DNA of 64,000 bases from an uncultured Fibrobacterota bacterium (GTDB lineage: Bacteria; Fibrobacterota; Fibrobacteria; Fibrobacterales; Fibrobacteraceae). The number at the start of each line of letters is the position of its first letter. Positions within the stretch are counted from its first letter, which is position 1. The notes below the pieces were generated by a model. It did no database searches. It saw nothing but the letters and a program-made list of their open reading frames with translations, and had not been told where the DNA came from. A program made the translations under genes and the position numbers. The DNA is taken from contig CAIRAY010000043.1 in assembly GCA_903876665.1 (NCBI GenBank), positions 1 to 64,000 of the forward strand. The letters are read 5' to 3'. Below are positions 1 through 64,000 of this stretch, one piece after another.

Positions 1-1518
1 AGCGGTGCAACTTCCGTGAATTCAGGTACTTTGAATGTAACCGGTTCCCTGGCCAGTGGGAGCGCGGTGACGGTTGCGAATGCCACAACCTTGGCGGGCA
101 ATGGCACCACAGCGGGGACTGTGATGATTCAGGATGGTGGTCTTATGGCTCCAGGTTCTATGGGGGCTGGAACTTTGAATACGGGTGCGTTCACCATGGG
201 CAGCACATCGGTCCTCAATATGGATTTGGGAACGTCAAGCGACTTGGTTGCGGTCACAGGTGCTTTGACTTTGGATGGAATCCTGAACGTAACTGCGGGG
301 GCAGGCTTCACGTATGGCGTATATCCCTTGCTGAGCTATTCCGGGGCATTGGTCAATCGCGCACTGGTCACAGGTACCATGCCAGCTGGGTACAGCTATA
401 CCGTTTCCGCCACGTCGAGTCCGGTTACTCTTCGTGTCAGCGTTTCTCCCCTAATTACATCGGATGGAGGAGCTGCAACGGCCTCCATCAATGTTGTAGA
501 GAACCAGAGTGCTGTGACAACCGTCGTTTCTATCGATGCGGATGGAGAAACTCCATTATATAGCATTACGGGTGGGTCAGATGCAGGCCAGTTCAGCATT
601 GTTGCAGGGACCGGTGTCTTGACTTTTTCCACTGCACCAAACTATGAGATCCCCACCGATTTTGGTGCCGACAATGTTTATGATGTCCAAGTTACGGTTT
701 CGGATGGCTATGGTGGGACGGATCTTCAGGATATCTCGGTCACGGTTTCCAATGTAAATGAAGCTCCCCTGAGTGTTGACAGTATTCAAGTGAGCATGCT
801 GGATTCAAAGCGGGGGAGGATCTATTCATCCAAAGTAAATAGCATTCTGGACACGTTATCCATCCCTAGCGGTGCGCAGGTCACCATGACGAGTCACTTT
901 GTTGATCCCGAAGGTGATCCCTTTGTTTTCGCAATTTTGCAAGCGCCAGCGGGGTTGTTGGATTCTTCCTATGTCCCTGGATTTTTGCGCATAAAATGGA
1001 CTCCAGTTCTGAACGCAAATGACAGCATTCGCCTCGAAGCAACGGATTCTGCAGGAGCAAAGGATACCCTTATAATCCGGTTTCGTAGCCTTTCCAATTT
1101 GGCACCACAATTTTCAAGTGGAATGGTTTTAGCTACCGACAAAGCCAATAATGTGCTTCGATCCATTCCACTAAGTCTCCCATCCACCAGCATTCCGCGA
1201 AATGCCAGCCTCAATATTCACATTGGCTTTGACGATCCTGAAGGAGATGCATTCGAGCTTACTCCCCTCAACATACCCACAACGGTAAATTGGTATTCCG
1301 AGAATTCCCAGATTCATTTGAACTGGCAAAACCCAGGCAATGCCGATACTTCATTTTCCATTATGGCTACAGATGATCTTGATGCGATTGACACGGTTTT
1401 CTTTTCGCTAAAGTATGGCAATTCGCTTCCTGTTTCGCTATATATATCCAATCCGAAACAAGTAAAATCCCCATTACCCTACCTTCATTTCTTTGATCTC
1501 CTTGGACGACGTGAATGA
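1..1518 (+). CDS. Giant secreted beta-strand-repeat surface protein, 3' part (module copy 1, gene A1)
   Basis: The frame is already open at base 1, so the N-terminus lies outside the window. In order, the visible part has: an autotransporter-associated beta-strand (PATR-like) repeat to about residue 145, with Gly/Thr-rich text such as GTTAGTVMIQDGGLMAPGS; a cadherin-like domain at about 155-255, with VVENQ and AGQFSI motifs; and two Ig-like segments with DPEGD motifs at about 290-480. The protein stops two residues after an FFDLLGR motif. It is probably exported and displayed on the cell surface as an adhesin or scaffold. It overlaps the next gene by ATGA (1515-1518). Its paralogue is the 1658-residue protein at 32057-37033, which has the same repeat-cadherin-Ig order but a longer sorting domain at its end. 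Function beyond surface display is inference. Confidence 0.8.
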   Translation, partial: SGATSVNSGTLNVTGSLASGSAVTVANATTLAGNGTTAGTVMIQDGGLMAPGSMGAGTLNTGAFTMGSTSVLNMDLGTSSDLVAVTGALTLDGILNVTAGAGFTYGVYPLLSYSGALVNRALVTGTMPAGYSYTVSATSSPVTLRVSVSPLITSDGGAATASINVVENQSAVTTVVSIDADGETPLYSITGGSDAGQFSIVAGTGVLTFSTAPNYEIPTDFGADNVYDVQVTVSDGYGGTDLQDISVTVSNVNEAPLSVDSIQVSMLDSKRGRIYSSKVNSILDTLSIPSGAQVTMTSHFVDPEGDPFVFAILQAPAGLLDSSYVPGFLRIKWTPVLNANDSIRLEATDSAGAKDTLIIRFRSLSNLAPQFSSGMVLATDKANNVLRSIPLSLPSTSIPRNASLNIHIGFDDPEGDAFELTPLNIPTTVNWYSENSQIHLNWQNPGNADTSFSIMATDDLDAIDTVFFSLKYGNSLPVSLYISNPKQVKSPLPYLHFFDLLGRRE

Positions 1519-3089
1519 GAATAATGAATCCGTTTTTTTTGATTCCCTTTTGGTTCGCCATTTGCGCATATTCTCAAGCTGGCGTGTATTTGTCATCTGA
1601 TGATATTGAGGAAATTTCAGATCCTGAAAGAATAGCCAATACAAGCTTCCTGTATCGTGTCGGAGAAAAAGCAGATTCGCTTCGGTTTTACCGGGTGTTC
1701 ATGAGCAACATGCTCTACGGCACAAAAAATACGTTTCAATGGCCGGCCGATCTCGAAGGTGCGCAGCGATACCGGTTGCCACTTTTTAACAGCCGTGAAG
1801 CCACACGCAAAAAACAAATGATTTCCGAAATGATATTCAATGATCGTTTGGTGTTGTCAAGCGATGATTCTCTTTATTATCTAAAGGGAGGTGATGTGGT
1901 CCCTCTAAAAAGGATTCCGGGTCCTGGGATTGCCTTTATTACTTCCTCCCCTGGCGCCAGCTACCTAAAGCTTGACGCAAAAGGGGGGCTTGTTGAAAAG
2001 TCCCTTCCTGCCTTTTATTACACATTGAATGACACTACCCAGATATGTTTTATTCGGGCGGACACCAAGTTGTCCATTGAATTGAACCCCTATACGCCTT
2101 TGGGGCAATTCCGTATAGAAAATATTGTCCTTTCTCCTTACCCGGAAGTTCATCTACCCGCACGCCCTGTCTTGGAGCTCCCAGCCAAAGCCGAAGTCGA
2201 TTCTGCAGGACTGCGTGGGGTTGATAGCCTAACCGCTGTTCTACAAACATGGATTGCCGAAGACTCTCTTCATATCAATCAATTTGTCGATTCGGTTCAG
2301 AAACAACTGGTTACCCAAATTTCAAAAACCAAATATGAAACCGATCAAGCTTATATCCGAAGAGCGGATTCCTACAAGCAAGAAGCCCGACTCTTGCTCC
2401 AAAAAATTGCAACGTGGAATCGTGTTGACCAACTCCTGTTTCCCCTGCAACAAAAACGGAATATTTTTCAATCCTATCGGAAGCAACAGGCCATTAATCT
2501 TGCCAATGAAGAATTTAAACGCACCCAGGATTTTCGCACTCAATTGCTGAACCATCACCTATGGAACCGACTATTTGCTTCGGCGTATTGGACTATCGGA
2601 CGCAACATGGATCAGAGCTTCGCCAACCCAAGTCCCACAATGCTTTCTGGCGGAGGGGTCCGGTTGGATTGGATTGGGCGTCTCTATCGCAAAACATCCC
2701 TCATAACCCACCTTGAGGGCTCCTTGAGCGCTTGGCGATTTCAGGAACAAGAAAACCGCTTTAGCACCCAGAAATCTGGCGTATTGGCTTTTGAAATCGG
2801 AATCCCAGTCGGTATAGCCCCTGCAGGGAATTACACGCTCGATACCACCTCAGGCCTTGTCATTCAAGTTTCAGCGGGCCCAGCGCTTGCGTTGCGGAAT
2901 ACCGAACTCGTTAGAAACTCCGGAGCAGAAAGTAAAAAGACCTACGCCATTGGAGGCGCAGGCAGTCTCAGTCTATTCTTTGCAGGAATGCCAATTATTG
3001 TCAGCCTTGACTATTCCTACTTCAACGATAAGCTTGGCGACTTTGCCTTACGAGTCGGCATACCGCTTTATCGAAGGGAGGCCAAATGA
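1515..3089 (+). CDS. Exported protein with helical middle and probable outer-membrane barrel (gene A2)
   Basis: This is a 524-residue protein; I do not recognise a named family. It has a signal peptide at about residues 1-22, a beta-rich region to about 220, a charged helical and probably coiled-coil stretch at about 230-350, and a C-terminal 160 residues of alternating hydrophobic strands ending in LRVGIPLYR, like an outer-membrane barrel. It is a clear paralogue of the protein at 30537-32060: compare YGTKNTFQWPADL with YKTKYAFRWPAEI, and IFNDRLVL with IFNDNLIL. It sits between the giant surface protein and a lipoprotein, with ATGA overlaps on both sides. This suggests the three products assemble together, perhaps with this one as the outer-membrane anchor. 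ATG at 1515 is chosen for the overlap; ATG at 1524 is also possible. Confidence 0.8.
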   Translation: MRIMNPFFLIPFWFAICAYSQAGVYLSSDDIEEISDPERIANTSFLYRVGEKADSLRFYRVFMSNMLYGTKNTFQWPADLEGAQRYRLPLFNSREATRKKQMISEMIFNDRLVLSSDDSLYYLKGGDVVPLKRIPGPGIAFITSSPGASYLKLDAKGGLVEKSLPAFYYTLNDTTQICFIRADTKLSIELNPYTPLGQFRIENIVLSPYPEVHLPARPVLELPAKAEVDSAGLRGVDSLTAVLQTWIAEDSLHINQFVDSVQKQLVTQISKTKYETDQAYIRRADSYKQEARLLLQKIATWNRVDQLLFPLQQKRNIFQSYRKQQAINLANEEFKRTQDFRTQLLNHHLWNRLFASAYWTIGRNMDQSFANPSPTMLSGGGVRLDWIGRLYRKTSLITHLEGSLSAWRFQEQENRFSTQKSGVLAFEIGIPVGIAPAGNYTLDTTSGLVIQVSAGPALALRNTELVRNSGAESKKTYAIGGAGSLSLFFAGMPIIVSLDYSYFNDKLGDFALRVGIPLYRREAK

Positions 3090-3949
3090 AATACCTTTAT
3101 CTTCTCGTTTTCTGGTTCTTTTCCTCTTGTTCTGACTTTCACCTTGGGTATACACCAGGGGGAAACCCAGCCCCTCCGATCTTCTTGACAGATACACTAA
3201 TAGACACCACAATCGTCGCATCGGATTCCGTAATCGTTCGCCTTCGGTACAATTCTTCAGACACGATTCTCGATAGCACGTTCTATTTGCGTTCCGGGAA
3301 TTATGCGGAGCTGGGATATTCGATTCAAGGGTCCGGAAACCTCGATTCAATCTTTCTGTACGGTCTTGTGGTCACTACAGAGGCCATTTCCTTTTCGACC
3401 AATATGGAGAATTCCCGCTTCCATGCTCTTGACAGCATCAGTCATGTTACCGCAGGAAATGTCGAAAGATTTCAGCTAAGTGTTCCGGGGATTCCCTCGC
3501 AGTCCTATGGGTTGCGCATATATAACAACGGCCCTAGTGATCTGAATTTGGGCGCCTTGTTATTGGTTGGGCATTCTAGCCCCGACTCCTCCGCAACATC
3601 GCAAATTGTTGCAACTCTACAAGAAGTTCGCGAGGTGGTGTTGCGTAGTGCCTATAATGTTTATGCGAATACCCAGGTTTGGACTCCGATCCCGGTGATG
3701 CCCGGCGACTCCATCATTGGGTCGCTCCGTCTTGATCCAGGTTTACAGGCGTTCATAATCAACTCCGCAGAAATGGCGGATTTGACCATGAATGGGAATC
3801 AGGCTATTGGCTCTTGGAATTCACAGAACAACGCCAGATCGATCAAGCTGAGTATAGATCAGCCCGACACCTTGTACTATTTGGTGAAAAATGATTCAAC
3901 GGCAAATCTGGGGGTTTCCGATACGATCCGCCTCGTTCACAAATTGTAA
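3086..3949 (+). CDS. Probable lipoprotein of the three-gene surface operon (gene A3)
   Basis: This 287-residue protein has a short hydrophobic leader followed by SSCSDFHLGY, a lipobox-like site with the candidate lipidated cysteine at about residue 15. The remainder is beta-rich without a domain I recognise. The paralogue at 29674-30540 has the matching VSCSDFHFAI leader and later shared text (GALLLVG, SDTIRL-type ending), so the family is real. It overlaps the preceding gene by ATGA, which fixes the start. Its stop lies only 3 nt from the stop of the convergent gene. It is likely periplasmic or at the inner face of the outer membrane, as a partner of the barrel and the giant surface protein. 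The role is inferred from position only. Confidence 0.78.
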   Translation: MKYLYLLVFWFFSSCSDFHLGYTPGGNPAPPIFLTDTLIDTTIVASDSVIVRLRYNSSDTILDSTFYLRSGNYAELGYSIQGSGNLDSIFLYGLVVTTEAISFSTNMENSRFHALDSISHVTAGNVERFQLSVPGIPSQSYGLRIYNNGPSDLNLGALLLVGHSSPDSSATSQIVATLQEVREVVLRSAYNVYANTQVWTPIPVMPGDSIIGSLRLDPGLQAFIINSAEMADLTMNGNQAIGSWNSQNNARSIKLSIDQPDTLYYLVKNDSTANLGVSDTIRLVHKL

Positions 3950-3952
3950 TTC

Positions 3953-5278
3953 CTATTGAGCCTGGATCGAAATAATCTCATCACGACGTACACCAATGAT
4001 CCCAATCATGGTGCGAATGCGGAGAACCTTTTCTTCGGGGAGGGAAAGGACCTCTCCGGTAAAGGTTTTTCCATTTTTCAAATCTACACGAACAAAGGAA
4101 TGCAGACCCGGACCAAAGGAAGGAGGTGGAGCCTTTATGGAGGACGTTGTCGTTTCGAGTGGCTTTCGGTCGCGAATTATGGAGAGCGCGGAAATTTCAA
4201 GATCGCGAATCACCGCAATCGGTACTGCAGAGTATGCGTCTTGTGGTAAAGATTTTGTTGTTGCTAAATTTTGTCGCCCCATGGAGACCAACATGGTGTC
4301 GCCCAATGATTGGTTAATTTGTTCAGCAAGCGCCTCAATCCGTTTTCCATTGGTGATTTGCGTACCCATCAAGTATACTCGCCGATTTGCGTCACGGGCT
4401 AGAGAGTCGTTGCCTGCGACTTTGATTGCCCCCAAATAGTTTTTGAGCGCCTGTCCCTTGTTGCCAATTTCTTCTTCGCAAAGTCCGCGCACCATCAAGA
4501 CTTCTGCTTGTTCCGCTGGGCCAGCCTGATCTTCGGGTTTTAATGAGTTGAGTAAAGCATTGCACTGCATCAACAAGGGCATTTTGCGCGCCCGAACCAA
4601 TTCAGGAAGTTCAGCATTCAAAAGGTTTTTTTGCTCCAGAACAATCTGATCCAAATGTTGTAATAACAAACTGGCGGTTACCCCTTGATCGTTGTGACGA
4701 TTTTGAGCAATAACTCTTTGATATAAATCCTTCGCTTTAGGTATCTCACCCAATAAAGCTAGGCAGTATCCCTTATGAAGCAATAGGACTCCTAGTAAAA
4801 CGGGGTCATGAATCATCGGAGCGGTTTTGTCATAAATATCAAGGGCTTTCTGATATTCGCGGATTCGCTCTAATCGAAACGCCATGCCTAGATAATCTAG
4901 GGATTGCATTTCAATCCATTCTACCAAAAGGGGCTTGCCAATCGTTTGTCGTAGCGTATTTACCACATTTAGACTTACACGATCAAGAATGTCGACAACC
5001 TTTAGGTCAGAAAAGTCGTTTTCTGTACGGCTATCCAGCAAGTGGGAAATTTCAAATTCATTCCAATCCGAGCTACTACGGTCAATCTCTTCAAGATATA
5101 GCTTGCGTTGGTCCACAAAGCGCGCAACTAAGTACATGCGTGTGAGATTCCCCTCAATGAACTCTTGCTTTTGTAATTGCCAAGCAATTTCACTCAAGTT
5201 CATTCGAAGGCTCGACCAAGCAATTACCACTGTCAGCCCAATAATCAAGGCGGCCAGCGGCGTCAATAGCCGGTTCAT
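3953..5278 (-). CDS. Membrane-anchored TPR-like protein partnered with a diguanylate cyclase (gene B2)
   Basis: This is a 441-residue protein with one N-terminal membrane segment (about residues 6-24), then helical repeats of TPR type (for example EYQKALDIYDK and KGYCLALLGEIPKAKDLY). It ends with a C-terminal domain of about 50 residues (VRVDLKNGKTFTGEV to the end) that resembles a small SH3/Sm-like barrel. The last 25 residues (RIRTMIGIIGVRRDEI) are the part best conserved with the paralogue at 28212-29540. Most of the chain should be periplasmic. The gene starts inside the stop of the diguanylate cyclase gene (ATGA, 5275-5278), so the two are translationally coupled. It may carry an extracellular or envelope state to the cyclase, or report from it. 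No named family recognised. Confidence 0.8.
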   Translation of the reverse strand: MNRLLTPLAALIIGLTVVIAWSSLRMNLSEIAWQLQKQEFIEGNLTRMYLVARFVDQRKLYLEEIDRSSSDWNEFEISHLLDSRTENDFSDLKVVDILDRVSLNVVNTLRQTIGKPLLVEWIEMQSLDYLGMAFRLERIREYQKALDIYDKTAPMIHDPVLLGVLLLHKGYCLALLGEIPKAKDLYQRVIAQNRHNDQGVTASLLLQHLDQIVLEQKNLLNAELPELVRARKMPLLMQCNALLNSLKPEDQAGPAEQAEVLMVRGLCEEEIGNKGQALKNYLGAIKVAGNDSLARDANRRVYLMGTQITNGKRIEALAEQINQSLGDTMLVSMGRQNLATTKSLPQDAYSAVPIAVIRDLEISALSIIRDRKPLETTTSSIKAPPPSFGPGLHSFVRVDLKNGKTFTGEVLSLPEEKVLRIRTMIGIIGVRRDEIISIQAQ

Positions 5279-6630
5279 TTTTGCTCAACTCCAGGCTTAT
5301 AGGCCACGGCTTGATTGCGGCCAGCCTTTTTTGCTAGGTATAGGGCTTTATCGGCGCATTCAATAAAGGCAACTTGTAGATCAGTAGATTCAACAGGGGC
5401 GCCTCGCAGTGCGTCATGAATCTCCGCAACACCAAGGCTTACGGTTATTGGAAGTAGCCCCCCAGTCGGTAACTCAAAACGCATAGCCATTATTGCTTTG
5501 CGGATTTTTTCTGCAACACAAAGCCCTTGAGCCAAATTGGTTTCTGGCAATAAAAGGACGATTTCTTCTCCACCATAACGAGCGAGCACATCGGATGGGC
5601 GAACTAATTGGAGCAGGGTAGCTCCCATTTCGCGGAGAACTTTGTCACCACAAAGATGACCATGATTGTCGTTCACTTTTTTAAAGTGATCAACATCAAG
5701 CAGAATTAATCCGAGAGGACTGCCATATCTAGAGGACTGGGAAATATGCTTTGCCAAAAAGTCGAAGAAATGTCGGCGGTTGAACAAGCCTGTTAGCTCG
5801 TCCGTTCTCGCCATGTTTTCAATGCGGCTTTGGGCATTCTGTAGCTGGTCCATTTGTGATTGCAAACGCAAAAAATTTTCCTGCAACGCACCGGACATAT
5901 GATTAAATCCTTCTGCCAAAGAGCCCAGCTCATCTTGGGAAAAAACGGTGACTTTTGCTGAATAGTCTCCCTTGGAAATCCGCTCGGTCGCTGTTCTCAT
6001 GGCAAGGATAGGAGAGACCAGCAAGCGGAACAAGAACAAACCAAAAAAGGCATGCAACAACGTCAAGCCAATCACCGTCAAAAAAATCTGTTTATACAAA
6101 TCCCGGTACTGAGTTCCAATTTCATCCAAAGATATTTTGGAATAAATGGTTTTGTCTTTGAGGCCAATTTGATCCAGGGGAATGTATACCTCAATAAATC
6201 TGCGATCCTGGCTCAGCAACAAGTGATATTCCACCCCTGAATTGCGCTCCAAAGCCCTTGCTTTTGATGTTTGCTCCTTATATCCCTTGGGTAGTATCAT
6301 TGTCGCCGAGGACGCCATAATGCGTGCGCTATCTTGGTAGATCACGAAATTTGGCAATAACCTGGTTAACATTTCCCCAAGTGAAACCAAGGCAACAGTC
6401 TGGTCCTTGGCATTCAAGGAGCTGGCTTCGGAGGGCATGGGCATTTTGTGCAAACTGTTTACCGTTGAGGAAATCAATTCCTTAACCTGGTAACGTGAGT
6501 TATTGGAAATTAACTCAAGCTGGTTGAGGGAGATCACCCATGAGAAAATTCCAATACTGATAATGGAAAGCAGTAAATAGGAAAGCCCAACTTTGAATCG
6601 AATACTGCGAAATGAATGAATTTTGCCCAT
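5275..6630 (-). CDS. Membrane diguanylate cyclase with periplasmic sensor, HAMP and GGDEF domains (gene B1)
   Basis: This 451-residue enzyme makes c-di-GMP from two GTP. A membrane segment at about residues 14-34 is followed by a periplasmic sensor of about 150 residues, a second membrane segment at about 185-205, a HAMP domain and a GGDEF domain. The active-site motif is GGEEI (353-357) in ARYGGEEI. The product-inhibition site RPSD (344-347) lies five residues before it, so the enzyme should be active and feedback-inhibited. DVDHFKKVND and the DELTGLFNRR start of the domain are intact. The start codon has no upstream ribosome-binding site and sits 7 nt after a TAAAAT box (leaderless). Paralogue at 26878-28215. 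Confidence 0.93.
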   Translation of the reverse strand: MGKIHSFRSIRFKVGLSYLLLSIISIGIFSWVISLNQLELISNNSRYQVKELISSTVNSLHKMPMPSEASSLNAKDQTVALVSLGEMLTRLLPNFVIYQDSARIMASSATMILPKGYKEQTSKARALERNSGVEYHLLLSQDRRFIEVYIPLDQIGLKDKTIYSKISLDEIGTQYRDLYKQIFLTVIGLTLLHAFFGLFLFRLLVSPILAMRTATERISKGDYSAKVTVFSQDELGSLAEGFNHMSGALQENFLRLQSQMDQLQNAQSRIENMARTDELTGLFNRRHFFDFLAKHISQSSRYGSPLGLILLDVDHFKKVNDNHGHLCGDKVLREMGATLLQLVRPSDVLARYGGEEIVLLLPETNLAQGLCVAEKIRKAIMAMRFELPTGGLLPITVSLGVAEIHDALRGAPVESTDLQVAFIECADKALYLAKKAGRNQAVAYKPGVEQK

Positions 6631-6637
6631 TGTGATT

Positions 6638-6666
6638 ATTTTATCCTAAAAAATCGACAAACGCAA
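6638..6666 (-). promoter_or_regulatory. Leaderless promoter of the diguanylate cyclase operon
   Basis: On the minus strand TTGCGT (6661-6666) is followed by a 17-nt spacer and TAAAAT (6638-6643). ATG lies 7 nt after the -10 box, so transcription should begin at or next to the start codon. The paralogous gene at 26878 has TATAAT at the same 7-nt distance. Confidence 0.55.
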
Positions 6667-6744
6667 GAGGATTTGCCTTCGCCTAGGTCAGGTGAGTTCT
6701 TGTCCAGCCAAAGCCTATTTGCGTTTCCCGCAAAACTGTGATGA

Positions 6745-6805
6745 TTCCAAAAAAACAGGAATTAAAATGAAAAAGGATTGACAAAATCAAAACCAGATAT
6801 ACTTT
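6745..6805 (+). promoter_or_regulatory. Palindrome plus promoter upstream of the GH12-like gene
   Basis: TTCC-N9-GGAA (6745-6761) has an A-rich core. It lies 16 nt before a perfect TTGACA (6778-6783); a 16-nt spacer then leads to TACTTT (6800-6805). The same order and spacing is found upstream of the genes at 18119 and 24622. It is probably the site of a shared activator or repressor. Confidence 0.55.
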
Positions 6806-6823
6806 GGTAATGGTTAGGTGTGT

Positions 6824-6840
6824 TTCCAAAAAAAAAGGAA
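6824..6840 (+). promoter_or_regulatory. Second TTCC-N9-GGAA palindrome before the GH12-like gene
   Basis: TTCC, nine A residues and GGAA form a 17-bp palindrome, extendable to GTTTCC/GGAAAC (6822-6842). It lies 43 nt before the ATG at 6883 and downstream of the predicted transcription start, so it could act as a repressor site or in the leader RNA. It has the same half-sites and spacing as the copies at 6745, 18170 and 24675. Confidence 0.5.
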
Positions 6841-6882
6841 ACAAAGTGCAAACAGACAAAACATTAAATATGGGGTATCGTT

Positions 6883-7920
6883 ATGCATAATCGCATATTC
6901 ATTCTTGTAGGCATTGCTGCGTTGCTTTTTGGGTGCCAAGAAAATGCAACGAGCATCAATGGTGACTTGTCTTCTAGCATCAATAATTATTTGTCGTCGG
7001 ACGTGAATATCGACTTGTCGTCGAGCTCATTGGGTTTTTCTTCCGTTGAGCTGGCAAGCTCCTCCTTGGGTTCCTATTCATCCTCCAATATGGTTGTCGT
7101 TCCGGGATTGAGTAGTCAAGCTGCCCCAAGTAGCTCCAGTGCCGCCCCCATAGCCTGCAATGAGGCCTCGGCGATCTGGACGACCAATGACATCTATGGA
7201 AAGTACGAGCTAGGCGAGTCTTATGTCGCGCGAAACAATGTGTGGGGCGGTGACCGGGCAGGGTATGTCGCTGGCGAATCCATGTGGGTTGTGTCGGAGC
7301 GCTGCTGGGGTGCCAACGCCTCTCACCAAGAAGCGACGGGGCTGGTGAAGTCCTTCCCCAATATGCTCCGTGGCTGGGCCACCTGGGATGGCTACATCCG
7401 TCAAAATACCGGTTTACCTCTCAAGCTCAGCGAGATGACCAAGGCGAAGATTTATTGGAAAACGTCTGCGCCTAGTGCTCCAGGTGGGCGCTACCAAGGT
7501 CTCTGGGACATTTACCTCCACACGATCACCAATCCTAGCGCCACGCAGCTCTCGCACACCAATATTCAGATCTTTCAGCAGATTTACGATCCAAGTGGCT
7601 ACGCCTCGGGCGAGGCCGCCAAGGGAGTTACCAAGACCTACGGTGGGATCACCTTCAAGATGAACATCATCAACGGAGCGACCATGTCCTCGACCAACAA
7701 GGTCATTACGCTGTTCATGGGACCATTTGCCAAGCCTAACATGGGAGTGCCTGAGGCATTGATTGATTTAAAGGCCGTGCTTGACGGCCTAAAGGCTGAT
7801 GGCATCCTTGACCCCAATTTGTACCTGAGTAGTATCCAGCCCGGCTGGGAGATTATTGGGGCCGGAAAGTTTGTTACTCTTGATTTCTGGACTGCTCTTC
7901 AAGATGAGCCAGAGCTATAA
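6883..7920 (+). CDS. GH12-like secreted lipoprotein with altered nucleophile position
   Basis: This 345-residue lipoprotein has a lipobox ending at Cys18 (ALLFGC), a Ser-rich linker to about residue 92, and a domain at 95-342 that lines up with family GH12 glucanases. Shared features are NNVWG near the start, FPNMLRGW, LWDIYL, and LSSIQPGWE near the end. GH12 enzymes carry the nucleophile Glu in a motif of the type TEIMIWFN. Here the aligned stretch is TNIQIFQQ, with Asn227 in that place. The acid/base Glu appears kept as Glu323 (GWEII). The protein may bind beta-glucan or xyloglucan without normal hydrolysis, or the active site may be rearranged. It stands alone, convergent with the beta-helix gene, behind a promoter with two TTCC-N9-GGAA palindromes. 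The family call is by eye. Confidence 0.72.
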   Translation: MHNRIFILVGIAALLFGCQENATSINGDLSSSINNYLSSDVNIDLSSSSLGFSSVELASSSLGSYSSSNMVVVPGLSSQAAPSSSSAAPIACNEASAIWTTNDIYGKYELGESYVARNNVWGGDRAGYVAGESMWVVSERCWGANASHQEATGLVKSFPNMLRGWATWDGYIRQNTGLPLKLSEMTKAKIYWKTSAPSAPGGRYQGLWDIYLHTITNPSATQLSHTNIQIFQQIYDPSGYASGEAAKGVTKTYGGITFKMNIINGATMSSTNKVITLFMGPFAKPNMGVPEALIDLKAVLDGLKADGILDPNLYLSSIQPGWEIIGAGKFVTLDFWTALQDEPEL

Positions 7921-7931
7921 GTCTCAATATT

Positions 7932-9368
7932 TCACGGCACAGCGCGACCCAGCAAATCACGCAAAGGAATGGATAGGTTCCCCGTTGATGTTGTTGCCGC
8001 GCGAGGACGGGGGACTCTCACTTGAGTTTGTGCCTCCCGATACTCGTAGGCGCCCATATCGATTGCCGAGCCAGAAGGTCTCTGTGCATTGTCAAAGTCG
8101 AATATTGGCGCGGACTGGGTTGTTCCCGTATTGATCGCCGGTGAACGAACTGTCAGGTGAAAATCTCCACTGGCCGAGGATTGGAACAAGGGGGCCGTAG
8201 TGACCGAACCTACACCCCCCATTCCGTTCTTGATCACACCCTGGAAGAGATTGTTTTCAATGGTCATTTGTGATACGGACAGGGTCCCCGCAATGACTCC
8301 GCCATATTGCGGACTGGAGACAATGTTGTTGCGAATAACAACGTTGATGGCTTCCGGGTTGCTTATGGAGAGGCTTGGAGCCCAGGCGTCGGTGGAGCCA
8401 TTATTGAAAAAGGTGTTGTTGATTATGTGGATTCCACTCATATAATGACTCCCTGCAACACCGACCCAATTCGTCATTAAAAGGCCTTCCATTTTTGAAT
8501 TGTAGACCAGGTTGTTGAATATGCGAATGTTCTCCAGGCGACCGCCGTTTTCAGAGGCTAGGACAATTCCTCTTCCGCAGTTGCGGAATATATTGTTGTA
8601 AATGTCGATTTCGCTGTTGGTGCCGTCCCAGGCATCGACATACATGCAGAGCTTATTGTTATCGACAATGTTGTGATGGATTGTCCCCCACTTGGAGCCT
8701 CCCTTGGCGTCAATTCCTTCGGCTCCAATGGTTTGGGTGGGACCATCCGAGACATGGTTGTTCTTGATTTCAAAGGTATCCACCCCATGGACGCTGATGT
8801 TTTCTTGCGTGCCGGATGCACCCGTGGTAGCCTGTTCCACTTTATTCCCATCAATGGTGATATTGGTGTGATTGGAAAATGCGATTCCAGAACCGACCGT
8901 GTTGAACGTGGTACAGCGCTCCACCACAATATATCCCGGCTTGGAGGTCGCTCCCCATGCGCCCCAATTTCCAATCCCAAAATAGTCGGAGTTCTGCACT
9001 TTCAGACCGGAAATCCGAAGGAAACTTTGTTCATTGGTGGCAAAAACGGCGTTGCTCGTGAGTGGAGAAATTCCGCTACCATCGATGATGGGTGTTTCTC
9101 CAGGATAGTCCTTGAAGGTGATGTACTGGCTTTTTGTTCCGCTGTTTTGCACCACAACTTGCTCGTGGTAAACGCCTCCGCGAATCAGCACGGTGTCACC
9201 AGCCACAAGGGTGCTGGCGGCTTTTTGCACCGTCCGCCACGGTGAGGTTTGCGTCCCGGGGTTGGCATCATTTCCCGACACCGCAACAGAAAAGACTGTT
9301 GCGTGGACCTGGAGGATTGTAAGCAAGCACAGAGCCTGGAAAGAGAAGAACTGGATTTTTCCGGTCAT
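7932..9368 (-). CDS. Secreted right-handed beta-helix protein ending in DLLGR
   Basis: This protein of about 478 residues has a signal peptide and then a parallel beta-helix of the NosD/DUF1565 type. It starts with a conserved ANPGTQTSPWRTVQKA stretch and continues with repeated short strands and many Asn residues (NNIVDN, NNIFRNCG). Such folds occur in pectate lyases and other polysaccharide enzymes; I cannot identify catalytic residues. It ends RDLLGRAVP. It is a paralogue of the N-terminal third of the next gene upstream. ATG at 9368 is preferred because GAGG precedes it and the signal peptide follows at once; the longer frame from 9410 (TAATG with the upstream stop) adds a polar stretch. 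Probably co-transcribed with the 9410-12844 gene. Confidence 0.82.
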   Translation of the reverse strand: MTGKIQFFSFQALCLLTILQVHATVFSVAVSGNDANPGTQTSPWRTVQKAASTLVAGDTVLIRGGVYHEQVVVQNSGTKSQYITFKDYPGETPIIDGSGISPLTSNAVFATNEQSFLRISGLKVQNSDYFGIGNWGAWGATSKPGYIVVERCTTFNTVGSGIAFSNHTNITIDGNKVEQATTGASGTQENISVHGVDTFEIKNNHVSDGPTQTIGAEGIDAKGGSKWGTIHHNIVDNNKLCMYVDAWDGTNSEIDIYNNIFRNCGRGIVLASENGGRLENIRIFNNLVYNSKMEGLLMTNWVGVAGSHYMSGIHIINNTFFNNGSTDAWAPSLSISNPEAINVVIRNNIVSSPQYGGVIAGTLSVSQMTIENNLFQGVIKNGMGGVGSVTTAPLFQSSASGDFHLTVRSPAINTGTTQSAPIFDFDNAQRPSGSAIDMGAYEYREAQTQVRVPRPRAATTSTGNLSIPLRDLLGRAVP

Positions 9369-9409
9369 GATTCTACCTCGGGAAGATGCGCTACCTGTAG
9401 ATGTTCCCA

Positions 9410-12400
9410 TTATTTTCCTAATTTGGCAACAAAGCCGGAGCTATTGACTCGTCCGAGCAGATCCCAAACCTTGATGGCGTTGGATTTCTGGCCTTCTGGG
9501 ACTTTTGTTACCTGCCTAGGGGATACCGCCTTGGCCAGAGTGGTCACATAGGTTAGCTTCCAGCACTGGCTCTGCCCATTCACCCAGTCCCATTGTTGGA
9601 TGTTGCCCCCATCGGAAGTGGAGAATGCGCCGACCTCAAGAACCTTGTTGCTGAGTTTGCTCGTGATTTTGAAGGTGCCATTGGTCAACTTTTCAATCTT
9701 CCAGAGCTGGTTGTCTGCGCCGGTTTTACTCCATTGGTGTACATTGGCGCCATTTATGGTGGAGTATCCCGAGACATCCATGACCTTATCGGTGTAAATA
9801 TTCCTGATAAAATAATAGCCATTGCCTGCGGGCTCCAATTTCCATTGCTGGCTGGGCCGGTTCAGGAGGCTCCACTGATGGATGTTGGCTCCGTTCGTGG
9901 TGAATTCATTCTCAACAGAAGCCGCCTTGCTGCTCAGAATGTTTGTCAAATAGTAGACTCCGTTATCGATAAAACCTGTTGTTGATGGAGGGGGGATAAG
10001 GGTGAGCGTCCAGCGCTGATTGGTTCCCGTATTGGACTCCCATTGGAGGATGTTGGATGTGCCTACTTCCAGGTTCACCATTTTTCCGCTAAACTTGTTC
10101 ATGATTTTGTACGAGCCATCGCTTTGTTTGATGAACATCCACAGCTGGTTTGCGTTTCCGAGGTAGCTCCATTGGTGAATGTTTGCGCCATTGGCAGAGG
10201 AAAATTCCGAGACATCAAGGGCCTTGCCACTATGGAGGGCGATGATCTTGTAATAACCACCGGCGACGGGTTCGATTTTCCATTGCTGGGAGTTTGCGCT
10301 GTTCCATGTGCCCGCCTGGACATTTCCGCCGTCCAAAGTCGAGGCCAGAGCGACTTCCATTACTTTGCCATTAGCCAGCGTGGTGAGTTTGTATGTGCCT
10401 GCCGCAATTACGGATGCCGTGGGTGCTGTTATCGTGGTGGCAAAGCTGCTGAATTTCATTTCTTCCAAAGTCAGCATGCTGGGGTGGTTCAAGAAGGCGT
10501 CTCCATTGAGATTGCCAACCTCGTGCCACTCCGATACAAGGGCTCCATTGGTGCCACAATACATGGAGTTTTGAACATATTCATTTTTTCGGAGACCCCA
10601 CCAGGAATCCCAGGTTTGGATGAACATGACATTGGGGTTATTGGCCTTGATGCTGTTGATGGATAGCTTCCAGTCTCCGGGAGGCTCGCGCCAGGCTCCA
10701 CATACGCTTCCGCTTCGCACGCCTGCTTCCGAAAGGCCGATCAGCTTTCCGGTGGTTACGGACCAGTCATAGAGATCGAATTTGCCCTGATGGTAGCTCT
10801 GCTCATACCAGGTCGGAGCGATCATGTCCACGTAGTCATTGCCTGGGTACCAGTTATTGGCGGAAAAATATTGCCACACGCCGGGAGATGTTTCCATGGG
10901 GCGATTGGATTCCATGGGAGCCCACACCCAGATAATATTGTCAAGTCCTTGGGCATCAAACATGGTTTTCATTTGAATCCACATGTTCTTGAAGCTGACC
11001 TTCTCCTTTTCAAATTCACTATTAGTGAAATCACCATACCAATTGTGACTGCCGTTCATTTCCACATAGGGGCGGAACATGAACACGACTCCGGCGGCCT
11101 TCAGTTTCTTGAACCCGTCAATGAGTCCCTGCCAGCGCTTGCGTTCCGCGGTAGCCTTCCATTGCACCTTTTCCGGGGAGGTGGTATCAACCTGCCAAAC
11201 TTTCCAGGATGCGTCATGTCCACAAAAAGAGGTGGGGTGAATCAAGGTTAAGCCACCTTTGTTCCACTGGTCTACAACGCCTTTTACATCGGCATCGCTA
11301 AAAATGAACTGGCCATCGGTGCCGCAGCCCATGCCACGTCCCCAGCTTCCTGCTTCTTTGCCATACTGCGTAAGAACTTTGGCGCGGTCCGTATAGGTCT
11401 CATCAAAAATCCCAGAAATGATTTGGCCATTATTCTTAACGGAGTTCATCCAGCCCATGACTTGGCTTTTGGTCACAGTGGAGGATACGGTCGATGGAGG
11501 GGTGATGGCTGTGGGTGGGACCACAGGAGGTGCAGCCTGGTATTCAAATGCTCCAAGGTCGAACGCGCTCCCAGAGGGGCGTGGCTTGCCATCAAAATCA
11601 AAGGCCGGCGCAAAAAGTGACGATCCCTTGTTTGCCGCTGGGGATGTGGAGGGGATGTGAAAGTCGAAGGCAGAGGCATTGATAAATTGTGGATCTGCAC
11701 TGACCACATTGATGCCCGCATTGGGGTTGACTTTGGCTTCGCCCCAAACCAGGTTGTTTTCGATCACAAGACCCGCGCCGCTTTGGCTGACTGCAATTTG
11801 AGCGTCCACATTGTTTGCGACTAGGTTGTTGCGGACCACGACGCGTATTGCTTCTTTGTTGGCAACCAGAATACCGCTTCCCCACCAGGTCTTGCCATTG
11901 CCTACGACCGTGTTGTTGATGAGGGTGATATCTTCCATGTAGTGAGAATATCCGCTCACAAAGTCGCTGACCATCATGCCGGGACCCTGGGTATTGGCGT
12001 AGACGAGGTTGTTGTGCAGCGTGATGCGCTTGGCGGTGCCTCCCCATTCACAGGAGACGACCATTCCCGTGCCGTTGTGATGGACTCGGTTGGCATAGAC
12101 CTGGATATCCTGCGCGGTCTTGTCCCAGGAGTCCACATAGATGCCCATTTTGGCGTTGCGGACCTCGTTGTGGTGCACCGTGCCATTGCGAACGGCGCCT
12201 TTGGTGTCAATTCCTTCGGCGTAGGTCCCGTCCACTAAATTGTACGCAACCTCGAAGCCATCTACGTCAGAGAGAGTCAAGGCCTCGTTGACATAGATTC
12301 CGCTGGGGGAAGAGTTGTTGGCTTTTTCGATGGTGCTGCGGGTAACCTTGATGTCGCTGATAGGGGCTCCCGCGCCCATCATGCTGATTCCTGAAAAGTA

Positions 12401-12844
12401 TGTGTTGTATGTGCTACAGCTATCAATGACCAGGTGGCTACTGCCAAAGCCCTGGATACCGGCCCAGGAGGAATTGATCACCCGGAGGCCTTGAATTTTG
12501 ATGTATTGCTGGGCCTGGATAAAGACCATGCCGACCAGGTCGGTTGACCAGTTTCCTGTGGGTCTTGCCACTCCAAGGCCATCAATGACAGGCTTCTCCC
12601 CTGGCGATGACTTGAAGACGATCGGGCTTGCTTGCGTGCCACTTTTCCAGATGGCCAGCGGCTCTTTGTAGGTGCCACCATGGATTTGCACCGTGTCTCC
12701 TGCAACGGCGGTCGCGCCCGCCTTGGTGAGGGTCCAGGGCTGGGTGACTGTTCCTGGATTGTTTGCGTTGCCTGTGGGTGAGGCGTGGAAGGTTCGGGCG
12801 GAGAGCGCCAAGGCGCTTGCGAGAATGATCGGGAGTATCTTCAT
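9410..12844 (-). CDS. Multidomain enzyme: beta-helix, GH26 mannanase-like, two ricin-type lectin domains
   Basis: This 1144-residue secreted protein has a signal peptide (1-17), a parallel beta-helix at about 20-430, a proline/threonine linker, and a GH26 domain at about 455-790. GH26 catalytic residues are acid/base Glu595 in FRPYVEMNGSHNW and nucleophile Glu706 in IGLSEAGV; their spacing of 111 is normal for GH26. Two ricin B-type beta-trefoil domains with QxW motifs (ANQLW, SQQWKIEP, DNQLWKIE) cover about 805-1100. It ends soon after a WDLLGR motif. GH26 enzymes mostly hydrolyse beta-1,4-mannan; the ricin domains should bind sugars. Joining a complete beta-helix to GH26 is unusual. An inverted repeat in the leader overlaps the ribosome-binding site. 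Confidence 0.9.
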   Translation of the reverse strand: MKILPIILASALALSARTFHASPTGNANNPGTVTQPWTLTKAGATAVAGDTVQIHGGTYKEPLAIWKSGTQASPIVFKSSPGEKPVIDGLGVARPTGNWSTDLVGMVFIQAQQYIKIQGLRVINSSWAGIQGFGSSHLVIDSCSTYNTYFSGISMMGAGAPISDIKVTRSTIEKANNSSPSGIYVNEALTLSDVDGFEVAYNLVDGTYAEGIDTKGAVRNGTVHHNEVRNAKMGIYVDSWDKTAQDIQVYANRVHHNGTGMVVSCEWGGTAKRITLHNNLVYANTQGPGMMVSDFVSGYSHYMEDITLINNTVVGNGKTWWGSGILVANKEAIRVVVRNNLVANNVDAQIAVSQSGAGLVIENNLVWGEAKVNPNAGINVVSADPQFINASAFDFHIPSTSPAANKGSSLFAPAFDFDGKPRPSGSAFDLGAFEYQAAPPVVPPTAITPPSTVSSTVTKSQVMGWMNSVKNNGQIISGIFDETYTDRAKVLTQYGKEAGSWGRGMGCGTDGQFIFSDADVKGVVDQWNKGGLTLIHPTSFCGHDASWKVWQVDTTSPEKVQWKATAERKRWQGLIDGFKKLKAAGVVFMFRPYVEMNGSHNWYGDFTNSEFEKEKVSFKNMWIQMKTMFDAQGLDNIIWVWAPMESNRPMETSPGVWQYFSANNWYPGNDYVDMIAPTWYEQSYHQGKFDLYDWSVTTGKLIGLSEAGVRSGSVCGAWREPPGDWKLSINSIKANNPNVMFIQTWDSWWGLRKNEYVQNSMYCGTNGALVSEWHEVGNLNGDAFLNHPSMLTLEEMKFSSFATTITAPTASVIAAGTYKLTTLANGKVMEVALASTLDGGNVQAGTWNSANSQQWKIEPVAGGYYKIIALHSGKALDVSEFSSANGANIHQWSYLGNANQLWMFIKQSDGSYKIMNKFSGKMVNLEVGTSNILQWESNTGTNQRWTLTLIPPPSTTGFIDNGVYYLTNILSSKAASVENEFTTNGANIHQWSLLNRPSQQWKLEPAGNGYYFIRNIYTDKVMDVSGYSTINGANVHQWSKTGADNQLWKIEKLTNGTFKITSKLSNKVLEVGAFSTSDGGNIQQWDWVNGQSQCWKLTYVTTLAKAVSPRQVTKVPEGQKSNAIKVWDLLGRVNSSGFVAKLGK

Positions 12845-12851
12845 GGTGTCT

Positions 12852-12904
12852 CACTTCCGGGAATAGGGTGGGGCTTCAATAGCTTGAAACTATTTCCGGA
12901 AGTG
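12852..12904 (-). promoter_or_regulatory. Leader inverted repeat covering the ribosome-binding site of the GH26 fusion gene
   Basis: CACTTCCGGAAATAG (minus strand, 12904-12890) pairs with CTATTCCCGGAAGTG (12866-12852), 14 of 15 positions, across a 23-nt loop. The second arm contains GGAAG, about 9 nt before ATG 12844. Folding in the mRNA would hide the ribosome-binding site. At DNA level each arm is itself a TTCCGGAA-like palindrome, so an operator pair is the alternative. Confidence 0.45.
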
Positions 12905-13033
12905 CCCAGGAGGATATCCAAACTCAATGGGCACGGTAAACACGAAACATGAAATACGATCTAAAATAGGGTAAAAATAGCTGATATCTAAGCCAAAACT
13001 CATGAATATGGGTAAACAAAAGATTGCGAAAAG

Positions 13034-13075
13034 AAATCCAATACTGGGTATGGGAAAATACCCGGTATTGGATTT
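13034..13075 (-). terminator. Intrinsic terminator of the PL8 operon
   Basis: An 18-bp stem (AAATCCAATACTGGGTAT with its complement, one G-U pair) and a GGGAAA loop lie 9 nt after the stop at 13085. On the minus strand it is followed by TCTTTTC. The GH26 fusion gene downstream therefore probably has its own promoter. Confidence 0.75.
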
Positions 13076-13084
13076 TGGCCAGGA

Positions 13085-15658
13085 CTAAAGCTTGGAAAAA
13101 ACAGTTTTACCGATGGTTATGGTTCCATTGCGGATTTCCAGCATATAGTTTCCCACACCTAGTTGGTGAACATCCTTGATCCATACCCGGTTCGCACCGG
13201 GGAAAATATTCTGGTCATCCCATCGGCGCACAATTTGGCCCCTGGCGTCCATCACCTGAAACTGGAGAATCCGAGGCCGCGTGGACTGCACCCAGTTGAA
13301 GTAAACATCGCCTTGCTGATAAATCGGGTTCGGGGTAACGCGTACATTGGAGACTGGGCCCGAAACAGAAGAGCTAGATAGGGGAATGAGGCTGGATGAA
13401 GACGATGGCGCCTTGGCGCTGGACGACGCCATGGAGCTCAGTGCCCTGGATGACGAAGACGATGGCGCGGTGGATGATGATGATAATTTGATTACGATTG
13501 CATACAAGTTCTTCATTGTTTTTCCAATGTCATTCCCGGTAGGCATCGTCACAATGATTTTGGTTCCTGTAGCCAAAGCTGTGGCACCAGGTCCTGTGTA
13601 AGCTCGATTGACATTCACGGTAATGGTATTGCCTGCCAAGTAGAGCGGATCAGCAACAGAAATGACGAGCCCAGAAGTTGCGTTTTCAATCAGGACGATT
13701 GCAGGCTTGTCTGTTGAAACTACGAGCCCGCCCGCAAGAGTCACGGAGGATGCCTTGTAAAATACGATCCCGTGCTTTCCTAGGGCCGTGTTGCTTACGG
13801 ATTGTGCCAGCGTGTCGTTGCGGTTGACCAGGAACCCATGGCTTGTGGAAAGTGTTGTCATTTGAGCAGGACTCTGGTTCGGGACAACGATGTACTGATA
13901 GGTGCTGTTGTTGGGCGTTTTGCCGTGATCCAGCCAAAGACTGAACACATCATAGGCTTTTGGCGTAGCATCTCCCGTACCAATTCGCGACCAGGAGCCG
14001 GTTTGTTGCTTCTGCTGCACAGTTACTGTGCCTCCGCCTGGAAAGATGTAGCCGACCCCATCATGCTGGGCCCATTTTAGATTGGTATAGGTCATGCCTG
14101 CGACGGTTTGTGCAACGGAACTCCCATTATTTACCGTCACTATCCCATTCAGGTAGGATTGATTGACCGAGGTGACCACGCTATTTGTTTTTGTGGCAGT
14201 AATGCCCGCGCCCATGCAGAACATGGCATCTCCCATGAAAAAGTAGGATTTGTAGGTCTTGATGGATTGGTAGGCTCCATGGAAGCTCAGGACGCCCGCA
14301 TTGCCTGAGCTGACGCCACCGCCGAAATCATTCAACCCCAAAAAGGTTGCAGGGCTTTCATAGGTAACGCCCATCTCCGTGGTGGTTCCTGGGATGCGGC
14401 TAAAATCCCATACTGGATAAATGTTGTTGTATTCGCCTCCGCGGGTGTTGATGTTGGTGGAGCCCAAAGGAAGATTGTAGCCGGTAATGTTTTCTTCGTT
14501 CATATTTTCGGTCCCGATTGTCCTTTTGCTGATTACCTTTGCGGATAGGTAATACGTAGGGCCACGCTGGGCCATAAAATCAGTTTTCCAAAAGTGGCGA
14601 TTCCCGGAATAGGCAAAGGCCCCGCCATTTCGATGGGCCTTGAATGCCAAGTACTGCGTAGCCCTGCTGGGATCAAGCGTGGCCATTTTGTCCAGAATCC
14701 AGGTACCCATGGCTCCGGTGCTATTGTTGCGCGAAATGTTGCGACCCACGCTGCCGAAATCCATGTTGTTTTTGTAGGTCAACCATTGATGCCCTTGAAG
14801 CACTAAATCGGCAAAGCGCTGCACTCCGGCCACGGTCCAGGCCGGCCTAAAGGTGGTCCCGTTGGAAAGCTCAATATGATTCACAATGTCCCCGATAAAC
14901 CAGAGACCATATCCACCGGAATATAGCTGGGACCCATGCTGATGAAATGCGTAATCGCGTTTGATTCCTTCACCCGTTCCTTCCATGAGATTCAACGTCG
15001 TATTCATCCAGGTAAATGCGGTGTTGATCGTGGCGAACTGGTCTTCTACGCAACCTTTGATAATGCTGTTGTGCGCAACCCAAATTAAATTCTCTCCTTT
15101 ATCCTCAAATTGCATGGATTTTCCATCGGCAGATTTTTGCGTCAAGCCATCTTTCATTTGCACCGAATACTTGAGTAGCTCGGTTTTGGTGATTTGCCCT
15201 TTGAGGAGGAGCAAAGAGGAAATGTACGATTCTGGGTAGGCGATATAGGTGGCATACCAATCGTGATTCCAATTGAAGAATTCATCATGAGGCCGGCCTA
15301 AATTGTTGTTCAGGGCTAAGCGAATTTTTGCGAGCAAGGCGGTGCTCCTGTAGAGGCTCGCATCACCGGTCTTCACGTACGCCAGGGCCATGGACCGGGT
15401 GCGCTCCAAGTGATTTATGGGAGAGTAGGACTGGGGAACGGTGTTGGTGACAAGGTAATTGATGTCGGGCCAGGTTCCATCGGACTTGAGGGTGGCCACC
15501 CAACTTTTTACCTTGCTTGCGTCGTAAGTCCTGCTGAGTTCGGTTTTGAGAAGTCGTTTATAGACGGTATCGACATCTGCCTGTTGCGCCACCACGGGCA
15601 AAGCGAACAATACGAGGCCGATGCCCAGAACCTTTTTGATCCAGGTGAATGCATTCAT
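13085..15658 (-). CDS. Secreted PL8-family-like polysaccharide lyase with FlgD-like C-terminal domain
   Basis: This protein of about 857 residues has a signal peptide (1-24) and an alpha-helical toroid followed by beta domains, as in family PL8 (chondroitin AC, hyaluronate and xanthan lyases). Candidate catalytic residues are Asn197 (WVAHN), His241 and Tyr250 in FHQHGSQLYSGGYG, the same His-to-Tyr spacing of nine as in chondroitinase AC, plus an Arg in GRNISR and Glu in NMNEENITGY. A poly-Ser linker leads to a C-terminal beta-sandwich (RILQFQVMDARGQIVRRW to the end) of the type IX sorting kind. ATG 15658 follows GGAGA with good spacing; the frame extends upstream but would overlap the previous gene. 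It lies 13 nt after the stop of a second PL8-like gene. The substrate is unknown. Confidence 0.86.
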   Translation of the reverse strand: MNAFTWIKKVLGIGLVLFALPVVAQQADVDTVYKRLLKTELSRTYDASKVKSWVATLKSDGTWPDINYLVTNTVPQSYSPINHLERTRSMALAYVKTGDASLYRSTALLAKIRLALNNNLGRPHDEFFNWNHDWYATYIAYPESYISSLLLLKGQITKTELLKYSVQMKDGLTQKSADGKSMQFEDKGENLIWVAHNSIIKGCVEDQFATINTAFTWMNTTLNLMEGTGEGIKRDYAFHQHGSQLYSGGYGLWFIGDIVNHIELSNGTTFRPAWTVAGVQRFADLVLQGHQWLTYKNNMDFGSVGRNISRNNSTGAMGTWILDKMATLDPSRATQYLAFKAHRNGGAFAYSGNRHFWKTDFMAQRGPTYYLSAKVISKRTIGTENMNEENITGYNLPLGSTNINTRGGEYNNIYPVWDFSRIPGTTTEMGVTYESPATFLGLNDFGGGVSSGNAGVLSFHGAYQSIKTYKSYFFMGDAMFCMGAGITATKTNSVVTSVNQSYLNGIVTVNNGSSVAQTVAGMTYTNLKWAQHDGVGYIFPGGGTVTVQQKQQTGSWSRIGTGDATPKAYDVFSLWLDHGKTPNNSTYQYIVVPNQSPAQMTTLSTSHGFLVNRNDTLAQSVSNTALGKHGIVFYKASSVTLAGGLVVSTDKPAIVLIENATSGLVISVADPLYLAGNTITVNVNRAYTGPGATALATGTKIIVTMPTGNDIGKTMKNLYAIVIKLSSSSTAPSSSSSRALSSMASSSAKAPSSSSSLIPLSSSSVSGPVSNVRVTPNPIYQQGDVYFNWVQSTRPRILQFQVMDARGQIVRRWDDQNIFPGANRVWIKDVHQLGVGNYMLEIRNGTITIGKTVFSKL

Positions 15659-15671
15659 TGTTGTCTCCGGT

Positions 15672-18119
15672 TTATTTGATTTGGTTTCGCCCCAATAGAT
15701 CCCAAAGCCTAGCGTCATTCCCGGGGCGGAAAGAGCTCGATAAACTATTCGCTCGAATCGTTTTTGTGGGAGGCTGGATTTCTGATTTTGCCAGGACTCC
15801 GCTGACAGTAGATCCAGACATGTTTCCTGTGGGCAAAGCGAATGTTTTCGAATTGGTCCCAATTCTTATGGTCAGGTTTCCGTTGGTATTCAAAGGGTCC
15901 CCCGCAAAAATCTGCCAGTCGTATACTCCTTCCTGGAGGGCAATGACGCAAGGCCGATTCACCACAATTTTCGTGGTTCCCAGGATGATGGAGTCCGCCC
16001 GATGGAAGACGATGCCGGTCCACTTTTCGGAACCTACATGGAGTGCCTGCACATAGTTCGTGTTTGCCAATACCGTCCAGGGTCGGTTTTTGGAGAAACT
16101 GTCAAGGGTTGTCGTGTTTACGCCCAATACCACGGCCCATTCAAAATTCAAGTGGGCATTTGTTTTCCCGTGATTCGTGTAGGTACTGAATACTTGCCGC
16201 TTGGTGCTGACGTCGCTTCCGCGTTGGATGCTAAGGTCTTCAACGACGCCTGTGTCCGTTTTGGGCAGGAGGTATCCTACGCTGTCGTGCCAGGCCCAGG
16301 TAATCCCGGTCTTGCGAATGGATGTTCCTTTGGTTAGCTTTTGGATCTTGCCGTCTGAATACCAAGTGTCTCCTTCGGACCTGCGTTGATCCAGCGAGGT
16401 TCGGGTTGTGGCGGTGCGGCCTGATGCATCAAATTCAGCTCCCAAGTGTACCACAGCCTTTTCTAAGAAAAATACAGCCTTGCTTCCCTTCACCGAGATG
16501 CGGGAGCGCTTGCCACTGGTAGGAATTCCTTGTTGGTAATCCACAAGGACCGTGTCGGATTGTTGATAACCGAAAACACCTTTGGAGCCCGCTTCGACAC
16601 CTCCCGCAAAGTCGGTATTCCCAAAGACCATGCGTGTGTATTCCTTGGATGTGGCGTTGTAATTCCATGTTGATTTCAGTGTAAGGGAATCCACTTGCAT
16701 TGTGGTAATACCAGGGCAACGGGAGTAATCGAAAACAGGCCAAATCGATGAATCGGCTGTGGATGATTTGTAGCGATATTCTGTTGCGTCACGATAAATA
16801 AAGCTCGTTCCCAAGGGGAAAAAGACATGGTACCTGGGCATCGTTGTAGCTGTCCCAAAGGTCTCTGTGCCTGCTGTGCGCCGGGAGACTGCCCGAAAGC
16901 TCACCATGTGACGTGGAAAGTGCTTGGTCATGTAGTCAGCGGTGTGGTACATGCGAACGGACTTTTGTGGAAACGGATAATCCGCCTTGCCCTGGTTCCA
17001 ATTCAGGACCCCTTGAATCTCCGGTTCGCGATGTCCGCCACCAACAAAGTCGTTGGGTTGCCATTGGGTTGAATTCCAGGGACTGGGGGTAACCATGTAA
17101 TCTTTGCCTGCGGTCTGAATGTCGTAATGCACTTGAGCCGTTGGCACCATGCCATCTAAAATCACATTTACCAGCAAGGAGTCCAGGCTGTGCGGGCTTT
17201 GCCAGCGCGTGATTCCAGTGACCCACTTGCGGAATTCAAGGGCGTCAGCCATGAATTCATAGGCACCGCCATTGTAGGGAATAAAATGGGAGGCATTGAG
17301 TCCGTCCGCAGTAAAGCCTTCGATAGGGTTTCGGCTGTGCCAGCGGTATCCGGTCAGAAACCACAGGTTGGTAAACAGGGTGTCCAGCCGATGGATTCGG
17401 TCTACAGAGTCGCTCTGCGCCAATGCCAGGGAGACAAGTCCTCGAGTTGTCCAGTATTGATTCCCTTCGGTCATTAGTGTGTTTGCACGCGGGTCCAGTG
17501 CTGTGGGGTCGTGCAGGGGCCAAATGCGCTGCTGACCTTGGGTAACGCGCTTGGTCCATCGTTCGATCACCGCTTGCGGAAACGCTACCCTGTCGTTTCG
17601 GGCATAGAGCGCAATTTCTCCAATTTGGGGGTTCTCAAGCAAGTCGGCAAAGGGGTGCCAAAAATCGTTCTTATGAAATTCACGCGGAGGAGTTTTACTT
17701 TTTAAATAGGCCTCCATTGCTGTGCTACAAGCCTTGGCAAAAATGCGGTTTCCAACCATGGATGTTCCGGTTTGACGCCATGCCTTGAACATGTCCCGGG
17801 TGCGTAATAGATGAACGGCCCAGTCGTTGGTGCCTAGCACGGAGTCATTGGCCGGGTAAACTAGTTTGTGTGCATTGGTGAGGTCCCAGCGCCCACTGAC
17901 CAGGTTCAGGGATCCTTGGTACAGGATTGCGCTGTCTGCTAATTTTTTGATGTCTGCGGTTTTGGTTGCTTCCAATAAATAGCTGTTGCGCCACCTGACC
18001 TCAAGAGAGTCCGCATCGGTCATGAGCGATGGGGCCGTCCAGGCAAGCGAGGCAAGGAGTAGGAATGCGCTGATCCATTTTTGAGGGAATGATGTATTAA
18101 ATATGGAAACACGTCTCAT
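15672..18119 (-). CDS. Second PL8-family-like polysaccharide lyase, ending in DLLGR
   Basis: This 815-residue protein has a signal peptide (to about residue 29) and is related to its downstream neighbour. His278 and Tyr287 in SHFIPYNGGAY keep the His-to-Tyr spacing of nine, Asn220 (TEGNQYW) fits the Asn position, and SRRTAGTE matches SKRTIGTE of the neighbour. The beta domains follow (IWPVFDYSRCPGITT parallels IYPVWDFSRIPGTTT). Unlike the neighbour it lacks a Ser-rich linker and sorting domain and ends WDLLGRNQIK. It is first gene of a two-gene operon that stops at the hairpin at 13034. Its promoter carries a TTCC-N9-GGAA palindrome and appears leaderless. Catalysis by beta-elimination is expected from the family; the substrate (uronic-acid-containing polymer) is inference. 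Confidence 0.84.
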   Translation of the reverse strand: MRRVSIFNTSFPQKWISAFLLLASLAWTAPSLMTDADSLEVRWRNSYLLEATKTADIKKLADSAILYQGSLNLVSGRWDLTNAHKLVYPANDSVLGTNDWAVHLLRTRDMFKAWRQTGTSMVGNRIFAKACSTAMEAYLKSKTPPREFHKNDFWHPFADLLENPQIGEIALYARNDRVAFPQAVIERWTKRVTQGQQRIWPLHDPTALDPRANTLMTEGNQYWTTRGLVSLALAQSDSVDRIHRLDTLFTNLWFLTGYRWHSRNPIEGFTADGLNASHFIPYNGGAYEFMADALEFRKWVTGITRWQSPHSLDSLLVNVILDGMVPTAQVHYDIQTAGKDYMVTPSPWNSTQWQPNDFVGGGHREPEIQGVLNWNQGKADYPFPQKSVRMYHTADYMTKHFPRHMVSFRAVSRRTAGTETFGTATTMPRYHVFFPLGTSFIYRDATEYRYKSSTADSSIWPVFDYSRCPGITTMQVDSLTLKSTWNYNATSKEYTRMVFGNTDFAGGVEAGSKGVFGYQQSDTVLVDYQQGIPTSGKRSRISVKGSKAVFFLEKAVVHLGAEFDASGRTATTRTSLDQRRSEGDTWYSDGKIQKLTKGTSIRKTGITWAWHDSVGYLLPKTDTGVVEDLSIQRGSDVSTKRQVFSTYTNHGKTNAHLNFEWAVVLGVNTTTLDSFSKNRPWTVLANTNYVQALHVGSEKWTGIVFHRADSIILGTTKIVVNRPCVIALQEGVYDWQIFAGDPLNTNGNLTIRIGTNSKTFALPTGNMSGSTVSGVLAKSEIQPPTKTIRANSLSSSFRPGNDARLWDLLGRNQIK

Positions 18120-18126
18120 GTTTATA

Positions 18127-18186
18127 AAGCTATATCAAAACGATAGAAAGTCAACAAAATAAATTGTAATTCCATAAAAAATGGAA
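18127..18186 (-). promoter_or_regulatory. Palindrome and leaderless promoter of the PL8 operon
   Basis: The palindrome TTCC-N9-GGAA (18170-18186) is followed on the minus strand after 15 nt by TTGACT (18149-18154), a 16-nt spacer and TAGCTT (18127-18132). ATG 18119 comes 7 nt later. The arrangement matches the promoter of the gene at 24622 nearly base for base in spacing. Confidence 0.58.
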
Positions 18187-18262
18187 ACAACTGGAGTCGT
18201 CAAAGCGCAATAGGCCAAAATGGGCGAATAAAGCCAGTGCCTAGATAAGAAAGCGCCAAATT

Positions 18263-19537
18263 TTAGTTGGCTGTCGTAGGGGAGGAAAAAATTTGCCCGG
18301 GCATGGCATGCAGGACGAATTCATCGAGGTCGAGCCAATTGCCGGGGGAGCGGTCACCCATGATCCATTGGAAATTGACAATGCTTCTCGTGAATTGCTC
18401 AAAGTTCGGAGCATCACTCGGGAATGCGTTGTGGCTGGGGCCACTGGATCCATGCAGATCCTGGGGATGAATGACCACTTTTTTCCAAGTGGAGTCAGGC
18501 ACCAAAGAAAGCTCAATGGCGTGGTCCGGATAAATGCCACCCGGACGCAATACCTGAAAGACAAATTGACCTTGACCACGCATCCAAAAGGTGATGGAGT
18601 CCATTTGCCCCAGGTTGATGGCTTGATCCATAAATATTCCAAGCACCAAGTATGCAGTAGAGGATGCGGTGTCCAGGGCGTATTCAGTGTGTAAATACGG
18701 GCCTTCAATTCCGCTGGAATCCTGATGAATGGCGGCTCCAAATGGGGTTCCATCCATTGCGGGGTGAGTCCATTCGCTGGAAGATCCTTGGGAAGCATCG
18801 TTGGTGATAAACCATATCGCTGAGGACCACCAGGGAGTTAGTTCGGTACGATCATCGGCGCTCGAAAAGCCATCCACCAAAATTCCAGGGCTTCCCTTAA
18901 AGACTCCAAGATCCGAAGTGTCTGCTGCGGTTTCGAATCGTCCCAGCCCTTGCAATTCCAGGCGGGGGGATGTCGCAGATCCCTCAACCGAAACGATTCC
19001 CCAGTTTCCAGGGGGAACGGAATCGAGCACAAAATCCCCCTGTCCATCTAGCAGGGCCTGCAAGGTGGTGCCGACAATGCGAACCTTGCCTGAAGCGAGG
19101 CTCAAGCCCGAGTCGGATTCCAAAGACCCTTTGCCTGCAACAAGTCGTGCCAAATGCAGAGTATCCGCCTGGGTTTTCTGATCATCCTCAAAAGACAAAT
19201 CCTGAATGAATCCGGTGCCCGCCGTTTTTGCGTAAACCCGGAGATGACGGCCACTCCCCACATCACCCCTGGCAATTCCTTGAGAGTTCGCCCAAAGGAC
19301 AAATACCTCAGGTGGCTTGTTCGCCGCAATCCGCTCGTACCATGTTTCCATATTCACCACTTCCACCCGAGCCTGTGGCAGAGGCTTTCCAACGCTATCC
19401 AGCAAGGTGAGGGCCAGTGAATTGGGGATCTCCATGGATGATCCACCAGCATGGGAAGGATCCTTGCCACAGGCGATCAATAATAGGACGAGGCCCATTG
19501 CAACAGCCAGGCGGGAAAAACCTTGCAAGGCGCTCAT
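18263..19537 (-). CDS. Lipoprotein paired with a TIGR02147 regulator (Cna-B-like and carbohydrate-binding-like domains)
   Basis: This 424-residue protein has a lipobox ending at Cys23 (LLLIACGKD). The middle contains one or two short carboxypeptidase-regulatory-like (Cna-B type) beta domains (LTLLDSVGKPLPQARVEV; GKVRIVGTTLQALLDGQG). The C-terminal half (about 220-420) has the look of a CBM11/CIA30-like beta-sandwich (GIFMDQAINLGQMDSITFW, and WLDLDEFVL near the end). The paralogue at 22593-23774 has the same plan. Each begins inside the stop codon of a TIGR02147 regulator gene (ATGA, here 19534-19537). I infer an envelope-exposed sugar sensor or binding protein whose partner acts in the cytoplasm. 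How a signal would cross the inner membrane is not visible in the sequence. Confidence 0.75.
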   Translation of the reverse strand: MSALQGFSRLAVAMGLVLLLIACGKDPSHAGGSSMEIPNSLALTLLDSVGKPLPQARVEVVNMETWYERIAANKPPEVFVLWANSQGIARGDVGSGRHLRVYAKTAGTGFIQDLSFEDDQKTQADTLHLARLVAGKGSLESDSGLSLASGKVRIVGTTLQALLDGQGDFVLDSVPPGNWGIVSVEGSATSPRLELQGLGRFETAADTSDLGVFKGSPGILVDGFSSADDRTELTPWWSSAIWFITNDASQGSSSEWTHPAMDGTPFGAAIHQDSSGIEGPYLHTEYALDTASSTAYLVLGIFMDQAINLGQMDSITFWMRGQGQFVFQVLRPGGIYPDHAIELSLVPDSTWKKVVIHPQDLHGSSGPSHNAFPSDAPNFEQFTRSIVNFQWIMGDRSPGNWLDLDEFVLHAMPGQIFSSPTTAN

Positions 19538-20367
19538 GGAGCTCCCTCAATTGTCAGGGGAAATGCACAAAGAATGATTTGCTGAACGGAGGTGGGGTTA
19601 TTTTCATCTGCCGTTACCATTCCCACGATTTCAGCGCGGAACTCCCGCATGCGTTCGCGAATGCGAAGCGCGAGCTCGGGGCTGGTCGTTAAGGTTACCA
19701 TGGCAATTTCCCGTTCCTCGGCAGGAACGGTCTCGAGGGCAAGCTTTGCCTGTTCCAGGGAATGCAACTGGAATTCCCGCACTGCTACCGAGCGCCACCC
19801 ATCGGAAAAGGAAATTTGTGCGCTAGTTTGACGCCACCGGCCCTTGGGGTCGCGGAAGGCTAAGTTCAACCGTTCCAGAACCTGCAAGGATTCCCGAACC
19901 TCGCTAACCCCAATGCGAGGGCGAATACGGGCCCCGACTTCGGCAAGGTTTTCATTTACAGCCATGATCCGAAGCACTTCCCGGACAATGGGGTAATACC
20001 ATTTTTTGCAAAGCTCGTAAGCCCGAGTATCGAGAGTTCGCGTTTGACCATATTGGATGGTGATCATGCGGTCGAGCCATGTCTTCTTTTCGGAATGAGT
20101 GCGGGCTTGGGTAAAGTGCACCAGAGCCTCAAAAAATGGCCCATGCCTTCCTTCCAGGCCGAGTGCCTTTGAAAAGAGGGGAATCAGGTGCTTGGGCATG
20201 TTCTTTTTGCCCTGAATGAGCAGGGTGATGTGACTTCGTGCCTTAAGGCCTACGGCAAGGGCCAAAAATTCAAAGGTGAAGGCGGGACGGTCTTCCTTTA
20301 TCGACAGCTGCGCATCCCGAAGAAAGGACCGGTAGTCGAAGTATTGGAAAATATCCGGAAGAGCCAT
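19534..20367 (-). CDS. TIGR02147 family putative transcriptional regulator (copy 1)
   Basis: This protein of about 277 residues carries the family start FQYFDYRSFLRD, then SHITLLIQGKKNMPKHLIP, and a C-terminal part with Cys and Glu-rich helices. TIGR02147 was built on many paralogues in Fibrobacter succinogenes; members are thought to regulate transcription, but experimental evidence is scarce. The first half looks like a winged or tetra-helical DNA-binding region. ATG 20367 is chosen because the family N-terminus follows directly; TATATT lies 6 nt before it. It is coupled by ATGA to the lipoprotein gene. The paralogue at 23771-24622 has the same pairing. Target genes are unknown; the nearby TTCC-N9-GGAA palindromes are candidate sites. 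Confidence 0.88.
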   Translation of the reverse strand: MALPDIFQYFDYRSFLRDAQLSIKEDRPAFTFEFLALAVGLKARSHITLLIQGKKNMPKHLIPLFSKALGLEGRHGPFFEALVHFTQARTHSEKKTWLDRMITIQYGQTRTLDTRAYELCKKWYYPIVREVLRIMAVNENLAEVGARIRPRIGVSEVRESLQVLERLNLAFRDPKGRWRQTSAQISFSDGWRSVAVREFQLHSLEQAKLALETVPAEEREIAMVTLTTSPELALRIRERMREFRAEIVGMVTADENNPTSVQQIILCAFPLTIEGAP

Positions 20368-20373
20368 TATGCG

Positions 20374-20401
20374 AATATACCCCAAAATCAAAAATCCGCA
20401 A
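20374..20401 (-). promoter_or_regulatory. Leaderless promoter of the TIGR02147 copy 1 operon
   Basis: TTGCGG (20396-20401), a 16-nt spacer and TATATT (20374-20379) on the minus strand are followed 6 nt later by ATG 20367. No TTCC-N9-GGAA palindrome is present here, unlike at the second TIGR02147 operon. Confidence 0.45.
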
Positions 20402-20489
20402 GGGACCTGGATTAAAACCGGGTAAACAGTGATCGTGCATGTGCCCGGATTATTATTGCTCCGGCAATTATAGATATCAACAAATCAGA

Positions 20490-20571
20490 GTCATGCCCGG
20501 CACGGGCATCACCGTTCCTGCCTGCAATCCCTTGTGTATCATGCATCTGTGATCCCCGTGCCGGGGATGAC
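20490..20571. repeat. Inverted pair of REP-like palindromes
   Basis: GTCATGCCCGGCACGGGCATCAC-type (20490-20512) and its inverted relative GTGATCCCCGTGCC...ATGAC (20549-20571) match at 21 of 23 positions when one is reversed. Each forms a short hairpin. Related copies lie at 37173-37195 and 39227-39249. The 320-bp gap between genes here (20368-20687) holds only this pair, the promoter at 20374 and the terminator at 20618. Confidence 0.6.
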
Positions 20572-20617
20572 CAATCAAGTCGTTTTACAATTATAGTTGC
20601 CGAATCAATAATGGAAC

Positions 20618-20650
20618 AAAAAGACCTCGTAGGAGCCTACGAGGTCTTTT
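20618..20650 (-). terminator. Intrinsic terminator after the GH44 gene
   Basis: A perfect stem (AAAAGACCTCGTA with its complement, GGAGCC loop on the plus strand) is followed by a T-run in either direction. It lies 38 nt after the GH44 stop codon and ends the TIGR02147-lipoprotein-GH44 operon. Confidence 0.85.
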
Positions 20651-20687
20651 GCCGTCAAATCAAGACGATTTTCCGGTAAACACATTT

Positions 20688-22559
20688 CTATCGGACGATG
20701 GATTTCGATAATACAATTTTTCCATCGATCTTGACTTTCACAACCGTGATTCCCGTGGAGGTGGCTTTTAGGGGGAGTTCAAATGCCCTTGTCTTCGAAA
20801 TCCCTGAAAAGAGCGTTTCGGAGGTATTCCCATCGACCTCCCACAGGCCCACTTCAACACGGGATCCAGGCCGACAAGATATTTGCAATTTGTCTCCAGA
20901 AATCTTTGCGGATAAATCCTCAATGGAATGTCTCCAATTGCGGACAGGGACTGGCGTTGAATTTTTGAGGACAAAGTGCAACACGGATAATGGGGGAATG
21001 GAATAGGTAAACGATTTGCCCGGTAGTCCTTGTACCGCACTGAGTTCCTTGATTTCGGAGCTTGCTTCATCAAATCCGAATACGCTTCCGGAAGCATAAT
21101 TATTTGCGCCTCCAATCTGGAAGGTAACCGAAGCCACTATGCTTTTTTTGTTGATGGCGACGATATGCATGGAGGAATCAGCGGAAAGAATGGAGGACCA
21201 TACCGAAAGGCCCGTTCGATCAGGGTTCGTTGTTTTTACACTGATGTCACCAAAGGTTCCACCCGACCCGTTATAGTTGCGGTACAATTTCGTTGCGGCG
21301 ACCAGATATGGCTTCATGTCTGTGTGGAGGTTGGTTACATGGACTCCGTGTGCACCCATAATCCCATAGAAATCAGCCTGGGCAATTCCGCCAGAAATAT
21401 GGGATGTCCCTCCATAGTAATATTCCGTAATCCCAATTTTTGTACCTGGGTAGTACTGGTCAATTGACTTTTGGACGCGTGGTAAAATGACTTGTGGATT
21501 GTATACGTCACTTGGCCAGCTGTCTTCTTGAGTTTGTGTGTAAGTTGAATCCCAAAGGGATCGGGGTGCTTGCATTCTGGCTTCTGCGACGGCTGCAGTG
21601 ATATTGGCGTCTCCACCAAACACGATGCGAACGCCTCCGCCCTTGTTTTCTGGGTACCAGTGAAAGGTAAAGACATCCAAAAGCTTTTTGCCGGCAAGGT
21701 CCGAGCGGGCCTTCATTTCACCTAGGTAGGCTGCCACGCCCCAATTGTATTTGGCTTTATATGGAGTATATGTGGCAACATTGGTGAAGTCGAGCATGGG
21801 TCCAAATCCATAAAATTCCGGTCCCTGAATTTCGGCTCCAGGGTCGGTTTCTCGAATTACTTTGGCAAGTGCTGCGGAGGAGTCGAGAAAGGATGGAATA
21901 TTCAGGGTATTGGGCGCAATGCGGGGGTGGGTCCCCTTCCAAAGCAAGGGCTCGTTGTCGAGGCAATAGGCTCTAGGGTTTCCTGCTCCTGCCGTTCCTT
22001 TGGATTGAACGATGGCGTTTACAAATTCATCCATGTACACAAAGTTGTCGGTCAGGTCTGGAGTCGTTGAGAGGGTTCCTGGTTTTTTGAACAGCACCTT
22101 TTTCCACCGGGCGCTGGGAGCGACTTCGCTTGTGGCTACTGCGCCAAGAGCATCGGCGACAACATATCCCGCCATTGGCAACTGAATGGTTGGCATCTGC
22201 CCAAGCGCCTTTGTTGCGTCCGAAAGTCCAAATACAGTCCCGGCTAGGCCATCGGGGAAATTCACGGGGCTTCCGTTGATCCACTTGTCACTCGAATGGA
22301 TGTAATCGCTTCCGGCATTGGATGCGTCGATTTCCCAGTTGTAACCGGTCATGCGGTTGCCGCCAAGCCGAAGGGAAGAAATCCCGGATTGGATCATGTT
22401 GGCGTAAGTTCCTGAATTCACCGCCAAATGATTTTGGCCGTAGATCCACGGGCTGATGGGCTGTCTTCCTTTTTCAGTGTCGATTTGAATGGTTACCTGG
22501 GCATGGCCTGCGCCTAGAATAAGCGCACCAAGACAAAGCGGGTGTAATCGGAACAGCAT
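20688..22559 (-). CDS. GH44 endoglucanase/xyloglucanase-type enzyme
   Basis: This 623-residue secreted enzyme has a signal peptide (to about residue 20), then a full GH44 domain: SPWIYGQN, SLRLGGNRMTGYNWE, ASNAGSDYIHSSD, LPMAGYVVAD, VYMDEFVN and THPRIAPN. The acid/base is Glu203 in LDNEPLLW and the nucleophile is Glu379 in GITEYYYGG. GH44 enzymes cleave beta-1,4-glucans, often xyloglucan. The last 90 residues form a beta-rich tail that ends VVKVKIDGKIVLSKSIVR, like a sorting domain without the DLLGR text. It starts 33 nt after the lipoprotein stop, so it is the third gene of the regulator-lipoprotein operon and probably the direct output of that system. Confidence 0.94.
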   Translation of the reverse strand: MLFRLHPLCLGALILGAGHAQVTIQIDTEKGRQPISPWIYGQNHLAVNSGTYANMIQSGISSLRLGGNRMTGYNWEIDASNAGSDYIHSSDKWINGSPVNFPDGLAGTVFGLSDATKALGQMPTIQLPMAGYVVADALGAVATSEVAPSARWKKVLFKKPGTLSTTPDLTDNFVYMDEFVNAIVQSKGTAGAGNPRAYCLDNEPLLWKGTHPRIAPNTLNIPSFLDSSAALAKVIRETDPGAEIQGPEFYGFGPMLDFTNVATYTPYKAKYNWGVAAYLGEMKARSDLAGKKLLDVFTFHWYPENKGGGVRIVFGGDANITAAVAEARMQAPRSLWDSTYTQTQEDSWPSDVYNPQVILPRVQKSIDQYYPGTKIGITEYYYGGTSHISGGIAQADFYGIMGAHGVHVTNLHTDMKPYLVAATKLYRNYNGSGGTFGDISVKTTNPDRTGLSVWSSILSADSSMHIVAINKKSIVASVTFQIGGANNYASGSVFGFDEASSEIKELSAVQGLPGKSFTYSIPPLSVLHFVLKNSTPVPVRNWRHSIEDLSAKISGDKLQISCRPGSRVEVGLWEVDGNTSETLFSGISKTRAFELPLKATSTGITVVKVKIDGKIVLSKSIVR

Positions 22560-22592
22560 ATTGCCTCCAAAGGGGTGAAAATGGTGATGGAC

Positions 22593-23774
22593 CTATAGCT
22601 TGGGTAACGAAAGCCAAAAATTCGGTGAAAAACCTTCGAGACGAATATTGTCTAGCCAGAGCTCACCGGATTCTTTGGTGATGATGTTCCAGGCGCTGAC
22701 TTTGACGAGAGGATTGGAAAATTCGCTAAGAGGAATCCGAACCAAGGTCCAGGAGTCGTTTACTGCAAAGGACTTGGTGGAGGTGGTTGTTTTTCCGGGT
22801 TGGTTGGGATCCTCGATAATCCATTGTACCGCAAAGGTTCCCTGTCCGCGAACCTGCATGGTCAAAGCCGTGGCGATAGACAGGTCAAACCACGATTGGC
22901 CTTGGTTTGAGTCCTGGAGTGCTCGCCCCAGCAGGCAGCCGACCAGAGCGTAGCGATCCGCAAAATTGGAGTCGATTTCCACTTGCACATGGAGACTTGT
23001 TCCCTGCCATGCGTCCGTCTCCGTTAATATGGGAGTCCAAGAATCCATTGGATCCGAAACAAATCGGCTAGTTCCTCCAATGCTCTGGTCGGTGTTTGCG
23101 TACCACCATCCTCCGCCAACCATATCACCAATGCGGCTTCGGATGTTCCATTGTTCAAAGTCTTCCAAAAGGGAAGAGGGGAGGCTCTCTATTTCAATGG
23201 TTTCCGGTGCTCCTGCGACCATTTGAATGGTATAGGTTTTTGCTGCTGTCACGGCATTCACTAAATAGGTGCCTGCCGCGAATTGGCCCAAGTTGAAAAC
23301 CCCATTTGGATCTGTGGTGTCCTTTATGTTGAATAGGGAAACCACCACACCAGAAACGGGATTTCCGCCTTGGAATACAACGCCAGAAAGGGGAAGCGGG
23401 GCGCCAAGAACTATCGAGTCCGCTTGCGTGGCGGATGTGTCGTCCGAAGCGAGGACCATGCTGGTGCCGACAAGGCCGTCCTGGGTTGAGGCCTGGACAA
23501 GCCACCAGCCCTGTTTCAAATGGGACACGCTCCAGGCTCCCTCGCTGTCCGTCGTGGTGGATTTGGATGGTTGCAGGGTGTAGCCTGCGCCGTCCATATA
23601 CCAAAGCTGGATGCTTGCGCCCGAAGCTGTTTTTCCCCCGGGAAGGGAGATCACGCCAGCGACAATCTCGGCGTCTCCGGCATTGGAGCCCGTTCCGTTG
23701 CCTGCAAAAAGGGATGAGCACCCCGTAATCCAGAAGAGCAAAAACAAGGAGGAGACCAGGAGAGTCTTTTTCAT
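22593..23774 (-). CDS. Lipoprotein paired with a TIGR02147 regulator (copy 2)
   Basis: This 393-residue protein has a leader with a lipobox (FWITGCSSL, Cys about residue 19), two small carboxypeptidase-regulatory-like beta repeats (GGKTASGASIQLWYMDGAG; GNPVSGVVVSLFNIKDTTD), and a C-terminal beta-sandwich from about 210 (LLEDFEQW, then TMQVRGQGTFAVQW, ending GELWLDNIRLEGF). This end resembles CBM11/CIA30-type domains and matches the paralogue at 18263 (FWMRGQGQFVFQV). ATG 23774 overlaps the regulator stop by ATGA, which rules out the longer frame. Genetic linkage to a TIGR02147 regulator and to GH44 suggests it senses or binds a glucan at the cell envelope. That role is inference. Confidence 0.78.
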   Translation of the reverse strand: MKKTLLVSSLFLLFWITGCSSLFAGNGTGSNAGDAEIVAGVISLPGGKTASGASIQLWYMDGAGYTLQPSKSTTTDSEGAWSVSHLKQGWWLVQASTQDGLVGTSMVLASDDTSATQADSIVLGAPLPLSGVVFQGGNPVSGVVVSLFNIKDTTDPNGVFNLGQFAAGTYLVNAVTAAKTYTIQMVAGAPETIEIESLPSSLLEDFEQWNIRSRIGDMVGGGWWYANTDQSIGGTSRFVSDPMDSWTPILTETDAWQGTSLHVQVEIDSNFADRYALVGCLLGRALQDSNQGQSWFDLSIATALTMQVRGQGTFAVQWIIEDPNQPGKTTTSTKSFAVNDSWTLVRIPLSEFSNPLVKVSAWNIITKESGELWLDNIRLEGFSPNFWLSLPKL

Positions 23775-24622
23775 TTGCCCTTTCTCCTTTTGTACTTGGC
23801 CCGAGGCATCCACTGGATTCCAAGGTGACAAACCAGCAAAGGGTTGGAATCTTCACGGGCGATGGAAAGCACGCGCTCCCGGAAAAGCTCGATTTCATGG
23901 CGGACTTTTTCAAAGGACTCGGGAGACAGGCTGCAAGTAACGGAAGACAGGCTTCGTTCATCGATGTCAAACAGCTCGTAGGCCTGTTGGTTGATCTCCA
24001 GGTTTTTCAGATGGTAGCTTCGCAAAAGGGTGGATCTGACCCGAGGCGGAGTAGCAACGATGGCTTCGCACTGAATCCATTTCCCGCTTTTGTCTTTGGC
24101 AATGAACCCGCTCTCGCTAAGATACTTGAGCGCGGAATCTACTTGAACGGCTTTGAGTGCGGGAAAAAACATGCGACCAATGGTCTGGGAATCCGCTTCG
24201 GGATCGAGGAGGGGGATCAAGTCTCGAAGAACGGGAAAGTACCACTTGGAGAAAAATGCCAACCGCTGATCCTGGAGGGCATGTTGTGCTTGGCTGGACC
24301 GCAGTTTGATCAGTTCGCGTAAAAAGCCTTCCCTGCGATCAACATGTTTCTCTTCGCAAAACTGAATCAAAATTTCAAAAAAGGCTGATTCTTCGGAGGA
24401 ATGCTTCAGTTTTGCGGATATTCTGGAAACATATTCGGGGGTGAACGGGCGACTTCCATCAAGTACTCTGGCAAAAAAAGCTGATCCGGGGATGTCCAGT
24501 TCTTCCTGGAGTTTTCGCAAGGAGAATGCAGAGTCCTTCTGTCGCATGGCGGAAATGGCTTCACCGAGATATTCCCGATAGTCGAAAAAATCAAAAACGG
24601 AGATTTTGGAAACAAGGTTCAT
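23771..24622 (-). CDS. TIGR02147 family putative transcriptional regulator (copy 2)
   Basis: This protein of 283 residues begins MNLVSKISVFDFFDYREYL, the standard family start. It continues with FSLRKLQEELDIPGSAFF, an HTH-like stretch, and RVLDGSRPFTPEYVSRIS, followed by helical repeats and a C-terminal SCLIDVE-type region. The start is chosen at 24622 because TTGACA and TAGTTT fit a promoter that ends 7 nt before it; the longer frame has no family match. It is first gene of regulator-lipoprotein-GH44, and divergent from the CBM35-GH26 gene. The TTCC-N9-GGAA site in its own promoter suggests autoregulation or control by the other TIGR02147 copy. Confidence 0.88.
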   Translation of the reverse strand: MNLVSKISVFDFFDYREYLGEAISAMRQKDSAFSLRKLQEELDIPGSAFFARVLDGSRPFTPEYVSRISAKLKHSSEESAFFEILIQFCEEKHVDRREGFLRELIKLRSSQAQHALQDQRLAFFSKWYFPVLRDLIPLLDPEADSQTIGRMFFPALKAVQVDSALKYLSESGFIAKDKSGKWIQCEAIVATPPRVRSTLLRSYHLKNLEINQQAYELFDIDERSLSSVTCSLSPESFEKVRHEIELFRERVLSIAREDSNPLLVCHLGIQWMPRAKYKRRKGK

Positions 24623-24629
24623 ACCCAGT

Positions 24630-24691
24630 AAACTACATAAATGGTTTAACTTGTCAATGGTGTTTGTTGGTAAATTCCATAAAAATTGGAA
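24630..24691 (-). promoter_or_regulatory. Palindrome and leaderless promoter of the TIGR02147-GH44 operon
   Basis: The palindrome TTCC-N9-GGAA (24675-24691) lies 17 nt before a perfect TTGACA (24652-24657, minus strand). A 16-nt spacer leads to TAGTTT (24630-24635), and ATG 24622 follows after 7 nt. The palindrome core is almost identical to that at 18170. It also lies about 190 nt upstream of the divergent GH26 gene. Confidence 0.58.
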
Positions 24692-24883
24692 GCGGAATGG
24701 CCCCGGCATTATCCAGGACCGAGTTGGCTAAAACGAACTCTCCCTGTGCATATTTTAGAGTACACCCCCTTGAAATTCCTCTTAAATCGCCATTTGTTCC
24801 CTGATCACTGACATTTTCGGGTGCACCATGGTTAAGGTGGCGCCTCCGAAGAATATTTTTGTCAAAAAAAAATGGAGATTCCC

Positions 24884-26818
24884 ATGAAGTCAAGAATTCT
24901 AGGCGCCCTCATTCTATTTGCCATGAATGCCCAGGCGGCTCCGGTGCGGTTTGAAGCCGAAAATGCGCTCATTGCAGTGGGTTCAGGAACCGGTGAAGCC
25001 AACGTGGTGCGGACCGCCGATCCGGTAGGGTTTTCGGGTACCGGTTATGTGGGTAATTTTGAGCGGTCCACGGATATGCTGACGTTTTCGGTTTCGCCCG
25101 GGGCGGGGGAGTACGAGTTGCGTATTGGCTTTTCATCACCCACAGGTGCCAAGACCGTGAATTTGAAGGTAAACACTGCCACTACCAAATTCCAGATGCC
25201 AAGCACCCCCGTGGGGCAATGGTCCAATCTATTGGTAGGGCGCTTCCAGCTCGCTGCTGGAACCAATACCATTGCCATCTCTCCAGATTGGACCTGGTTC
25301 AAAATCGATTATATCGAACTGGAGCTTGCTTCTGCGGAACTCTGCCAGGTGGGAGTAAAATGCGAGGCTGAGAAGGCTGGTTTGCTTGGGCCCACCATTG
25401 GAAGCAGCATTCCCGGGTATTCCGGTACAGGTTACGCAGCTGGGTTCACCGCAGCTGGGCACCAAGTTGAATTTCCCGTGCAAGCGGATGTAGCCGGACG
25501 CTATGCAGTGGAAATCGGTTATGCTTGCGAATGGGGCGCAAAATCAGCCAATTTGGATGTGAATGGCGCGTCAAAAGCGATTGCCCTAGATTCGACCGGC
25601 CAGGCTTGGAAGGTTCGAGCCAGAGACACGGTATCCCTTCTGGCAGGCCAAAATAGTGTGGTGATCTCCACCAATTGGACCTATTTCAACATTGACTATA
25701 TCAAGATTACTCCCGGAGCACCTGGGACGGCCATGACCAAACCCCCCAAGGGGCTTTCTGATCCGCTTGCCACAACACGCGCCAAAGCTTTGCAGGCCTG
25801 GTTCGTGGACCATTATGGAACAACGACTTTGAGTGGACAACAGAATATAGATGAAGTAAATCGAATTACAACAATCGCAGGAGAGCGTCCTGCCATTTTG
25901 GCGGGCGACTATATGGAGTTTTCGCCAAGCCGGCACGGAGTGGGCATGGTCACGCGCCCTGTGGGCTACACGGAGCAGTTTATTGACAGCGCAGAAGCGG
26001 GGTACTTGATAACCATGATGTGGCACTGGAATGCACCTACGGACCTAGTGAACCAAAAGCCCTGGGCCGGCTGTTCCGACAATGATGGCATGTGGTATCG
26101 TGGATTCTATACCTGCGCCACGACCTTTGATTTGGGGGCCGTACTCGCCGATACCAATGGCGCAAAGTACAAGACCCTTATCTCTGACATGGACAGCATT
26201 GCCCTGGAACTCAAAAAGTTTTCTGATGCCAACGTTCCCGTACTGTGGCGCCCTTTGCATGAGGCTGAAGGTACTTGGTTTTGGTGGGGAGCCAAGGGAG
26301 CCGACAACTTCAAAAAACTCTGGCGCATCATGTACAAACGCTACACCCAGGTGCATGGGCTCCATAACTTGATCTGGGTCTATACCTCGGGCGGAAACCA
26401 GGCGTGGTATCCTGGCGACGATGTCGTGGACATGGTGGGAACCGATGCCTACCCATCCAGCGTAGCAGACCCTCTCACGGGCATCTGGGGGGATTTGTTG
26501 GCAGTCCATAATGGCAAAAAGTTGTTGACGCTCTCCGAGTTTGGGGGGGTGCCCGACATTGCCAAAATGCAGAGCTTTGGGGTGTGGTGGTCCTATTTTG
26601 TCAGCTGGAGCGGGAGCTGCTGCGGTCCTCAGAAGATGACCGACAGCGAGCTAGACCGCATCTATTCGCAGACGGAAATATCCAACCGGGCCGACATTAC
26701 CCTCGCTAGTATTTGGGCGACTCCCCTCGGCACCCTAGTGCAAAGGCGTGGCCAACCCCTCTATCGCCAGCCTTCGGGAGCGCGGTTTGATTTGCTGGGC
26801 CGGTCCCTACGGAACTAA
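24884..26818 (+). CDS. CBM35-CBM35-GH26 beta-mannanase-type enzyme, ending in DLLGR
   Basis: This secreted protein of about 644 residues has a signal peptide (to about residue 19), two CBM35-type domains (RFEAENA with SGTGYVGNF; CEAEKAG with SGTGYAAGF) and a GH26 domain at about 295-625. The acid/base is Glu460 in LWRPLHEAEGTW and the nucleophile is Glu552 in LTLSEFGG. Family knowledge: GH26 with CBM35 usually acts on mannan or galactomannan. It ends RFDLLGRSLRN. ATG 24884 is preferred over ATG 24872 because GGAGA lies 7 nt before it and the signal peptide starts there. Divergent from the TIGR02147-GH44 operon. This GH26 is only distantly similar to the one at 9410-12844. Confidence 0.92.
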   Translation: MKSRILGALILFAMNAQAAPVRFEAENALIAVGSGTGEANVVRTADPVGFSGTGYVGNFERSTDMLTFSVSPGAGEYELRIGFSSPTGAKTVNLKVNTATTKFQMPSTPVGQWSNLLVGRFQLAAGTNTIAISPDWTWFKIDYIELELASAELCQVGVKCEAEKAGLLGPTIGSSIPGYSGTGYAAGFTAAGHQVEFPVQADVAGRYAVEIGYACEWGAKSANLDVNGASKAIALDSTGQAWKVRARDTVSLLAGQNSVVISTNWTYFNIDYIKITPGAPGTAMTKPPKGLSDPLATTRAKALQAWFVDHYGTTTLSGQQNIDEVNRITTIAGERPAILAGDYMEFSPSRHGVGMVTRPVGYTEQFIDSAEAGYLITMMWHWNAPTDLVNQKPWAGCSDNDGMWYRGFYTCATTFDLGAVLADTNGAKYKTLISDMDSIALELKKFSDANVPVLWRPLHEAEGTWFWWGAKGADNFKKLWRIMYKRYTQVHGLHNLIWVYTSGGNQAWYPGDDVVDMVGTDAYPSSVADPLTGIWGDLLAVHNGKKLLTLSEFGGVPDIAKMQSFGVWWSYFVSWSGSCCGPQKMTDSELDRIYSQTEISNRADITLASIWATPLGTLVQRRGQPLYRQPSGARFDLLGRSLRN

Positions 26819-26864
26819 ACCCACCCAAAAGCAATTTTTTATGGATTTGGTGATCCACTTTGGG

Positions 26865-26870
26865 TATAAT
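26865..26870 (+). promoter_or_regulatory. Consensus -10 box giving a leaderless start
   Basis: A perfect TATAAT is followed after 7 nt by ATG 26878. The alternative ATG at 26860 overlaps this box and could not be used from it. The -35 region is weak (TGGATT, 17 nt upstream). Confidence 0.5.
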
Positions 26871-26877
26871 ACTGTGG

Positions 26878-28215
26878 ATGCAAAAAAGAACTAATCGAAG
26901 GAAGCTCACCCTACGGGTTGGGCTTTCCTATTTTTTCATGAATGTAGTGAGCATTTCCCTGTTCACCTATGTGATTACAAGTAATCAGGCTTCTTTGATT
27001 TCTGACATCACGCGGTACCAAGCTAAAGATGTCATGTCTTTGCTCGTCCAAAACCTCCGTAACCTTCCCGAAATGCAAGGGAAAATAGTCGACAAATCCC
27101 TCCGCCTCAATGCGATTGACTCCACCTTTCATCGGCTTGCACCCCAATACGCCATTTTCATGAATGATTCCATTTTGCGGGCATCCTCGCCGGCGGTGGT
27201 GCTTCAGCCCGACCACCGGAAGGCCAGTGAAAAGGCTTTGTTCTTAAAAGAGTTTTCCGGGATGGATTATTTTCTGCAAATGGACCAGAAAAATGACCTG
27301 CTTCTGTTTTATGTTTCCCTGTCCGAATTTGGTTTTCCTGGGATTTCGAGTGTCACTCAAATCAAAATCAAGGAGATTAGCCAACGCTTCCAAAGCATGT
27401 ACCAATTGATTGGGTTTACTGTTGTTGCACTGACCCTTTTGCACTTGCTGTTCGCTTTCTTTATATTCCGTCTGGTGATACGTCCCATTCTTCGCCTCTC
27501 TGAAGCGACGCAAAAGATTGCCTTGGGCGAATATGATACTCAAGTGGTCGCAGGGGACCAGGATGAGATTGGAGCTTTGGCGGACGGATTCAATCAAATG
27601 ACGGAAACGATCCGCAATACCATTGGCCAGCTGAATGCCAAAGTGATTTTGGTTAATGAAGCCAAAGATAAAATGGAACAGATGGCCAATGTGGATGAAC
27701 TCATGCAGATTTTTAATCGGCGACATGTTCTATCTCAAATGGAGCGCCTAGTCAGTACGAGTCAACGGTACAAAAATCCCTTGTCGGTTATCCTGGTCGA
27801 CATCGACCATTTTAAGCAAGTCAATGATAAATATGGCCATTTAACCGGAGATGAAGTGCTTCGCGAAGTGGCAAGCAGGCTGAAGCACCTGAACCGGGAA
27901 ACGGACATTTTGGCGCGTTACGGAGGTGAGGAATTGCTGTTGCTTCTTCCTCAGACTCTGCTGAATGCGGCCACCAATGTGGCGGAAAAACTTCGTCGTG
28001 CCATAGAAGAAAAGAGCGTTTTACTTTCAGATGGACAATCCATATCGGTTACAGTATCCGTTGGCGTGGCTGAGTTTACTGAAATCCAAGAGCAGGATCC
28101 CGAAAGAAAGGTCACGGTGGAGCATCTGATTGAGCTTGCCGATATTGCCCTTTATCAAGCCAAAAAACAAGGTCGTAATCGCGTCTGTGTTATGCCGACC
28201 AAAGGATCCGCGTGA
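26878..28215 (+). CDS. Membrane diguanylate cyclase (module copy 2, gene B1')
   Basis: This 445-residue paralogue of the enzyme at 5275-6630 has the same order: membrane segment, periplasmic sensor, membrane segment (about 175-200), HAMP, GGDEF. GGEEL in ARYGGEELLLLLPQT is the active site; RETD five residues before it is the inhibition site. VDIDHFKQVND is intact. One oddity is VDELMQIFNRRH where the domain normally reads DELTGLxNRR (Thr-Gly replaced by Met-Gln). The periplasmic sensor differs most from copy 1, so the two may sense different signals. It overlaps the next gene by ATGA. ATG 26878 is chosen because the N-terminus then matches copy 1 and because of the -10 box. Confidence 0.92.
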   Translation: MQKRTNRRKLTLRVGLSYFFMNVVSISLFTYVITSNQASLISDITRYQAKDVMSLLVQNLRNLPEMQGKIVDKSLRLNAIDSTFHRLAPQYAIFMNDSILRASSPAVVLQPDHRKASEKALFLKEFSGMDYFLQMDQKNDLLLFYVSLSEFGFPGISSVTQIKIKEISQRFQSMYQLIGFTVVALTLLHLLFAFFIFRLVIRPILRLSEATQKIALGEYDTQVVAGDQDEIGALADGFNQMTETIRNTIGQLNAKVILVNEAKDKMEQMANVDELMQIFNRRHVLSQMERLVSTSQRYKNPLSVILVDIDHFKQVNDKYGHLTGDEVLREVASRLKHLNRETDILARYGGEELLLLLPQTLLNAATNVAEKLRRAIEEKSVLLSDGQSISVTVSVGVAEFTEIQEQDPERKVTVEHLIELADIALYQAKKQGRNRVCVMPTKGSA

Positions 28216-29540
28216 GCTTCCTCAGGGGGTGGCGTATCCCCATGTTGGTCGCTCTGCTCGTGAGCATTCTTGTTCTGCTGGCCTGGTCCAGTTTGAATAT
28301 TCACTTTCGCGAATTGGGCATTCTTCTGCAGAGAAGTGCCTACTTGGAAGATGGCTTGGGGCAAACCCATTTAGCGGCAAAATTCATCAATCAGATGAAG
28401 ATTTACCAAAAGCAAATTTCCCAGGAACAGGCGGATGAGCAGGAGTTCGCTCTCAATCAAATCCTATCGAGCCGTTCCCGCAGTGTGCAAAGCTATGTCG
28501 TTGCCATAAATGGCCTGGATAAGTTCAATGTGCTACTCATCAATGGAATGCGCAAATTAATGGGACAACCCGCGTTGCCTCAAGGAGATGCGGCGACTTT
28601 GATCAGCGACCTGGAGTTTGCTTTCCATTTGGAGCGAATCAAAGAGTATGGCATGGCGATTGCATTGTATGAAAATACTGTTTCTCAGCATGCATTTCTG
28701 GAACCAAGGATTCGCAGTATCATTAATCTGCACGAAGGCTTTTGTCTTGCCAACCTGGGAAACATGGAGAGGGCGGTTCCGTTGTTCCGTAAAGTCTTAG
28801 CCACGGAATCCAGTAACGACCTGGGAATTACGGCTGCCATTCTTTTGGACTATCTGGAGGCGATTCAACGGGAAGGTCAGAATATTCAAGAAAACGGTCT
28901 TGCCTCGGCGAAAAAATTCAGCGAGCTTCTGCAATGCACCCAGGCAAAATCCATTCTAGATACCCTGACTCTCAAAAATGCGGAGGAAAAGGCCGAGGTG
29001 GCTTTGATTCGGGGCCGTTGCCTGGAAGAAAGGGGCAAAAAGGGAGATGCCGCACAGTATTACTTGCAAGCGCTAAAAAGCAAAACGAACCACAAGGTTG
29101 TTGCGGATGCAAACCGAAGAATATTTATGGTGGGCACCCAGAGCGCTCATTCTGGATCGCTCCTCAAAGAAATTGCATCTAAAGTGAATACGGTAGTAAA
29201 GGATTCTAGCCTCATGCGAATGGAAACCCGTCTTGCCGGGGAAGAGGGCGATTCGCTGGGGACCCGATCCGGAGAGCCCTCGCTAAATCCTGAAGCACTC
29301 AACCAGATTGAATCCCTTGCGAAGGATCTATATGAAACCACCTTCAAGAACCAGCTGGCAATGCAAGGGGAAAATTTACTTCCCCAAGCTGGAACTCGGG
29401 TGCGACTCAATATCGCGGGTGGAAAATCGATCAGCGGAAAGATTCTTTCTCAACCAGGCGAAAAAATCGTGCGTATCCAAACCATGATTGGCGTGATCGG
29501 AATTACCCGCCAAGACATCCGCTCGGTAGAAATTCAATAG
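28212..29540 (+). CDS. Membrane-anchored TPR-like protein (module copy 2, gene B2')
   Basis: This 442-residue paralogue of the 3953-5278 product has an N-terminal membrane segment (about 8-27), TPR-like helices (EYGMAIALYEN, EGFCLANLGNMERAVPLFRK, RGRCLEERGKKGDAAQYY), a low-complexity stretch, and the conserved C-terminal small barrel (VRLNIAGGKSISGKILSQP to RIQTMIGVIGITRQDI). The shared TMIG(I/V)IG text is the most conserved part of the family. It overlaps the diguanylate cyclase gene by ATGA. Its stop codon is the left edge of a MITE-like insertion. I infer a periplasmic partner of the cyclase or of the neighbouring surface complex; no named family recognised. Confidence 0.8.
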   Translation: MSFLRGWRIPMLVALLVSILVLLAWSSLNIHFRELGILLQRSAYLEDGLGQTHLAAKFINQMKIYQKQISQEQADEQEFALNQILSSRSRSVQSYVVAINGLDKFNVLLINGMRKLMGQPALPQGDAATLISDLEFAFHLERIKEYGMAIALYENTVSQHAFLEPRIRSIINLHEGFCLANLGNMERAVPLFRKVLATESSNDLGITAAILLDYLEAIQREGQNIQENGLASAKKFSELLQCTQAKSILDTLTLKNAEEKAEVALIRGRCLEERGKKGDAAQYYLQALKSKTNHKVVADANRRIFMVGTQSAHSGSLLKEIASKVNTVVKDSSLMRMETRLAGEEGDSLGTRSGEPSLNPEALNQIESLAKDLYETTFKNQLAMQGENLLPQAGTRVRLNIAGGKSISGKILSQPGEKIVRIQTMIGVIGITRQDIRSVEIQ

Positions 29541-29546
29541 GACCAT

Positions 29547-29667
29547 TCACTAATGTCCAAAACAATTGGCAAACGCAAAACAGCCCCCAATCAAGTCAAT
29601 CATGCCTACAGGCCAATAACACCAATGGTCTAACGAGTTTAGACTAGATTGTTTTGGACAGTAGTGA
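29547..29667. mobile_element. 121-bp MITE-like element with 20-bp terminal inverted repeats
   Basis: Left end TCACTAATGTCCAAAACAAT (29547-29566) and right end (29648-29667) are inverted repeats at 19 of 20 positions. GGACCAT (29540-29546) and GGACCTT (29668-29674) flank it directly as a 7-bp target duplication with one change. It has no coding capacity. The convergent genes on both sides end 133 nt apart here but only 3 nt apart in module copy 1. Removing the element and one duplication leaves 5 nt. A long-loop bidirectional terminator is the alternative reading. Confidence 0.68.
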
Positions 29668-29673
29668 GGACCT

Positions 29674-30540
29674 TTATTCCTGCAGGTGCCGGAAAATCGA
29701 AATGGAGTCGGCGACCGTTTGGTCCGTGGTCGTAAAATTCGAGATGAGAACGTTCAGGCGGATTGGAGTGTCGCTGAACCATCTTAAGGTTGAAGCCGAA
29801 TCCTCTCCTTGCCAGAGGAATTTGGATGGAGGATCCCCATTGACCATGAATTCGTCGAGCTGAGTTTGGTTGAGCAAAAAGGAGGATATCCCAGACCCTC
29901 CGCTCAGCATCGCATAAACGGAGTCACTAGGTTCCAATGTGAGTTCCTTGACATAACTTGCGCCGGCAGGTAGGGTGAGAGCTGAATCAAAATGAACGGG
30001 CAGCACTTCAAGATAATCTTTGACCCGATTTACCAAATTCAAGGGGGCTGAACTTTTTGAGGGATAGCCGACCAGCAGGAGTGCACCCATTTTTACCGGT
30101 TTTCCATCAAGGCTTTTCCAGAGAACGGTGTAGTCGATGCCGGAATGAATTGGCATGCGAATCTGGTGATGAATAAAGTCGCTAGCCTCAATTTGTATAT
30201 CAACCACAGGATCCGTGACGCCTCCATGTTTGATTCCGATTTGTAGAGTATCCGTAGCGACAATAGTTCCATACAAAACAACTGAATCCATTGCGTCCGC
30301 GAGGGTTGACAAATGAAGGGGAATCTCCACATTTCGGCTCGCTCGTATGGATGCGTCCGCTTGGAACAATTTGTCGTTGGTCGCAAACAGATTCTCCACC
30401 ACGATGGAATCGGCGGGAATGCGGATGGTGTCCCGATCGTTTTCCTGGGAGGCCAGCGAGCCATTGGGGACTATGGCAAAGTGGAAGTCTGAACAGGAAA
30501 CGCAGGCAAGGGCGAAGAGCCAGGTGGCGAGGAGCTTCAT
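29674..30540 (-). CDS. Probable lipoprotein (module copy 2, gene A3')
   Basis: This 288-residue protein has the leader LACVSCSDFHFAIVPNGS; Cys16 is the likely lipidation site. It is a paralogue of the 3086-3949 product, with the same SCSDFH signature and a similar beta-rich body (GALLLVGYPS; QTLSDS-type end). ATG 30540 overlaps the preceding gene by ATGA, so the longer frame from 30567 is rejected. It is the last gene of the three-gene surface operon and converges on the diguanylate cyclase operon, with the MITE-like element in between. The right target duplication reaches the last base of its stop codon. Function unknown; the envelope location is well supported. Confidence 0.78.
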   Translation of the reverse strand: MKLLATWLFALACVSCSDFHFAIVPNGSLASQENDRDTIRIPADSIVVENLFATNDKLFQADASIRASRNVEIPLHLSTLADAMDSVVLYGTIVATDTLQIGIKHGGVTDPVVDIQIEASDFIHHQIRMPIHSGIDYTVLWKSLDGKPVKMGALLLVGYPSKSSAPLNLVNRVKDYLEVLPVHFDSALTLPAGASYVKELTLEPSDSVYAMLSGGSGISSFLLNQTQLDEFMVNGDPPSKFLWQGEDSASTLRWFSDTPIRLNVLISNFTTTDQTVADSISIFRHLQE

Positions 30541-32060
30541 GATTTTGCTCCTATAGGGGAAATCCATTTAAGGGGAAATGAAATGCCAAAAGTAAGGTCA
30601 CCATAACGATCTAGACAAAGGGTGTAACTAGTTACCAGGACAAGGGGCAAGGCTGTGAAGGCCGTACGGAGCTGGACCACTCCACCCACAGAATAGGTCT
30701 GCCTGTGGCGATTTTCGCTAAAGTCTTGAATCCAGGAATTCCTACCCTGAAGGGTTGGCCCCAAGGAAAGAAGGATTGCCCCGCCCCCCGCGAATTGACC
30801 ATGGCTATCTACTTTTGGAGCGACCAGTAAAGGAATATCAAACAGGAGGGAAGCTCCAAGATTGGCTTGGCGACTGATTTTGGGCTGGTCTTGATTAAAT
30901 TGCCATTGAGTGTGCAAATAGCTGAATTGGGGTTCGATCAGCAATTTGCTTCCGAGCATTTTGAGCCAGGACAATGATGCTTGGGCCCCCCACAATTTTA
31001 ATGGTCCTGGATCACTCGCCGATTTGGGCATGTTACGACCAATAATCCCCGCCGTGCCAAAATATATCCGGCCATCAAAGTTTTGTCGCAGAAGCGTGCG
31101 CTGGGGGTCCTTGATACGCCAACGATCCCGGGCGTCCTTGCTGGATAATATTTCTTGCTGGTAGGATTCAAGGAGCTTGATTTTTTCACGAATGCTCATC
31201 AAGGCTTTGTCCAAGTCGTTCAATGACCGAGCATTCTTTTTGGTAGTTTTGCGAATGTCTTGAATAATCTTGGCGAATTGCCTTCCGGATTGCTCCGGAA
31301 TCATCTGGGCAATGTTTTCCAAGTAGTCTATGGCCTGGATGGAGTCCTCCTCAAACCATTTCTTGGATTGGGCGAGCATCCCCTCGATGGCAAGCAGACG
31401 TAGGGAATCATTTTCAATCCCGCGAAGAGAATCGATGTTCAAAGTATGGATGGGCAAGCGAAAACGGGCCAGTGGTTCCAGGCGGATTTCCAAAGCCCGG
31501 TAAACGCCTGGCTTTAAGCTAAGGTCGATAATTTTGGGAACAAAATTTTCTGCACTCACTAGGTAAAGGTTATCCTCATTGTTGGATGATTCGATAAAGC
31601 GGGGCATTTGTTGTGCTCGACTATCCGTTATAGAGGTGGTGAGCTGTCGAATTTCGGCTTGCTGCGGTGAATTTACCAGGACAATTCCCGGGAGCGGAAT
31701 ATTTTGAAGTGGCCGAGTTGATCCCTTGTAAATGGCGGTGAGCGCGGAGGTGTCGGTCAGGATGAGGTTGTCGTTAAAAATGATTTCGAGGTTTGGATTG
31801 GAGAATGCCACAGTCGGTCTGGCTTCTGGGGGAATTTCGGCAGGCCAACGGAATGCGTATTTTGTCTTGTACAACAGACCATTCAATTCCACCTTGACAA
31901 ATTGACTTTGGCCGTTGTTCTGACTTCGCCAAAGAAAGATGCTGGACATCGCTTTCACGGGGTCACGCACAATGCTGAGATTGTCGATGGATTGGAAATA
32001 CCCATCCTGCGCCCAGCTCAGGGTAAGAATAATCGAAATGAATAATGCAATTTGTTTCAC
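30537..32060 (-). CDS. Exported protein with helical middle and probable outer-membrane barrel (gene A2')
   Basis: This 507-residue paralogue of the 1515-3089 product has a signal peptide (to about 17), an N-terminal beta region, a central helical part at about 215-330 rich in Lys/Glu/Gln, and a C-terminal region with alternating strands (LWGAQASLSWLKMLGSKLLI; ending YGDLTFGISFPLKW). It has ATGA overlaps at both ends (30537-30540 and 32057-32060). Length, domain order and overlaps all match copy 1. It probably anchors or exports the giant surface protein of the same operon; that is inferred from the invariant gene order, not from a recognised family. Confidence 0.8.
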   Translation of the reverse strand: MKQIALFISIILTLSWAQDGYFQSIDNLSIVRDPVKAMSSIFLWRSQNNGQSQFVKVELNGLLYKTKYAFRWPAEIPPEARPTVAFSNPNLEIIFNDNLILTDTSALTAIYKGSTRPLQNIPLPGIVLVNSPQQAEIRQLTTSITDSRAQQMPRFIESSNNEDNLYLVSAENFVPKIIDLSLKPGVYRALEIRLEPLARFRLPIHTLNIDSLRGIENDSLRLLAIEGMLAQSKKWFEEDSIQAIDYLENIAQMIPEQSGRQFAKIIQDIRKTTKKNARSLNDLDKALMSIREKIKLLESYQQEILSSKDARDRWRIKDPQRTLLRQNFDGRIYFGTAGIIGRNMPKSASDPGPLKLWGAQASLSWLKMLGSKLLIEPQFSYLHTQWQFNQDQPKISRQANLGASLLFDIPLLVAPKVDSHGQFAGGGAILLSLGPTLQGRNSWIQDFSENRHRQTYSVGGVVQLRTAFTALPLVLVTSYTLCLDRYGDLTFGISFPLKWISPIGAKS

Positions 32061-35000
32061 TGCTCAAACCTATTCAAGGTGGCGATCCAAAGACCGTTGC
32101 TATAGGGTAGATTCACCCTGTGTTTGCCGAGCTCAAACCGTTGTTCCAAGAGGAGCGACTTCTGACCATTCAATCGAACATCCCAAATTTGAACGAAGCC
32201 TTCTTGGGGAATGGAGAATTCTCCGATTGATGGACCAATTCTGTCCAATAACTGGGTGGACCGCTTAAGGGTGTTTGAATTGTAGGACCATTTCAATTCA
32301 ACGGTATCGACGGCACCGAAATGATCGCGCAAAATGATGGAGACAAGAGTATCCGACAAGGCCGGTTGATGGATTAAAACCCGCAAGGATTGCCCATCAA
32401 AAAACCAAGGGTACGGTGAGGAAACTTGGGCGGTGTAGGCATCTCCATCCGGTTCCTTAAAGGTTGCGGTAATTCGTAATTCATCCGGTTGGTCTATTCG
32501 GGTGGACTTTGGCAACAGGTCAAAGAAGCGAACACTGGGAAGGCGGATTGCTTGCAGTTTTGCCGAGGCAATCTGCGGTGGGTGATTCACTGTGGCATTA
32601 ATCATGATTTCAATGATCGTGCTATCCTGGATTTGGTTTAGGACTCCAAATTTAAAGGATTGCAAAGAATCGCTTTGTGCCACCCATTCCCACACCACAC
32701 CAGAATCCAGAACCGTAAATGTTGCAAGTTCAGGGCCGGACAAGCGCACGATGTTTAGTTTTTGTTTTAGGGAATCCTGCACAGGGATAAACATGCGTAT
32801 GAATGACCCACCTCGGACGGAGATCAATGAATCTAGTGGAATGATGCTGTTCCATAGCTCTCCCCCCAGGGTGTCGCGCATAAAAATGCGATTCTCCAAT
32901 CCGATCAGAATAGGTGATTCATCCAAATCGGTTACCGTAACTTGAATCCATTGGCTGTCAGAATAGGTTCGATCCGTAGCCCGAACAAGAAGCTCATAAA
33001 TATTGTCTGCGTTTCCATCCGTGGGATTTTCAAAATCAGGAGGGCTCAAAAATACGAGGCGACCCGAAAGACTATCCAAGCTGAATTGAGATGCATCGAA
33101 TCCATTGGCCATGTGGAAAAATACCGAATCTCCTCCGGCGTGGGATGCTTTCATCGTGGTAATGTTGACCTGGTTTTCTATAACAGAAACTGTCGCGGTG
33201 TCCCCACCTGAATTGTTGCTGATGAGGGGAACCGCAAGGGTGGACAGGAAAAGAGAGTCCCCGGAAATTATTAGAGTTCCGTTAAACCCAGGTGGCATGG
33301 AGTCGATTTGAAGGGTGTCATTGGTAAGGAGGCCAGACCAAGTTGCCAAAAGGTATGTCTTTTCGGCGAGGCCAGGACCAGAAGTGATTTTTAATTTTCC
33401 ATTCAAACTCATGCCTTGATCCACAATTAGAAAATCCTGGAGACTGCCGAGCTCCATCCGCAAAATGGATGTTGGAGATAAAATTAGGGATCCGATGGTT
33501 ATGGTGTCCGCCGAGTTACTCCCAGGGGATAGGGTTCCTCCGTTTTCAATGGTGACCGTTCCTGCAATGGCCCCGCTTCCGGTCAGGGAGGCGCCTGCCT
33601 GAACGGTAGCCTCGCTTGCTGCACCAAGTGATCCGTTGACATTGAGTTCGCCGGTCGCAATAATGGTTGGGCCTGAATAAGTGTTGGCACCCGAAAGAGT
33701 CTGCCGGTAAGTCCCTTGTTTAATCAGTTGAATGTTCCCGGAAATATTTCCCGCATAAGTCGTGTCGCTGCTTCCCTCGTTTCCGATCAGGGTCAGTGTA
33801 CTACGATTGGTCTGGGAATTAGAAATGACAGCAGTGCCCGAATTGACCGGGCTATAAATGGAAGAGAAAACCTGGTTAAACCCATTCAAGTCGAGAGTAC
33901 TACTGAGTATTGCATGGTTTTGACTCCAAGCAAGGCCAAATGGAAGTCCATTGATTGCCCCAAGGCGCGCAGTGCCTTCGGTTAGATTAAACCGATTGGC
34001 GCTTCCCCCTCCACCGTAAACGACTGTTCCGGCTCTTTGATGGGGAATGGCGATACTGTCAGAGTGAATGGGACCAAGAATATTGAGTTGACCAGTGCCT
34101 TCGGAGGCAAAGTGGCCACCATCGAGGCAATTTGCATTGATGGTAATTGGCCCGGCCCATGAAGCCACATTGCCTGTTCCCGTTGTTAGGGCTCCAAAAC
34201 CCATACCAGGTGAACAGGCCCCGACGGTTAGCGTATTCCCCATTGCAATGCCATTTCCTAGGTAAATTCGGCCTGAATCGGACAGGGTTGCTTCGCCTGA
34301 GCCAAGCGCCTTGTTGTGCCCTAGGATCATGTTGCCACCTACATGGGTATAGCCTCCCGTGAAGGTGTTTTCTCCGGTGAAGGTTTGGGTCCCTGTTCCA
34401 TGCTTTTCGATGGCAATGGGACCAACATGATTTAAAATTTGTCCGCTGAAAATGCCTGAACCATTGTTGATTCCAATTGTCATTGTTTGAGCGGTTGCCG
34501 TTGGGCTCTGTGTTTGTTCGATGATTCCACTGCCTGTCAATTCATCCACAAAAACAGGATCGCCATTCCAAAGATCAAAAATCGCACCGCTGGCAATATT
34601 CAATCCCGCTTTATTTAGGGTCCATTTGCCACCGTTCCAGCTACCATTGCGAAGGACTCCTTGTTGAACGTCAATCAAACCGTCCGTCATATTCAAGTAG
34701 ACATTGAAATTAATAGCTCCTTGCTCGCCGAGGCAAAGAGCATTTGCGCCCGTCTTCAGGAGAGTTCCTTTTCCGGTAATAATGCTCCCCTTTAAAGCCG
34801 TGGAGCCCAGTCGAATAAGGCTTGTTTTGGCTTGTAGCTCCAGGACTGCGGCAGAGTCGATTTGAAAGCTTGTGGTGGAAGCTCCTGTGGCCAAGTTGTT
34901 TACGTCAACCAGGGTAAGGGTATCTGAACTGACTTTGATTGCACCATTCAACGTAATTCCATTTCCCCCCGAAAAAGTCAGTTTTCCGATTCCAGATTTG

Positions 35001-37033
35001 GTCAGGTTCAGGTTGTTTTCGTTGATTCCGGAACCACCCAAAGCCCCTGAGAATTCCATAGACGTGTTGTTTGTAATCATCAACGTGCTCGGACTGGCAT
35101 TCGCCCCCACAATAGAGAATGTGCCTGAACCAGGAACATCCGAAATTCCGGCGATGGTTTGGGTCACAGGTCCGTTCACATCCCCAAGGATCAATTTACC
35201 CATTAAGCCCGTGTGGGTGCTGTTGCCAAAGCCTAATTGGGTGGAAATGGGCAATCGGTTGCTTCCCCCTGCCAATTGTAAAACAACCTTGTTGCTATCC
35301 GTGTTGGATAGATCATGAAATGTTGTGGTTCCGGAATAGGTATTGGCGCCGGTCAATACCAATGTGCCAGCTTGCACTCGGGAGTTTTCTCCTCGAAGGT
35401 TAAGGTCCCCAGTTCCAGAAATAGTTCCCGAAAAAGTTGAGGAGAGGCCGTTGGCCATGTCCAGGTTTAGGCCTTGATGATTGTTGATTACTTGGCCAGA
35501 GCCACTGAGCGTGCCCAGGGCGTCGCCTTTGTCGTTCATATTAAAAACCGCGCCTGGTCCATTCAGAGTCAGTTTGAGTGTATTGGCCATGCGATTCCAT
35601 GCGGACAGTTGGAGTGATGCTCCATCGGCAACGGAAATGTTGGTATTGAATGCATCACCGTTGTCGGGGCCACCAATAGTCAGGGTACCTTCCTTCACTG
35701 TGATGAGGGAGCCCGAGAAAACTGGATTCACATAAAGTTCTCCATTCCCTTCTTTGGTGTAATCGCCTAGGATTGTCGATGTGATGGAGTCGGATTGACC
35801 ACTGGTAATTGAAAGGGTTGCTAGGGCACCAAGTTGCAAAGACCCCCCAGAAATGCGATATCCGGATTGGTTAAATCGGATATGGTCCACCGCCTGGGTT
35901 CCGTTGACCAGTACGGTGTGGGGAAATCCATCACCCACAAAACGCGCGCGGTAGCCCGCACCAAGCCAGGGAGCCAAAATGGTGCCATTTTGTGTCCAGT
36001 AGCTATTTGTGCCCCAGGTTCCATTGCCTTCCTGCAATCCCGCAGTAACAGAAGTATCCCAGACCCATTCGGTGGTCGTAGGTCCCTGGGCATATTCATA
36101 GGCTCCCAGGTCCACAGGGGTCTGGTTAGGTCTTGGGTTGCCACTGATGTCCTGGGCTGGGGCGCCGGTGCTGAGACCCGCATCCCGGGCAATGGAAAAG
36201 GCGTCAATTTGAAAATCCGATGCCTTGGATAGGGTTCCGCTGGAATCCGAATAGGCGGGATTATTGGATTGTATGGTCCCTGCTCCCCAATCCGCTAACG
36301 TTTCGGATAGGGGAATCAAGCTGTAGGACCAGGCTTTTTTTATGGTTGCGGACGCATTGAGTAGGCGATTTTGGCTAAAAATGCAATTTTGCATTTGGAT
36401 GATTTTATTTGCGGCAAGCTGGACATTGGTGAGGGGGTAGATTGCGATGGTGTCGTTGCCGTGGAAGGTCGAGTTGGTTACCGTTCCGTATGGTCCCAGG
36501 ACATTTAATGGATTGGCGCTGACAAAGAGAGGGCGTTTGTTGTTGAGGAAAATGCTGTTGGTGATGGATAAATAGTTTGCATGGTCGCCACTGAGAATGA
36601 ATGGGGAGGCTGTGTAGTTTCGTAAAATGACTTTTTCTAAAAACATTTGGCGATAATTATTGGTTAAGCTGAAGGTGGCGCAGTTTTCCAGAACAACGCG
36701 CTCGAACCTAGCCGTTCCATTTACATTCTGGTCCCAGCCCGTCCAATTGCGTATGCGAAGAATGGGAAAGGAATCTGGGTTGGCTGACAACCCACGAAAA
36801 ACAATGGATCCAATAGTAATATTTGCGGGAAATACTTGATCGTAAGTGTCTACATCGGAGCCTCCGATGAGCACAGTGTCTCCATTTGTAGAGGCGGACA
36901 TGACCAATGCAAGCGTGGTATAAGCTCCACCTACGCCATCAGCATCCAATATACGGGTCGTACCCCCAACAAGGCAGGGAAGAAAAAGAAAAATGAGCAC
37001 GCATTTTGCGAGCAGTGGAAAAAGGGGGGTCAC
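32057..37033 (-). CDS. Giant secreted beta-helix and beta-strand-repeat surface protein (gene A1')
   Basis: This 1658-residue protein has a signal peptide (1-24, GTG start), then a beta-helix domain at about 25-320 of the choice-of-anchor type (ends VDLGAYEYAQ). Many autotransporter-associated beta-strand (PATR) repeats cover about 330-1230 (for example GTGTQTFTGENTFTGGY and YRQTLSGANTYSGPT). A cadherin-like domain (about 1280-1380) and Ig-like segments with EPDGD follow. It ends with a type IX-like sorting domain (VQIWDVRLNGQK to LWIATLNR). PATR repeats are known from surface adhesins. It shares its C-terminal half with the truncated protein at 1-1518. The promoter TTGAAA-N17-GATAAT ends 9 nt before GTG. 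Confidence 0.88.
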   Translation of the reverse strand: MTPLFPLLAKCVLIFLFLPCLVGGTTRILDADGVGGAYTTLALVMSASTNGDTVLIGGSDVDTYDQVFPANITIGSIVFRGLSANPDSFPILRIRNWTGWDQNVNGTARFERVVLENCATFSLTNNYRQMFLEKVILRNYTASPFILSGDHANYLSITNSIFLNNKRPLFVSANPLNVLGPYGTVTNSTFHGNDTIAIYPLTNVQLAANKIIQMQNCIFSQNRLLNASATIKKAWSYSLIPLSETLADWGAGTIQSNNPAYSDSSGTLSKASDFQIDAFSIARDAGLSTGAPAQDISGNPRPNQTPVDLGAYEYAQGPTTTEWVWDTSVTAGLQEGNGTWGTNSYWTQNGTILAPWLGAGYRARFVGDGFPHTVLVNGTQAVDHIRFNQSGYRISGGSLQLGALATLSITSGQSDSITSTILGDYTKEGNGELYVNPVFSGSLITVKEGTLTIGGPDNGDAFNTNISVADGASLQLSAWNRMANTLKLTLNGPGAVFNMNDKGDALGTLSGSGQVINNHQGLNLDMANGLSSTFSGTISGTGDLNLRGENSRVQAGTLVLTGANTYSGTTTFHDLSNTDSNKVVLQLAGGSNRLPISTQLGFGNSTHTGLMGKLILGDVNGPVTQTIAGISDVPGSGTFSIVGANASPSTLMITNNTSMEFSGALGGSGINENNLNLTKSGIGKLTFSGGNGITLNGAIKVSSDTLTLVDVNNLATGASTTSFQIDSAAVLELQAKTSLIRLGSTALKGSIITGKGTLLKTGANALCLGEQGAINFNVYLNMTDGLIDVQQGVLRNGSWNGGKWTLNKAGLNIASGAIFDLWNGDPVFVDELTGSGIIEQTQSPTATAQTMTIGINNGSGIFSGQILNHVGPIAIEKHGTGTQTFTGENTFTGGYTHVGGNMILGHNKALGSGEATLSDSGRIYLGNGIAMGNTLTVGACSPGMGFGALTTGTGNVASWAGPITINANCLDGGHFASEGTGQLNILGPIHSDSIAIPHQRAGTVVYGGGGSANRFNLTEGTARLGAINGLPFGLAWSQNHAILSSTLDLNGFNQVFSSIYSPVNSGTAVISNSQTNRSTLTLIGNEGSSDTTYAGNISGNIQLIKQGTYRQTLSGANTYSGPTIIATGELNVNGSLGAASEATVQAGASLTGSGAIAGTVTIENGGTLSPGSNSADTITIGSLILSPTSILRMELGSLQDFLIVDQGMSLNGKLKITSGPGLAEKTYLLATWSGLLTNDTLQIDSMPPGFNGTLIISGDSLFLSTLAVPLISNNSGGDTATVSVIENQVNITTMKASHAGGDSVFFHMANGFDASQFSLDSLSGRLVFLSPPDFENPTDGNADNIYELLVRATDRTYSDSQWIQVTVTDLDESPILIGLENRIFMRDTLGGELWNSIIPLDSLISVRGGSFIRMFIPVQDSLKQKLNIVRLSGPELATFTVLDSGVVWEWVAQSDSLQSFKFGVLNQIQDSTIIEIMINATVNHPPQIASAKLQAIRLPSVRFFDLLPKSTRIDQPDELRITATFKEPDGDAYTAQVSSPYPWFFDGQSLRVLIHQPALSDTLVSIILRDHFGAVDTVELKWSYNSNTLKRSTQLLDRIGPSIGEFSIPQEGFVQIWDVRLNGQKSLLLEQRFELGKHRVNLPYSNGLWIATLNRFEQ

Positions 37034-37042
37034 GGTAGCAAG

Positions 37043-37071
37043 ATTATCCGAATTGATAGAGAATATTTCAA
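37043..37071 (-). promoter_or_regulatory. Promoter of the A1'-A2'-A3' surface operon
   Basis: On the minus strand TTGAAA (37066-37071), a 17-nt spacer and GATAAT (37043-37048) form a strong sigma-70-type promoter. The GTG start is 9 nt after the -10 box, so the leader is at most a few bases. Confidence 0.6.
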
Positions 37072-37123
37072 TATCAAGTTAGAAAAACCTCCTCCACTCG
37101 ATCATATACGGCTGCCTAGTCAT

Positions 37124-37195
37124 CCCGCTTGCCTTTGCCATGCCCGCTTGTCTTGTCAGGCCAGCTTGTCTTGTCATGCCCGGCACGGGCTTGAC
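37124..37195. repeat. Imperfect 18-bp tandem repeat and REP-like palindrome
   Basis: GCTTGTCTTGTCA occurs at 37146-37158 and 37164-37176, with a weaker third copy (GCTTGCCTTTGCCA) just before. A REP-like palindrome GTCATGCCCGGCACGGGC (37173-37195) follows; it matches the copy at 20490 at 21 of 23 positions. Confidence 0.5.
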
Positions 37196-37234
37196 GCCGA
37201 TTTGTGGGTACCTATGGTTGCCTGAGGGGGTATT

Positions 37235-37606
37235 CTAGGGGGCGTGAATCCATTTTCTGGCTTCAAATTCCGTCCTGAAAACCCGCAGGCGGACTATTTC
37301 GGATTCAAGCTGTATTTGCAGTTGCCGACAGGTTCCAAAAGCGATATCGGATTGCGCCACAAAGGCAAGGTAGCCGGGGGGGAGTGAGTATAAAAGGCGT
37401 TCCATTTCAAAAACAAAGGCACGGGCGTTCAGAAAAGAAATGTCTAAATCGCATCCGTTAGGGAAAATGATAATTTCTTTGAGATATTCGGACTTGAATT
37501 TATCATTCAAATCCAGCAAGATCAACATGAAATCATAAATAAACACTTCGCCAGAATGCCGGGAGACAAATAATCCATTCTCTTCTAGGGATCGAATATA
37601 TGCCAT
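37235..37606 (-). CDS. Small protein, possibly SpoIIAA/STAS-like
   Basis: This is a 123-residue soluble protein without signal peptide. The pattern (a strand with FIYDFMLILLD, then KEIIIFPNGCDLDISF, then AFGTCRQLQIQLESEIVRLRVFRTEFEARKWI) resembles small SpoIIAA-like/STAS proteins that end in a helix with ARKWI. The match is weak and I do not assign a function. Reality as a gene is supported by a promoter directly in front: TTGAAT (37636-37641), 17 nt, TACAAT (37613-37618), then 6 nt to ATG 37606, again leaderless. It stands alone between two blocks of intergenic repeats. Confidence 0.6.
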   Translation of the reverse strand: MAYIRSLEENGLFVSRHSGEVFIYDFMLILLDLNDKFKSEYLKEIIIFPNGCDLDISFLNARAFVFEMERLLYSLPPGYLAFVAQSDIAFGTCRQLQIQLESEIVRLRVFRTEFEARKWIHAP

Positions 37607-37644
37607 TTGTCGATTGTAATGAATATTCCTAATCCATTCAAGAA

Positions 37645-37890
37645 ATTTTCACCATACACTGTACTACAAATTATAGTACATCGGAGTGGTGAATTTGAAT
37701 GTAAAGATGCAAATATCATCGTTAATGATGCGATACAAATCTGTCATCCCGGCACCCTCTGTTCCGGGCATAGCCATCAAGCTAAGGGTTTTAATGGTTA
37801 GTCGTTGCTCCGATTCCGTCACCCTCGCGAACGAAGTGAAGGCGAGGGTCTGGGACTCACTGTCCTGGATCCCCGCCTACGCGGGGATGA
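37645..37890. repeat. Intergenic island of palindromes and REP-like repeats
   Basis: The 336-bp gap 37607-37942 has no gene. It holds an imperfect long hairpin at 37645-37697 (TTCACCA/TGGTGAA outside, TGTACTA/TAGTACA inside), a GTCATCCCGGCA fragment near 37743, a stem ACCCTCGC/GCGAGGGT (37821-37849), and a strong stem ATCCCCGC-CTAC-GCGGGGAT (37869-37888) followed by GAC. The last type is a common dispersed bacterial repeat. A terminator role for either flanking gene is possible. Confidence 0.5.
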
Positions 37891-37942
37891 CCCCGTGGGG
37901 GTGTATTTTCCAAACACTTACATGTTTATGTCTTGGTCCTGC

Positions 37943-39016
37943 TTACTCAATCACATGGTATTCTGGATTGATCATCTTGATGTTGTTGCGTAGCCCTGGT
38001 GAAATCCAAACCCTGTTGGAATCAAGCACCAGCATGGTTTCGATTTGTCCATTGGATTCTGCCACGACCTTTTTAATGTCTTCAAAAGGTAAGATCATGA
38101 ACCAAGTACACAGCGTATTTTTGTTCATCCAGGGAATGGATGTACTGACTGTGGCACTATGCTTGCCAACCGTAGATTCACCGGTGTGTGGATCGATAAT
38201 GTGATGATGACTTTTTCCTTTGGAATCTTTGAACTGTTGTTCGTAATCACCCGATGTGCAGAAGCTGTGTTTGTCGGGCTGCATGCGCGCTACGGCCAAC
38301 AAGTCGTCAGGGTTGGCTGGGTCTTTGACTCCGAGCACCCAGGGCTCCCCATTGGGCTTAATACCCCGATAAGCAAAATCTCCACTAATTTCGACGAGCC
38401 AGCTCTTAGCACCTGCCTTTTCCAATTGGTTTGCCATGTGGTTCAAAATATTTCCTTCCATAAACGCCCCAAGGGCAAAATGGTGCGCCGGCTTGAGAAT
38501 GATCATGGACTTGCGGATTGAATCTAAACTATAAAATGGAGTTTGTAAGTCTTTAACGAAAGCCTTGCGTTCCGCAACCGTTGGTACGCGTGATTCCTGG
38601 TCCCAGCCGATTTTCCATGCCCGCAAAAGGTTTCCGATGCCCACATCAATATCTCCATGGGAAAACTCCCGGAACTTTAGCGCAAAGGAGAAAAGGTCAT
38701 AGGCCTCTTCGTCTAAAGGGATGGTGTCGCCAAGTTTTGCGTTGAATACCTTTTGATCCAGTTCGCCATCGTATTTGTATTTGGAGGTGAAATCCTTGAT
38801 CCATGTGGCTAGGGTATCTACTCCCCGAAACAGGATGGCGGAATCGCCAGGCGCCGACATGCGGAGAACTGCGTACTTGGAGACGTACTCCCAATGGTGG
38901 ACTTTTTCTTGAGCGACTGGAGGAGTAGGAGTAGGTGGCGCTTGGCGTTTGGACCAAAAGAAATAGACAGATCCAGCCAGCGCAACAATCAGAATCAAGA
39001 TAAATGATTTTTTCAT
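37943..39016 (-). CDS. apbE: FAD:protein FMN transferase (ApbE family)
   Basis: This 357-residue enzyme moves FMN from FAD onto a Thr or Ser of exported flavoproteins. It has an N-terminal membrane or lipid anchor segment (ILILIVALAGSVYFF). ApbE motifs follow: FSHGDIDVGIGNLLRAWKIG, the ALGAFMEGNIL stretch (normally a GGIAKGYAAD-like motif, so this one is divergent), EISGDFAYRG, and SHHHIIDPHTGES. It should act on the periplasmic side. The likely substrate is the FMN-binding protein at 42658-43221 (SGAT motif), and possibly the DUF2271-like lipoprotein at 45043. It is separated from that operon by 272 bp holding a hairpin and a REP-like copy, so it may have its own promoter. Confidence 0.9.
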   Translation of the reverse strand: MKKSFILILIVALAGSVYFFWSKRQAPPTPTPPVAQEKVHHWEYVSKYAVLRMSAPGDSAILFRGVDTLATWIKDFTSKYKYDGELDQKVFNAKLGDTIPLDEEAYDLFSFALKFREFSHGDIDVGIGNLLRAWKIGWDQESRVPTVAERKAFVKDLQTPFYSLDSIRKSMIILKPAHHFALGAFMEGNILNHMANQLEKAGAKSWLVEISGDFAYRGIKPNGEPWVLGVKDPANPDDLLAVARMQPDKHSFCTSGDYEQQFKDSKGKSHHHIIDPHTGESTVGKHSATVSTSIPWMNKNTLCTWFMILPFEDIKKVVAESNGQIETMLVLDSNRVWISPGLRNNIKMINPEYHVIE

Positions 39017-39201
39017 GTGCGCAATTTAGAAATATCGCCCATGGTAAGGAGACGGTTGTCCTGTCATTGTGGCCTTCGTCCACTGCACTCTGTTCCGGGG
39101 GCAGGCTCATATCACAGAATATTGCAGAATGGTGCGGTGATGCTCCACACAGTGGATAGTGCTCCACTTGGCGAAGCCCAAAAGTGGCCAAGCTTTGCAT
39201 A

Positions 39202-39249
39202 GCTGCCAGTAACCGTAACTGGCAGCACATCGGCCGTGCCGGGCATGAC
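39202..39249. repeat. Hairpin and REP-like copy between chemoreceptor and apbE genes
   Basis: A perfect 9-bp stem GCTGCCAGT/ACTGGCAGC (39202-39226, loop AACCGTA) is followed by CGGCCGTGCCGGGCATGAC (39231-39249), the reverse of the REP-like GTCATGCCCGGCACGG. No T-run follows, so a Rho-independent terminator is uncertain. The rest of the gap 39017-39288 shows nothing else I can support. Confidence 0.5.
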
Positions 39250-39288
39250 AAAACAACCGGGCATGCCAATTATCCCGTTCGCCCAGAG

Positions 39289-40971
39289 TTATACTTTGAA
39301 CTTCCCGACCAGTGCCTTTAATCCCTCAGAGAGCCGTGCGAGCTCTTCTGCGCTTTCCTTTACTTGGGTTACCCCAATGGTCGTTTCGCGCACAGCACTG
39401 CTGGCTCCATGGATGGACCCAGCGATTTGCGTGAGCCCGGCTGCAGACTCGGAAACGTTGCGGGCCACATCCCTTGCGCCACCGCTGACTCCGCTGACAT
39501 TCATGGCAATTTCGCCGATCGTTGCGCTTTGTTCGCCCACGGCGCGCATCACTGCCTGGGAAATGTGGTTCACTTCATCAATAACCGTTACAATTTTCTG
39601 GATGGCATCGATCGCAAATTTGGTGTTACTGGACATTTCGTCAATTTGGGCTTCAATCTCCTGGGTTGCCTGGGCTGTCTGCTTGGCCAGCTCCTTGACT
39701 TCACTGGCAACCACTGCGAACCCTTTGCCTGCCTCGCCCGCAGTTGCGGCTTCGATGGTGGCGTTAAGCGCAAGCAAATTGGTCTGCTCCGCCACATCAT
39801 TGATCATGTCGATCATCTTTCCGATGGAGTTTGTGGCGGCGCCGAGGCGATCCATAATTTCTTTTCCGGATTGAGCATGCTTGCTGGCTTCCGAAGAGGC
39901 CTGCAATTCCATTTGACTGCTTTTGGCTACTTCTTTTACGGACGCGCTCATCTCTTCGATGGCGGCGGCAACCGTATTGACCGAGCTGGACATTTGCTCC
40001 GCAGCAGCGGCGATGGACCGGATGTTGGTGCTCGCCTGCTCAGCCGCCGAAGCGACAGTAGTGGTTTGAACGCTCAGTTCTTGGGAATTGCCAGCGATCT
40101 GGGTAGATACAGCAGATAGTTCTGTCGCTGCGGAGGCCACAGATTGGGAATTGTGGGTGATTTCGTGCAAAAGTTCGCGAGTATTGGAAACCATGGTTTG
40201 CATGCCTTGCGCCAGATCGCCAATTTCGTCTTTCCGTAAAAGGTAGGCCTGGGGAAGTTCTTTGGAAAAATCTCCATGGGCAAGGGTTTGAGTGAAGTCG
40301 CGAATTCCTTTGAGGGGGGGGGCGATTGCTCCCGAAACAATGATGGACAAGAAGCCTGCAATTAATATGGCAAAGATGCCTCCGGAAATCAATATAGTTC
40401 GTCCTTGACTTATGGATGCTTCTGCAGTGGCTTCGGTTTCTTTGATTCGCTTTTCTCGCCATGTGATGATCTCTTCAATGACCGGATCGACATTGGCCTG
40501 CATGTAGGGTATGCTCTTTGTCACAAGTAAATCCAGGGCAGAAGAATCAATCCCATCGTGTGCAAGCGTCATTTCAATGATTGGGTTGTTGATGTCTCGT
40601 GCACCGGCCAATGCCTCGTCGAGCTTGAGGAGCAAATCTTTGCCGGTTTTTGTTTTTGCTTCCTCCTTCAGTTTTGTAACCGCTTTTTTATACTCTTCAC
40701 GGTCTTTTTCGATTCGAGCCATTTTCTCTTGTTTGCTTGCCATGTCGCCACCGGCTGCCATTCCAAACATTTGAAGGTAGATATTATCCACTAAAGTCCC
40801 GGCATCCTGGATGGCGTTCATCTTTGTCGCTTCGGATGTGGTGGAGTCCAGACCCTTGTTTACGTCAGTCATAGTCTGTAGGGAGACGATGATAAGCCCA
40901 ATCAGAGCCAAGCCCACAATCCCACCACAAAGCATCAGCTTTGATGCAGTTTTCAAGTCATTAATTTTCAT
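39289..40971 (-). CDS. Methyl-accepting chemotaxis protein (second of tandem pair)
   Basis: This is a 560-residue receptor with a membrane segment at about 14-34, a periplasmic four-helix-bundle type sensor, a second membrane segment at about 192-215 ([16 protein letters not shown]), a HAMP domain and a long cytoplasmic coiled coil. The tip reads [18 protein letters not shown] and [19 protein letters not shown], close to the universal MCP hairpin. It ends ALVGKFKV without a CheR-binding pentapeptide. It lies 8 nt downstream of another receptor gene at the end of the flavin/redox operon. Co-transcription suggests sensing of redox state, electron acceptors or the products of that system; the ligand itself cannot be read from the sequence. 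Confidence 0.93.
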
Positions 40972-40979
40972 GCATGTTC

Positions 40980-42677
40980 CTATGCTGTTTTAAAAACGCT
41001 GACCACGGTCTTAATGCGAACAGCCAATTCATCCAAAGTCTTTGCGCTGTCCTTGATCTGGTGGATGCCAGTAACGGCATCTTGGGCGGCAGAGCTGACT
41101 TTGGAAATTCCGACTGCAATGTTTGATATCCCTTGTGCAGATTCGCTGACATTCGTGGCGATATGTTGCGCGCCCTGACTTACCTTGGAAACATCAGAAG
41201 AAATATTTTGCACCGTGGAGTTTTGTTCATGAACCGTTGAGACAATATTGGATGAAATTTGGTGGACATCTTCAATCATGGTGGAGATTCCCACGATGGC
41301 ATCAATGGCATTTTGGGAGAGATCCTGCATTTGTTTGATCAGCGCTGCGATTTCAGTGGTGGCCTGGCCAGTTTGTTGGGAGAGGTTTTTCACCTCTTTG
41401 GCAACCACAGCAAAACCAAGCCCGGCATCGCCCGCAGAAGATGCCTCAATCGTTGCGTTCAGGGCCAGCAGGTTGGTCTGACGCGCAATTTTGTTAATAA
41501 TGCTGATCACTTTATCGATGGATTTTGCCGAACTTCCGAGCTGTTCAACGAGTACCAGCGTCGCTTTGGCCTTTTCATTTGCGGCCGAAACGGACACGGA
41601 TTCCTTATTGCATTGCTGGCCAACGATCTGGAGGGATTCATTGAGCAATTCCACGGATTTGGCGACATTGGAAAGGGAATGGGACATTTCCTGGGTGGAC
41701 TGGGAGATGGAATCAACCCGGGTCGCCGCATCGGTAGCTGCCCTGGAAACGGACTGGGCTTGTTGGGTCAACAGCTCCGTGTGTGTGGTGACTTGATCTG
41801 AAGATCCCGAAAGGCCTTGAGATGCATCAGTCAATGTGCCAATGTTTTGTACAACGCCATCAACGGTATTGCGCAATTTTTCCAAGAAAATATTGAACCA
41901 GCTGGCCATTTCGCCCAGCTCACCCTTGTCTGTGACTGAAAGGTGAGCCGTTAGGTCTCCTTCGCCATCGGCAAGGTCTTTCATCATATTTTTCATTTGG
42001 TCAATGGGGCGAACAATAAGGCCCGAGATAAAGAGAATTGCCAAGATGACAATGGCGATCAAAGCCAAGGAAAGTACGATGTCGAGAATATATCCGCTCT
42101 TCACTTTTTTGGCTGCCTGGTTTTCTAGGCCGTCAACCTTGGTTGCGATCAGGTCCCTAAGCTTGCCTGCTCGATTAAAAAGTTTGGCGTACTCCTCGGC
42201 GTGGGGGCCACTAATAAAGGCGTTGGCTTCGTCGGCGCTACCCGCCATGAACAAGGGAACGAGCTTCTGGTCTCCGGCATCATTGTAGGCCTTCCAGGCG
42301 AGGTCGAAGCTGTCGATTTGAGCCGCAAAATCAGGCGATGCGGTTTTGGCACGGTCGCGTAGCTGGGCGACAATGTTCAAAACTGGAGTTCGGTAATCGT
42401 CTAACCCGTAGATTTTGTCTTCGACTTGATCTGCGGGAAGGGTGGGCAAAAGAGCAAAGGCCGCAGCCAATTGTTCCAGATTCATCTTGAGAGGGGAGAT
42501 GTCCTCCATGATGAACCGGTAGGCGGTGATCTGGTTGTAAATGGGAGACCCGATTTGTACGCTTCGGGTGATGTACATGCCCTTGGCCACAAAAATTCCG
42601 CAGGCAAAAACCAACAATGCCCCGAGGAGCATTAGTTTGCTACGGATTCCGCGGAACTTATGGATAAAGGATGTCAC
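40980..42677 (-). CDS. Methyl-accepting chemotaxis protein (first of tandem pair)
   Basis: This 565-residue receptor has a membrane segment at about 15-33 and a helical periplasmic domain of about 160 residues. The second membrane segment is at about 203-225 ([20 protein letters not shown]), followed by a HAMP domain ([20 protein letters not shown]) and the signalling hairpin with [18 protein letters not shown] and [19 protein letters not shown]. It is about as similar to its downstream neighbour in the tip as to any MCP, but the sensors differ. Its first 20 bases overlap the end of the FMN-binding protein gene (42658-42677), which ties receptor expression to the flavoprotein. It may signal through the CheA at 48415-50448. 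Confidence 0.93.
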
Positions 42678-43221
42678 GGAGTAATAGCCCCTTCTTTACC
42701 ATGAAGCAAAGCATTTCGCTGGAGACCGTGGCACCACTAACGCCGTCAATGTCCTTGCCGATGGTGAGTGGGTCGCTTAGACCCTTTCCAAAGAAGGACT
42801 TGAGGAAGGTACGGTTGGAAAGTGTGCGGGCGCGACCGTCCATATATTTCATCATGGCCATGTTTTCCACCTTTTTAGTGGCAAGGTCAATCACGATGAT
42901 GAACTGAAGCGGACCCCATTTGTCTTCTTGTTCTTCAATGATGGCCATGGAGGCACGTTTGCCCCCCTTCATTCCGAAGTAGAAGGTATACTGGGCTTCA
43001 TTTGCTCCGGCGGGCTTTTTAATTGAATACAGCTTGCCACCCAGTTTGGAGGACAAAGTGCCCAGCTGTGCCGGGGTAAGAGTCTTTGTTTCGGACTCCA
43101 CTTTTTCGGCAGTTAGAAACATGCGCTTGACCGCATCTTCCTGGGTCAGCAAGTCCACAGCAAAGGCGGGCCCAACAAGAAGCGAGCAAACCAGGGAGCT
43201 CAATAGAATTCTTTTCAGCAT
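42658..43221 (-). CDS. Periplasmic FMN-binding domain protein, ApbE substrate
   Basis: This 187-residue exported protein has a signal peptide (1-21, ending GPAFA) and one FMN-bind domain. The flavinylation motif reads D159-G-V-S-G-A-T165; Thr165 should carry covalent FMN added by the ApbE encoded at 37943. The preceding stretch ([34 protein letters not shown]) is typical of the RnfG/NqrC-like fold. It probably passes electrons outside the inner membrane, receiving them from the DUF4405-like membrane protein of the same operon. The gene end overlaps the following chemoreceptor gene by 20 bp. No haem-binding CxxCH is present. Confidence 0.9.
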
Positions 43222-43246
43222 TTTGTTTTTCCTGTTTCGTTGAGGC

Positions 43247-44359
43247 TTAGAATGTCAGACGCCAGCCAATGGTACCCTGGGCAAATAGCAAGGTGTTGCT
43301 AAGACCGGGGGACTTCCAAGGGTTTTGCACGCCGTTAGTCAAGTCCAGTTGAAAGATCAACTTGGAGCTTTCGGAAGTAAATACCTGGACGGCTGGGGTA
43401 ATGCTGGCATACACTTCCTCACCGGGTTGTGGTGCGTAGGTGTTAATGAAGTTGTGGTAGAGGAATGAGCCACCCAGGGTGGTGCGGAGAACCTTGTTGT
43501 GACGATAGGTTAATTTGAGGTAACCACCATGAGCGATGGCATCATCGTAAGAATTGGCAATGCGATCCTGCCACCAGCCAAAGGAACCTTCGGCGCGAGC
43601 CGCCCAAGCTCCATGAGTGTAGGATACGCCTGCAGCGGCGCGACCCATGCGTTTTTGGTCCTCTGAATTCCAGAGTCCACCTGCTCCGGAAAGATGGAAC
43701 TTGAGGTGGCCCAAATCGGGTTCAATATGCGCCATAAATGTGGGGGTTTGTTCCTTGACATCCCGACTCGATCCTGTGATCAGGTAGATGTAAGTAGGCA
43801 TGGATAGGGCATCGCCGAATTCGAAGGTGCGAACATATTCAAGACCTGCATCTGGAAACAGACCGGTCCAGGGGTCGATGGCGTATTTGGATCCGTTGAT
43901 TACATCTTCCCAAAAAAGGTCCGTGCCATATTCCCAGGTGAAGCGGGGATGCACATAACCCACAGAAATTTCGGAACTTGGGGAAAGAATAGCCTTTACC
44001 GAGGCGCGAGCAAATTCATCGAACTTGACTTCGGTTTTTTTGGGCTTTTGGTCGCCAATGGCTTTGCCAAAAACAGGAGAAGCGCCCGAGCTCCCGTCAA
44101 TGCCAATAAAGGGCCGGACATCTACCGATAATTTTTCGCTCACATCCCAACGGAACATGGGGAAAATGCGAAGCATGCTGACCCCGCTCCAGTCGGACTG
44201 GGTGGTCTGGGTCGTGGTGTTGTTGGCAATGATGTCGGTCACGCCAGAGGTTCTGCTCACCAACGAAAAAACCGTGTGTCCTCCGACAGAGACCTGCGCA
44301 ACAACGAGTTGGGCGGATAGAACCATCGCAAAAGCGATTTTGTGTGCAATTTTGGTCAT
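43247..44359 (-). CDS. Probable outer-membrane beta-barrel protein of the flavin/redox operon
   Basis: This is a 370-residue protein with a signal peptide (to about 21, ending LVVAQ). The rest is amphipathic beta strands with aromatic girdles (FPMFRWDVSEKLSVDVRPFIG, EISVGYVHPRFTWEYGTDLFW, LKLTYRHNKVLRTTLGGSFLY), ending in FAQGTIGWRLTF with a C-terminal Phe, a common barrel signature. I do not recognise a named family, though outer-membrane barrels often accompany flavin-based extracytosolic electron transfer sets. It lies 25 nt before the FMN-binding gene and 11 nt after the DUF4405-like gene. It may be a porin for the substrate or acceptor of the redox system. Confidence 0.75.
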   Translation of the reverse strand: MTKIAHKIAFAMVLSAQLVVAQVSVGGHTVFSLVSRTSGVTDIIANNTTTQTTQSDWSGVSMLRIFPMFRWDVSEKLSVDVRPFIGIDGSSGASPVFGKAIGDQKPKKTEVKFDEFARASVKAILSPSSEISVGYVHPRFTWEYGTDLFWEDVINGSKYAIDPWTGLFPDAGLEYVRTFEFGDALSMPTYIYLITGSSRDVKEQTPTFMAHIEPDLGHLKFHLSGAGGLWNSEDQKRMGRAAAGVSYTHGAWAARAEGSFGWWQDRIANSYDDAIAHGGYLKLTYRHNKVLRTTLGGSFLYHNFINTYAPQPGEEVYASITPAVQVFTSESSKLIFQLDLTNGVQNPWKSPGLSNTLLFAQGTIGWRLTF

Positions 44360-44370
44360 GGATAGAATCC

Positions 44371-44778
44371 TTATTTAAGAGCCGCTTTGATAAGCCAGGT
44401 TAACCGTTTCCAATTCAGAACAAGATGAACTACTAAACCGACCAGGAATAAAATCCCGGCGGTATCGTGGAGATAGGCGAGAAAGGTGAAGGAGAATTTT
44501 TCAAAGACTCCTTTTTCCGCGAGGAAGTCGTACCATGCAATGGGGAAGGGCATTTTTACAATACTGGTCAGAATAAGAAACAGGGCGCACAAAATCATTA
44601 TCGCATCCACAATCAGGCGGATTTTATTGGTGCGTGCCGTTTGGGCGAGCTTCTGTGCCTGAGTCATGGGAGGGACAGGCACAGATTGCTTCACAGGCTG
44701 TGCCACGGGCTGAACCACCGGCTGTTCTAGCGGCTGAAGCTTAATTTGGGGCGCGGGCTGCGTCAATTCGTCCTCCAT
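44371..44778 (-). CDS. DUF4405-like membrane protein (cytochrome b-like)
   Basis: This 135-residue protein has an N-terminal Gln/Pro-rich cytoplasmic stretch and two membrane segments (about 50-72 and 100-122). The second carries two His residues (YLHDTAGILFLVGLVVHLVLNW), a pattern of DUF4405 proteins thought to bind haem b. It would pass electrons across the inner membrane to the periplasmic flavoprotein of the same operon. It is short for an electron carrier; only two His are evident in the membrane, so haem binding may need a dimer. Gaps to its neighbours are 9 and 11 nt. Confidence 0.72.
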   Translation of the reverse strand: MEDELTQPAPQIKLQPLEQPVVQPVAQPVKQSVPVPPMTQAQKLAQTARTNKIRLIVDAIMILCALFLILTSIVKMPFPIAWYDFLAEKGVFEKFSFTFLAYLHDTAGILFLVGLVVHLVLNWKRLTWLIKAALK

Positions 44779-44787
44779 GCAAGTTTA

Positions 44788-45039
44788 TCATTCTTCGGAT
44801 GCACCCGTTGTTCCGTCCGTTGAGCTGGAGGACGCTTCAACGATGCTGGAAGAGGCTCCATCCGTTGAGTTGGAGGATGTTCCGTCAGGGTCGCTGGAAG
44901 AGGTTCCATCCGTCAAACTTGAGGATATTGCTCCCGGTGAGGGCACCGTCGGAATGCCAATGGAGGCTTGGCAACTAAGGGTTACGAGGATGCCCAAAAG
45001 GAGTGCGATGAGTATTGCCAGTTTTTTTGAGTGGGTCAT
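44788..45039 (-). CDS. Small Ser-rich lipoprotein
   Basis: This 83-residue protein has a hydrophobic leader ending in a lipobox (ILVTLSCQAS, Cys about residue 23), then only a low-complexity chain of Ser, Thr, Gly and Asp (SSSLTDGTSSS-like units). It has no folded domain. It follows the larger lipoprotein by 3 nt and precedes the DUF4405-like gene by 9 nt, so it is clearly inside the operon. The composition is like the linkers of neighbouring secreted proteins. It might be a spacer, a decoy lipoprotein, or the remnant of a protein that lost its C-terminal domain. Confidence 0.6.
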   Translation of the reverse strand: MTHSKKLAILIALLLGILVTLSCQASIGIPTVPSPGAISSSLTDGTSSSDPDGTSSNSTDGASSSIVEASSSSTDGTTGASEE

Positions 45040-45042
45040 AAC

Positions 45043-46035
45043 TTACTCCGTATAGGCGGTGTAGGACAATATATTGGCGGTGGTTGGTGCAGAAATGGAG
45101 GCAGTGGAAGGGATATGGGACCCGTCAAAAACGAATGTTCCACAGGTGTGTTGGGTCAGGAAGGTTAATGAGCTAAGAATATTTGGGGTAACGGTAAGAT
45201 CCTTGGCAATCTTGTTCATATTGGCGACTTCAGAGCAGAAACGATATGTTCCGGGGGCGACGACATGATCCAGTGAATCCGTAAAATTCCAGCGGGCCTG
45301 GACGGTATTTTCGGGATGGGTTGGTGTTATGGCTCTGGAGGCACCTGCAACACCATCGAGGAATTTATTGCTATCAGCCCTCCAAACAAAAGGGGTTACA
45401 TCTTTGGGCCAAATAATGGCTTGGAGCCAACGACGATAATCTAACCCGTTTGGATCAAGGCTCTTGATCACAATGCCCGTTTTGCTGAACCATTGGGGCA
45501 CGTGTAGTTCCATTGGGTCCTTTCGGTACACTAACTGAGGATTGAGGAGAAGGGTTTTCACATATTGGCTATCCGCATTTTCAATCCAAAAGATATAATC
45601 GGTTGCAGGTCTGGTTGAATCAGCCATGGCTGCATACCGGGTCCCAATATTTATTGGACCGTTGTAGCGAAGGTCCAGAACCAGGTTCGTTGGAGGAGCC
45701 ACCGAAGAGGAACTTCCATCGGTGGTACTGGATGATGCAAGCACTGCGGAGGAGGAAGGAGCCACCGAAGAGGAGGCGAGCACCGAAGAAGATGAGGCAA
45801 GGGAGGAGGACGCACCTTCCGAAGATGAAGCACCTTCCGAAGATGAAGCGCCGTCTGAGGATGACCCTTGTTCGGAGGAGGTCAGCACCGAAGAGGATGC
45901 TGCTACAGAGGATGTAGCCACAGGGGCAGGCTTGAATGAGGAAGAAAGTGGGCCTTCAATGCATGCGGCCAGAAGCAAGGTGGCACAAATGGGTGCAATC
46001 AGCCATGCATGTTTTTGAAGAGATTTCTGAATCAT
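45043..46035 (-). CDS. DUF2271-like lipoprotein with Ser-rich linker, possible flavoprotein
   Basis: This protein of about 330 residues has a lipobox (LLLAACIEG), a long Ser-rich linker to about residue 120 built partly from an 18-bp coding repeat (units SSSEGA), and a C-terminal domain like DUF2271: ENADSQYVKTLLL, LHVPQWFSKTG, then LDGVAGASRAITPTHPEN and APGTYRFCSEVAN. In DUF2271 proteins a DavtGAT motif is a proposed flavinylation site. Here it reads DGVAGAS (about 227-233), with Ser instead of Thr, so FMN attachment is possible but not certain. First gene of the redox operon. ATG 46035 is chosen because the lipoprotein leader follows directly. Confidence 0.72.
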   Translation of the reverse strand: MIQKSLQKHAWLIAPICATLLLAACIEGPLSSSFKPAPVATSSVAASSSVLTSSEQGSSSDGASSSEGASSSEGASSSLASSSSVLASSSVAPSSSAVLASSSTTDGSSSSVAPPTNLVLDLRYNGPINIGTRYAAMADSTRPATDYIFWIENADSQYVKTLLLNPQLVYRKDPMELHVPQWFSKTGIVIKSLDPNGLDYRRWLQAIIWPKDVTPFVWRADSNKFLDGVAGASRAITPTHPENTVQARWNFTDSLDHVVAPGTYRFCSEVANMNKIAKDLTVTPNILSSLTFLTQHTCGTFVFDGSHIPSTASISAPTTANILSYTAYTE

Positions 46036-46046
46036 AGTTCCTCGCA

Positions 46047-46069
46047 AATCAAAGAGCTTCTATTTGATT
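46047..46069 (-). promoter_or_regulatory. Inverted repeat in front of the redox operon
   Basis: AATCAAA (46047-46053) and TTTGATT (46063-46069) form a perfect 7-bp inverted repeat with a 9-nt spacer, only 12 nt before ATG 46035. It may be an operator for the AraC-type regulator encoded next door. The rest of the gap 46036-46156 is AT-rich. Confidence 0.35.
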
Positions 46070-46156
46070 GTACCCACTCGGATTACCTTCAAAATAGACT
46101 GGTTTACAGTTTACACCAAATATTTTAAAATTTCAAGCATATTTTTGCGCAAATGA

Positions 46157-46888
46157 TCATTTGGGTGTGGTGGCCCCTTGCCACTTGCTGGGGCGACATC
46201 CGAATTCTTGCTGAAAAAACCGATTGAATGATGACCGAGAGGAGAACCCAGCCATCTTGGCTAGGGCTTCTATGGTGAATTTTTCGTTGACCGAAAGGCT
46301 GTGCAACCGTTGGTATTCCTTTATCCGGAAGCGGTTTAGGATTTGATTGAAATTGTCGCCCAATTTCCGATTGATGACTTTGGATAGAATGTTTCGATTG
46401 GTTCCCAGTATGCGGGCCAAACCGTTCAAGGTTAACTTGGGATCAGTGAACAACTGAGTCGAGGTCATTGCTTCCAAGAATGAATTGTAGATGGGGTCAT
46501 CCGATGAATTTTCTGTGAAGGAGGGATGAGTCTGTTCCCATCGCGCAATAACCCGGGCCAAATCCTGGATAGCAACGGGCTTGCGAAGATAGTCAAAGGC
46601 TCCTAGGCGGATGGCTTCGATGGCGGAATCCAATTCAGCGAAGCCCGTGAGCAAAACCACCTCAGGTCGCTTAGTTGATGGGATTGCCTGGAAATCCCTT
46701 AAAAGGTCAATTCCGCTTTTGTCGGGCATTCGGATGTCGGAAAGCACCAAAGGAAATGACCCGGATTGGAATTCCTTCATGGCGATCACAACGGATTCGC
46801 AAAGGGTGGGTAAATGACCGAGTACTTTCAAGGCGTCCCCGTAGCTTTCGAGGCAATCGGCATCGTCATCAACGACAAGAATATTCAT
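46157..46888 (-). CDS. Response regulator with AraC-type output
   Basis: This 243-residue protein has a receiver domain (Asp7-Asp9, phospho-acceptor Asp51 in LSDIRMPD, Thr in VVLLTGF, Lys in YLRKP) and a C-terminal AraC/XylS DNA-binding domain (LTLNGLARILGTNRNILSKVINRKLG; FTIEALAKMAGFSSRSSFNRFFQQEFGCRPSKW). Both helix-turn-helix units look complete. It is the last gene of the six-gene signalling operon and overlaps the upstream histidine kinase gene by ATGA, so that kinase is the likely partner. It stands right upstream of the redox operon in the same direction, which makes that operon a natural target. The target is inference. Confidence 0.93.
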   Translation of the reverse strand: MNILVVDDDADCLESYGDALKVLGHLPTLCESVVIAMKEFQSGSFPLVLSDIRMPDKSGIDLLRDFQAIPSTKRPEVVLLTGFAELDSAIEAIRLGAFDYLRKPVAIQDLARVIARWEQTHPSFTENSSDDPIYNSFLEAMTSTQLFTDPKLTLNGLARILGTNRNILSKVINRKLGDNFNQILNRFRIKEYQRLHSLSVNEKFTIEALAKMAGFSSRSSFNRFFQQEFGCRPSKWQGATTPK

Positions 46889-47958
46889 GGTTTGCTCCGG
46901 TCTTGAAATAATCTAAAAATCAAGCGGACAATGGCTCCGCCTTGTGGGTGATCCGCTAGCATGATCTCTGCGCCCCAAGCGCGTAAAGTCGATTGGACGA
47001 TGGCCAGTCCAAGCCCCATTCCGCGGTCGCGCGTAGTGAAGAATGGTTCCAAAGCCCGTCCCAGATTGGCTCCAAATCCGACTCCGGTATCCCGGATTGA
47101 GATTGCTAAAATTTCGGAAGTGGTTGTGGCCTCGATGGTGATGTTTCGACCCACCTTGTACTGGTTTTCCAAGGATTGGATGGCGTTGGTCATTATGCTT
47201 GCCAAGGACATTTCCAGGTCCGCAGGACTCGCCCAAATGAGGGGCAGTTCGGGGGGTAATTTCTTAATCAAGGTTATTCTTGCGCTAGTCATTCGCTCTG
47301 CGAAAATTGAGGTCGCATCGTCAATTGCATGGGACGGTGAGGATGCGGAGGGTTGTTCTTCGCTCCAGGTTCCATGGCGGCGCAATTGTTCAACCGTCCC
47401 AGCCATCCGTTCGGACAATTTTTCGATTCGGTCCGCATACTTGGCGATGGTCGCAGGTTCTAAAACCGGTTCTTTTTCAACATACATCTTTAGAGAAGAT
47501 GCACTGAGCAAAAGGGAATTGAGGGGTTGGTTCATTTCGTGGGAAACAAGGGAGGCCAGGGAGCTTGAGGTCAGAACCCGAAAGGCTTTTTGCATCGAAT
47601 CGTTCAGATGGACGGATTCTGAAATGTCTTCGTATATCACCATAATATTTTCGTTTGCGCCAGACACCCCCTGAATCGGAATCGCTGTCACATGGACGCT
47701 AATATTTTGAAATGGCCCCAGATTGTGTTTGGTAAATTGCTGCGTTTTTCCATCCAGCATCCCTTGTTTGCATGGGCAGTCTTGGCAATAATCCTGGTGG
47801 CCAAAAAAGCCAAAATAGCAGAATGGCAATTTAGAAAAATCCACGTGGTGGAACATGTTTTGAATGGTCCTATTTGCCTGGACCACCTGGAAGTCTTTAT
47901 CGAGAATGTAGACTCCAAAAGGCATTAAATCAATAAGGTTCGTCCAGTCCGGAGTCAT
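46885..47958 (-). CDS. Histidine kinase with cysteine-bearing PAS domain
   Basis: This is a 357-residue soluble kinase without membrane segments. An N-terminal PAS domain (about 8-115) contains Cys47, Cys58, Cys61 and Cys63 (FCYFGFF and YCQDCPC), a spacing C-x10-C-x2-C-x-C that could hold a metal or Fe-S cluster or act as a thiol switch. The dimerisation domain has His140 in SHEMNQPLN. The ATPase domain shows the N box (IMTNAIQSL), DTGVGF and MGLGLAIV. It overlaps both neighbours by ATGA; the response regulator that follows is the likely partner. Many PAS kinases carry a shorter CxxC pattern, so redox sensing is a reasonable but unproven reading. The flavin/redox operon downstream supports it. 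Confidence 0.9.
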   Translation of the reverse strand: MTPDWTNLIDLMPFGVYILDKDFQVVQANRTIQNMFHHVDFSKLPFCYFGFFGHQDYCQDCPCKQGMLDGKTQQFTKHNLGPFQNISVHVTAIPIQGVSGANENIMVIYEDISESVHLNDSMQKAFRVLTSSSLASLVSHEMNQPLNSLLLSASSLKMYVEKEPVLEPATIAKYADRIEKLSERMAGTVEQLRRHGTWSEEQPSASSPSHAIDDATSIFAERMTSARITLIKKLPPELPLIWASPADLEMSLASIMTNAIQSLENQYKVGRNITIEATTTSEILAISIRDTGVGFGANLGRALEPFFTTRDRGMGLGLAIVQSTLRAWGAEIMLADHPQGGAIVRLIFRLFQDRSKP

Positions 47959-48410
47959 CGCCGCCCTTTGTTGATTTGACCCTCGACCGCGGTTTTTAGC
48001 TTTAGGTTGTCAATGGGTTTAAGAATCACATCGTCCATTCCTGCATCGATGCAGCGTTCATGTTCTGTTTGCAAAATGCCTGCGGTCAAGGCGACAATTG
48101 GAATACCACGTAAGTCCGGGGATTCCCGCAACCTCCGAGTAGTTTCGTATCCGTCCATCAGAGGCATTTGCACATCCATAAGGATTACATCGGGTTTTTT
48201 CTGGCAACAAATGGCGATGGCTTCGTAACCGCTTTTAGCTTCCCAAACCATGGCGAAAGGGAAAATCTGTAGCAAAATTTCGCGATTCATGAAGCGCATC
48301 ACGGCGTCATCATCAACCAGAAGGATGGAATGCCCAATTCCTAGATCACGATTTTGTTGCTGCGTTGTGTCCATAGAATGCTCGTTATTGGTCCACCCCG
48401 TTGCGACCAT
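47955..48410 (-). CDS. Single-domain response regulator
   Basis: This 151-residue protein contains only a receiver domain after a polar N-terminus of about 27 residues. Acidic DDD (33-35), phospho-acceptor Asp79 (VILMDVQMPLMDG), Thr in IVALTAG and Lys in VILKPID are present. It overlaps the kinase gene by ATGA and starts 4 nt after the CheA gene. An internal ATG at 48374 would shorten the N-terminus and cannot be excluded. It could act as a CheY-like partner of the neighbouring CheA or as an intermediate in a phosphorelay. Confidence 0.88.
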   Translation of the reverse strand: MVATGWTNNEHSMDTTQQQNRDLGIGHSILLVDDDAVMRFMNREILLQIFPFAMVWEAKSGYEAIAICCQKKPDVILMDVQMPLMDGYETTRRLRESPDLRGIPIVALTAGILQTEHERCIDAGMDDVILKPIDNLKLKTAVEGQINKGRR

Positions 48411-48414
48411 TTTC

Positions 48415-50448
48415 CTACTGCACGATCACCCGGTCAAAGTCGACGACCATGGCCACATTGCCATCGCCCATAATGGCGCCTCCCTGGAAGATGGAGTCAT
48501 CAGTATGGAGGCCGTCGATATTTTTTAGGACTACCTGCTGAATGCCTTCAATGTCGTCTACATGTGCCGCAAAGGACTGGGTCTTGTTTTTTAACACCAC
48601 GAACATTCCCCGTCCAAATTGGTTCTCCTTGCTGACAAAATTCATATTGTGGAATATTTTAGAAAGGGAAACAATGGGCAGGCAATGATCCCCGTCTTTT
48701 ACGCATAGGCCTTTTCCGACAACCGAGATCACCACGGCCGTGCTGGATTGGAAGCTGCGGATGATCCGGTCCAAAGGGAATACATAGCGGTTCTGATTCA
48801 AAAGAACGATGAAGCCGTTAAAAATTTGTGTGCTGACGGTTTTGGGAATCGCGATGGTGAAAGTGGAGCCTTTGCCTTTTTGACTCACCACTTTAATACT
48901 TCCGCCCATGCCTTCAATGGCGCGTTTTACCACATCCATTCCGACTCCCCGTCCCGAGATTTCCGAAACTTCGTTTGCGGTGGAGACTCCAGACTGGAAG
49001 ATTAAATTGATGGCGTCCTGTTCGGAAAGCGTGGCGTTCTTCTCGATGATTCCCATGGTGACGGCTTTTTGAGTTAGCCGGTCAAAATCAAGTCCCTGTC
49101 CATCGTCAGAAATATCCAGAATGATGGCGACGGCTGTTTCGGTTATGGCAATATTGACTGAGCCAAGGGTGGGTTTGCCCTGGTTTGCCCTGATGTCCGG
49201 AGTCTCAATTCCGTGATCGGCCGAATTGCGTGCCATGTGTACCAACGGGGCTTCGATGATATCGGCAATGCTTTTATCTACCGAAATTTCGCCCCCCTGG
49301 ACGGTGGTTTCAATTTGTTTGTTCCGCGCAGTGGCAATATCACGGATAATGCGGGGAAGTTTTTGCAGAATGGGATGCAGTGGCACTTTGCGGATGTTCA
49401 TGATGCTGGTTTGCAAAGACCGGGAAAGTTCGCTGAAGGCCTCGTTTACCCGGCGGAATTCCAAGGAAAACACCTGTTGTTGCTTATCATTTGAAATCGT
49501 GGTATGCAGGTGGTTATACATTTCTCCGATGGTGAGCAATTCTCCCACATGGGCCAAAAAGGCATCGATTTTCGATTCCGCAATGCGCATGGTTTTGTCG
49601 GTGGATTTTTGTTGGGATTCGCTTGTGGGAGCGATGGTCGCTGCTGGTTGATGATCGTGGCTGAACTTCTCAATGATGTCGCATTTTTCGAGGAGGGATT
49701 CCCGGGTGATTGGATCATCAAGCCCAATGGAATTTCCTAGCAATTCCACCAAGGCCACAGCATCCTCAATCCCTTGTTTTGCCCGGGGGTCTTCCACATT
49801 CTGTTGCCAGGACTGAAATAGACCCTTGATGTCATTGATGGAGAGCTTTGAGCCCTTGGCTTTTAACTTCTGTTTGATTTGAGTGCATTCATTGATCTGG
49901 GCGGCCGCTACTTCCTTGGGAACATGGATTCCCGGTTGGCTGAGCTGCGCAAGGCGTTCCGCTTTATGAAATAGGTGATGAAACCCTCCCGCAGAAAGAT
50001 CTTGAAGTAACTCGGACCAAAGCGCTTCTTTGCTGATGTTGTCTGCAGTTGAGGCCGAATTGACCTCCTGGATCAGCTGGTCAAAGGCGGTAGAATCAGG
50101 GGTTTCTTCGCCGTTTTTGCGAACTCGCCCCAGGATGGCCATCAATTCATCGGTACCCTTTAACAATACGCTGACAATGGCAGGGGACGGGGCAATTTTC
50201 CCTTTGCGCACAAGGTCCAGAAGGGTTTCCAGGGAATGGGCAAGTAGCTTAACCTTCATCAACCCGAAATAGGTGGCATTGCCCTTGAGGGAATGGACTG
50301 GACGGAAAATGGACTGGACGATTTCTGTGTTGCCTGGGTCGGATTCCAGTTGTACAAACAGATCGCTAACCGTGCTCAGTCCATCCAGGGATTCGTCGAT
50401 GAATTCCTTGCGAAGGGCCAAATCTGCGTCTTCTTTGATTGGGCTCAT
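48415..50448 (-). CDS. cheA: CheA-type chemotaxis histidine kinase
   Basis: This 677-residue kinase has an Hpt domain with His52 (VHSLKGNATYFG), a variable middle, a dimerisation domain, an ATPase domain (HMARNSADHGIE, DDGQGLD, GRGVGMDVV, GSTFTIAIP) and a C-terminal CheW-like regulatory domain (GFIVLLNQNRYVFPLDRI onward). There is no P2 CheY-binding domain of the classical type that I can identify; about 190 residues of helical sequence lie in its place. It overlaps the downstream-lying response regulator genes on both sides (ATGA with the upstream one). No cheW, cheB or cheR is present in the window. Together with the two receptors in the neighbouring operon it may form a dedicated pathway. 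Confidence 0.92.
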   Translation of the reverse strand: MSPIKEDADLALRKEFIDESLDGLSTVSDLFVQLESDPGNTEIVQSIFRPVHSLKGNATYFGLMKVKLLAHSLETLLDLVRKGKIAPSPAIVSVLLKGTDELMAILGRVRKNGEETPDSTAFDQLIQEVNSASTADNISKEALWSELLQDLSAGGFHHLFHKAERLAQLSQPGIHVPKEVAAAQINECTQIKQKLKAKGSKLSINDIKGLFQSWQQNVEDPRAKQGIEDAVALVELLGNSIGLDDPITRESLLEKCDIIEKFSHDHQPAATIAPTSESQQKSTDKTMRIAESKIDAFLAHVGELLTIGEMYNHLHTTISNDKQQQVFSLEFRRVNEAFSELSRSLQTSIMNIRKVPLHPILQKLPRIIRDIATARNKQIETTVQGGEISVDKSIADIIEAPLVHMARNSADHGIETPDIRANQGKPTLGSVNIAITETAVAIILDISDDGQGLDFDRLTQKAVTMGIIEKNATLSEQDAINLIFQSGVSTANEVSEISGRGVGMDVVKRAIEGMGGSIKVVSQKGKGSTFTIAIPKTVSTQIFNGFIVLLNQNRYVFPLDRIIRSFQSSTAVVISVVGKGLCVKDGDHCLPIVSLSKIFHNMNFVSKENQFGRGMFVVLKNKTQSFAAHVDDIEGIQQVVLKNIDGLHTDDSIFQGGAIMGDGNVAMVVDFDRVIVQ

Positions 50449-50879
50449 TGGGCGTTTCCGGTGGATTGAGGTTTCATGCCCTGCAATTCGTGGAATTTAT
50501 GCTTCCAAAGATCCAATGCTTTGAGTGCATCGGAAACCGCGGACTCCAGTTCGGTCAAATCATGAAGAGGTTTGAAAACGCAGGTATCTGCTTGTAAGCG
50601 CATGCACGCCAACGCATTTTCAAGGGTGACGTATCCAGTGATCATGACCACATGGGTCATGGGATATTGGCTACGGACTTCTCGGAGCAAGGATACGCCA
50701 TCCATTTTTGGCATCATGATGTCGCTAATCACGACATCCACCGGGGCTTTTGCGAGAAGATCGAGCGCTTCTATTCCGTTGGAGGCTGTTTTAACGGAAT
50801 ACCCCAGCATGCGGAAATTTCTGGAGAGCATTTCGCAGATTTCTTTTTCATCATCAACAATCAGCAGAGAGCCGGCCAT
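50445..50879 (-). CDS. Single-domain response regulator
   Basis: This protein of about 144 residues has a receiver domain with a short helical tail. Asp-Asp-Glu near the start, phospho-acceptor Asp (VVISDIMMPKMDG), Thr in VVMITGY and Lys in CVFKPLHD are present. Two starts are possible: GTG 50885, which overlaps the upstream stop by GTGA, or ATG 50879, which has AAGGA at good distance and is preferred here. Its stop overlaps the CheA start by ATGA. It may receive phosphate from CheA or from the hybrid kinase upstream. Confidence 0.88.
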   Translation of the reverse strand: MAGSLLIVDDEKEICEMLSRNFRMLGYSVKTASNGIEALDLLAKAPVDVVISDIMMPKMDGVSLLREVRSQYPMTHVVMITGYVTLENALACMRLQADTCVFKPLHDLTELESAVSDALKALDLWKHKFHELQGMKPQSTGNAQ

Positions 50880-50881
50880 AG

Positions 50882-52063
50882 TCACAGTCCTTCGGAAAGG
50901 GATTCAGATTGGTTGGTGTATTTAGGGAGGGTAAACTCAAAACAAGCTCCCCCACCTGGAATGTTGTGTGCGGAAAATTGTCCACCATGCTCCTCAATAA
51001 TGCCGTTGGAAATGGAAAGGCCAAGGCCAGTTCCTTCGGACTTGGTGGTAAAGAAGGGATTCACCAAGGTGTTGAGGAGTTTATGCGGTAGGCCCGGTCC
51101 GTTGTCCTGCACGGAAATTCGGATCATGGCTCCCTCCTGTATCGCTTTTATGCCAAGGTGGCCAGCGGGAAGGGACTTCATGATATCCGCGGCGTTCATG
51201 ATCAAGTTGATGAGGACCTGCTCAATCTGCTGGATGTCGCCGAAAACCTGGGGTAGGGAGTCGTCTGGGCTTCGTTCGACCTGGATATTTGCCTTCAATT
51301 TGGAATGACAGAATTCAAGAGAGGTCGTGATCGCTGTGGAAATTTCAAAGGGGTGCTTGATGTATTTCTCTTGTCGGGCAAACCGCTTTAACCCGGAAAC
51401 AATTTTGGAAATCCGATTTACTCCGGTGTGGATCCCGGTTAGCATTTTTGGAAACTCTTCCAGGATAAAGGCCATTTGCTCATTTTGCTCTTGGAGCTGT
51501 GGAGCGACCTGATTCCAGGCCCGTTCCATGGTCTGGGCATTTCCTGCGATGAAGGTCAGAGGGTTGTTGATTTCGTGGGCGACGCCGGCGGACAATGTCC
51601 CCAGTGTCGCCAGGCGGTCGGTATGGATCAGCTGCCGTGCGCGTTCATTCGCCAAGGATTCCATTTCCTTGGCATAAAGGGAGAGTTTTGTCTCGTATTT
51701 TAAAACGCGTTCAGCCACATGAATTTTATGGCGCAATATTTCGGAGTCCAGGGGTTTGGTGAGGTAGTCGTCCACGCCCACGGAAAATCCCATGTCAATA
51801 TCCTTTTTTTCGGTTTTGGCAGATTGCATGATCACATAGGTATAGGGTCCGCCCATGGCGCGGATTTTTTTGCAAACATCCGTGCCGTCCATTTCCGGCA
51901 TCATCCAGTCTAGAATGACTACCCGGGGGGAGTCTGGTTGTTGAATAATTTCCCATGCCTCGGCACCATTGGTGGTGGCAATGACTTCGTGGCCGAATTT
52001 ATGAAGCAAACCTGTCAATATAAGTCGGGCAGTCAAGCCATCCTCGGCAATCAAAATCCTCAT
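50882..52063 (-). CDS. Receiver-histidine kinase hybrid, first gene of the signalling operon
   Basis: This protein of about 393 residues has an N-terminal receiver (Asp52 in VVILDWMMPEMDG, Lys in YLTKPLD), a coiled-coil linker, and a histidine kinase core with His in SAGVAHEINNPLTF, an N box (LINLIMNAADIM), DNGPGLP and GTGLGLSIS. No membrane segment is present, so it is cytoplasmic. Receiver-first kinases of this form often act inside phosphorelays. ATG 52063 has AGGAAG at good spacing; the GTG two codons upstream is less likely. Divergent from the thioesterase gene across about 110 bp, which must hold both promoters. Confidence 0.92.
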   Translation of the reverse strand: MRILIAEDGLTARLILTGLLHKFGHEVIATTNGAEAWEIIQQPDSPRVVILDWMMPEMDGTDVCKKIRAMGGPYTYVIMQSAKTEKKDIDMGFSVGVDDYLTKPLDSEILRHKIHVAERVLKYETKLSLYAKEMESLANERARQLIHTDRLATLGTLSAGVAHEINNPLTFIAGNAQTMERAWNQVAPQLQEQNEQMAFILEEFPKMLTGIHTGVNRISKIVSGLKRFARQEKYIKHPFEISTAITTSLEFCHSKLKANIQVERSPDDSLPQVFGDIQQIEQVLINLIMNAADIMKSLPAGHLGIKAIQEGAMIRISVQDNGPGLPHKLLNTLVNPFFTTKSEGTGLGLSISNGIIEEHGGQFSAHNIPGGGACFEFTLPKYTNQSESLSEGL

Positions 52064-52176
52064 GAACACTTCCTATTCATTCGCATGGTTCATTTACTGG
52101 ATTCGATTGTACCCTTTTTAGATGCATAAATCCAATAACAAATGGGGGATTTGACTAAAAAAGCTAAATTTTTGCC

Positions 52177-52572
52177 ATGAGCGAAATATTCAAAGTTGAT
52201 TTCAAAGTCCGCGACTACGAATGCGATCTGCAGGGCGTAGTGAACAATAGCGTTTATCAGAATTACCTCGAACATGCCCGGCACGAGTTCCTTTTGGCCC
52301 GCGGGGTTGATTTCCCTGAGCTTACCGCCCAAGGGATTCACCTGGTGGTGGTCCATGCCGAGCTGGATTACAAACGCTCCCTGAAGCCTGGGGACTCCTT
52401 TTCGGTGAGTGTGTTGTGCGAAATGGAAGGCAAGATCCGCATCGTGTTTGTTCAGGACATCGTCAAGGCGGATGGGACGGTGATCATGGCTGCAAGGATC
52501 ACCGGCACTGCATTGGATCTTCGGGGAAGACCGCGAATCCCCGAGGGGCTAGTGGAAAAACTGGTGGGGTGA
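52177..52572 (+). CDS. Acyl-CoA thioesterase, hotdog fold (YbgC/4HBT-like)
   Basis: This is a 131-residue enzyme predicted to hydrolyse acyl-CoA thioesters. The 4HBT/YbgC pattern is clear: VRDYECDLQGVVNNSVYQNY followed by LEHAR, with QGVVNN in place of the usual QGHVNN; GIHLVVVHAELDYKRSLKPGD; and a final strand with TAL. The usual catalytic Asp of the D-x-D/Q motif is represented by CDLQG. It is cytoplasmic and stands alone between divergent and downstream genes. The physiological substrate cannot be read from the sequence. It has no obvious link to the polysaccharide genes. Confidence 0.88.
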   Translation: MSEIFKVDFKVRDYECDLQGVVNNSVYQNYLEHARHEFLLARGVDFPELTAQGIHLVVVHAELDYKRSLKPGDSFSVSVLCEMEGKIRIVFVQDIVKADGTVIMAARITGTALDLRGRPRIPEGLVEKLVG

Positions 52573-52646
52573 CTGGGATATGTTGGATGGCAGGAATCCT
52601 ACTCGTAACTATATTTGGGCCCCAAATAATAGTGGAGTGGTAATAT

Positions 52647-52824
52647 ATGGAAGACAGGAAGACAGGAAGACAGGAAGACAGGAAGACAGGAAGACAGGAA
52701 TGAACTCCCTATATGGGTACTGCTAATTAGTCTCTTCATTTCTTTAAGTTGGGCAGGCAATACCACCTCGCTCAGCAACACCCGGATTGCAATTGCCCAA
52801 TGGGGGGCTGAGAAAGATGGACTG
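52647..52824 (+). other. Out-of-frame 5' coding segment (start codon, octanucleotide repeats, signal peptide) of the CLCA-like gene
   Basis: ATG 52647 follows GGAG (52634-52637) at good distance. Translation runs into the repeat as M-EDRKTGRQ units and stops at TGA 52701. The frame of the protease is open from 52633 but contains no ATG, GTG or TTG before GTG 52825. In that frame the bases after the repeat code for a signal peptide (PIWVLLISLFISLSWAG). Adding one 8-bp repeat, or removing two, would join ATG to the signal peptide. In the sequenced state the gene should be off. Confidence 0.72.
52649..52700 (+). repeat. Octanucleotide tandem repeat (GGAAGACA), 6.5 copies
   Basis: There are six perfect copies of GGAAGACA followed by GGAA. 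Length changes by slipped-strand mispairing would shift the reading frame by 8 bases, as in known phase-variable loci. Confidence 0.95.
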
Positions 52825-55800
52825 GTGTTCCCCCAAAGAATTTTTGACCTGACTGTATCTGTTCCCATTGGATTTGGAGCGGGCACGCCCTCCTCGAATT
52901 GTGCCTCTGGGGTTGTCAACTATGATTGGAGTCGCTGTGGAAAAGCCTGGCTGGATTCCTCTCTCACTCAATTTGCCCGGGCCGTCTTTGAAATGTCCAA
53001 CGGGGTCCATGTAATTGGCCGGGTTCATATCATTCAGGACAGCTTACCCCTCCTTCAGGGAGATTTTTCTGTTTTCATTGATTCTACTCAGGGTAGTACT
53101 GGAGGGCGATCAAATACAATGAAATCCCAATTTTTGGCGCTTAAGCGAGCTCCCGTTTTTATGTATGCAAGGTGTTATTGGAAGGGCATGAAAGTCAACT
53201 CTCCTTTGACATTCGGGGCTACTTTAGCCCATGAATGGGGGCATTCTACTTATGGGCTAGGTGATGAGTACTACTATGGTAGGGATAATAATTTGCATGA
53301 GGCAGCTCATGCATATTATAACATTGCCTGGCCAAGCCTTATGTCCAACCAGGAGGAAGGGATTCCTTGGTCCTGGAATTTTTCTGATTCCAATTACAGC
53401 ACTCGTTTCGATGGGGGACCAAGGCCATTGACAATGCTGGACACTGTCATAGGTCAGAATATTACTGACAGTTTTTACACGAACGCAGATGAAAGTTACG
53501 GAGGATTGAATACCTGGGAGTATTTGACAACACCCAATGATTCCCTGCATGGAGCCATCCTACATTCTCCGTTCTATCCTGAATTGAGGTTCTTCCGTGA
53601 TCAGCGACTGTCTTTCCCCTTGTTGACAACAAAGCCTGACAGTCTTTGGCATGGAGTCCTTAAGGCGGATGGAACAATGGATACGGATACGAGTTTGCGC
53701 TTTCCGGTGAACGGCATTTACCCCATCCTGAACTCCATCTATGAAAGTCACGCTCTGGATCATTTTGAGACCATTTGGGTCCCTCAGTCTCCTGGATGGA
53801 AACGGGTGTATTTGATCGATCAAACCTTGGATGTGGATGGGAAGGGGTTATTTGCCGACTTCAATGCAAGTTCCGCCATGTTTATGGCCCGCCTCCTATC
53901 TCTCGGGGAACATCAAAGTCCAACGAACAATAATTTATGTGAGGTCGGCCTTGTCCTGGCATACGGGGAGAATTCCAGGTCTGTAGTCCCTTTTGGGGAT
54001 TGCCATTTACAGGCCAAGGCGGTCAGTGATTCTCTTTCTTCCTTATCCAAGCCAAGGTCCTATACTCAGGTTCTTCCGCATGGATCGGGTAAGGGGCTTT
54101 CTGCGGCCCTGAGCCAAGCCAGGAATTGGTTTAAATTGGATTCAGTCCCTTCGGCAAATGAGCTGGTCATTGTAACCCGAGGCTTCTCAAATATTTCCAG
54201 TGATCCCTATGCTGGGCTTCTGGTTAGAGATGGCGTTCGTTCCGTCCTTCAGGATCTTGAATCTGCTGGGGTTCGACTGAGAATTCTATCTGTGGGAGAT
54301 TCGGCTTCGTCGACTCGGTTTTCAATTTTCAAAGACTGGTATTCATATATTGATTATCGAGAATATCTCCCTCTTGACCACCTTCAGGCTCGGCAACAAT
54401 TATCCATGTCCATGTCGTTAAATTGCTCGAGAAACCACATTTGCATTCCTCAAAAAAGGACGATTTCCTCTCAGATGCCTCAGCTGGGGAATTTGTATGT
54501 ACCCATTGATTCTCTGGCGGGGGCTTTGCCTGCTGTGGTGGCTTATGTGAAGGGGAAAGTGATTGGTTGGACCACTAGTGGTAGCACGGTGGTTGATACA
54601 ATAAAAAGTGGGGTAGCGACAAAGGTCTTTCCATATAAATATGGTTGGGGAATGAAGGGTGATGCCTGGATCTTGTTTTCATCTCCAGATTCGAACCTAT
54701 TTGCCTCAAGTAATAGCTGGAGTGGTACGTTTTATAAAAATGGAAATGCAAGTTTCCCCCAAGGGTGCGACTCAGCTAGGGTAAAGGGTAACTATGTAAT
54801 TTGGTGCAAGATCCGTGATGGGTCTTCTAGTCTTTTGGCTCTTTATGATTCAATCTTTGTTCAGCGAAATTCGCTGGATACGCTTGTTTACTACACATTT
54901 AGTCGGTCCCCACAACCTGACACCACATCAAGTCAAATTGGCTCAATGGCCTTTTCCTCCAGCGGCTTTGGTGGACGAGTCGCTTATCCTTGGCCGGTCC
55001 AATTGGAGCATACCATGTCCGAGGAAAGGGCAAATGCAAATCCCATCGTTCGGGGCATTGTTGTTGATGCCGGGGGGGCTGCTTTGGATACGGTGGCTAT
55101 GAAGCGAAGCTTTCTGGAGCCTCGATATGTGGGGCAGTGGTCCGGTTACCAGTCGAAGGGGCTGTACCAGGTTGAATTTTTGCACGGGGACTCCATTGTG
55201 GATGAGACATCCTTCCTGGTTGATCAAGTCCCATCCGATGATTATGGAACTTGTGATGCTCCCCAGCTTGTGGATGGGGCGCAGTGGTTGCGCGGGCGTT
55301 CCGATTGGGCAGGGGATCAAGATTGTTTCCAAGTCCGTATGCCCGCTGATAGTGCGAATGTAGTGTTGCGTCTTGCCGATCTGGTTGGGATTCCTCCGCA
55401 AATTCAATTGCGAACTACACAGGGTAGCTGGATTGATGCGTCCACCTTGCAACAATTCGCATCCCCGGCGGGTTACTCCGTTTATCTGGTACCCGCAGCT
55501 TGGGCTGGTCAATCCTTCTTTGTGCAAATATCCAGCGCTGGTTCCAAGCCTACATCCTGGAGTTTGGGTATTGGGCCCCTTGCTGCGAGGGAATCGCCAC
55601 GGGAATTTGCACAAATCCAAAGTCTGGACAAAGCCGGATCTTCTGCGGTTCATAGTGAGATTGCCTTGCGCATTCAAAATACCGGTGCGGATACCCTAAG
55701 GGATTTTCGTCTACGCTATTATTTCTCCACCGAGAATTTCAGGGAACCTCAGGTCGATGATTGGTGGTCAGCCTTCTGTGCGGTGCGCCGTATCCAACTT

Positions 55801-56475
55801 GGCCAAGAACTCTGGGCCGTCGAACTGGATTATGCGGGCACAAAGCTTGCGCCCGGTGCGAGCCTATCCATCAACCCAGACCATGCCGTGGGTGTCCATT
55901 ATCCCGATTGGTCGTCTTGGAGCAAGTCTAATGATTGGTCCAATTTACCTGGAGGTGAGTTCCAGGCCAATCCCCGGATTGGCTTGTTTAATGCCCAGGG
56001 CGTCCTTTTGCAAGGTGAGATTCCTACACCGGGCCTTGCCACCCCAAGAGAGCCTCAACACTCGGTACGGGTGCTTACTCGTGACGAAAAATGGTATGAT
56101 GCCCCCTGGAGTGGTCCAAACTTCCGCATTGAAAATATGGGGGATAGTCTGACTGATTTCCGGGTGGAATATTATTTTCATGAAGATGGCATCCTGTTCC
56201 CCCCAATTCTTTGGCAAGGGCCATGTGTCCTTCACTTGGATACCTTGGGACATGGGGATTATCGCCTGGTGTTGGATTATCATGGAGTCACCTTGCTTCC
56301 CAACCAAGCCAATGTTTGGGTTGCCGATGCCCTGGTAGGCTTGCATTTAGAGAATTGGGGATCATGGAACAAGCAGGACGACTATTCCATCTCGAGCGGA
56401 GCGTCTTGGGCCGTTAACCCACGAGTGGAAGTTTTTGATAATAGTGGAATCAAAATCTACGGAAACCGGGAGTAA
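52825..56475 (+). CDS. Secreted CLCA-like metalloprotease with vWA-like and C-terminal tandem domains, probably phase-variable
   Basis: This is at least 1216 residues; the real protein should begin upstream with the signal peptide encoded after the repeat (see 52647-52824). The zinc motif H136-E-x-x-H140 in LAHEWGHSTYGLGDEYY matches the HEWxHxxxGxxDEY motif of CLCA proteases (and resembles M64). A vWA-like domain follows (RVYLIDQTLDVDGK to VRLRILSVGDSA, about 330-500), with a weakened metal site (DQTLD instead of DxSxS). The last 290 residues are two tandem beta-sandwich repeats (about 930-1070 and 1080-1216; RDFRLRYYF and TDFRVEYYF) resembling CBM3. It is followed 5 nt later by a propeller gene. 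Role: extracellular proteolysis or adhesion. Confidence 0.82.
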   Translation: MFPQRIFDLTVSVPIGFGAGTPSSNCASGVVNYDWSRCGKAWLDSSLTQFARAVFEMSNGVHVIGRVHIIQDSLPLLQGDFSVFIDSTQGSTGGRSNTMKSQFLALKRAPVFMYARCYWKGMKVNSPLTFGATLAHEWGHSTYGLGDEYYYGRDNNLHEAAHAYYNIAWPSLMSNQEEGIPWSWNFSDSNYSTRFDGGPRPLTMLDTVIGQNITDSFYTNADESYGGLNTWEYLTTPNDSLHGAILHSPFYPELRFFRDQRLSFPLLTTKPDSLWHGVLKADGTMDTDTSLRFPVNGIYPILNSIYESHALDHFETIWVPQSPGWKRVYLIDQTLDVDGKGLFADFNASSAMFMARLLSLGEHQSPTNNNLCEVGLVLAYGENSRSVVPFGDCHLQAKAVSDSLSSLSKPRSYTQVLPHGSGKGLSAALSQARNWFKLDSVPSANELVIVTRGFSNISSDPYAGLLVRDGVRSVLQDLESAGVRLRILSVGDSASSTRFSIFKDWYSYIDYREYLPLDHLQARQQLSMSMSLNCSRNHICIPQKRTISSQMPQLGNLYVPIDSLAGALPAVVAYVKGKVIGWTTSGSTVVDTIKSGVATKVFPYKYGWGMKGDAWILFSSPDSNLFASSNSWSGTFYKNGNASFPQGCDSARVKGNYVIWCKIRDGSSSLLALYDSIFVQRNSLDTLVYYTFSRSPQPDTTSSQIGSMAFSSSGFGGRVAYPWPVQLEHTMSEERANANPIVRGIVVDAGGAALDTVAMKRSFLEPRYVGQWSGYQSKGLYQVEFLHGDSIVDETSFLVDQVPSDDYGTCDAPQLVDGAQWLRGRSDWAGDQDCFQVRMPADSANVVLRLADLVGIPPQIQLRTTQGSWIDASTLQQFASPAGYSVYLVPAAWAGQSFFVQISSAGSKPTSWSLGIGPLAARESPREFAQIQSLDKAGSSAVHSEIALRIQNTGADTLRDFRLRYYFSTENFREPQVDDWWSAFCAVRRIQLGQELWAVELDYAGTKLAPGASLSINPDHAVGVHYPDWSSWSKSNDWSNLPGGEFQANPRIGLFNAQGVLLQGEIPTPGLATPREPQHSVRVLTRDEKWYDAPWSGPNFRIENMGDSLTDFRVEYYFHEDGILFPPILWQGPCVLHLDTLGHGDYRLVLDYHGVTLLPNQANVWVADALVGLHLENWGSWNKQDDYSISSGASWAVNPRVEVFDNSGIKIYGNRE

Positions 56476-56480
56476 CCAAA

Positions 56481-57722
56481 ATGAAGCGATTTACACCTAT
56501 TTTCCTTTTGCTCCTGGGGACCTTGTTGTTTGCTGATGTCCGTCCACCCTCTTACCATACCTTGGCTATTGATAGTGCAGGAAGAGTTTGTGTGGGTGGC
56601 GATTCGGTGATTCAGTGCAATGGTTCGGTGCAACGGATGTACGAATTTTCAAATCTCTATGCCCTGTTGAGTCCACGGACAGGAATGTTTGTTGCCTCAT
56701 CAGGAAATGGATCAGGATTAAGGATATCGGACTTATCTGATTCGCTAATCTTTGGAAAACTCTTGGATGGTTCCTGGGCAAGCGTGAACAATTGCTATAC
56801 GACCAGTTTTGATGTTCTTTCCTCTGACAGCGTTATTCTGGGCTGTTGGGGTGGCCTTGGTGCTTCAAGTTTTCCGATTAAAGCTCAAATGGTTCTCTCT
56901 GGAATCCCTGAAATACTGGCCTACACCATTGTGTTTGACCTAGCTCGTGACTTTGAAGGTCAACTATGGGTGGCAACTGATTCGGGCGTGTTTGTCCAGT
57001 CTGCAGATGGAAGTCAGTGGACCCGCAATATCACCGCAGAAAGGATTGGAAACATCGTGGCGGTTGACTCCGGCCTTGTTTCCATGCAACAGAAGAATTT
57101 CATTTTGGATCGCCCCTTTGACATTCGGCCCTATGTTTGGTGGGATAATCTCCATTTAGGTTGCACACAAAACGGGGTGTGGACCACTACCTGCGCCAAA
57201 GAAACCGTAGCCTACGATACCGTGAAAACACATGTATTGAATTGCCCCAAGCCTGGTTTCTGTTATGCAAGTCTGCAATATGGTGGAGACTATCCTCGCT
57301 TGGTGCAATTGGATCACGGAGCAATCGTCAAAACCCATTCATTTCCAGGAACGGTTTACGACATGGCTCTCGCTCCCAATGGAAGAATTTGGGTCGCAAC
57401 TGGTGCTGGACTGTTTTCATTGGATTCAGGGACCTTCGAGGGCCAACGGGAGGCCATTGGATCGGATTTGGGATATGAGCCGATTCCGATTCAAAAAACG
57501 GTTGGCCAAAGCAAGCCTTTCTGGTCTTTGCATGGCCGCGTTCTGACCTTTAGCGGGCAGGCGGGAAGGGTCGAGCTCTTTGATCTTTTGGGAAATCGTC
57601 AGGCGAGTGAAACCCTTGGTAAAAATTCCCCGAATATGGCAATACCCCATCGGGGTGTATGGGTAGTTCGTTTCACTGGGACAAATGGGGCCATAACCAG
57701 TGTTCCGTTAGCTGTGCCATAG
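56481..57722 (+). CDS. Secreted beta-propeller-like protein with FDLLGN sorting domain
   Basis: This 413-residue protein has a signal peptide (1-18, ending LLFAD). Propeller-type repeats of the two-component-regulator kind follow (FEGQLWVATDSGVFVQSADG; PNGRIWVATGAGLFSLDSG), with several Cys pairs that may form disulfides. The end (GRVELFDLLGNRQASETL, then GVWVVRFTG) is a full type IX-like sorting domain that contains the FDLLG motif seen truncated elsewhere in the window. It starts 5 nt after the CLCA-like gene, so it shares its mRNA; translation of the second gene may fall when the first is out of frame. Its last 15 bases overlap the end of the convergent adenylate cyclase gene. Confidence 0.8.
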   Translation: MKRFTPIFLLLLGTLLFADVRPPSYHTLAIDSAGRVCVGGDSVIQCNGSVQRMYEFSNLYALLSPRTGMFVASSGNGSGLRISDLSDSLIFGKLLDGSWASVNNCYTTSFDVLSSDSVILGCWGGLGASSFPIKAQMVLSGIPEILAYTIVFDLARDFEGQLWVATDSGVFVQSADGSQWTRNITAERIGNIVAVDSGLVSMQQKNFILDRPFDIRPYVWWDNLHLGCTQNGVWTTTCAKETVAYDTVKTHVLNCPKPGFCYASLQYGGDYPRLVQLDHGAIVKTHSFPGTVYDMALAPNGRIWVATGAGLFSLDSGTFEGQREAIGSDLGYEPIPIQKTVGQSKPFWSLHGRVLTFSGQAGRVELFDLLGNRQASETLGKNSPNMAIPHRGVWVVRFTGTNGAITSVPLAVP

Positions 57723-59645
57723 CCGCGCATTCTTCGCCACAATATTATCCACCGTGGTCTGAATCCTTGCCACCACCCGGTTCTTGGGCAGGATGCCACT
57801 TCCGACCTTGAATACCTTGATCCAGTCGGGTTCCAAGTTTTGCAAATCAAAGAAGGGGGTGATCAAAGTTGCAATCACCTGGTCCATGGCATCGTTGCCT
57901 TCAAAGCGATATTGATGCACCTCCCCGAAGGAATTCAGGGTGAAGCAGGTGAGGCTCAGTAAAATACCCACATCATCGGGCTCCGTGCAATTGGGGAGTA
58001 TGAACATCCTTTTTATTTTCGCGGTTCCATCCCAGGTTTTCAGAATCTGATCCATGATGTCTTCCCGAGGAAGAAACTGGGAAAATTGGTGAATGAATTC
58101 TTTGACAAACGGCAAGGTGTATACCGGGTTGGATAGCAGAGTCAGCTTTTGCGAGGGGTGGTAATTGCCGTTGACCACAAGCCAAGCGCAGACATTCAGC
58201 AAATCCGGATGCCGGTAAATCCGGTTGTTGCGGCAGTGGGCCTTGGTACCCACAAAGTCGGCGTGGATCACCCAAATTTCCTGATTTTTCTCGTCGCGGT
58301 CCTTGGTCAGGTGCATCATGTAAATCAGTTTGGCGTTCAGCACAGAAAGAGTCTGAGGGATTTTGTTGGATTCCTTCTGCAAGTATGCGCGCAGGGTTTT
58401 CCCCATGATCGTTAGGTCTCGGTCGGAGATGCTCCCGGTAGAACTCATGGCCTGGTCCCGCATTCGTTTGTATGCATTCATGAAGTAAGTAAAGATTTTG
58501 TCCGAAAATTGAGCGATTTCCTGGTAGCTCCAATTGCGGAAGTCCTGGTAATGGGCGATTTCGGCTTGGGTCAGGCCCCATCCACCGGCGAGCTCGTACA
58601 GGTAAGTTTGCTTCTGGCGATTCACCTTGGGATCGATTCCTGCAAAGCATTTAATCAGGAAACATTCTTCCAGAAGTTGGGCCTCCAGGGGTAATTTCCC
58701 TTCTCCGCATTTAAAATTTCGAACTAAATCGATCATGTCCAGATAAGGGTCCAATTTCGAGACGGAGTCCATGTTGAGAATGGATCGCTTTTCCCGCTCA
58801 CAAAGAAATTCTGGCCTGCTCCCTAGAGCATAGTATTCCAATAGGCCAATCTTGATCACAGACTTGAAGGGAGAATGCAACCCTTTGAGGATTTGCCAAA
58901 GCACGGCCCCAAAAATGTCTTTGGAATTAAAGGCCTGGATTCGTCCCAGGTCCAGCATTTTTCCTTTGTCCTCAATGCTTGTCGATAATCCAGAAACATC
59001 GGATAAAAGGGGCTCCGCCCAGTAAACGGGGTACTTTCCGGCCAGATGGATCATGGACCGGTAGAATTCATCCTTGAGGAGTTTTCCCAGTGCGCTCCCG
59101 CAGGATTCTCCGCCCAGTTCCCCGTAGTTTTCCTCACGCAGGTCGTGAATGTCGGTAATAAAAAAATGGACTTCCATTTCGTGGGCGGACCCTGCCCAAT
59201 TTTCGATCAGGTCGATCTTTTTTTGTAGCTGCCGGATTTCTTTGGGGTCGGCGTTTCGCTTGTCGATTCCAATCCAAAAATCCATGTCGCTTCCCGCTGC
59301 AAAGGCCAGGGTTCCTGCTGAGCCCATGAGATACAGAAACTCGAGTCTGCAAGGCTGGTTTGCTGGCAACGCCGATTGCATAAAGGCTTTTTTAAAGTTG
59401 TGGAAATAGCGGCAGCCCAGTTCACGCACATAATGCGATGGCTGATATCCTTCAATTCCAAAAAGGGTGTCTTTGGTCAGGGACGGAAAAAATAGGCTTG
59501 CTGGATATTGGAACAGCAAGGGAAACAGTTCCAGAACCTCGCGTTGGTCCTTGGGGAGCAAGGTACAATGATACTCGTAGCGGAGCAGGTTCTCCTGTCG
59601 GATGCGGTCGAAGATCGGGGCACTCTTTGGGGTTGGTCCGGTCAT
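57708..59645 (-). CDS. cyaA: Class I adenylate cyclase
   Basis: This protein of about 645 residues would make cAMP from ATP. The nucleotidyltransferase-like active site is LMGSAGTLAFAAGSDMDFW, with Asp120 and Asp122, as in the MGS...SDLDIWV motif of enterobacterial CyaA. The N-terminal LLPKDQREVLELFPLLFQYP and GIEGYQPS also fit the family. It is shorter than the E. coli enzyme (848 residues), lacking most of the glucose-responsive C-terminal part. ATG 59645 overlaps the expansin stop by ATGA, which rejects the longer frame from 59702. Class I cyclases are best known from gammaproteobacteria, so one here is notable. No CRP gene is visible in the window. Confidence 0.88.
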   Translation of the reverse strand: MTGPTPKSAPIFDRIRQENLLRYEYHCTLLPKDQREVLELFPLLFQYPASLFFPSLTKDTLFGIEGYQPSHYVRELGCRYFHNFKKAFMQSALPANQPCRLEFLYLMGSAGTLAFAAGSDMDFWIGIDKRNADPKEIRQLQKKIDLIENWAGSAHEMEVHFFITDIHDLREENYGELGGESCGSALGKLLKDEFYRSMIHLAGKYPVYWAEPLLSDVSGLSTSIEDKGKMLDLGRIQAFNSKDIFGAVLWQILKGLHSPFKSVIKIGLLEYYALGSRPEFLCEREKRSILNMDSVSKLDPYLDMIDLVRNFKCGEGKLPLEAQLLEECFLIKCFAGIDPKVNRQKQTYLYELAGGWGLTQAEIAHYQDFRNWSYQEIAQFSDKIFTYFMNAYKRMRDQAMSSTGSISDRDLTIMGKTLRAYLQKESNKIPQTLSVLNAKLIYMMHLTKDRDEKNQEIWVIHADFVGTKAHCRNNRIYRHPDLLNVCAWLVVNGNYHPSQKLTLLSNPVYTLPFVKEFIHQFSQFLPREDIMDQILKTWDGTAKIKRMFILPNCTEPDDVGILLSLTCFTLNSFGEVHQYRFEGNDAMDQVIATLITPFFDLQNLEPDWIKVFKVGSGILPKNRVVARIQTTVDNIVAKNARLWHS

Positions 59646-60328
59646 TCTATACCCAAAGGTTGTAAAACGCCCGGGGTCAGTGAGACGGTGGTGTCGATCC
59701 ATTCTTGGGCCATAATGTCCCTAATGCGAAGACTCCATGGGGCCGGGGGCGGTCTGGAGACTACGAAACGGTTATAGTACTTGCGCGGTATATTTTGCCA
59801 TCCGGTGTCCGTTTTAATTTCCAAGGAATGGATGGGATTGGTGTGATTCTGCAACTGCATGCTAATGTACCACTTGGAACTCTTGGGAGTGAAGTGGATG
59901 GCCAGGGAATCTGCGGGAGGACAGGGGGCGAAATGCCAAGCAATAGGAACGGTGCCACTTTTTATGTTGGCGATTCGCTTAAAGGCTGTTGTGGTAAGAT
60001 CCAGGTCTCCGGATTTGCATCCCGGGCAGCGATCATTGATTCTTAGGAGAACGCTGTCAATTGGGCCGGTGACCATGGCGCAGGCTCCACAGACCTCGGA
60101 ATTATGGAAATCCGGGTTGTTCATGGCTGCCGACAAGGTGTCCCAAGGGTCGGAGGAGGGAAGCCCACAACTGCCACGACCTTTGTCTACATAATAAAAG
60201 GTGGCCCTTCCGGTGTGGAGGGAATCAACAGAAAAGAAGGATTTGGTGACAAGGCTATCCTGACCCCAGGCCAAGGTGGCCAAGGTTAAAAGCGGGATGA
60301 TGTTTCTATTCCGTCTGAGCCGATCCAT
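59642..60328 (-). CDS. Bacterial expansin (EXLX-type)
   Basis: This 228-residue secreted protein has a signal peptide (to about 22). The first domain is a double-psi beta barrel (GRATFYYVDKGRGSCG, VCGACAMVTGP, LLRINDRCPGCKSGDLDLT with Asp110 in the place of the essential Asp of Bacillus EXLX1, and FKRIANIKSGTVPIAWHF). The second is a CBM63-like domain (WYISMQLQNHTNPIHSLEI onward). Expansins loosen plant cell walls without hydrolysis, which fits the enzymes elsewhere in the window. Four Cys residues in the barrel suggest disulfides. It is coupled by ATGA to the adenylate cyclase gene, an unusual partner. Confidence 0.92.
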   Translation of the reverse strand: MDRLRRNRNIIPLLTLATLAWGQDSLVTKSFFSVDSLHTGRATFYYVDKGRGSCGLPSSDPWDTLSAAMNNPDFHNSEVCGACAMVTGPIDSVLLRINDRCPGCKSGDLDLTTTAFKRIANIKSGTVPIAWHFAPCPPADSLAIHFTPKSSKWYISMQLQNHTNPIHSLEIKTDTGWQNIPRKYYNRFVVSRPPPAPWSLRIRDIMAQEWIDTTVSLTPGVLQPLGIE

Positions 60329-60386
60329 GTCTTGTCATGTCCGGGTTGGACATCTCCTCATACCAATATACTCCCTGAAAACCAAA

Positions 60387-60406
60387 AATCCCCCTTGCGG
60401 GGGATT
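60387..60406 (-). terminator. Intrinsic terminator after the FKBP gene
   Basis: The stem AATCCCCC/GGGGGATT has a 4-nt loop; on the minus strand it is followed by TTTTGG. It lies about 32 nt after the FKBP stop codon. Confidence 0.85.
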
Positions 60407-60437
60407 GGTTGCAAATTGGTTTCCCTTGGCTTGATGC

Positions 60438-61268
60438 TTATGGCTTTGCGGATTCGGGAGCTGGTGTTTCGGCAACGGGAATGGCAATCAGTTCGATTTC
60501 GAAAATCAGCATGCTGTTGGGGGCAATGGAGCCACTGCCTTGTGCGCCGTAGCCGAGCTCCGCAGGAATCCAGCATTTGACTTTTTCGCCGACCTTCATC
60601 AAAGGAAGCATTTCTTGCCAGCCCTTGATCACACCGGTCAGCGGGAAGGTGGCAGGCTGACCGCGCTTGACGGAGCTGTCAAATTCGGTGCCATCAATCA
60701 GGGTTCCTGCGTAGTGAGCGGTGACCTGGTCCGTGATTTTAGGGGAGGCTCCAGTGCCTTTTTTGATCACTGTGTATTGAAGGCCACTCTTGGTAGTGAC
60801 GACTCCCTTCACCTTTTTGTTCTTGTCGAAAAAGGCTTTGGCCTTTGCGGCGCCTTCAATTGCGGCGATGGAATCCTTTTTGGCACGGTTCTGCTGGATG
60901 ATGGTCATCAGCTGGCTCAGGACCTCTTTGCGGGCCTCAGGTGTCAACAATATCTTGGTGGAATCCTTGTCGAGGATGTCTTGAAGTCCCTTGGTCAGCT
61001 GCTGGACGCTGATTTCGAATTCGACCTTTTTGAGTGATTCACCCATGTCAAGGCCAATGGCGTAGCTGAATTTTTCGGTGTCGTTTGCAAACTGAGGAGC
61101 CACCGGTGCTGGAGCCGGAGTGGCCACGGGTGCTGGGGTGGCGACAGGTGCTGGAGCCGGAGCGACTACGGGAGCGGGTGTTTTGGGGGCAGGAGCGGGC
61201 TTGGGTGCTGTTGCCGCGAAGGCCGTTGTGGCAATGAGGACAATTGGGGCAAATTTGAAAAAGTTCAT
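60438..61268 (-). CDS. FKBP-type peptidyl-prolyl cis-trans isomerase, periplasmic
   Basis: This protein of about 276 residues has a signal peptide (to about 19), an Ala/Pro repeat linker (APAPVATPAP units, about 20-60), an FKBP N-terminal dimerisation domain (YAIGLDMGESLKKVEFEI onward) and an FKBP catalytic domain (VTAHYAGTLIDGTEFDSS, FPLTGVIKGWQEMLPLMKVGE, CWIPAELGYGAQG, IFEIELI). All typical pocket residues are present. This is the FkpA/Mip form, which folds exported proteins in the periplasm. ATG 61268 has GGGAG at good distance. Single-gene unit closed by the hairpin at 60387. Confidence 0.95.
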   Translation of the reverse strand: MNFFKFAPIVLIATTAFAATAPKPAPAPKTPAPVVAPAPAPVATPAPVATPAPAPVAPQFANDTEKFSYAIGLDMGESLKKVEFEISVQQLTKGLQDILDKDSTKILLTPEARKEVLSQLMTIIQQNRAKKDSIAAIEGAAKAKAFFDKNKKVKGVVTTKSGLQYTVIKKGTGASPKITDQVTAHYAGTLIDGTEFDSSVKRGQPATFPLTGVIKGWQEMLPLMKVGEKVKCWIPAELGYGAQGSGSIAPNSMLIFEIELIAIPVAETPAPESAKP

Positions 61269-61355
61269 GCGGTCTCCCAAAGGGGTTAAAATGTGAATGG
61301 CTATAATGTACGAATTCCTTGGCCAAAGAATTCAAAAAAGTTGCGGTTTTGGATT

Positions 61356-64000
61356 CTATTCCAATCGACCGCCCAAGGGCAGGGAATGGCGCTTCCACAA
61401 TAAGAAGATTGCCGGGTAGACCGCGAGCTCCATCAGGACCGAGGTTACCACGCCACCCACCATGGGTGCGGCAATCCGTTTCATCACATCCGCCCCTGCG
61501 CCCGTACTCCAGAGAATGGGGAAAAGTCCGGCAAGGATGACAGACGCCGTCATGATTTTGGGGCGAACCCGGCGCACGGCGCCTTGGTCAATCGCCGCAT
61601 ATAAATGGGGGAGACTTACCATTTTTCCCGCCTCCTTGGCTTTGGCGTAGGCCTGCTCCAGGTATAGAAGCATCACTACCCCGGTTTCGGCGTCAAGCCC
61701 CGCAAGGGCGATGATTCCCACCCAGACCGCGAGACTCAGGTTGTATCCCAAAAAATAAAGAATCCAGATGGCACCCACGAGGGAGAATGGGACGGCAAGG
61801 AATACAATGGCGGTTTTTACCACCGAGCCGGTATTGATAAATAAAATCAATAATATGATGAGCAAGGTGAGGGGAATGACCACCGCCATGCGCTTGTGCA
61901 TGCGTTCCAAGTATTCAAACTGGCCGCTCCAAATCAAGGTATACCCAGGTGGCAACTGCATCGAGGCATTGATGGCCGCCCGCGCCCGTTGCACATACCC
62001 GCCAATATCGCGATCGCGGATGTCTACAAATACCCAGGAATTGGGTCGGGTATTTTCGCTGCGGATCACCATGGGGCCTTTGGTGAGAACGATATCCGTA
62101 ACACGCAAAAGGGGGATTTGCCCGCCGGTAGGAAGGTCTACCAGCACTTGTCCGATCTTTTCCGGAGAATCCCGCAGTTCGCGAGGGTAGCGCAAATTCA
62201 CGGAATAGCGTTCCAGGCCTTCGACCGTGGTAGTTACCGGCATGCCACCCAGGGCGGTGCGGATCACGGCGCGAATGTCCTCCACCGAAACACCATAGCG
62301 CCCGGCTTCATTGCGGTTGACGCGAATTTCCAGGTAGTTGCCTCCCGCCGCCCGCTCTGCAAAGGCCGATGTGGTCCCCGGAACCTCGCGCACAATGGCT
62401 TCCAGGCGCTTGCCAATTTCTTGCAAGGAATCCAGGTTGGGACCAGAAATCTTGATGCCGATTGGCGTTTTAATTCCGGTGGAAAGCATGTCAATTCTTG
62501 TCTTGATCGGCATGGTCCAGGAATTGGTGAGTCCAGGAACCTTCACGCGGGCATCCAGTTCCGCAATGATGCTGTCCAGATCAACGCCCGGTCGCCATTC
62601 GTTTTCGGGCTTCAGCTGGATGACTGTTTCAAACATGTCGAGGCCAGCAGGGTCCGTAGCAGTCTCGGCCCGTCCGGCTTTGCCAAACACCCGGGACACT
62701 TCCGGAACCGTTTTGATCAACCTGTCGGTCTGCTGCAAGAGCTCGCGGGCCTTGCCCACGGAAATCCCGGGCAAAGTGGTCGGCATATAGAGCAGATCGC
62801 CCTCCTTTAGGGGTGGCATGAATTCACTACCCAGCTTTTGGAAGGGAATAATCGTGACTCCAAGAATCAATAATGCAACGACGATTACGCGCCCTGGGTG
62901 GCGAAGGGTTGCGTGCATCAAGGGGTGGTAAAGCCGTTCGAGCCAACGGTTAATGGGGTTGCGTTGTTCGGGCAGAATTTTACCGCGCACAAAGAATCCC
63001 ATCAATACCGGAACGATGGTGATGGCCAGGATGCTTGCGGCAGCCATGGAGTAGGTCTTGGTGAAGGCGAGAGGGCGAAATAGGCGGCCTTCCTGTTCGC
63101 TTAACGTAAACACAGGAATAAAGGAAATCGTGATCACCAAAAGGGAAAAAAAGAGTGCCGGCCCTACCTCTTGTGATGCTTCGGCGATGACAGTCCAATG
63201 AGGTCTTTGTTCTGCCAAGGGTTTGGCCCGTTCGGTTTCCAAATGCTTGTGGGCGTTTTCAATCATGATAATTGCGGCGTCCACCATGGCCCCAATGGCA
63301 ATGGCGATTCCCCCCAGGGACATGATGTTGGCGTTCAAGCCTTGCTGACGCATCACAATGAAGGCCATCAGGATGGATGTGGGAAGCACAAATACCGCCA
63401 CCAAGGCACTTCGGGCATGAAGCAAAAATACCAGACATACCAACGCCACAATCAGGATTTCCTCCAGCAGCTTGTCGCGGAGCGTCGCGACTGCTCGCAG
63501 GATTAGTCCCGAACGGTCGTATGTAGGAACGATGCGAACGCCTTTTGGCAATCCAGATTGAATGCTCTCCAGTTTCTTTTTTACCCCTTCAATCACCTTG
63601 AGGGCGTTTTCGCCCGAGCGCATAACCACGATGCCCCCAGCGACTTCGCCTTGGCCATCGAGCTCGGCGACTCCACGGCGCATCTCAGGTCCGATGCTGA
63701 CGGAGGCAATATCGCGCAAATAGATGGTCGAACCGTCCGAAGGTTCAGGACCGGTCTGGGGTACAGGGGGTCCGCCCATTCCCCCTGCGGGTGCGCTCGC
63801 GTTACCCTTGCGAATCGGAATGCCTTCGATGTCCTGTACCGACTTTAAATAGCCGACTCCGCGGATCATGAATTCGGCTTCTCCGATTTCGATGGCTTCG
63901 CCTCCCTCGTCCCCGTTGGCCCGGGCGATGGCGCCTTCCACTTCGTCCAGGCGAATTCCGTAATGACGCAAATGTTCCGGATTTACCGTGACCTGGTATT
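61356..64000 (-). CDS. CusA/CzcA-type heavy-metal RND efflux pump, N-terminus outside the window
   Basis: Over 880 residues are visible; the frame is open to base 64000, so the first membrane segment and part of the porter domain are missing. HME-RND features include VAGGIVVMRSGENALKVIEG, many membrane segments (EEILIVALVCLVFLLHARS; LGGIAIAIGAMVDAAIIMIE), and the copper-type porter text GGMPVTTTVEGLERYSVNLR with GPMVIRSEN, where Met residues correspond to the metal-relay Met of CusA. The Asp/Glu of the proton relay in the first membrane half (GAMVDAAIIMIEN) is kept. It exports Cu(I)/Ag(I) or divalent metals; copper is favoured by the Met residues. CusB and CusC homologues would lie upstream, beyond the window. 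Confidence 0.95.
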   Translation of the reverse strand, partial: YQVTVNPEHLRHYGIRLDEVEGAIARANGDEGGEAIEIGEAEFMIRGVGYLKSVQDIEGIPIRKGNASAPAGGMGGPPVPQTGPEPSDGSTIYLRDIASVSIGPEMRRGVAELDGQGEVAGGIVVMRSGENALKVIEGVKKKLESIQSGLPKGVRIVPTYDRSGLILRAVATLRDKLLEEILIVALVCLVFLLHARSALVAVFVLPTSILMAFIVMRQQGLNANIMSLGGIAIAIGAMVDAAIIMIENAHKHLETERAKPLAEQRPHWTVIAEASQEVGPALFFSLLVITISFIPVFTLSEQEGRLFRPLAFTKTYSMAAASILAITIVPVLMGFFVRGKILPEQRNPINRWLERLYHPLMHATLRHPGRVIVVALLILGVTIIPFQKLGSEFMPPLKEGDLLYMPTTLPGISVGKARELLQQTDRLIKTVPEVSRVFGKAGRAETATDPAGLDMFETVIQLKPENEWRPGVDLDSIIAELDARVKVPGLTNSWTMPIKTRIDMLSTGIKTPIGIKISGPNLDSLQEIGKRLEAIVREVPGTTSAFAERAAGGNYLEIRVNRNEAGRYGVSVEDIRAVIRTALGGMPVTTTVEGLERYSVNLRYPRELRDSPEKIGQVLVDLPTGGQIPLLRVTDIVLTKGPMVIRSENTRPNSWVFVDIRDRDIGGYVQRARAAINASMQLPPGYTLIWSGQFEYLERMHKRMAVVIPLTLLIILLILFINTGSVVKTAIVFLAVPFSLVGAIWILYFLGYNLSLAVWVGIIALAGLDAETGVVMLLYLEQAYAKAKEAGKMVSLPHLYAAIDQGAVRRVRPKIMTASVILAGLFPILWSTGAGADVMKRIAAPMVGGVVTSVLMELAVYPAIFLLWKRHSLPLGGRLE

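Follow-up and report, generated by a model that had tools for sequence, protein, structure and literature searches.

Comparison with described systems

To our knowledge, few systems have been described that report the state of the outer membrane or surface to c-di-GMP enzymes, and most of these are in Pseudomonadota. In the YfiBNR (TpbB) system of Pseudomonas aeruginosa, an inner-membrane HAMP-GGDEF cyclase is combined with one partner in the periplasm and another component in the outer membrane (PMC2837407, PMC4655355, PMC4887326). In the LapD-LapG-LapA system, an inner-membrane-spanning c-di-GMP protein with a degenerate GGDEF domain and an EAL domain is linked to a giant adhesin (PMC3032545, PMC3032553). 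In Fibrobacter succinogenes, c-di-GMP is reportedly linked to adhesion and cellulose degradation, and c-di-GMP, the T9SS, OmpA and TPR proteins have been discussed for growth on cellulose, including OmpA/TPR/fibro-slime envelope complexes (PMC6851124).

We analysed a 64,000-nucleotide stretch of DNA (the window; assembly GCA_903876665.1, contig CAIRAY010000043.1, here C43) from an uncultured bacterium of the Fibrobacteraceae. An earlier note on this DNA described a five-gene module, present twice, of a giant surface protein (A1), a barrel protein (A2), a lipoprotein (A3), a TPR-like protein (B2) and a diguanylate cyclase (B1). We give an even chance to the reading that the core B1-B2-A3-A2 acts as an envelope-spanning relay, from outer-membrane A2/A3 through B2 to B1, and that A1 is an optional partner or client.

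Our best reading is that the module would be analogous in logic to YfiBNR, built from unrelated parts. As in YfiBNR, the gene for a probable extracytoplasmic partner, B2 (placed in the periplasm by its topology), lies beside that of a HAMP-GGDEF cyclase. The DgcN/YfiN model scored B1 over its HAMP-GGDEF part only, far under the cut-off. The module differs in that B2 is an anchored TPR protein and there is no YfiR (PF13689 had no match in the genome of this bacterium, while the E. coli control was positive). Where YfiB is an outer-membrane lipoprotein sensor, A2 is predicted to be an OmpA-type barrel; A3 is a separate lipoprotein, and a giant surface protein lies alongside the module. LapD is also an analogue in logic, in the reverse direction to the proposed relay, but B1 has a catalytic-type GGEE motif and no EAL domain (Pfam). 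The F. succinogenes complexes likewise bring envelope OmpA and TPR proteins together with the T9SS and c-di-GMP in a Fibrobacter, but the proteins are different ones; A2 and full A3 occur in no other genome of the family except that of a bacterium of another genus (G146). We found no account of the module in titles and abstracts of the open-licence literature on Fibrobacter/Fibrobacterota diguanylate cyclases or c-di-GMP, nor in those on cyclases with periplasmic TPR proteins and lipoproteins. A four-gene envelope group repeated in a fixed tail-to-tail layout suggests a previously undescribed wiring from the surface to an internal signal.

Two inverted copies of the module in the window

All ten open reading frames, five per copy, were found where the earlier note placed them, with copies A (1-6630) and B (26878-37033) in mutually inverted orientation. 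The five gene pairs are homologues at 24-38% identity (BLASTP between copies): A1 and A1' share 31% over 478 aa (E 8e-57), A2 and A2' 25% (E 1e-47), A3 and A3' 24% (E 4e-22), B2 and B2' 33% (E 1e-75) and B1 and B1' 38% (E 7e-105).

In copy A, A1 (1-1518, plus strand) lacks its 5' end, since the first base of the window is also base 1 of contig C43; the 505 aa that remain are the C-terminal part of a giant surface protein with beta repeats and a Big_9/cadherin-like domain. A2 (1515-3089, plus) has a signal peptide, a periplasmic part of ~330 aa ending in a long helical region and a predicted C-terminal eight-strand OmpA-like outer-membrane barrel. A3 (3086-3949, plus) is a predicted outer-membrane lipoprotein (lipobox ...SSC-SDF) of a family known only from the module. 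On the opposite strand, B2 (3953-5278, minus) encodes an inner-membrane-anchored, probably periplasmic TPR protein with a short C-terminal domain, and B1 (5275-6630, minus) a predicted membrane diguanylate cyclase in which two TM segments flank a periplasmic sensor region, followed by a HAMP domain and a GGDEF domain (GGEEI, RxxD I-site).

Copy B opens with B1' (26878-28215, plus), which resembles B1 (GGEEL, RETD I-site), and B2' (28212-29540, plus; GTG start). It continues on the minus strand with A3' (29674-30540; lipobox ...VSC-SDF), A2' (30537-32060; GTG start) and A1' (32057-37033). The last is a surface protein of 1658 aa with a signal peptide, a choice-of-anchor Q domain, PATR/autotransporter-type beta repeats and a cadherin-like domain. 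The six within-operon junctions had all been described as ATGA overlaps. This holds for four of them (A1/A2, A2/A3, B1/B2 and, with the A3' start set at 30540, A2'/A3'), whereas B1'/B2' and A1'/A2' overlap by GTGA.

Because they are convergent, the two operons of a module do not form a single transcript. Their 3' ends are 3 bp apart in copy A and 133 bp apart in copy B. The gap in copy B, between B2' and A3', holds the inverted repeat GTCCAAAACAAT (29555-29659), with perfect 12-bp arms (29555-29566 and 29648-29659) ~81 bp apart and a strong predicted hairpin (z -5.5), a possible bidirectional terminator.

Conservation of a four-gene core

The module is not merely a two-copy arrangement. A profile search with B2 and A2 found four copies in the bacterium's own genome (G000), two on C43 and one each on contigs C189 and C111 (copies C and D), and another genus of the same family, represented by G146, has one. 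The C189 copy (locus L009) consists of B1 (5884-7134, plus), B2 (7128-8501, plus), A3 (8488-9195, minus) and A2 (9192-10721, minus), with an AroA-like gene after A2 and no A1. On C111 (L010), B1 (about 4289-5617, plus), B2 (5614-6897, plus), A3 (6884-7765, minus) and A2 (7762-9318, minus) are accompanied by a giant protein of 1553 aa (9470-14131, plus), divergent from A2. The G146 module has the order of copy A: the end of an MBG_2-domain protein, A2 and A3, converging on B2 and B1. The convergent 3' ends overlap by 14 bp in copies C and D and abut in G146.

The core order, B1 and B2 converging on A3 and A2, is thus found in all five modules (four in G000, one in G146), at pairwise identities of about 18-47%. 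Its retention by such diverged modules strengthens the proposal that the convergent operon pair works as one unit, on evidence from two genomes, with four of the five modules from a single draft genome and those four not fully independent because of their shared ancestry. The co-occurrence of five genes in convergent order, as first described, stands for the four-gene core; A1 is optional. Among 168 genomes of the phylum, A2 was confined to G000 and G146, always with B1-B2, and A3 likewise, apart from two short, weak partial matches in G068 and G088 that we judged marginal. No A2 was found in plasmids. The earlier note had held that finding A2, A3 and B2 mostly apart from each other would speak against it. 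A2 and A3 were not found in this way; B2 partly was, as an older, longer-tailed form without A2/A3 at 27 further loci of the phylum.

In a tree of B1 and B2, the five modules formed one clade (support 100/100). The four-gene tree had weak joins of A with C (83/88) and of B with D (87/89), and sisterhood of A and B was marginally rejected (AU p 0.041). Mutual identity of the own-genome copies was about as low as their identity to G146. Local inverted duplication was considered as the origin of the window copies and set aside, as these are not nearest relatives in the four-gene tree. Given the tree and the low identity of the own-genome copies, nothing points to a recent event of this kind, and the tree counts weakly against a local inverted duplication.

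Between copies A and B lies a polysaccharide-enzyme cluster (9410-12844, 13085-18119, 20688-22559 and 24872-26818). It contains a GH26 gene that carries beta-helix and ricin lectin repeats, a pair of neighbouring PL8 lyase genes, one with a T9SS tail, a GH44 gene, and a GH26 gene with two CBM35 stretches. A role in polysaccharide utilisation, drawn from these intervening genes, was rejected, as the contexts of the other three modules give it no support. The link looks incidental because the C189, C111 and G146 copies have other neighbours.

B1 and B2 within and outside the module

The GGDEF domain of the window copies of B1 was recognised with Pfam E values of 6e-41 and 7e-45. All five module B1 proteins have an intact GGEE[ILM] motif and an RxxD I-site (RPSD, RETD, RKSD, RASD and RSTD). 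On this catalytic-type motif and I-site, B1 is predicted to be a diguanylate cyclase. Two TM segments precede the HAMP and GGDEF domains; the structure model was weak. B2 has an N-terminal TM segment followed by TPRs. About 34 GGDEF genes are present in the own genome and four of them are B1, so most of the c-di-GMP network lies outside the module.

B2 relatives were found in 30 of the 168 phylum genomes, including one false match (G019, locus L062; E 6e-6), where there is no B1. B2 adjoins B1 in all five modules, and outside G000 and G146 B1 lies directly upstream of B2 at each of the 25 loci, of 27, that are uncut by a contig end. Because of this adjacency, B1 and B2 are probably partners; the pair is older than the module. 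Where enough sequence is available, the older pair sits behind histidine kinase and NtrC-type genes. Most loci have TPR genes upstream of these, frequently also FapA and FlgN-like genes; in one locus class an SLT/LysM gene follows B1-B2. The operon, conserved in other genomes of the phylum (L047-L061 and L063-L065), reads FapA, TPR, FlgN-like, histidine kinase, NtrC, (second regulator), B1, B2, (SLT/LysM); we found no description of it in the literature.

The older pair and the module share adjacent genes and homologous B1 TM/sensor and B2 TPR parts. Searched in either direction, the part of B1 before HAMP in one form matched that in the other (E 3e-9 to 5e-18 at Z 10000), whereas the GGDEF parts matched only weakly. 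Older B1 has a non-canonical GHEGGDDF motif in contrast to RYGGEE in the module, and older B2 has a longer C-terminus, recognised as TonB_C in the single locus scanned. The older pair is also single-copy and has no A2/A3. The TM/sensor and TPR parts have therefore persisted while both ends changed. Such a paired change, in the output domain of B1 and in the C-terminus of B2, would be expected if the sensor part interacts with the TPR part and the two ends were re-wired jointly.

Since the older pair has neither A2 nor A3, B1-B2 can work without them. The two operons could then be independent neighbours, with A2-A3 anchoring or assembling surface proteins and B1-B2 acting as a general envelope-stress cyclase, carried along in ancient block duplications. 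The occurrence of B1-B2 elsewhere without A2/A3, the convergent layout, in which the operons are not co-transcribed, and the common ancestry of the own-genome copies fit this explanation. We nevertheless consider it unlikely: the pairing was kept in 5/5 modules despite the 18-47% identity while the context beyond the core varies between copies, and A2 never, and A3 only as the two marginal matches, occurs without B1-B2 in the 168 genomes.

The predicted outer-membrane pair and the giant proteins

AlphaFold2 models built from the two window sequences were weak, the A2 barrel aside. Eight strands were modelled at 352-520, with pLDDT of about 45-80 in the barrel and below 50 elsewhere, so confidence is moderate for the barrel alone and the remainder is unreliable. 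The barrel matched OmpA (1bxw) with E 2e-7 in Foldseek. A2 thus models as an OmpA-like eight-strand outer-membrane barrel with a large periplasmic part. The OmpA C-terminal peptidoglycan-binding domain is absent from A2 (Pfam); the chain ends with the barrel. A lipobox is present in A3 of all five modules, four detected and that of G146 read by eye (WAC-SDF). Searches with A2 and A3 profiles against solved structures gave nothing useful, and no A3 relative of known structure was detectable.

A1 lies on the same strand as A2 in copies A and B, and a giant protein occupies the A1 position in G146; in C111 it is divergent, and in C189 it is absent. A1 is optional, not a fixed part of the module. 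Outside the module, too, A1-like giant proteins are common in the own genome, and A1-like repeats occur at many of its other sites, so A1 does not define the module. Given both observations, a tie between c-di-GMP and display of the giant surface protein stays conjectural. Contig C130 of G000, for instance, has an open frame of 8247 aa (about 7800-27100) with many A1-type repeat matches. On contig C114 (L094), an unrelated GGDEF gene (3460-4758) directly precedes a giant surface protein (5263-9213) that resembles the N-terminal part of A1'.

The A1' repeats are of the autotransporter type (PF12951, 3e-10; TIGR02601, 1e-8). A Pfam scan found no C-terminal autotransporter translocator barrel in A1', and neither A1 nor A1' matched the T9SS C-terminal sorting domain TIGR04183. 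A search of A1' against solved structures gave nothing useful. The own genome encodes the T9SS translocon SprA and proteins with T9SS tails; among the giant proteins, a profile built from these tails matched only that of G146, and weakly (E 1e-4 for 1000 sequences). A1 (1480-1518) and the GH26 mannanase (26785-26818) have similar endings, FDLLGR followed by a few further residues, which resemble a truncated beginning of a T9SS sorting domain.

In the Lap system, c-di-GMP controls retention of the giant adhesin (PMC3032545). By this inside-out logic, that of LapD/LapG/LapA, c-di-GMP made by B1 could act via B2 and A2/A3 to promote display or retention of the giant protein. A giant adhesin-like protein does adjoin the core in four of the five modules, and in the two window copies its gene shares the direction of A2 and overlaps it, but B1 has a normal catalytic GGDEF motif and no EAL receptor domain, a LapG-family protease (PF06035) had no match in the own genome (Caulobacter control positive), and the C189 copy has no A1. 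Overall, we find this direction of control improbable. It is very doubtful that A2/A3 are an export or anchoring device for A1, with B1-B2 monitoring only A1 secretion stress: A1 runs into A2 with a start-stop overlap in both window copies and G146 has its giant protein in the A1 position, but small eight-strand OmpA-like barrels are too narrow to export proteins, A1 is missing in C189 and divergent in C111, and another exporter exists because the genome has SprA and T9SS tails.

A candidate envelope relay

In the outside-in relay that we prefer, the A2 barrel, with its long periplasmic arm, and the lipoprotein A3 would form an outer-membrane complex. This complex would read surface state, for example the neighbouring giant protein's load, export or ligand binding. 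The state would be passed to the periplasmic TPR protein B2 and from there to the periplasmic domain of B1, whose HAMP domain would switch the diguanylate cyclase and alter c-di-GMP. We infer the contact of A2/A3 with B2, the outside-in direction, the signal and the outputs from sequence. The four copies probably act in parallel, as sensors of different surface proteins. A fuller reading, which we rate as somewhat less likely than not, is a dedicated outer-to-inner-membrane c-di-GMP relay of new composition (OmpA-type barrel, lipoprotein, anchored TPR protein and cyclase), which would have arisen by re-wiring of the older phylum-wide cyclase/TPR pair and been multiplied in one genome as parallel sensors matched to different giant proteins.

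A cyclase/TPR pair is found across the phylum; in one lineage it is coupled with a new outer-membrane pair and present in four copies. The four copies offer a natural paralogue set for testing partner specificity. The module is a candidate envelope input for c-di-GMP of the kind tied to cellulose adhesion in Fibrobacter (PMC6851124).
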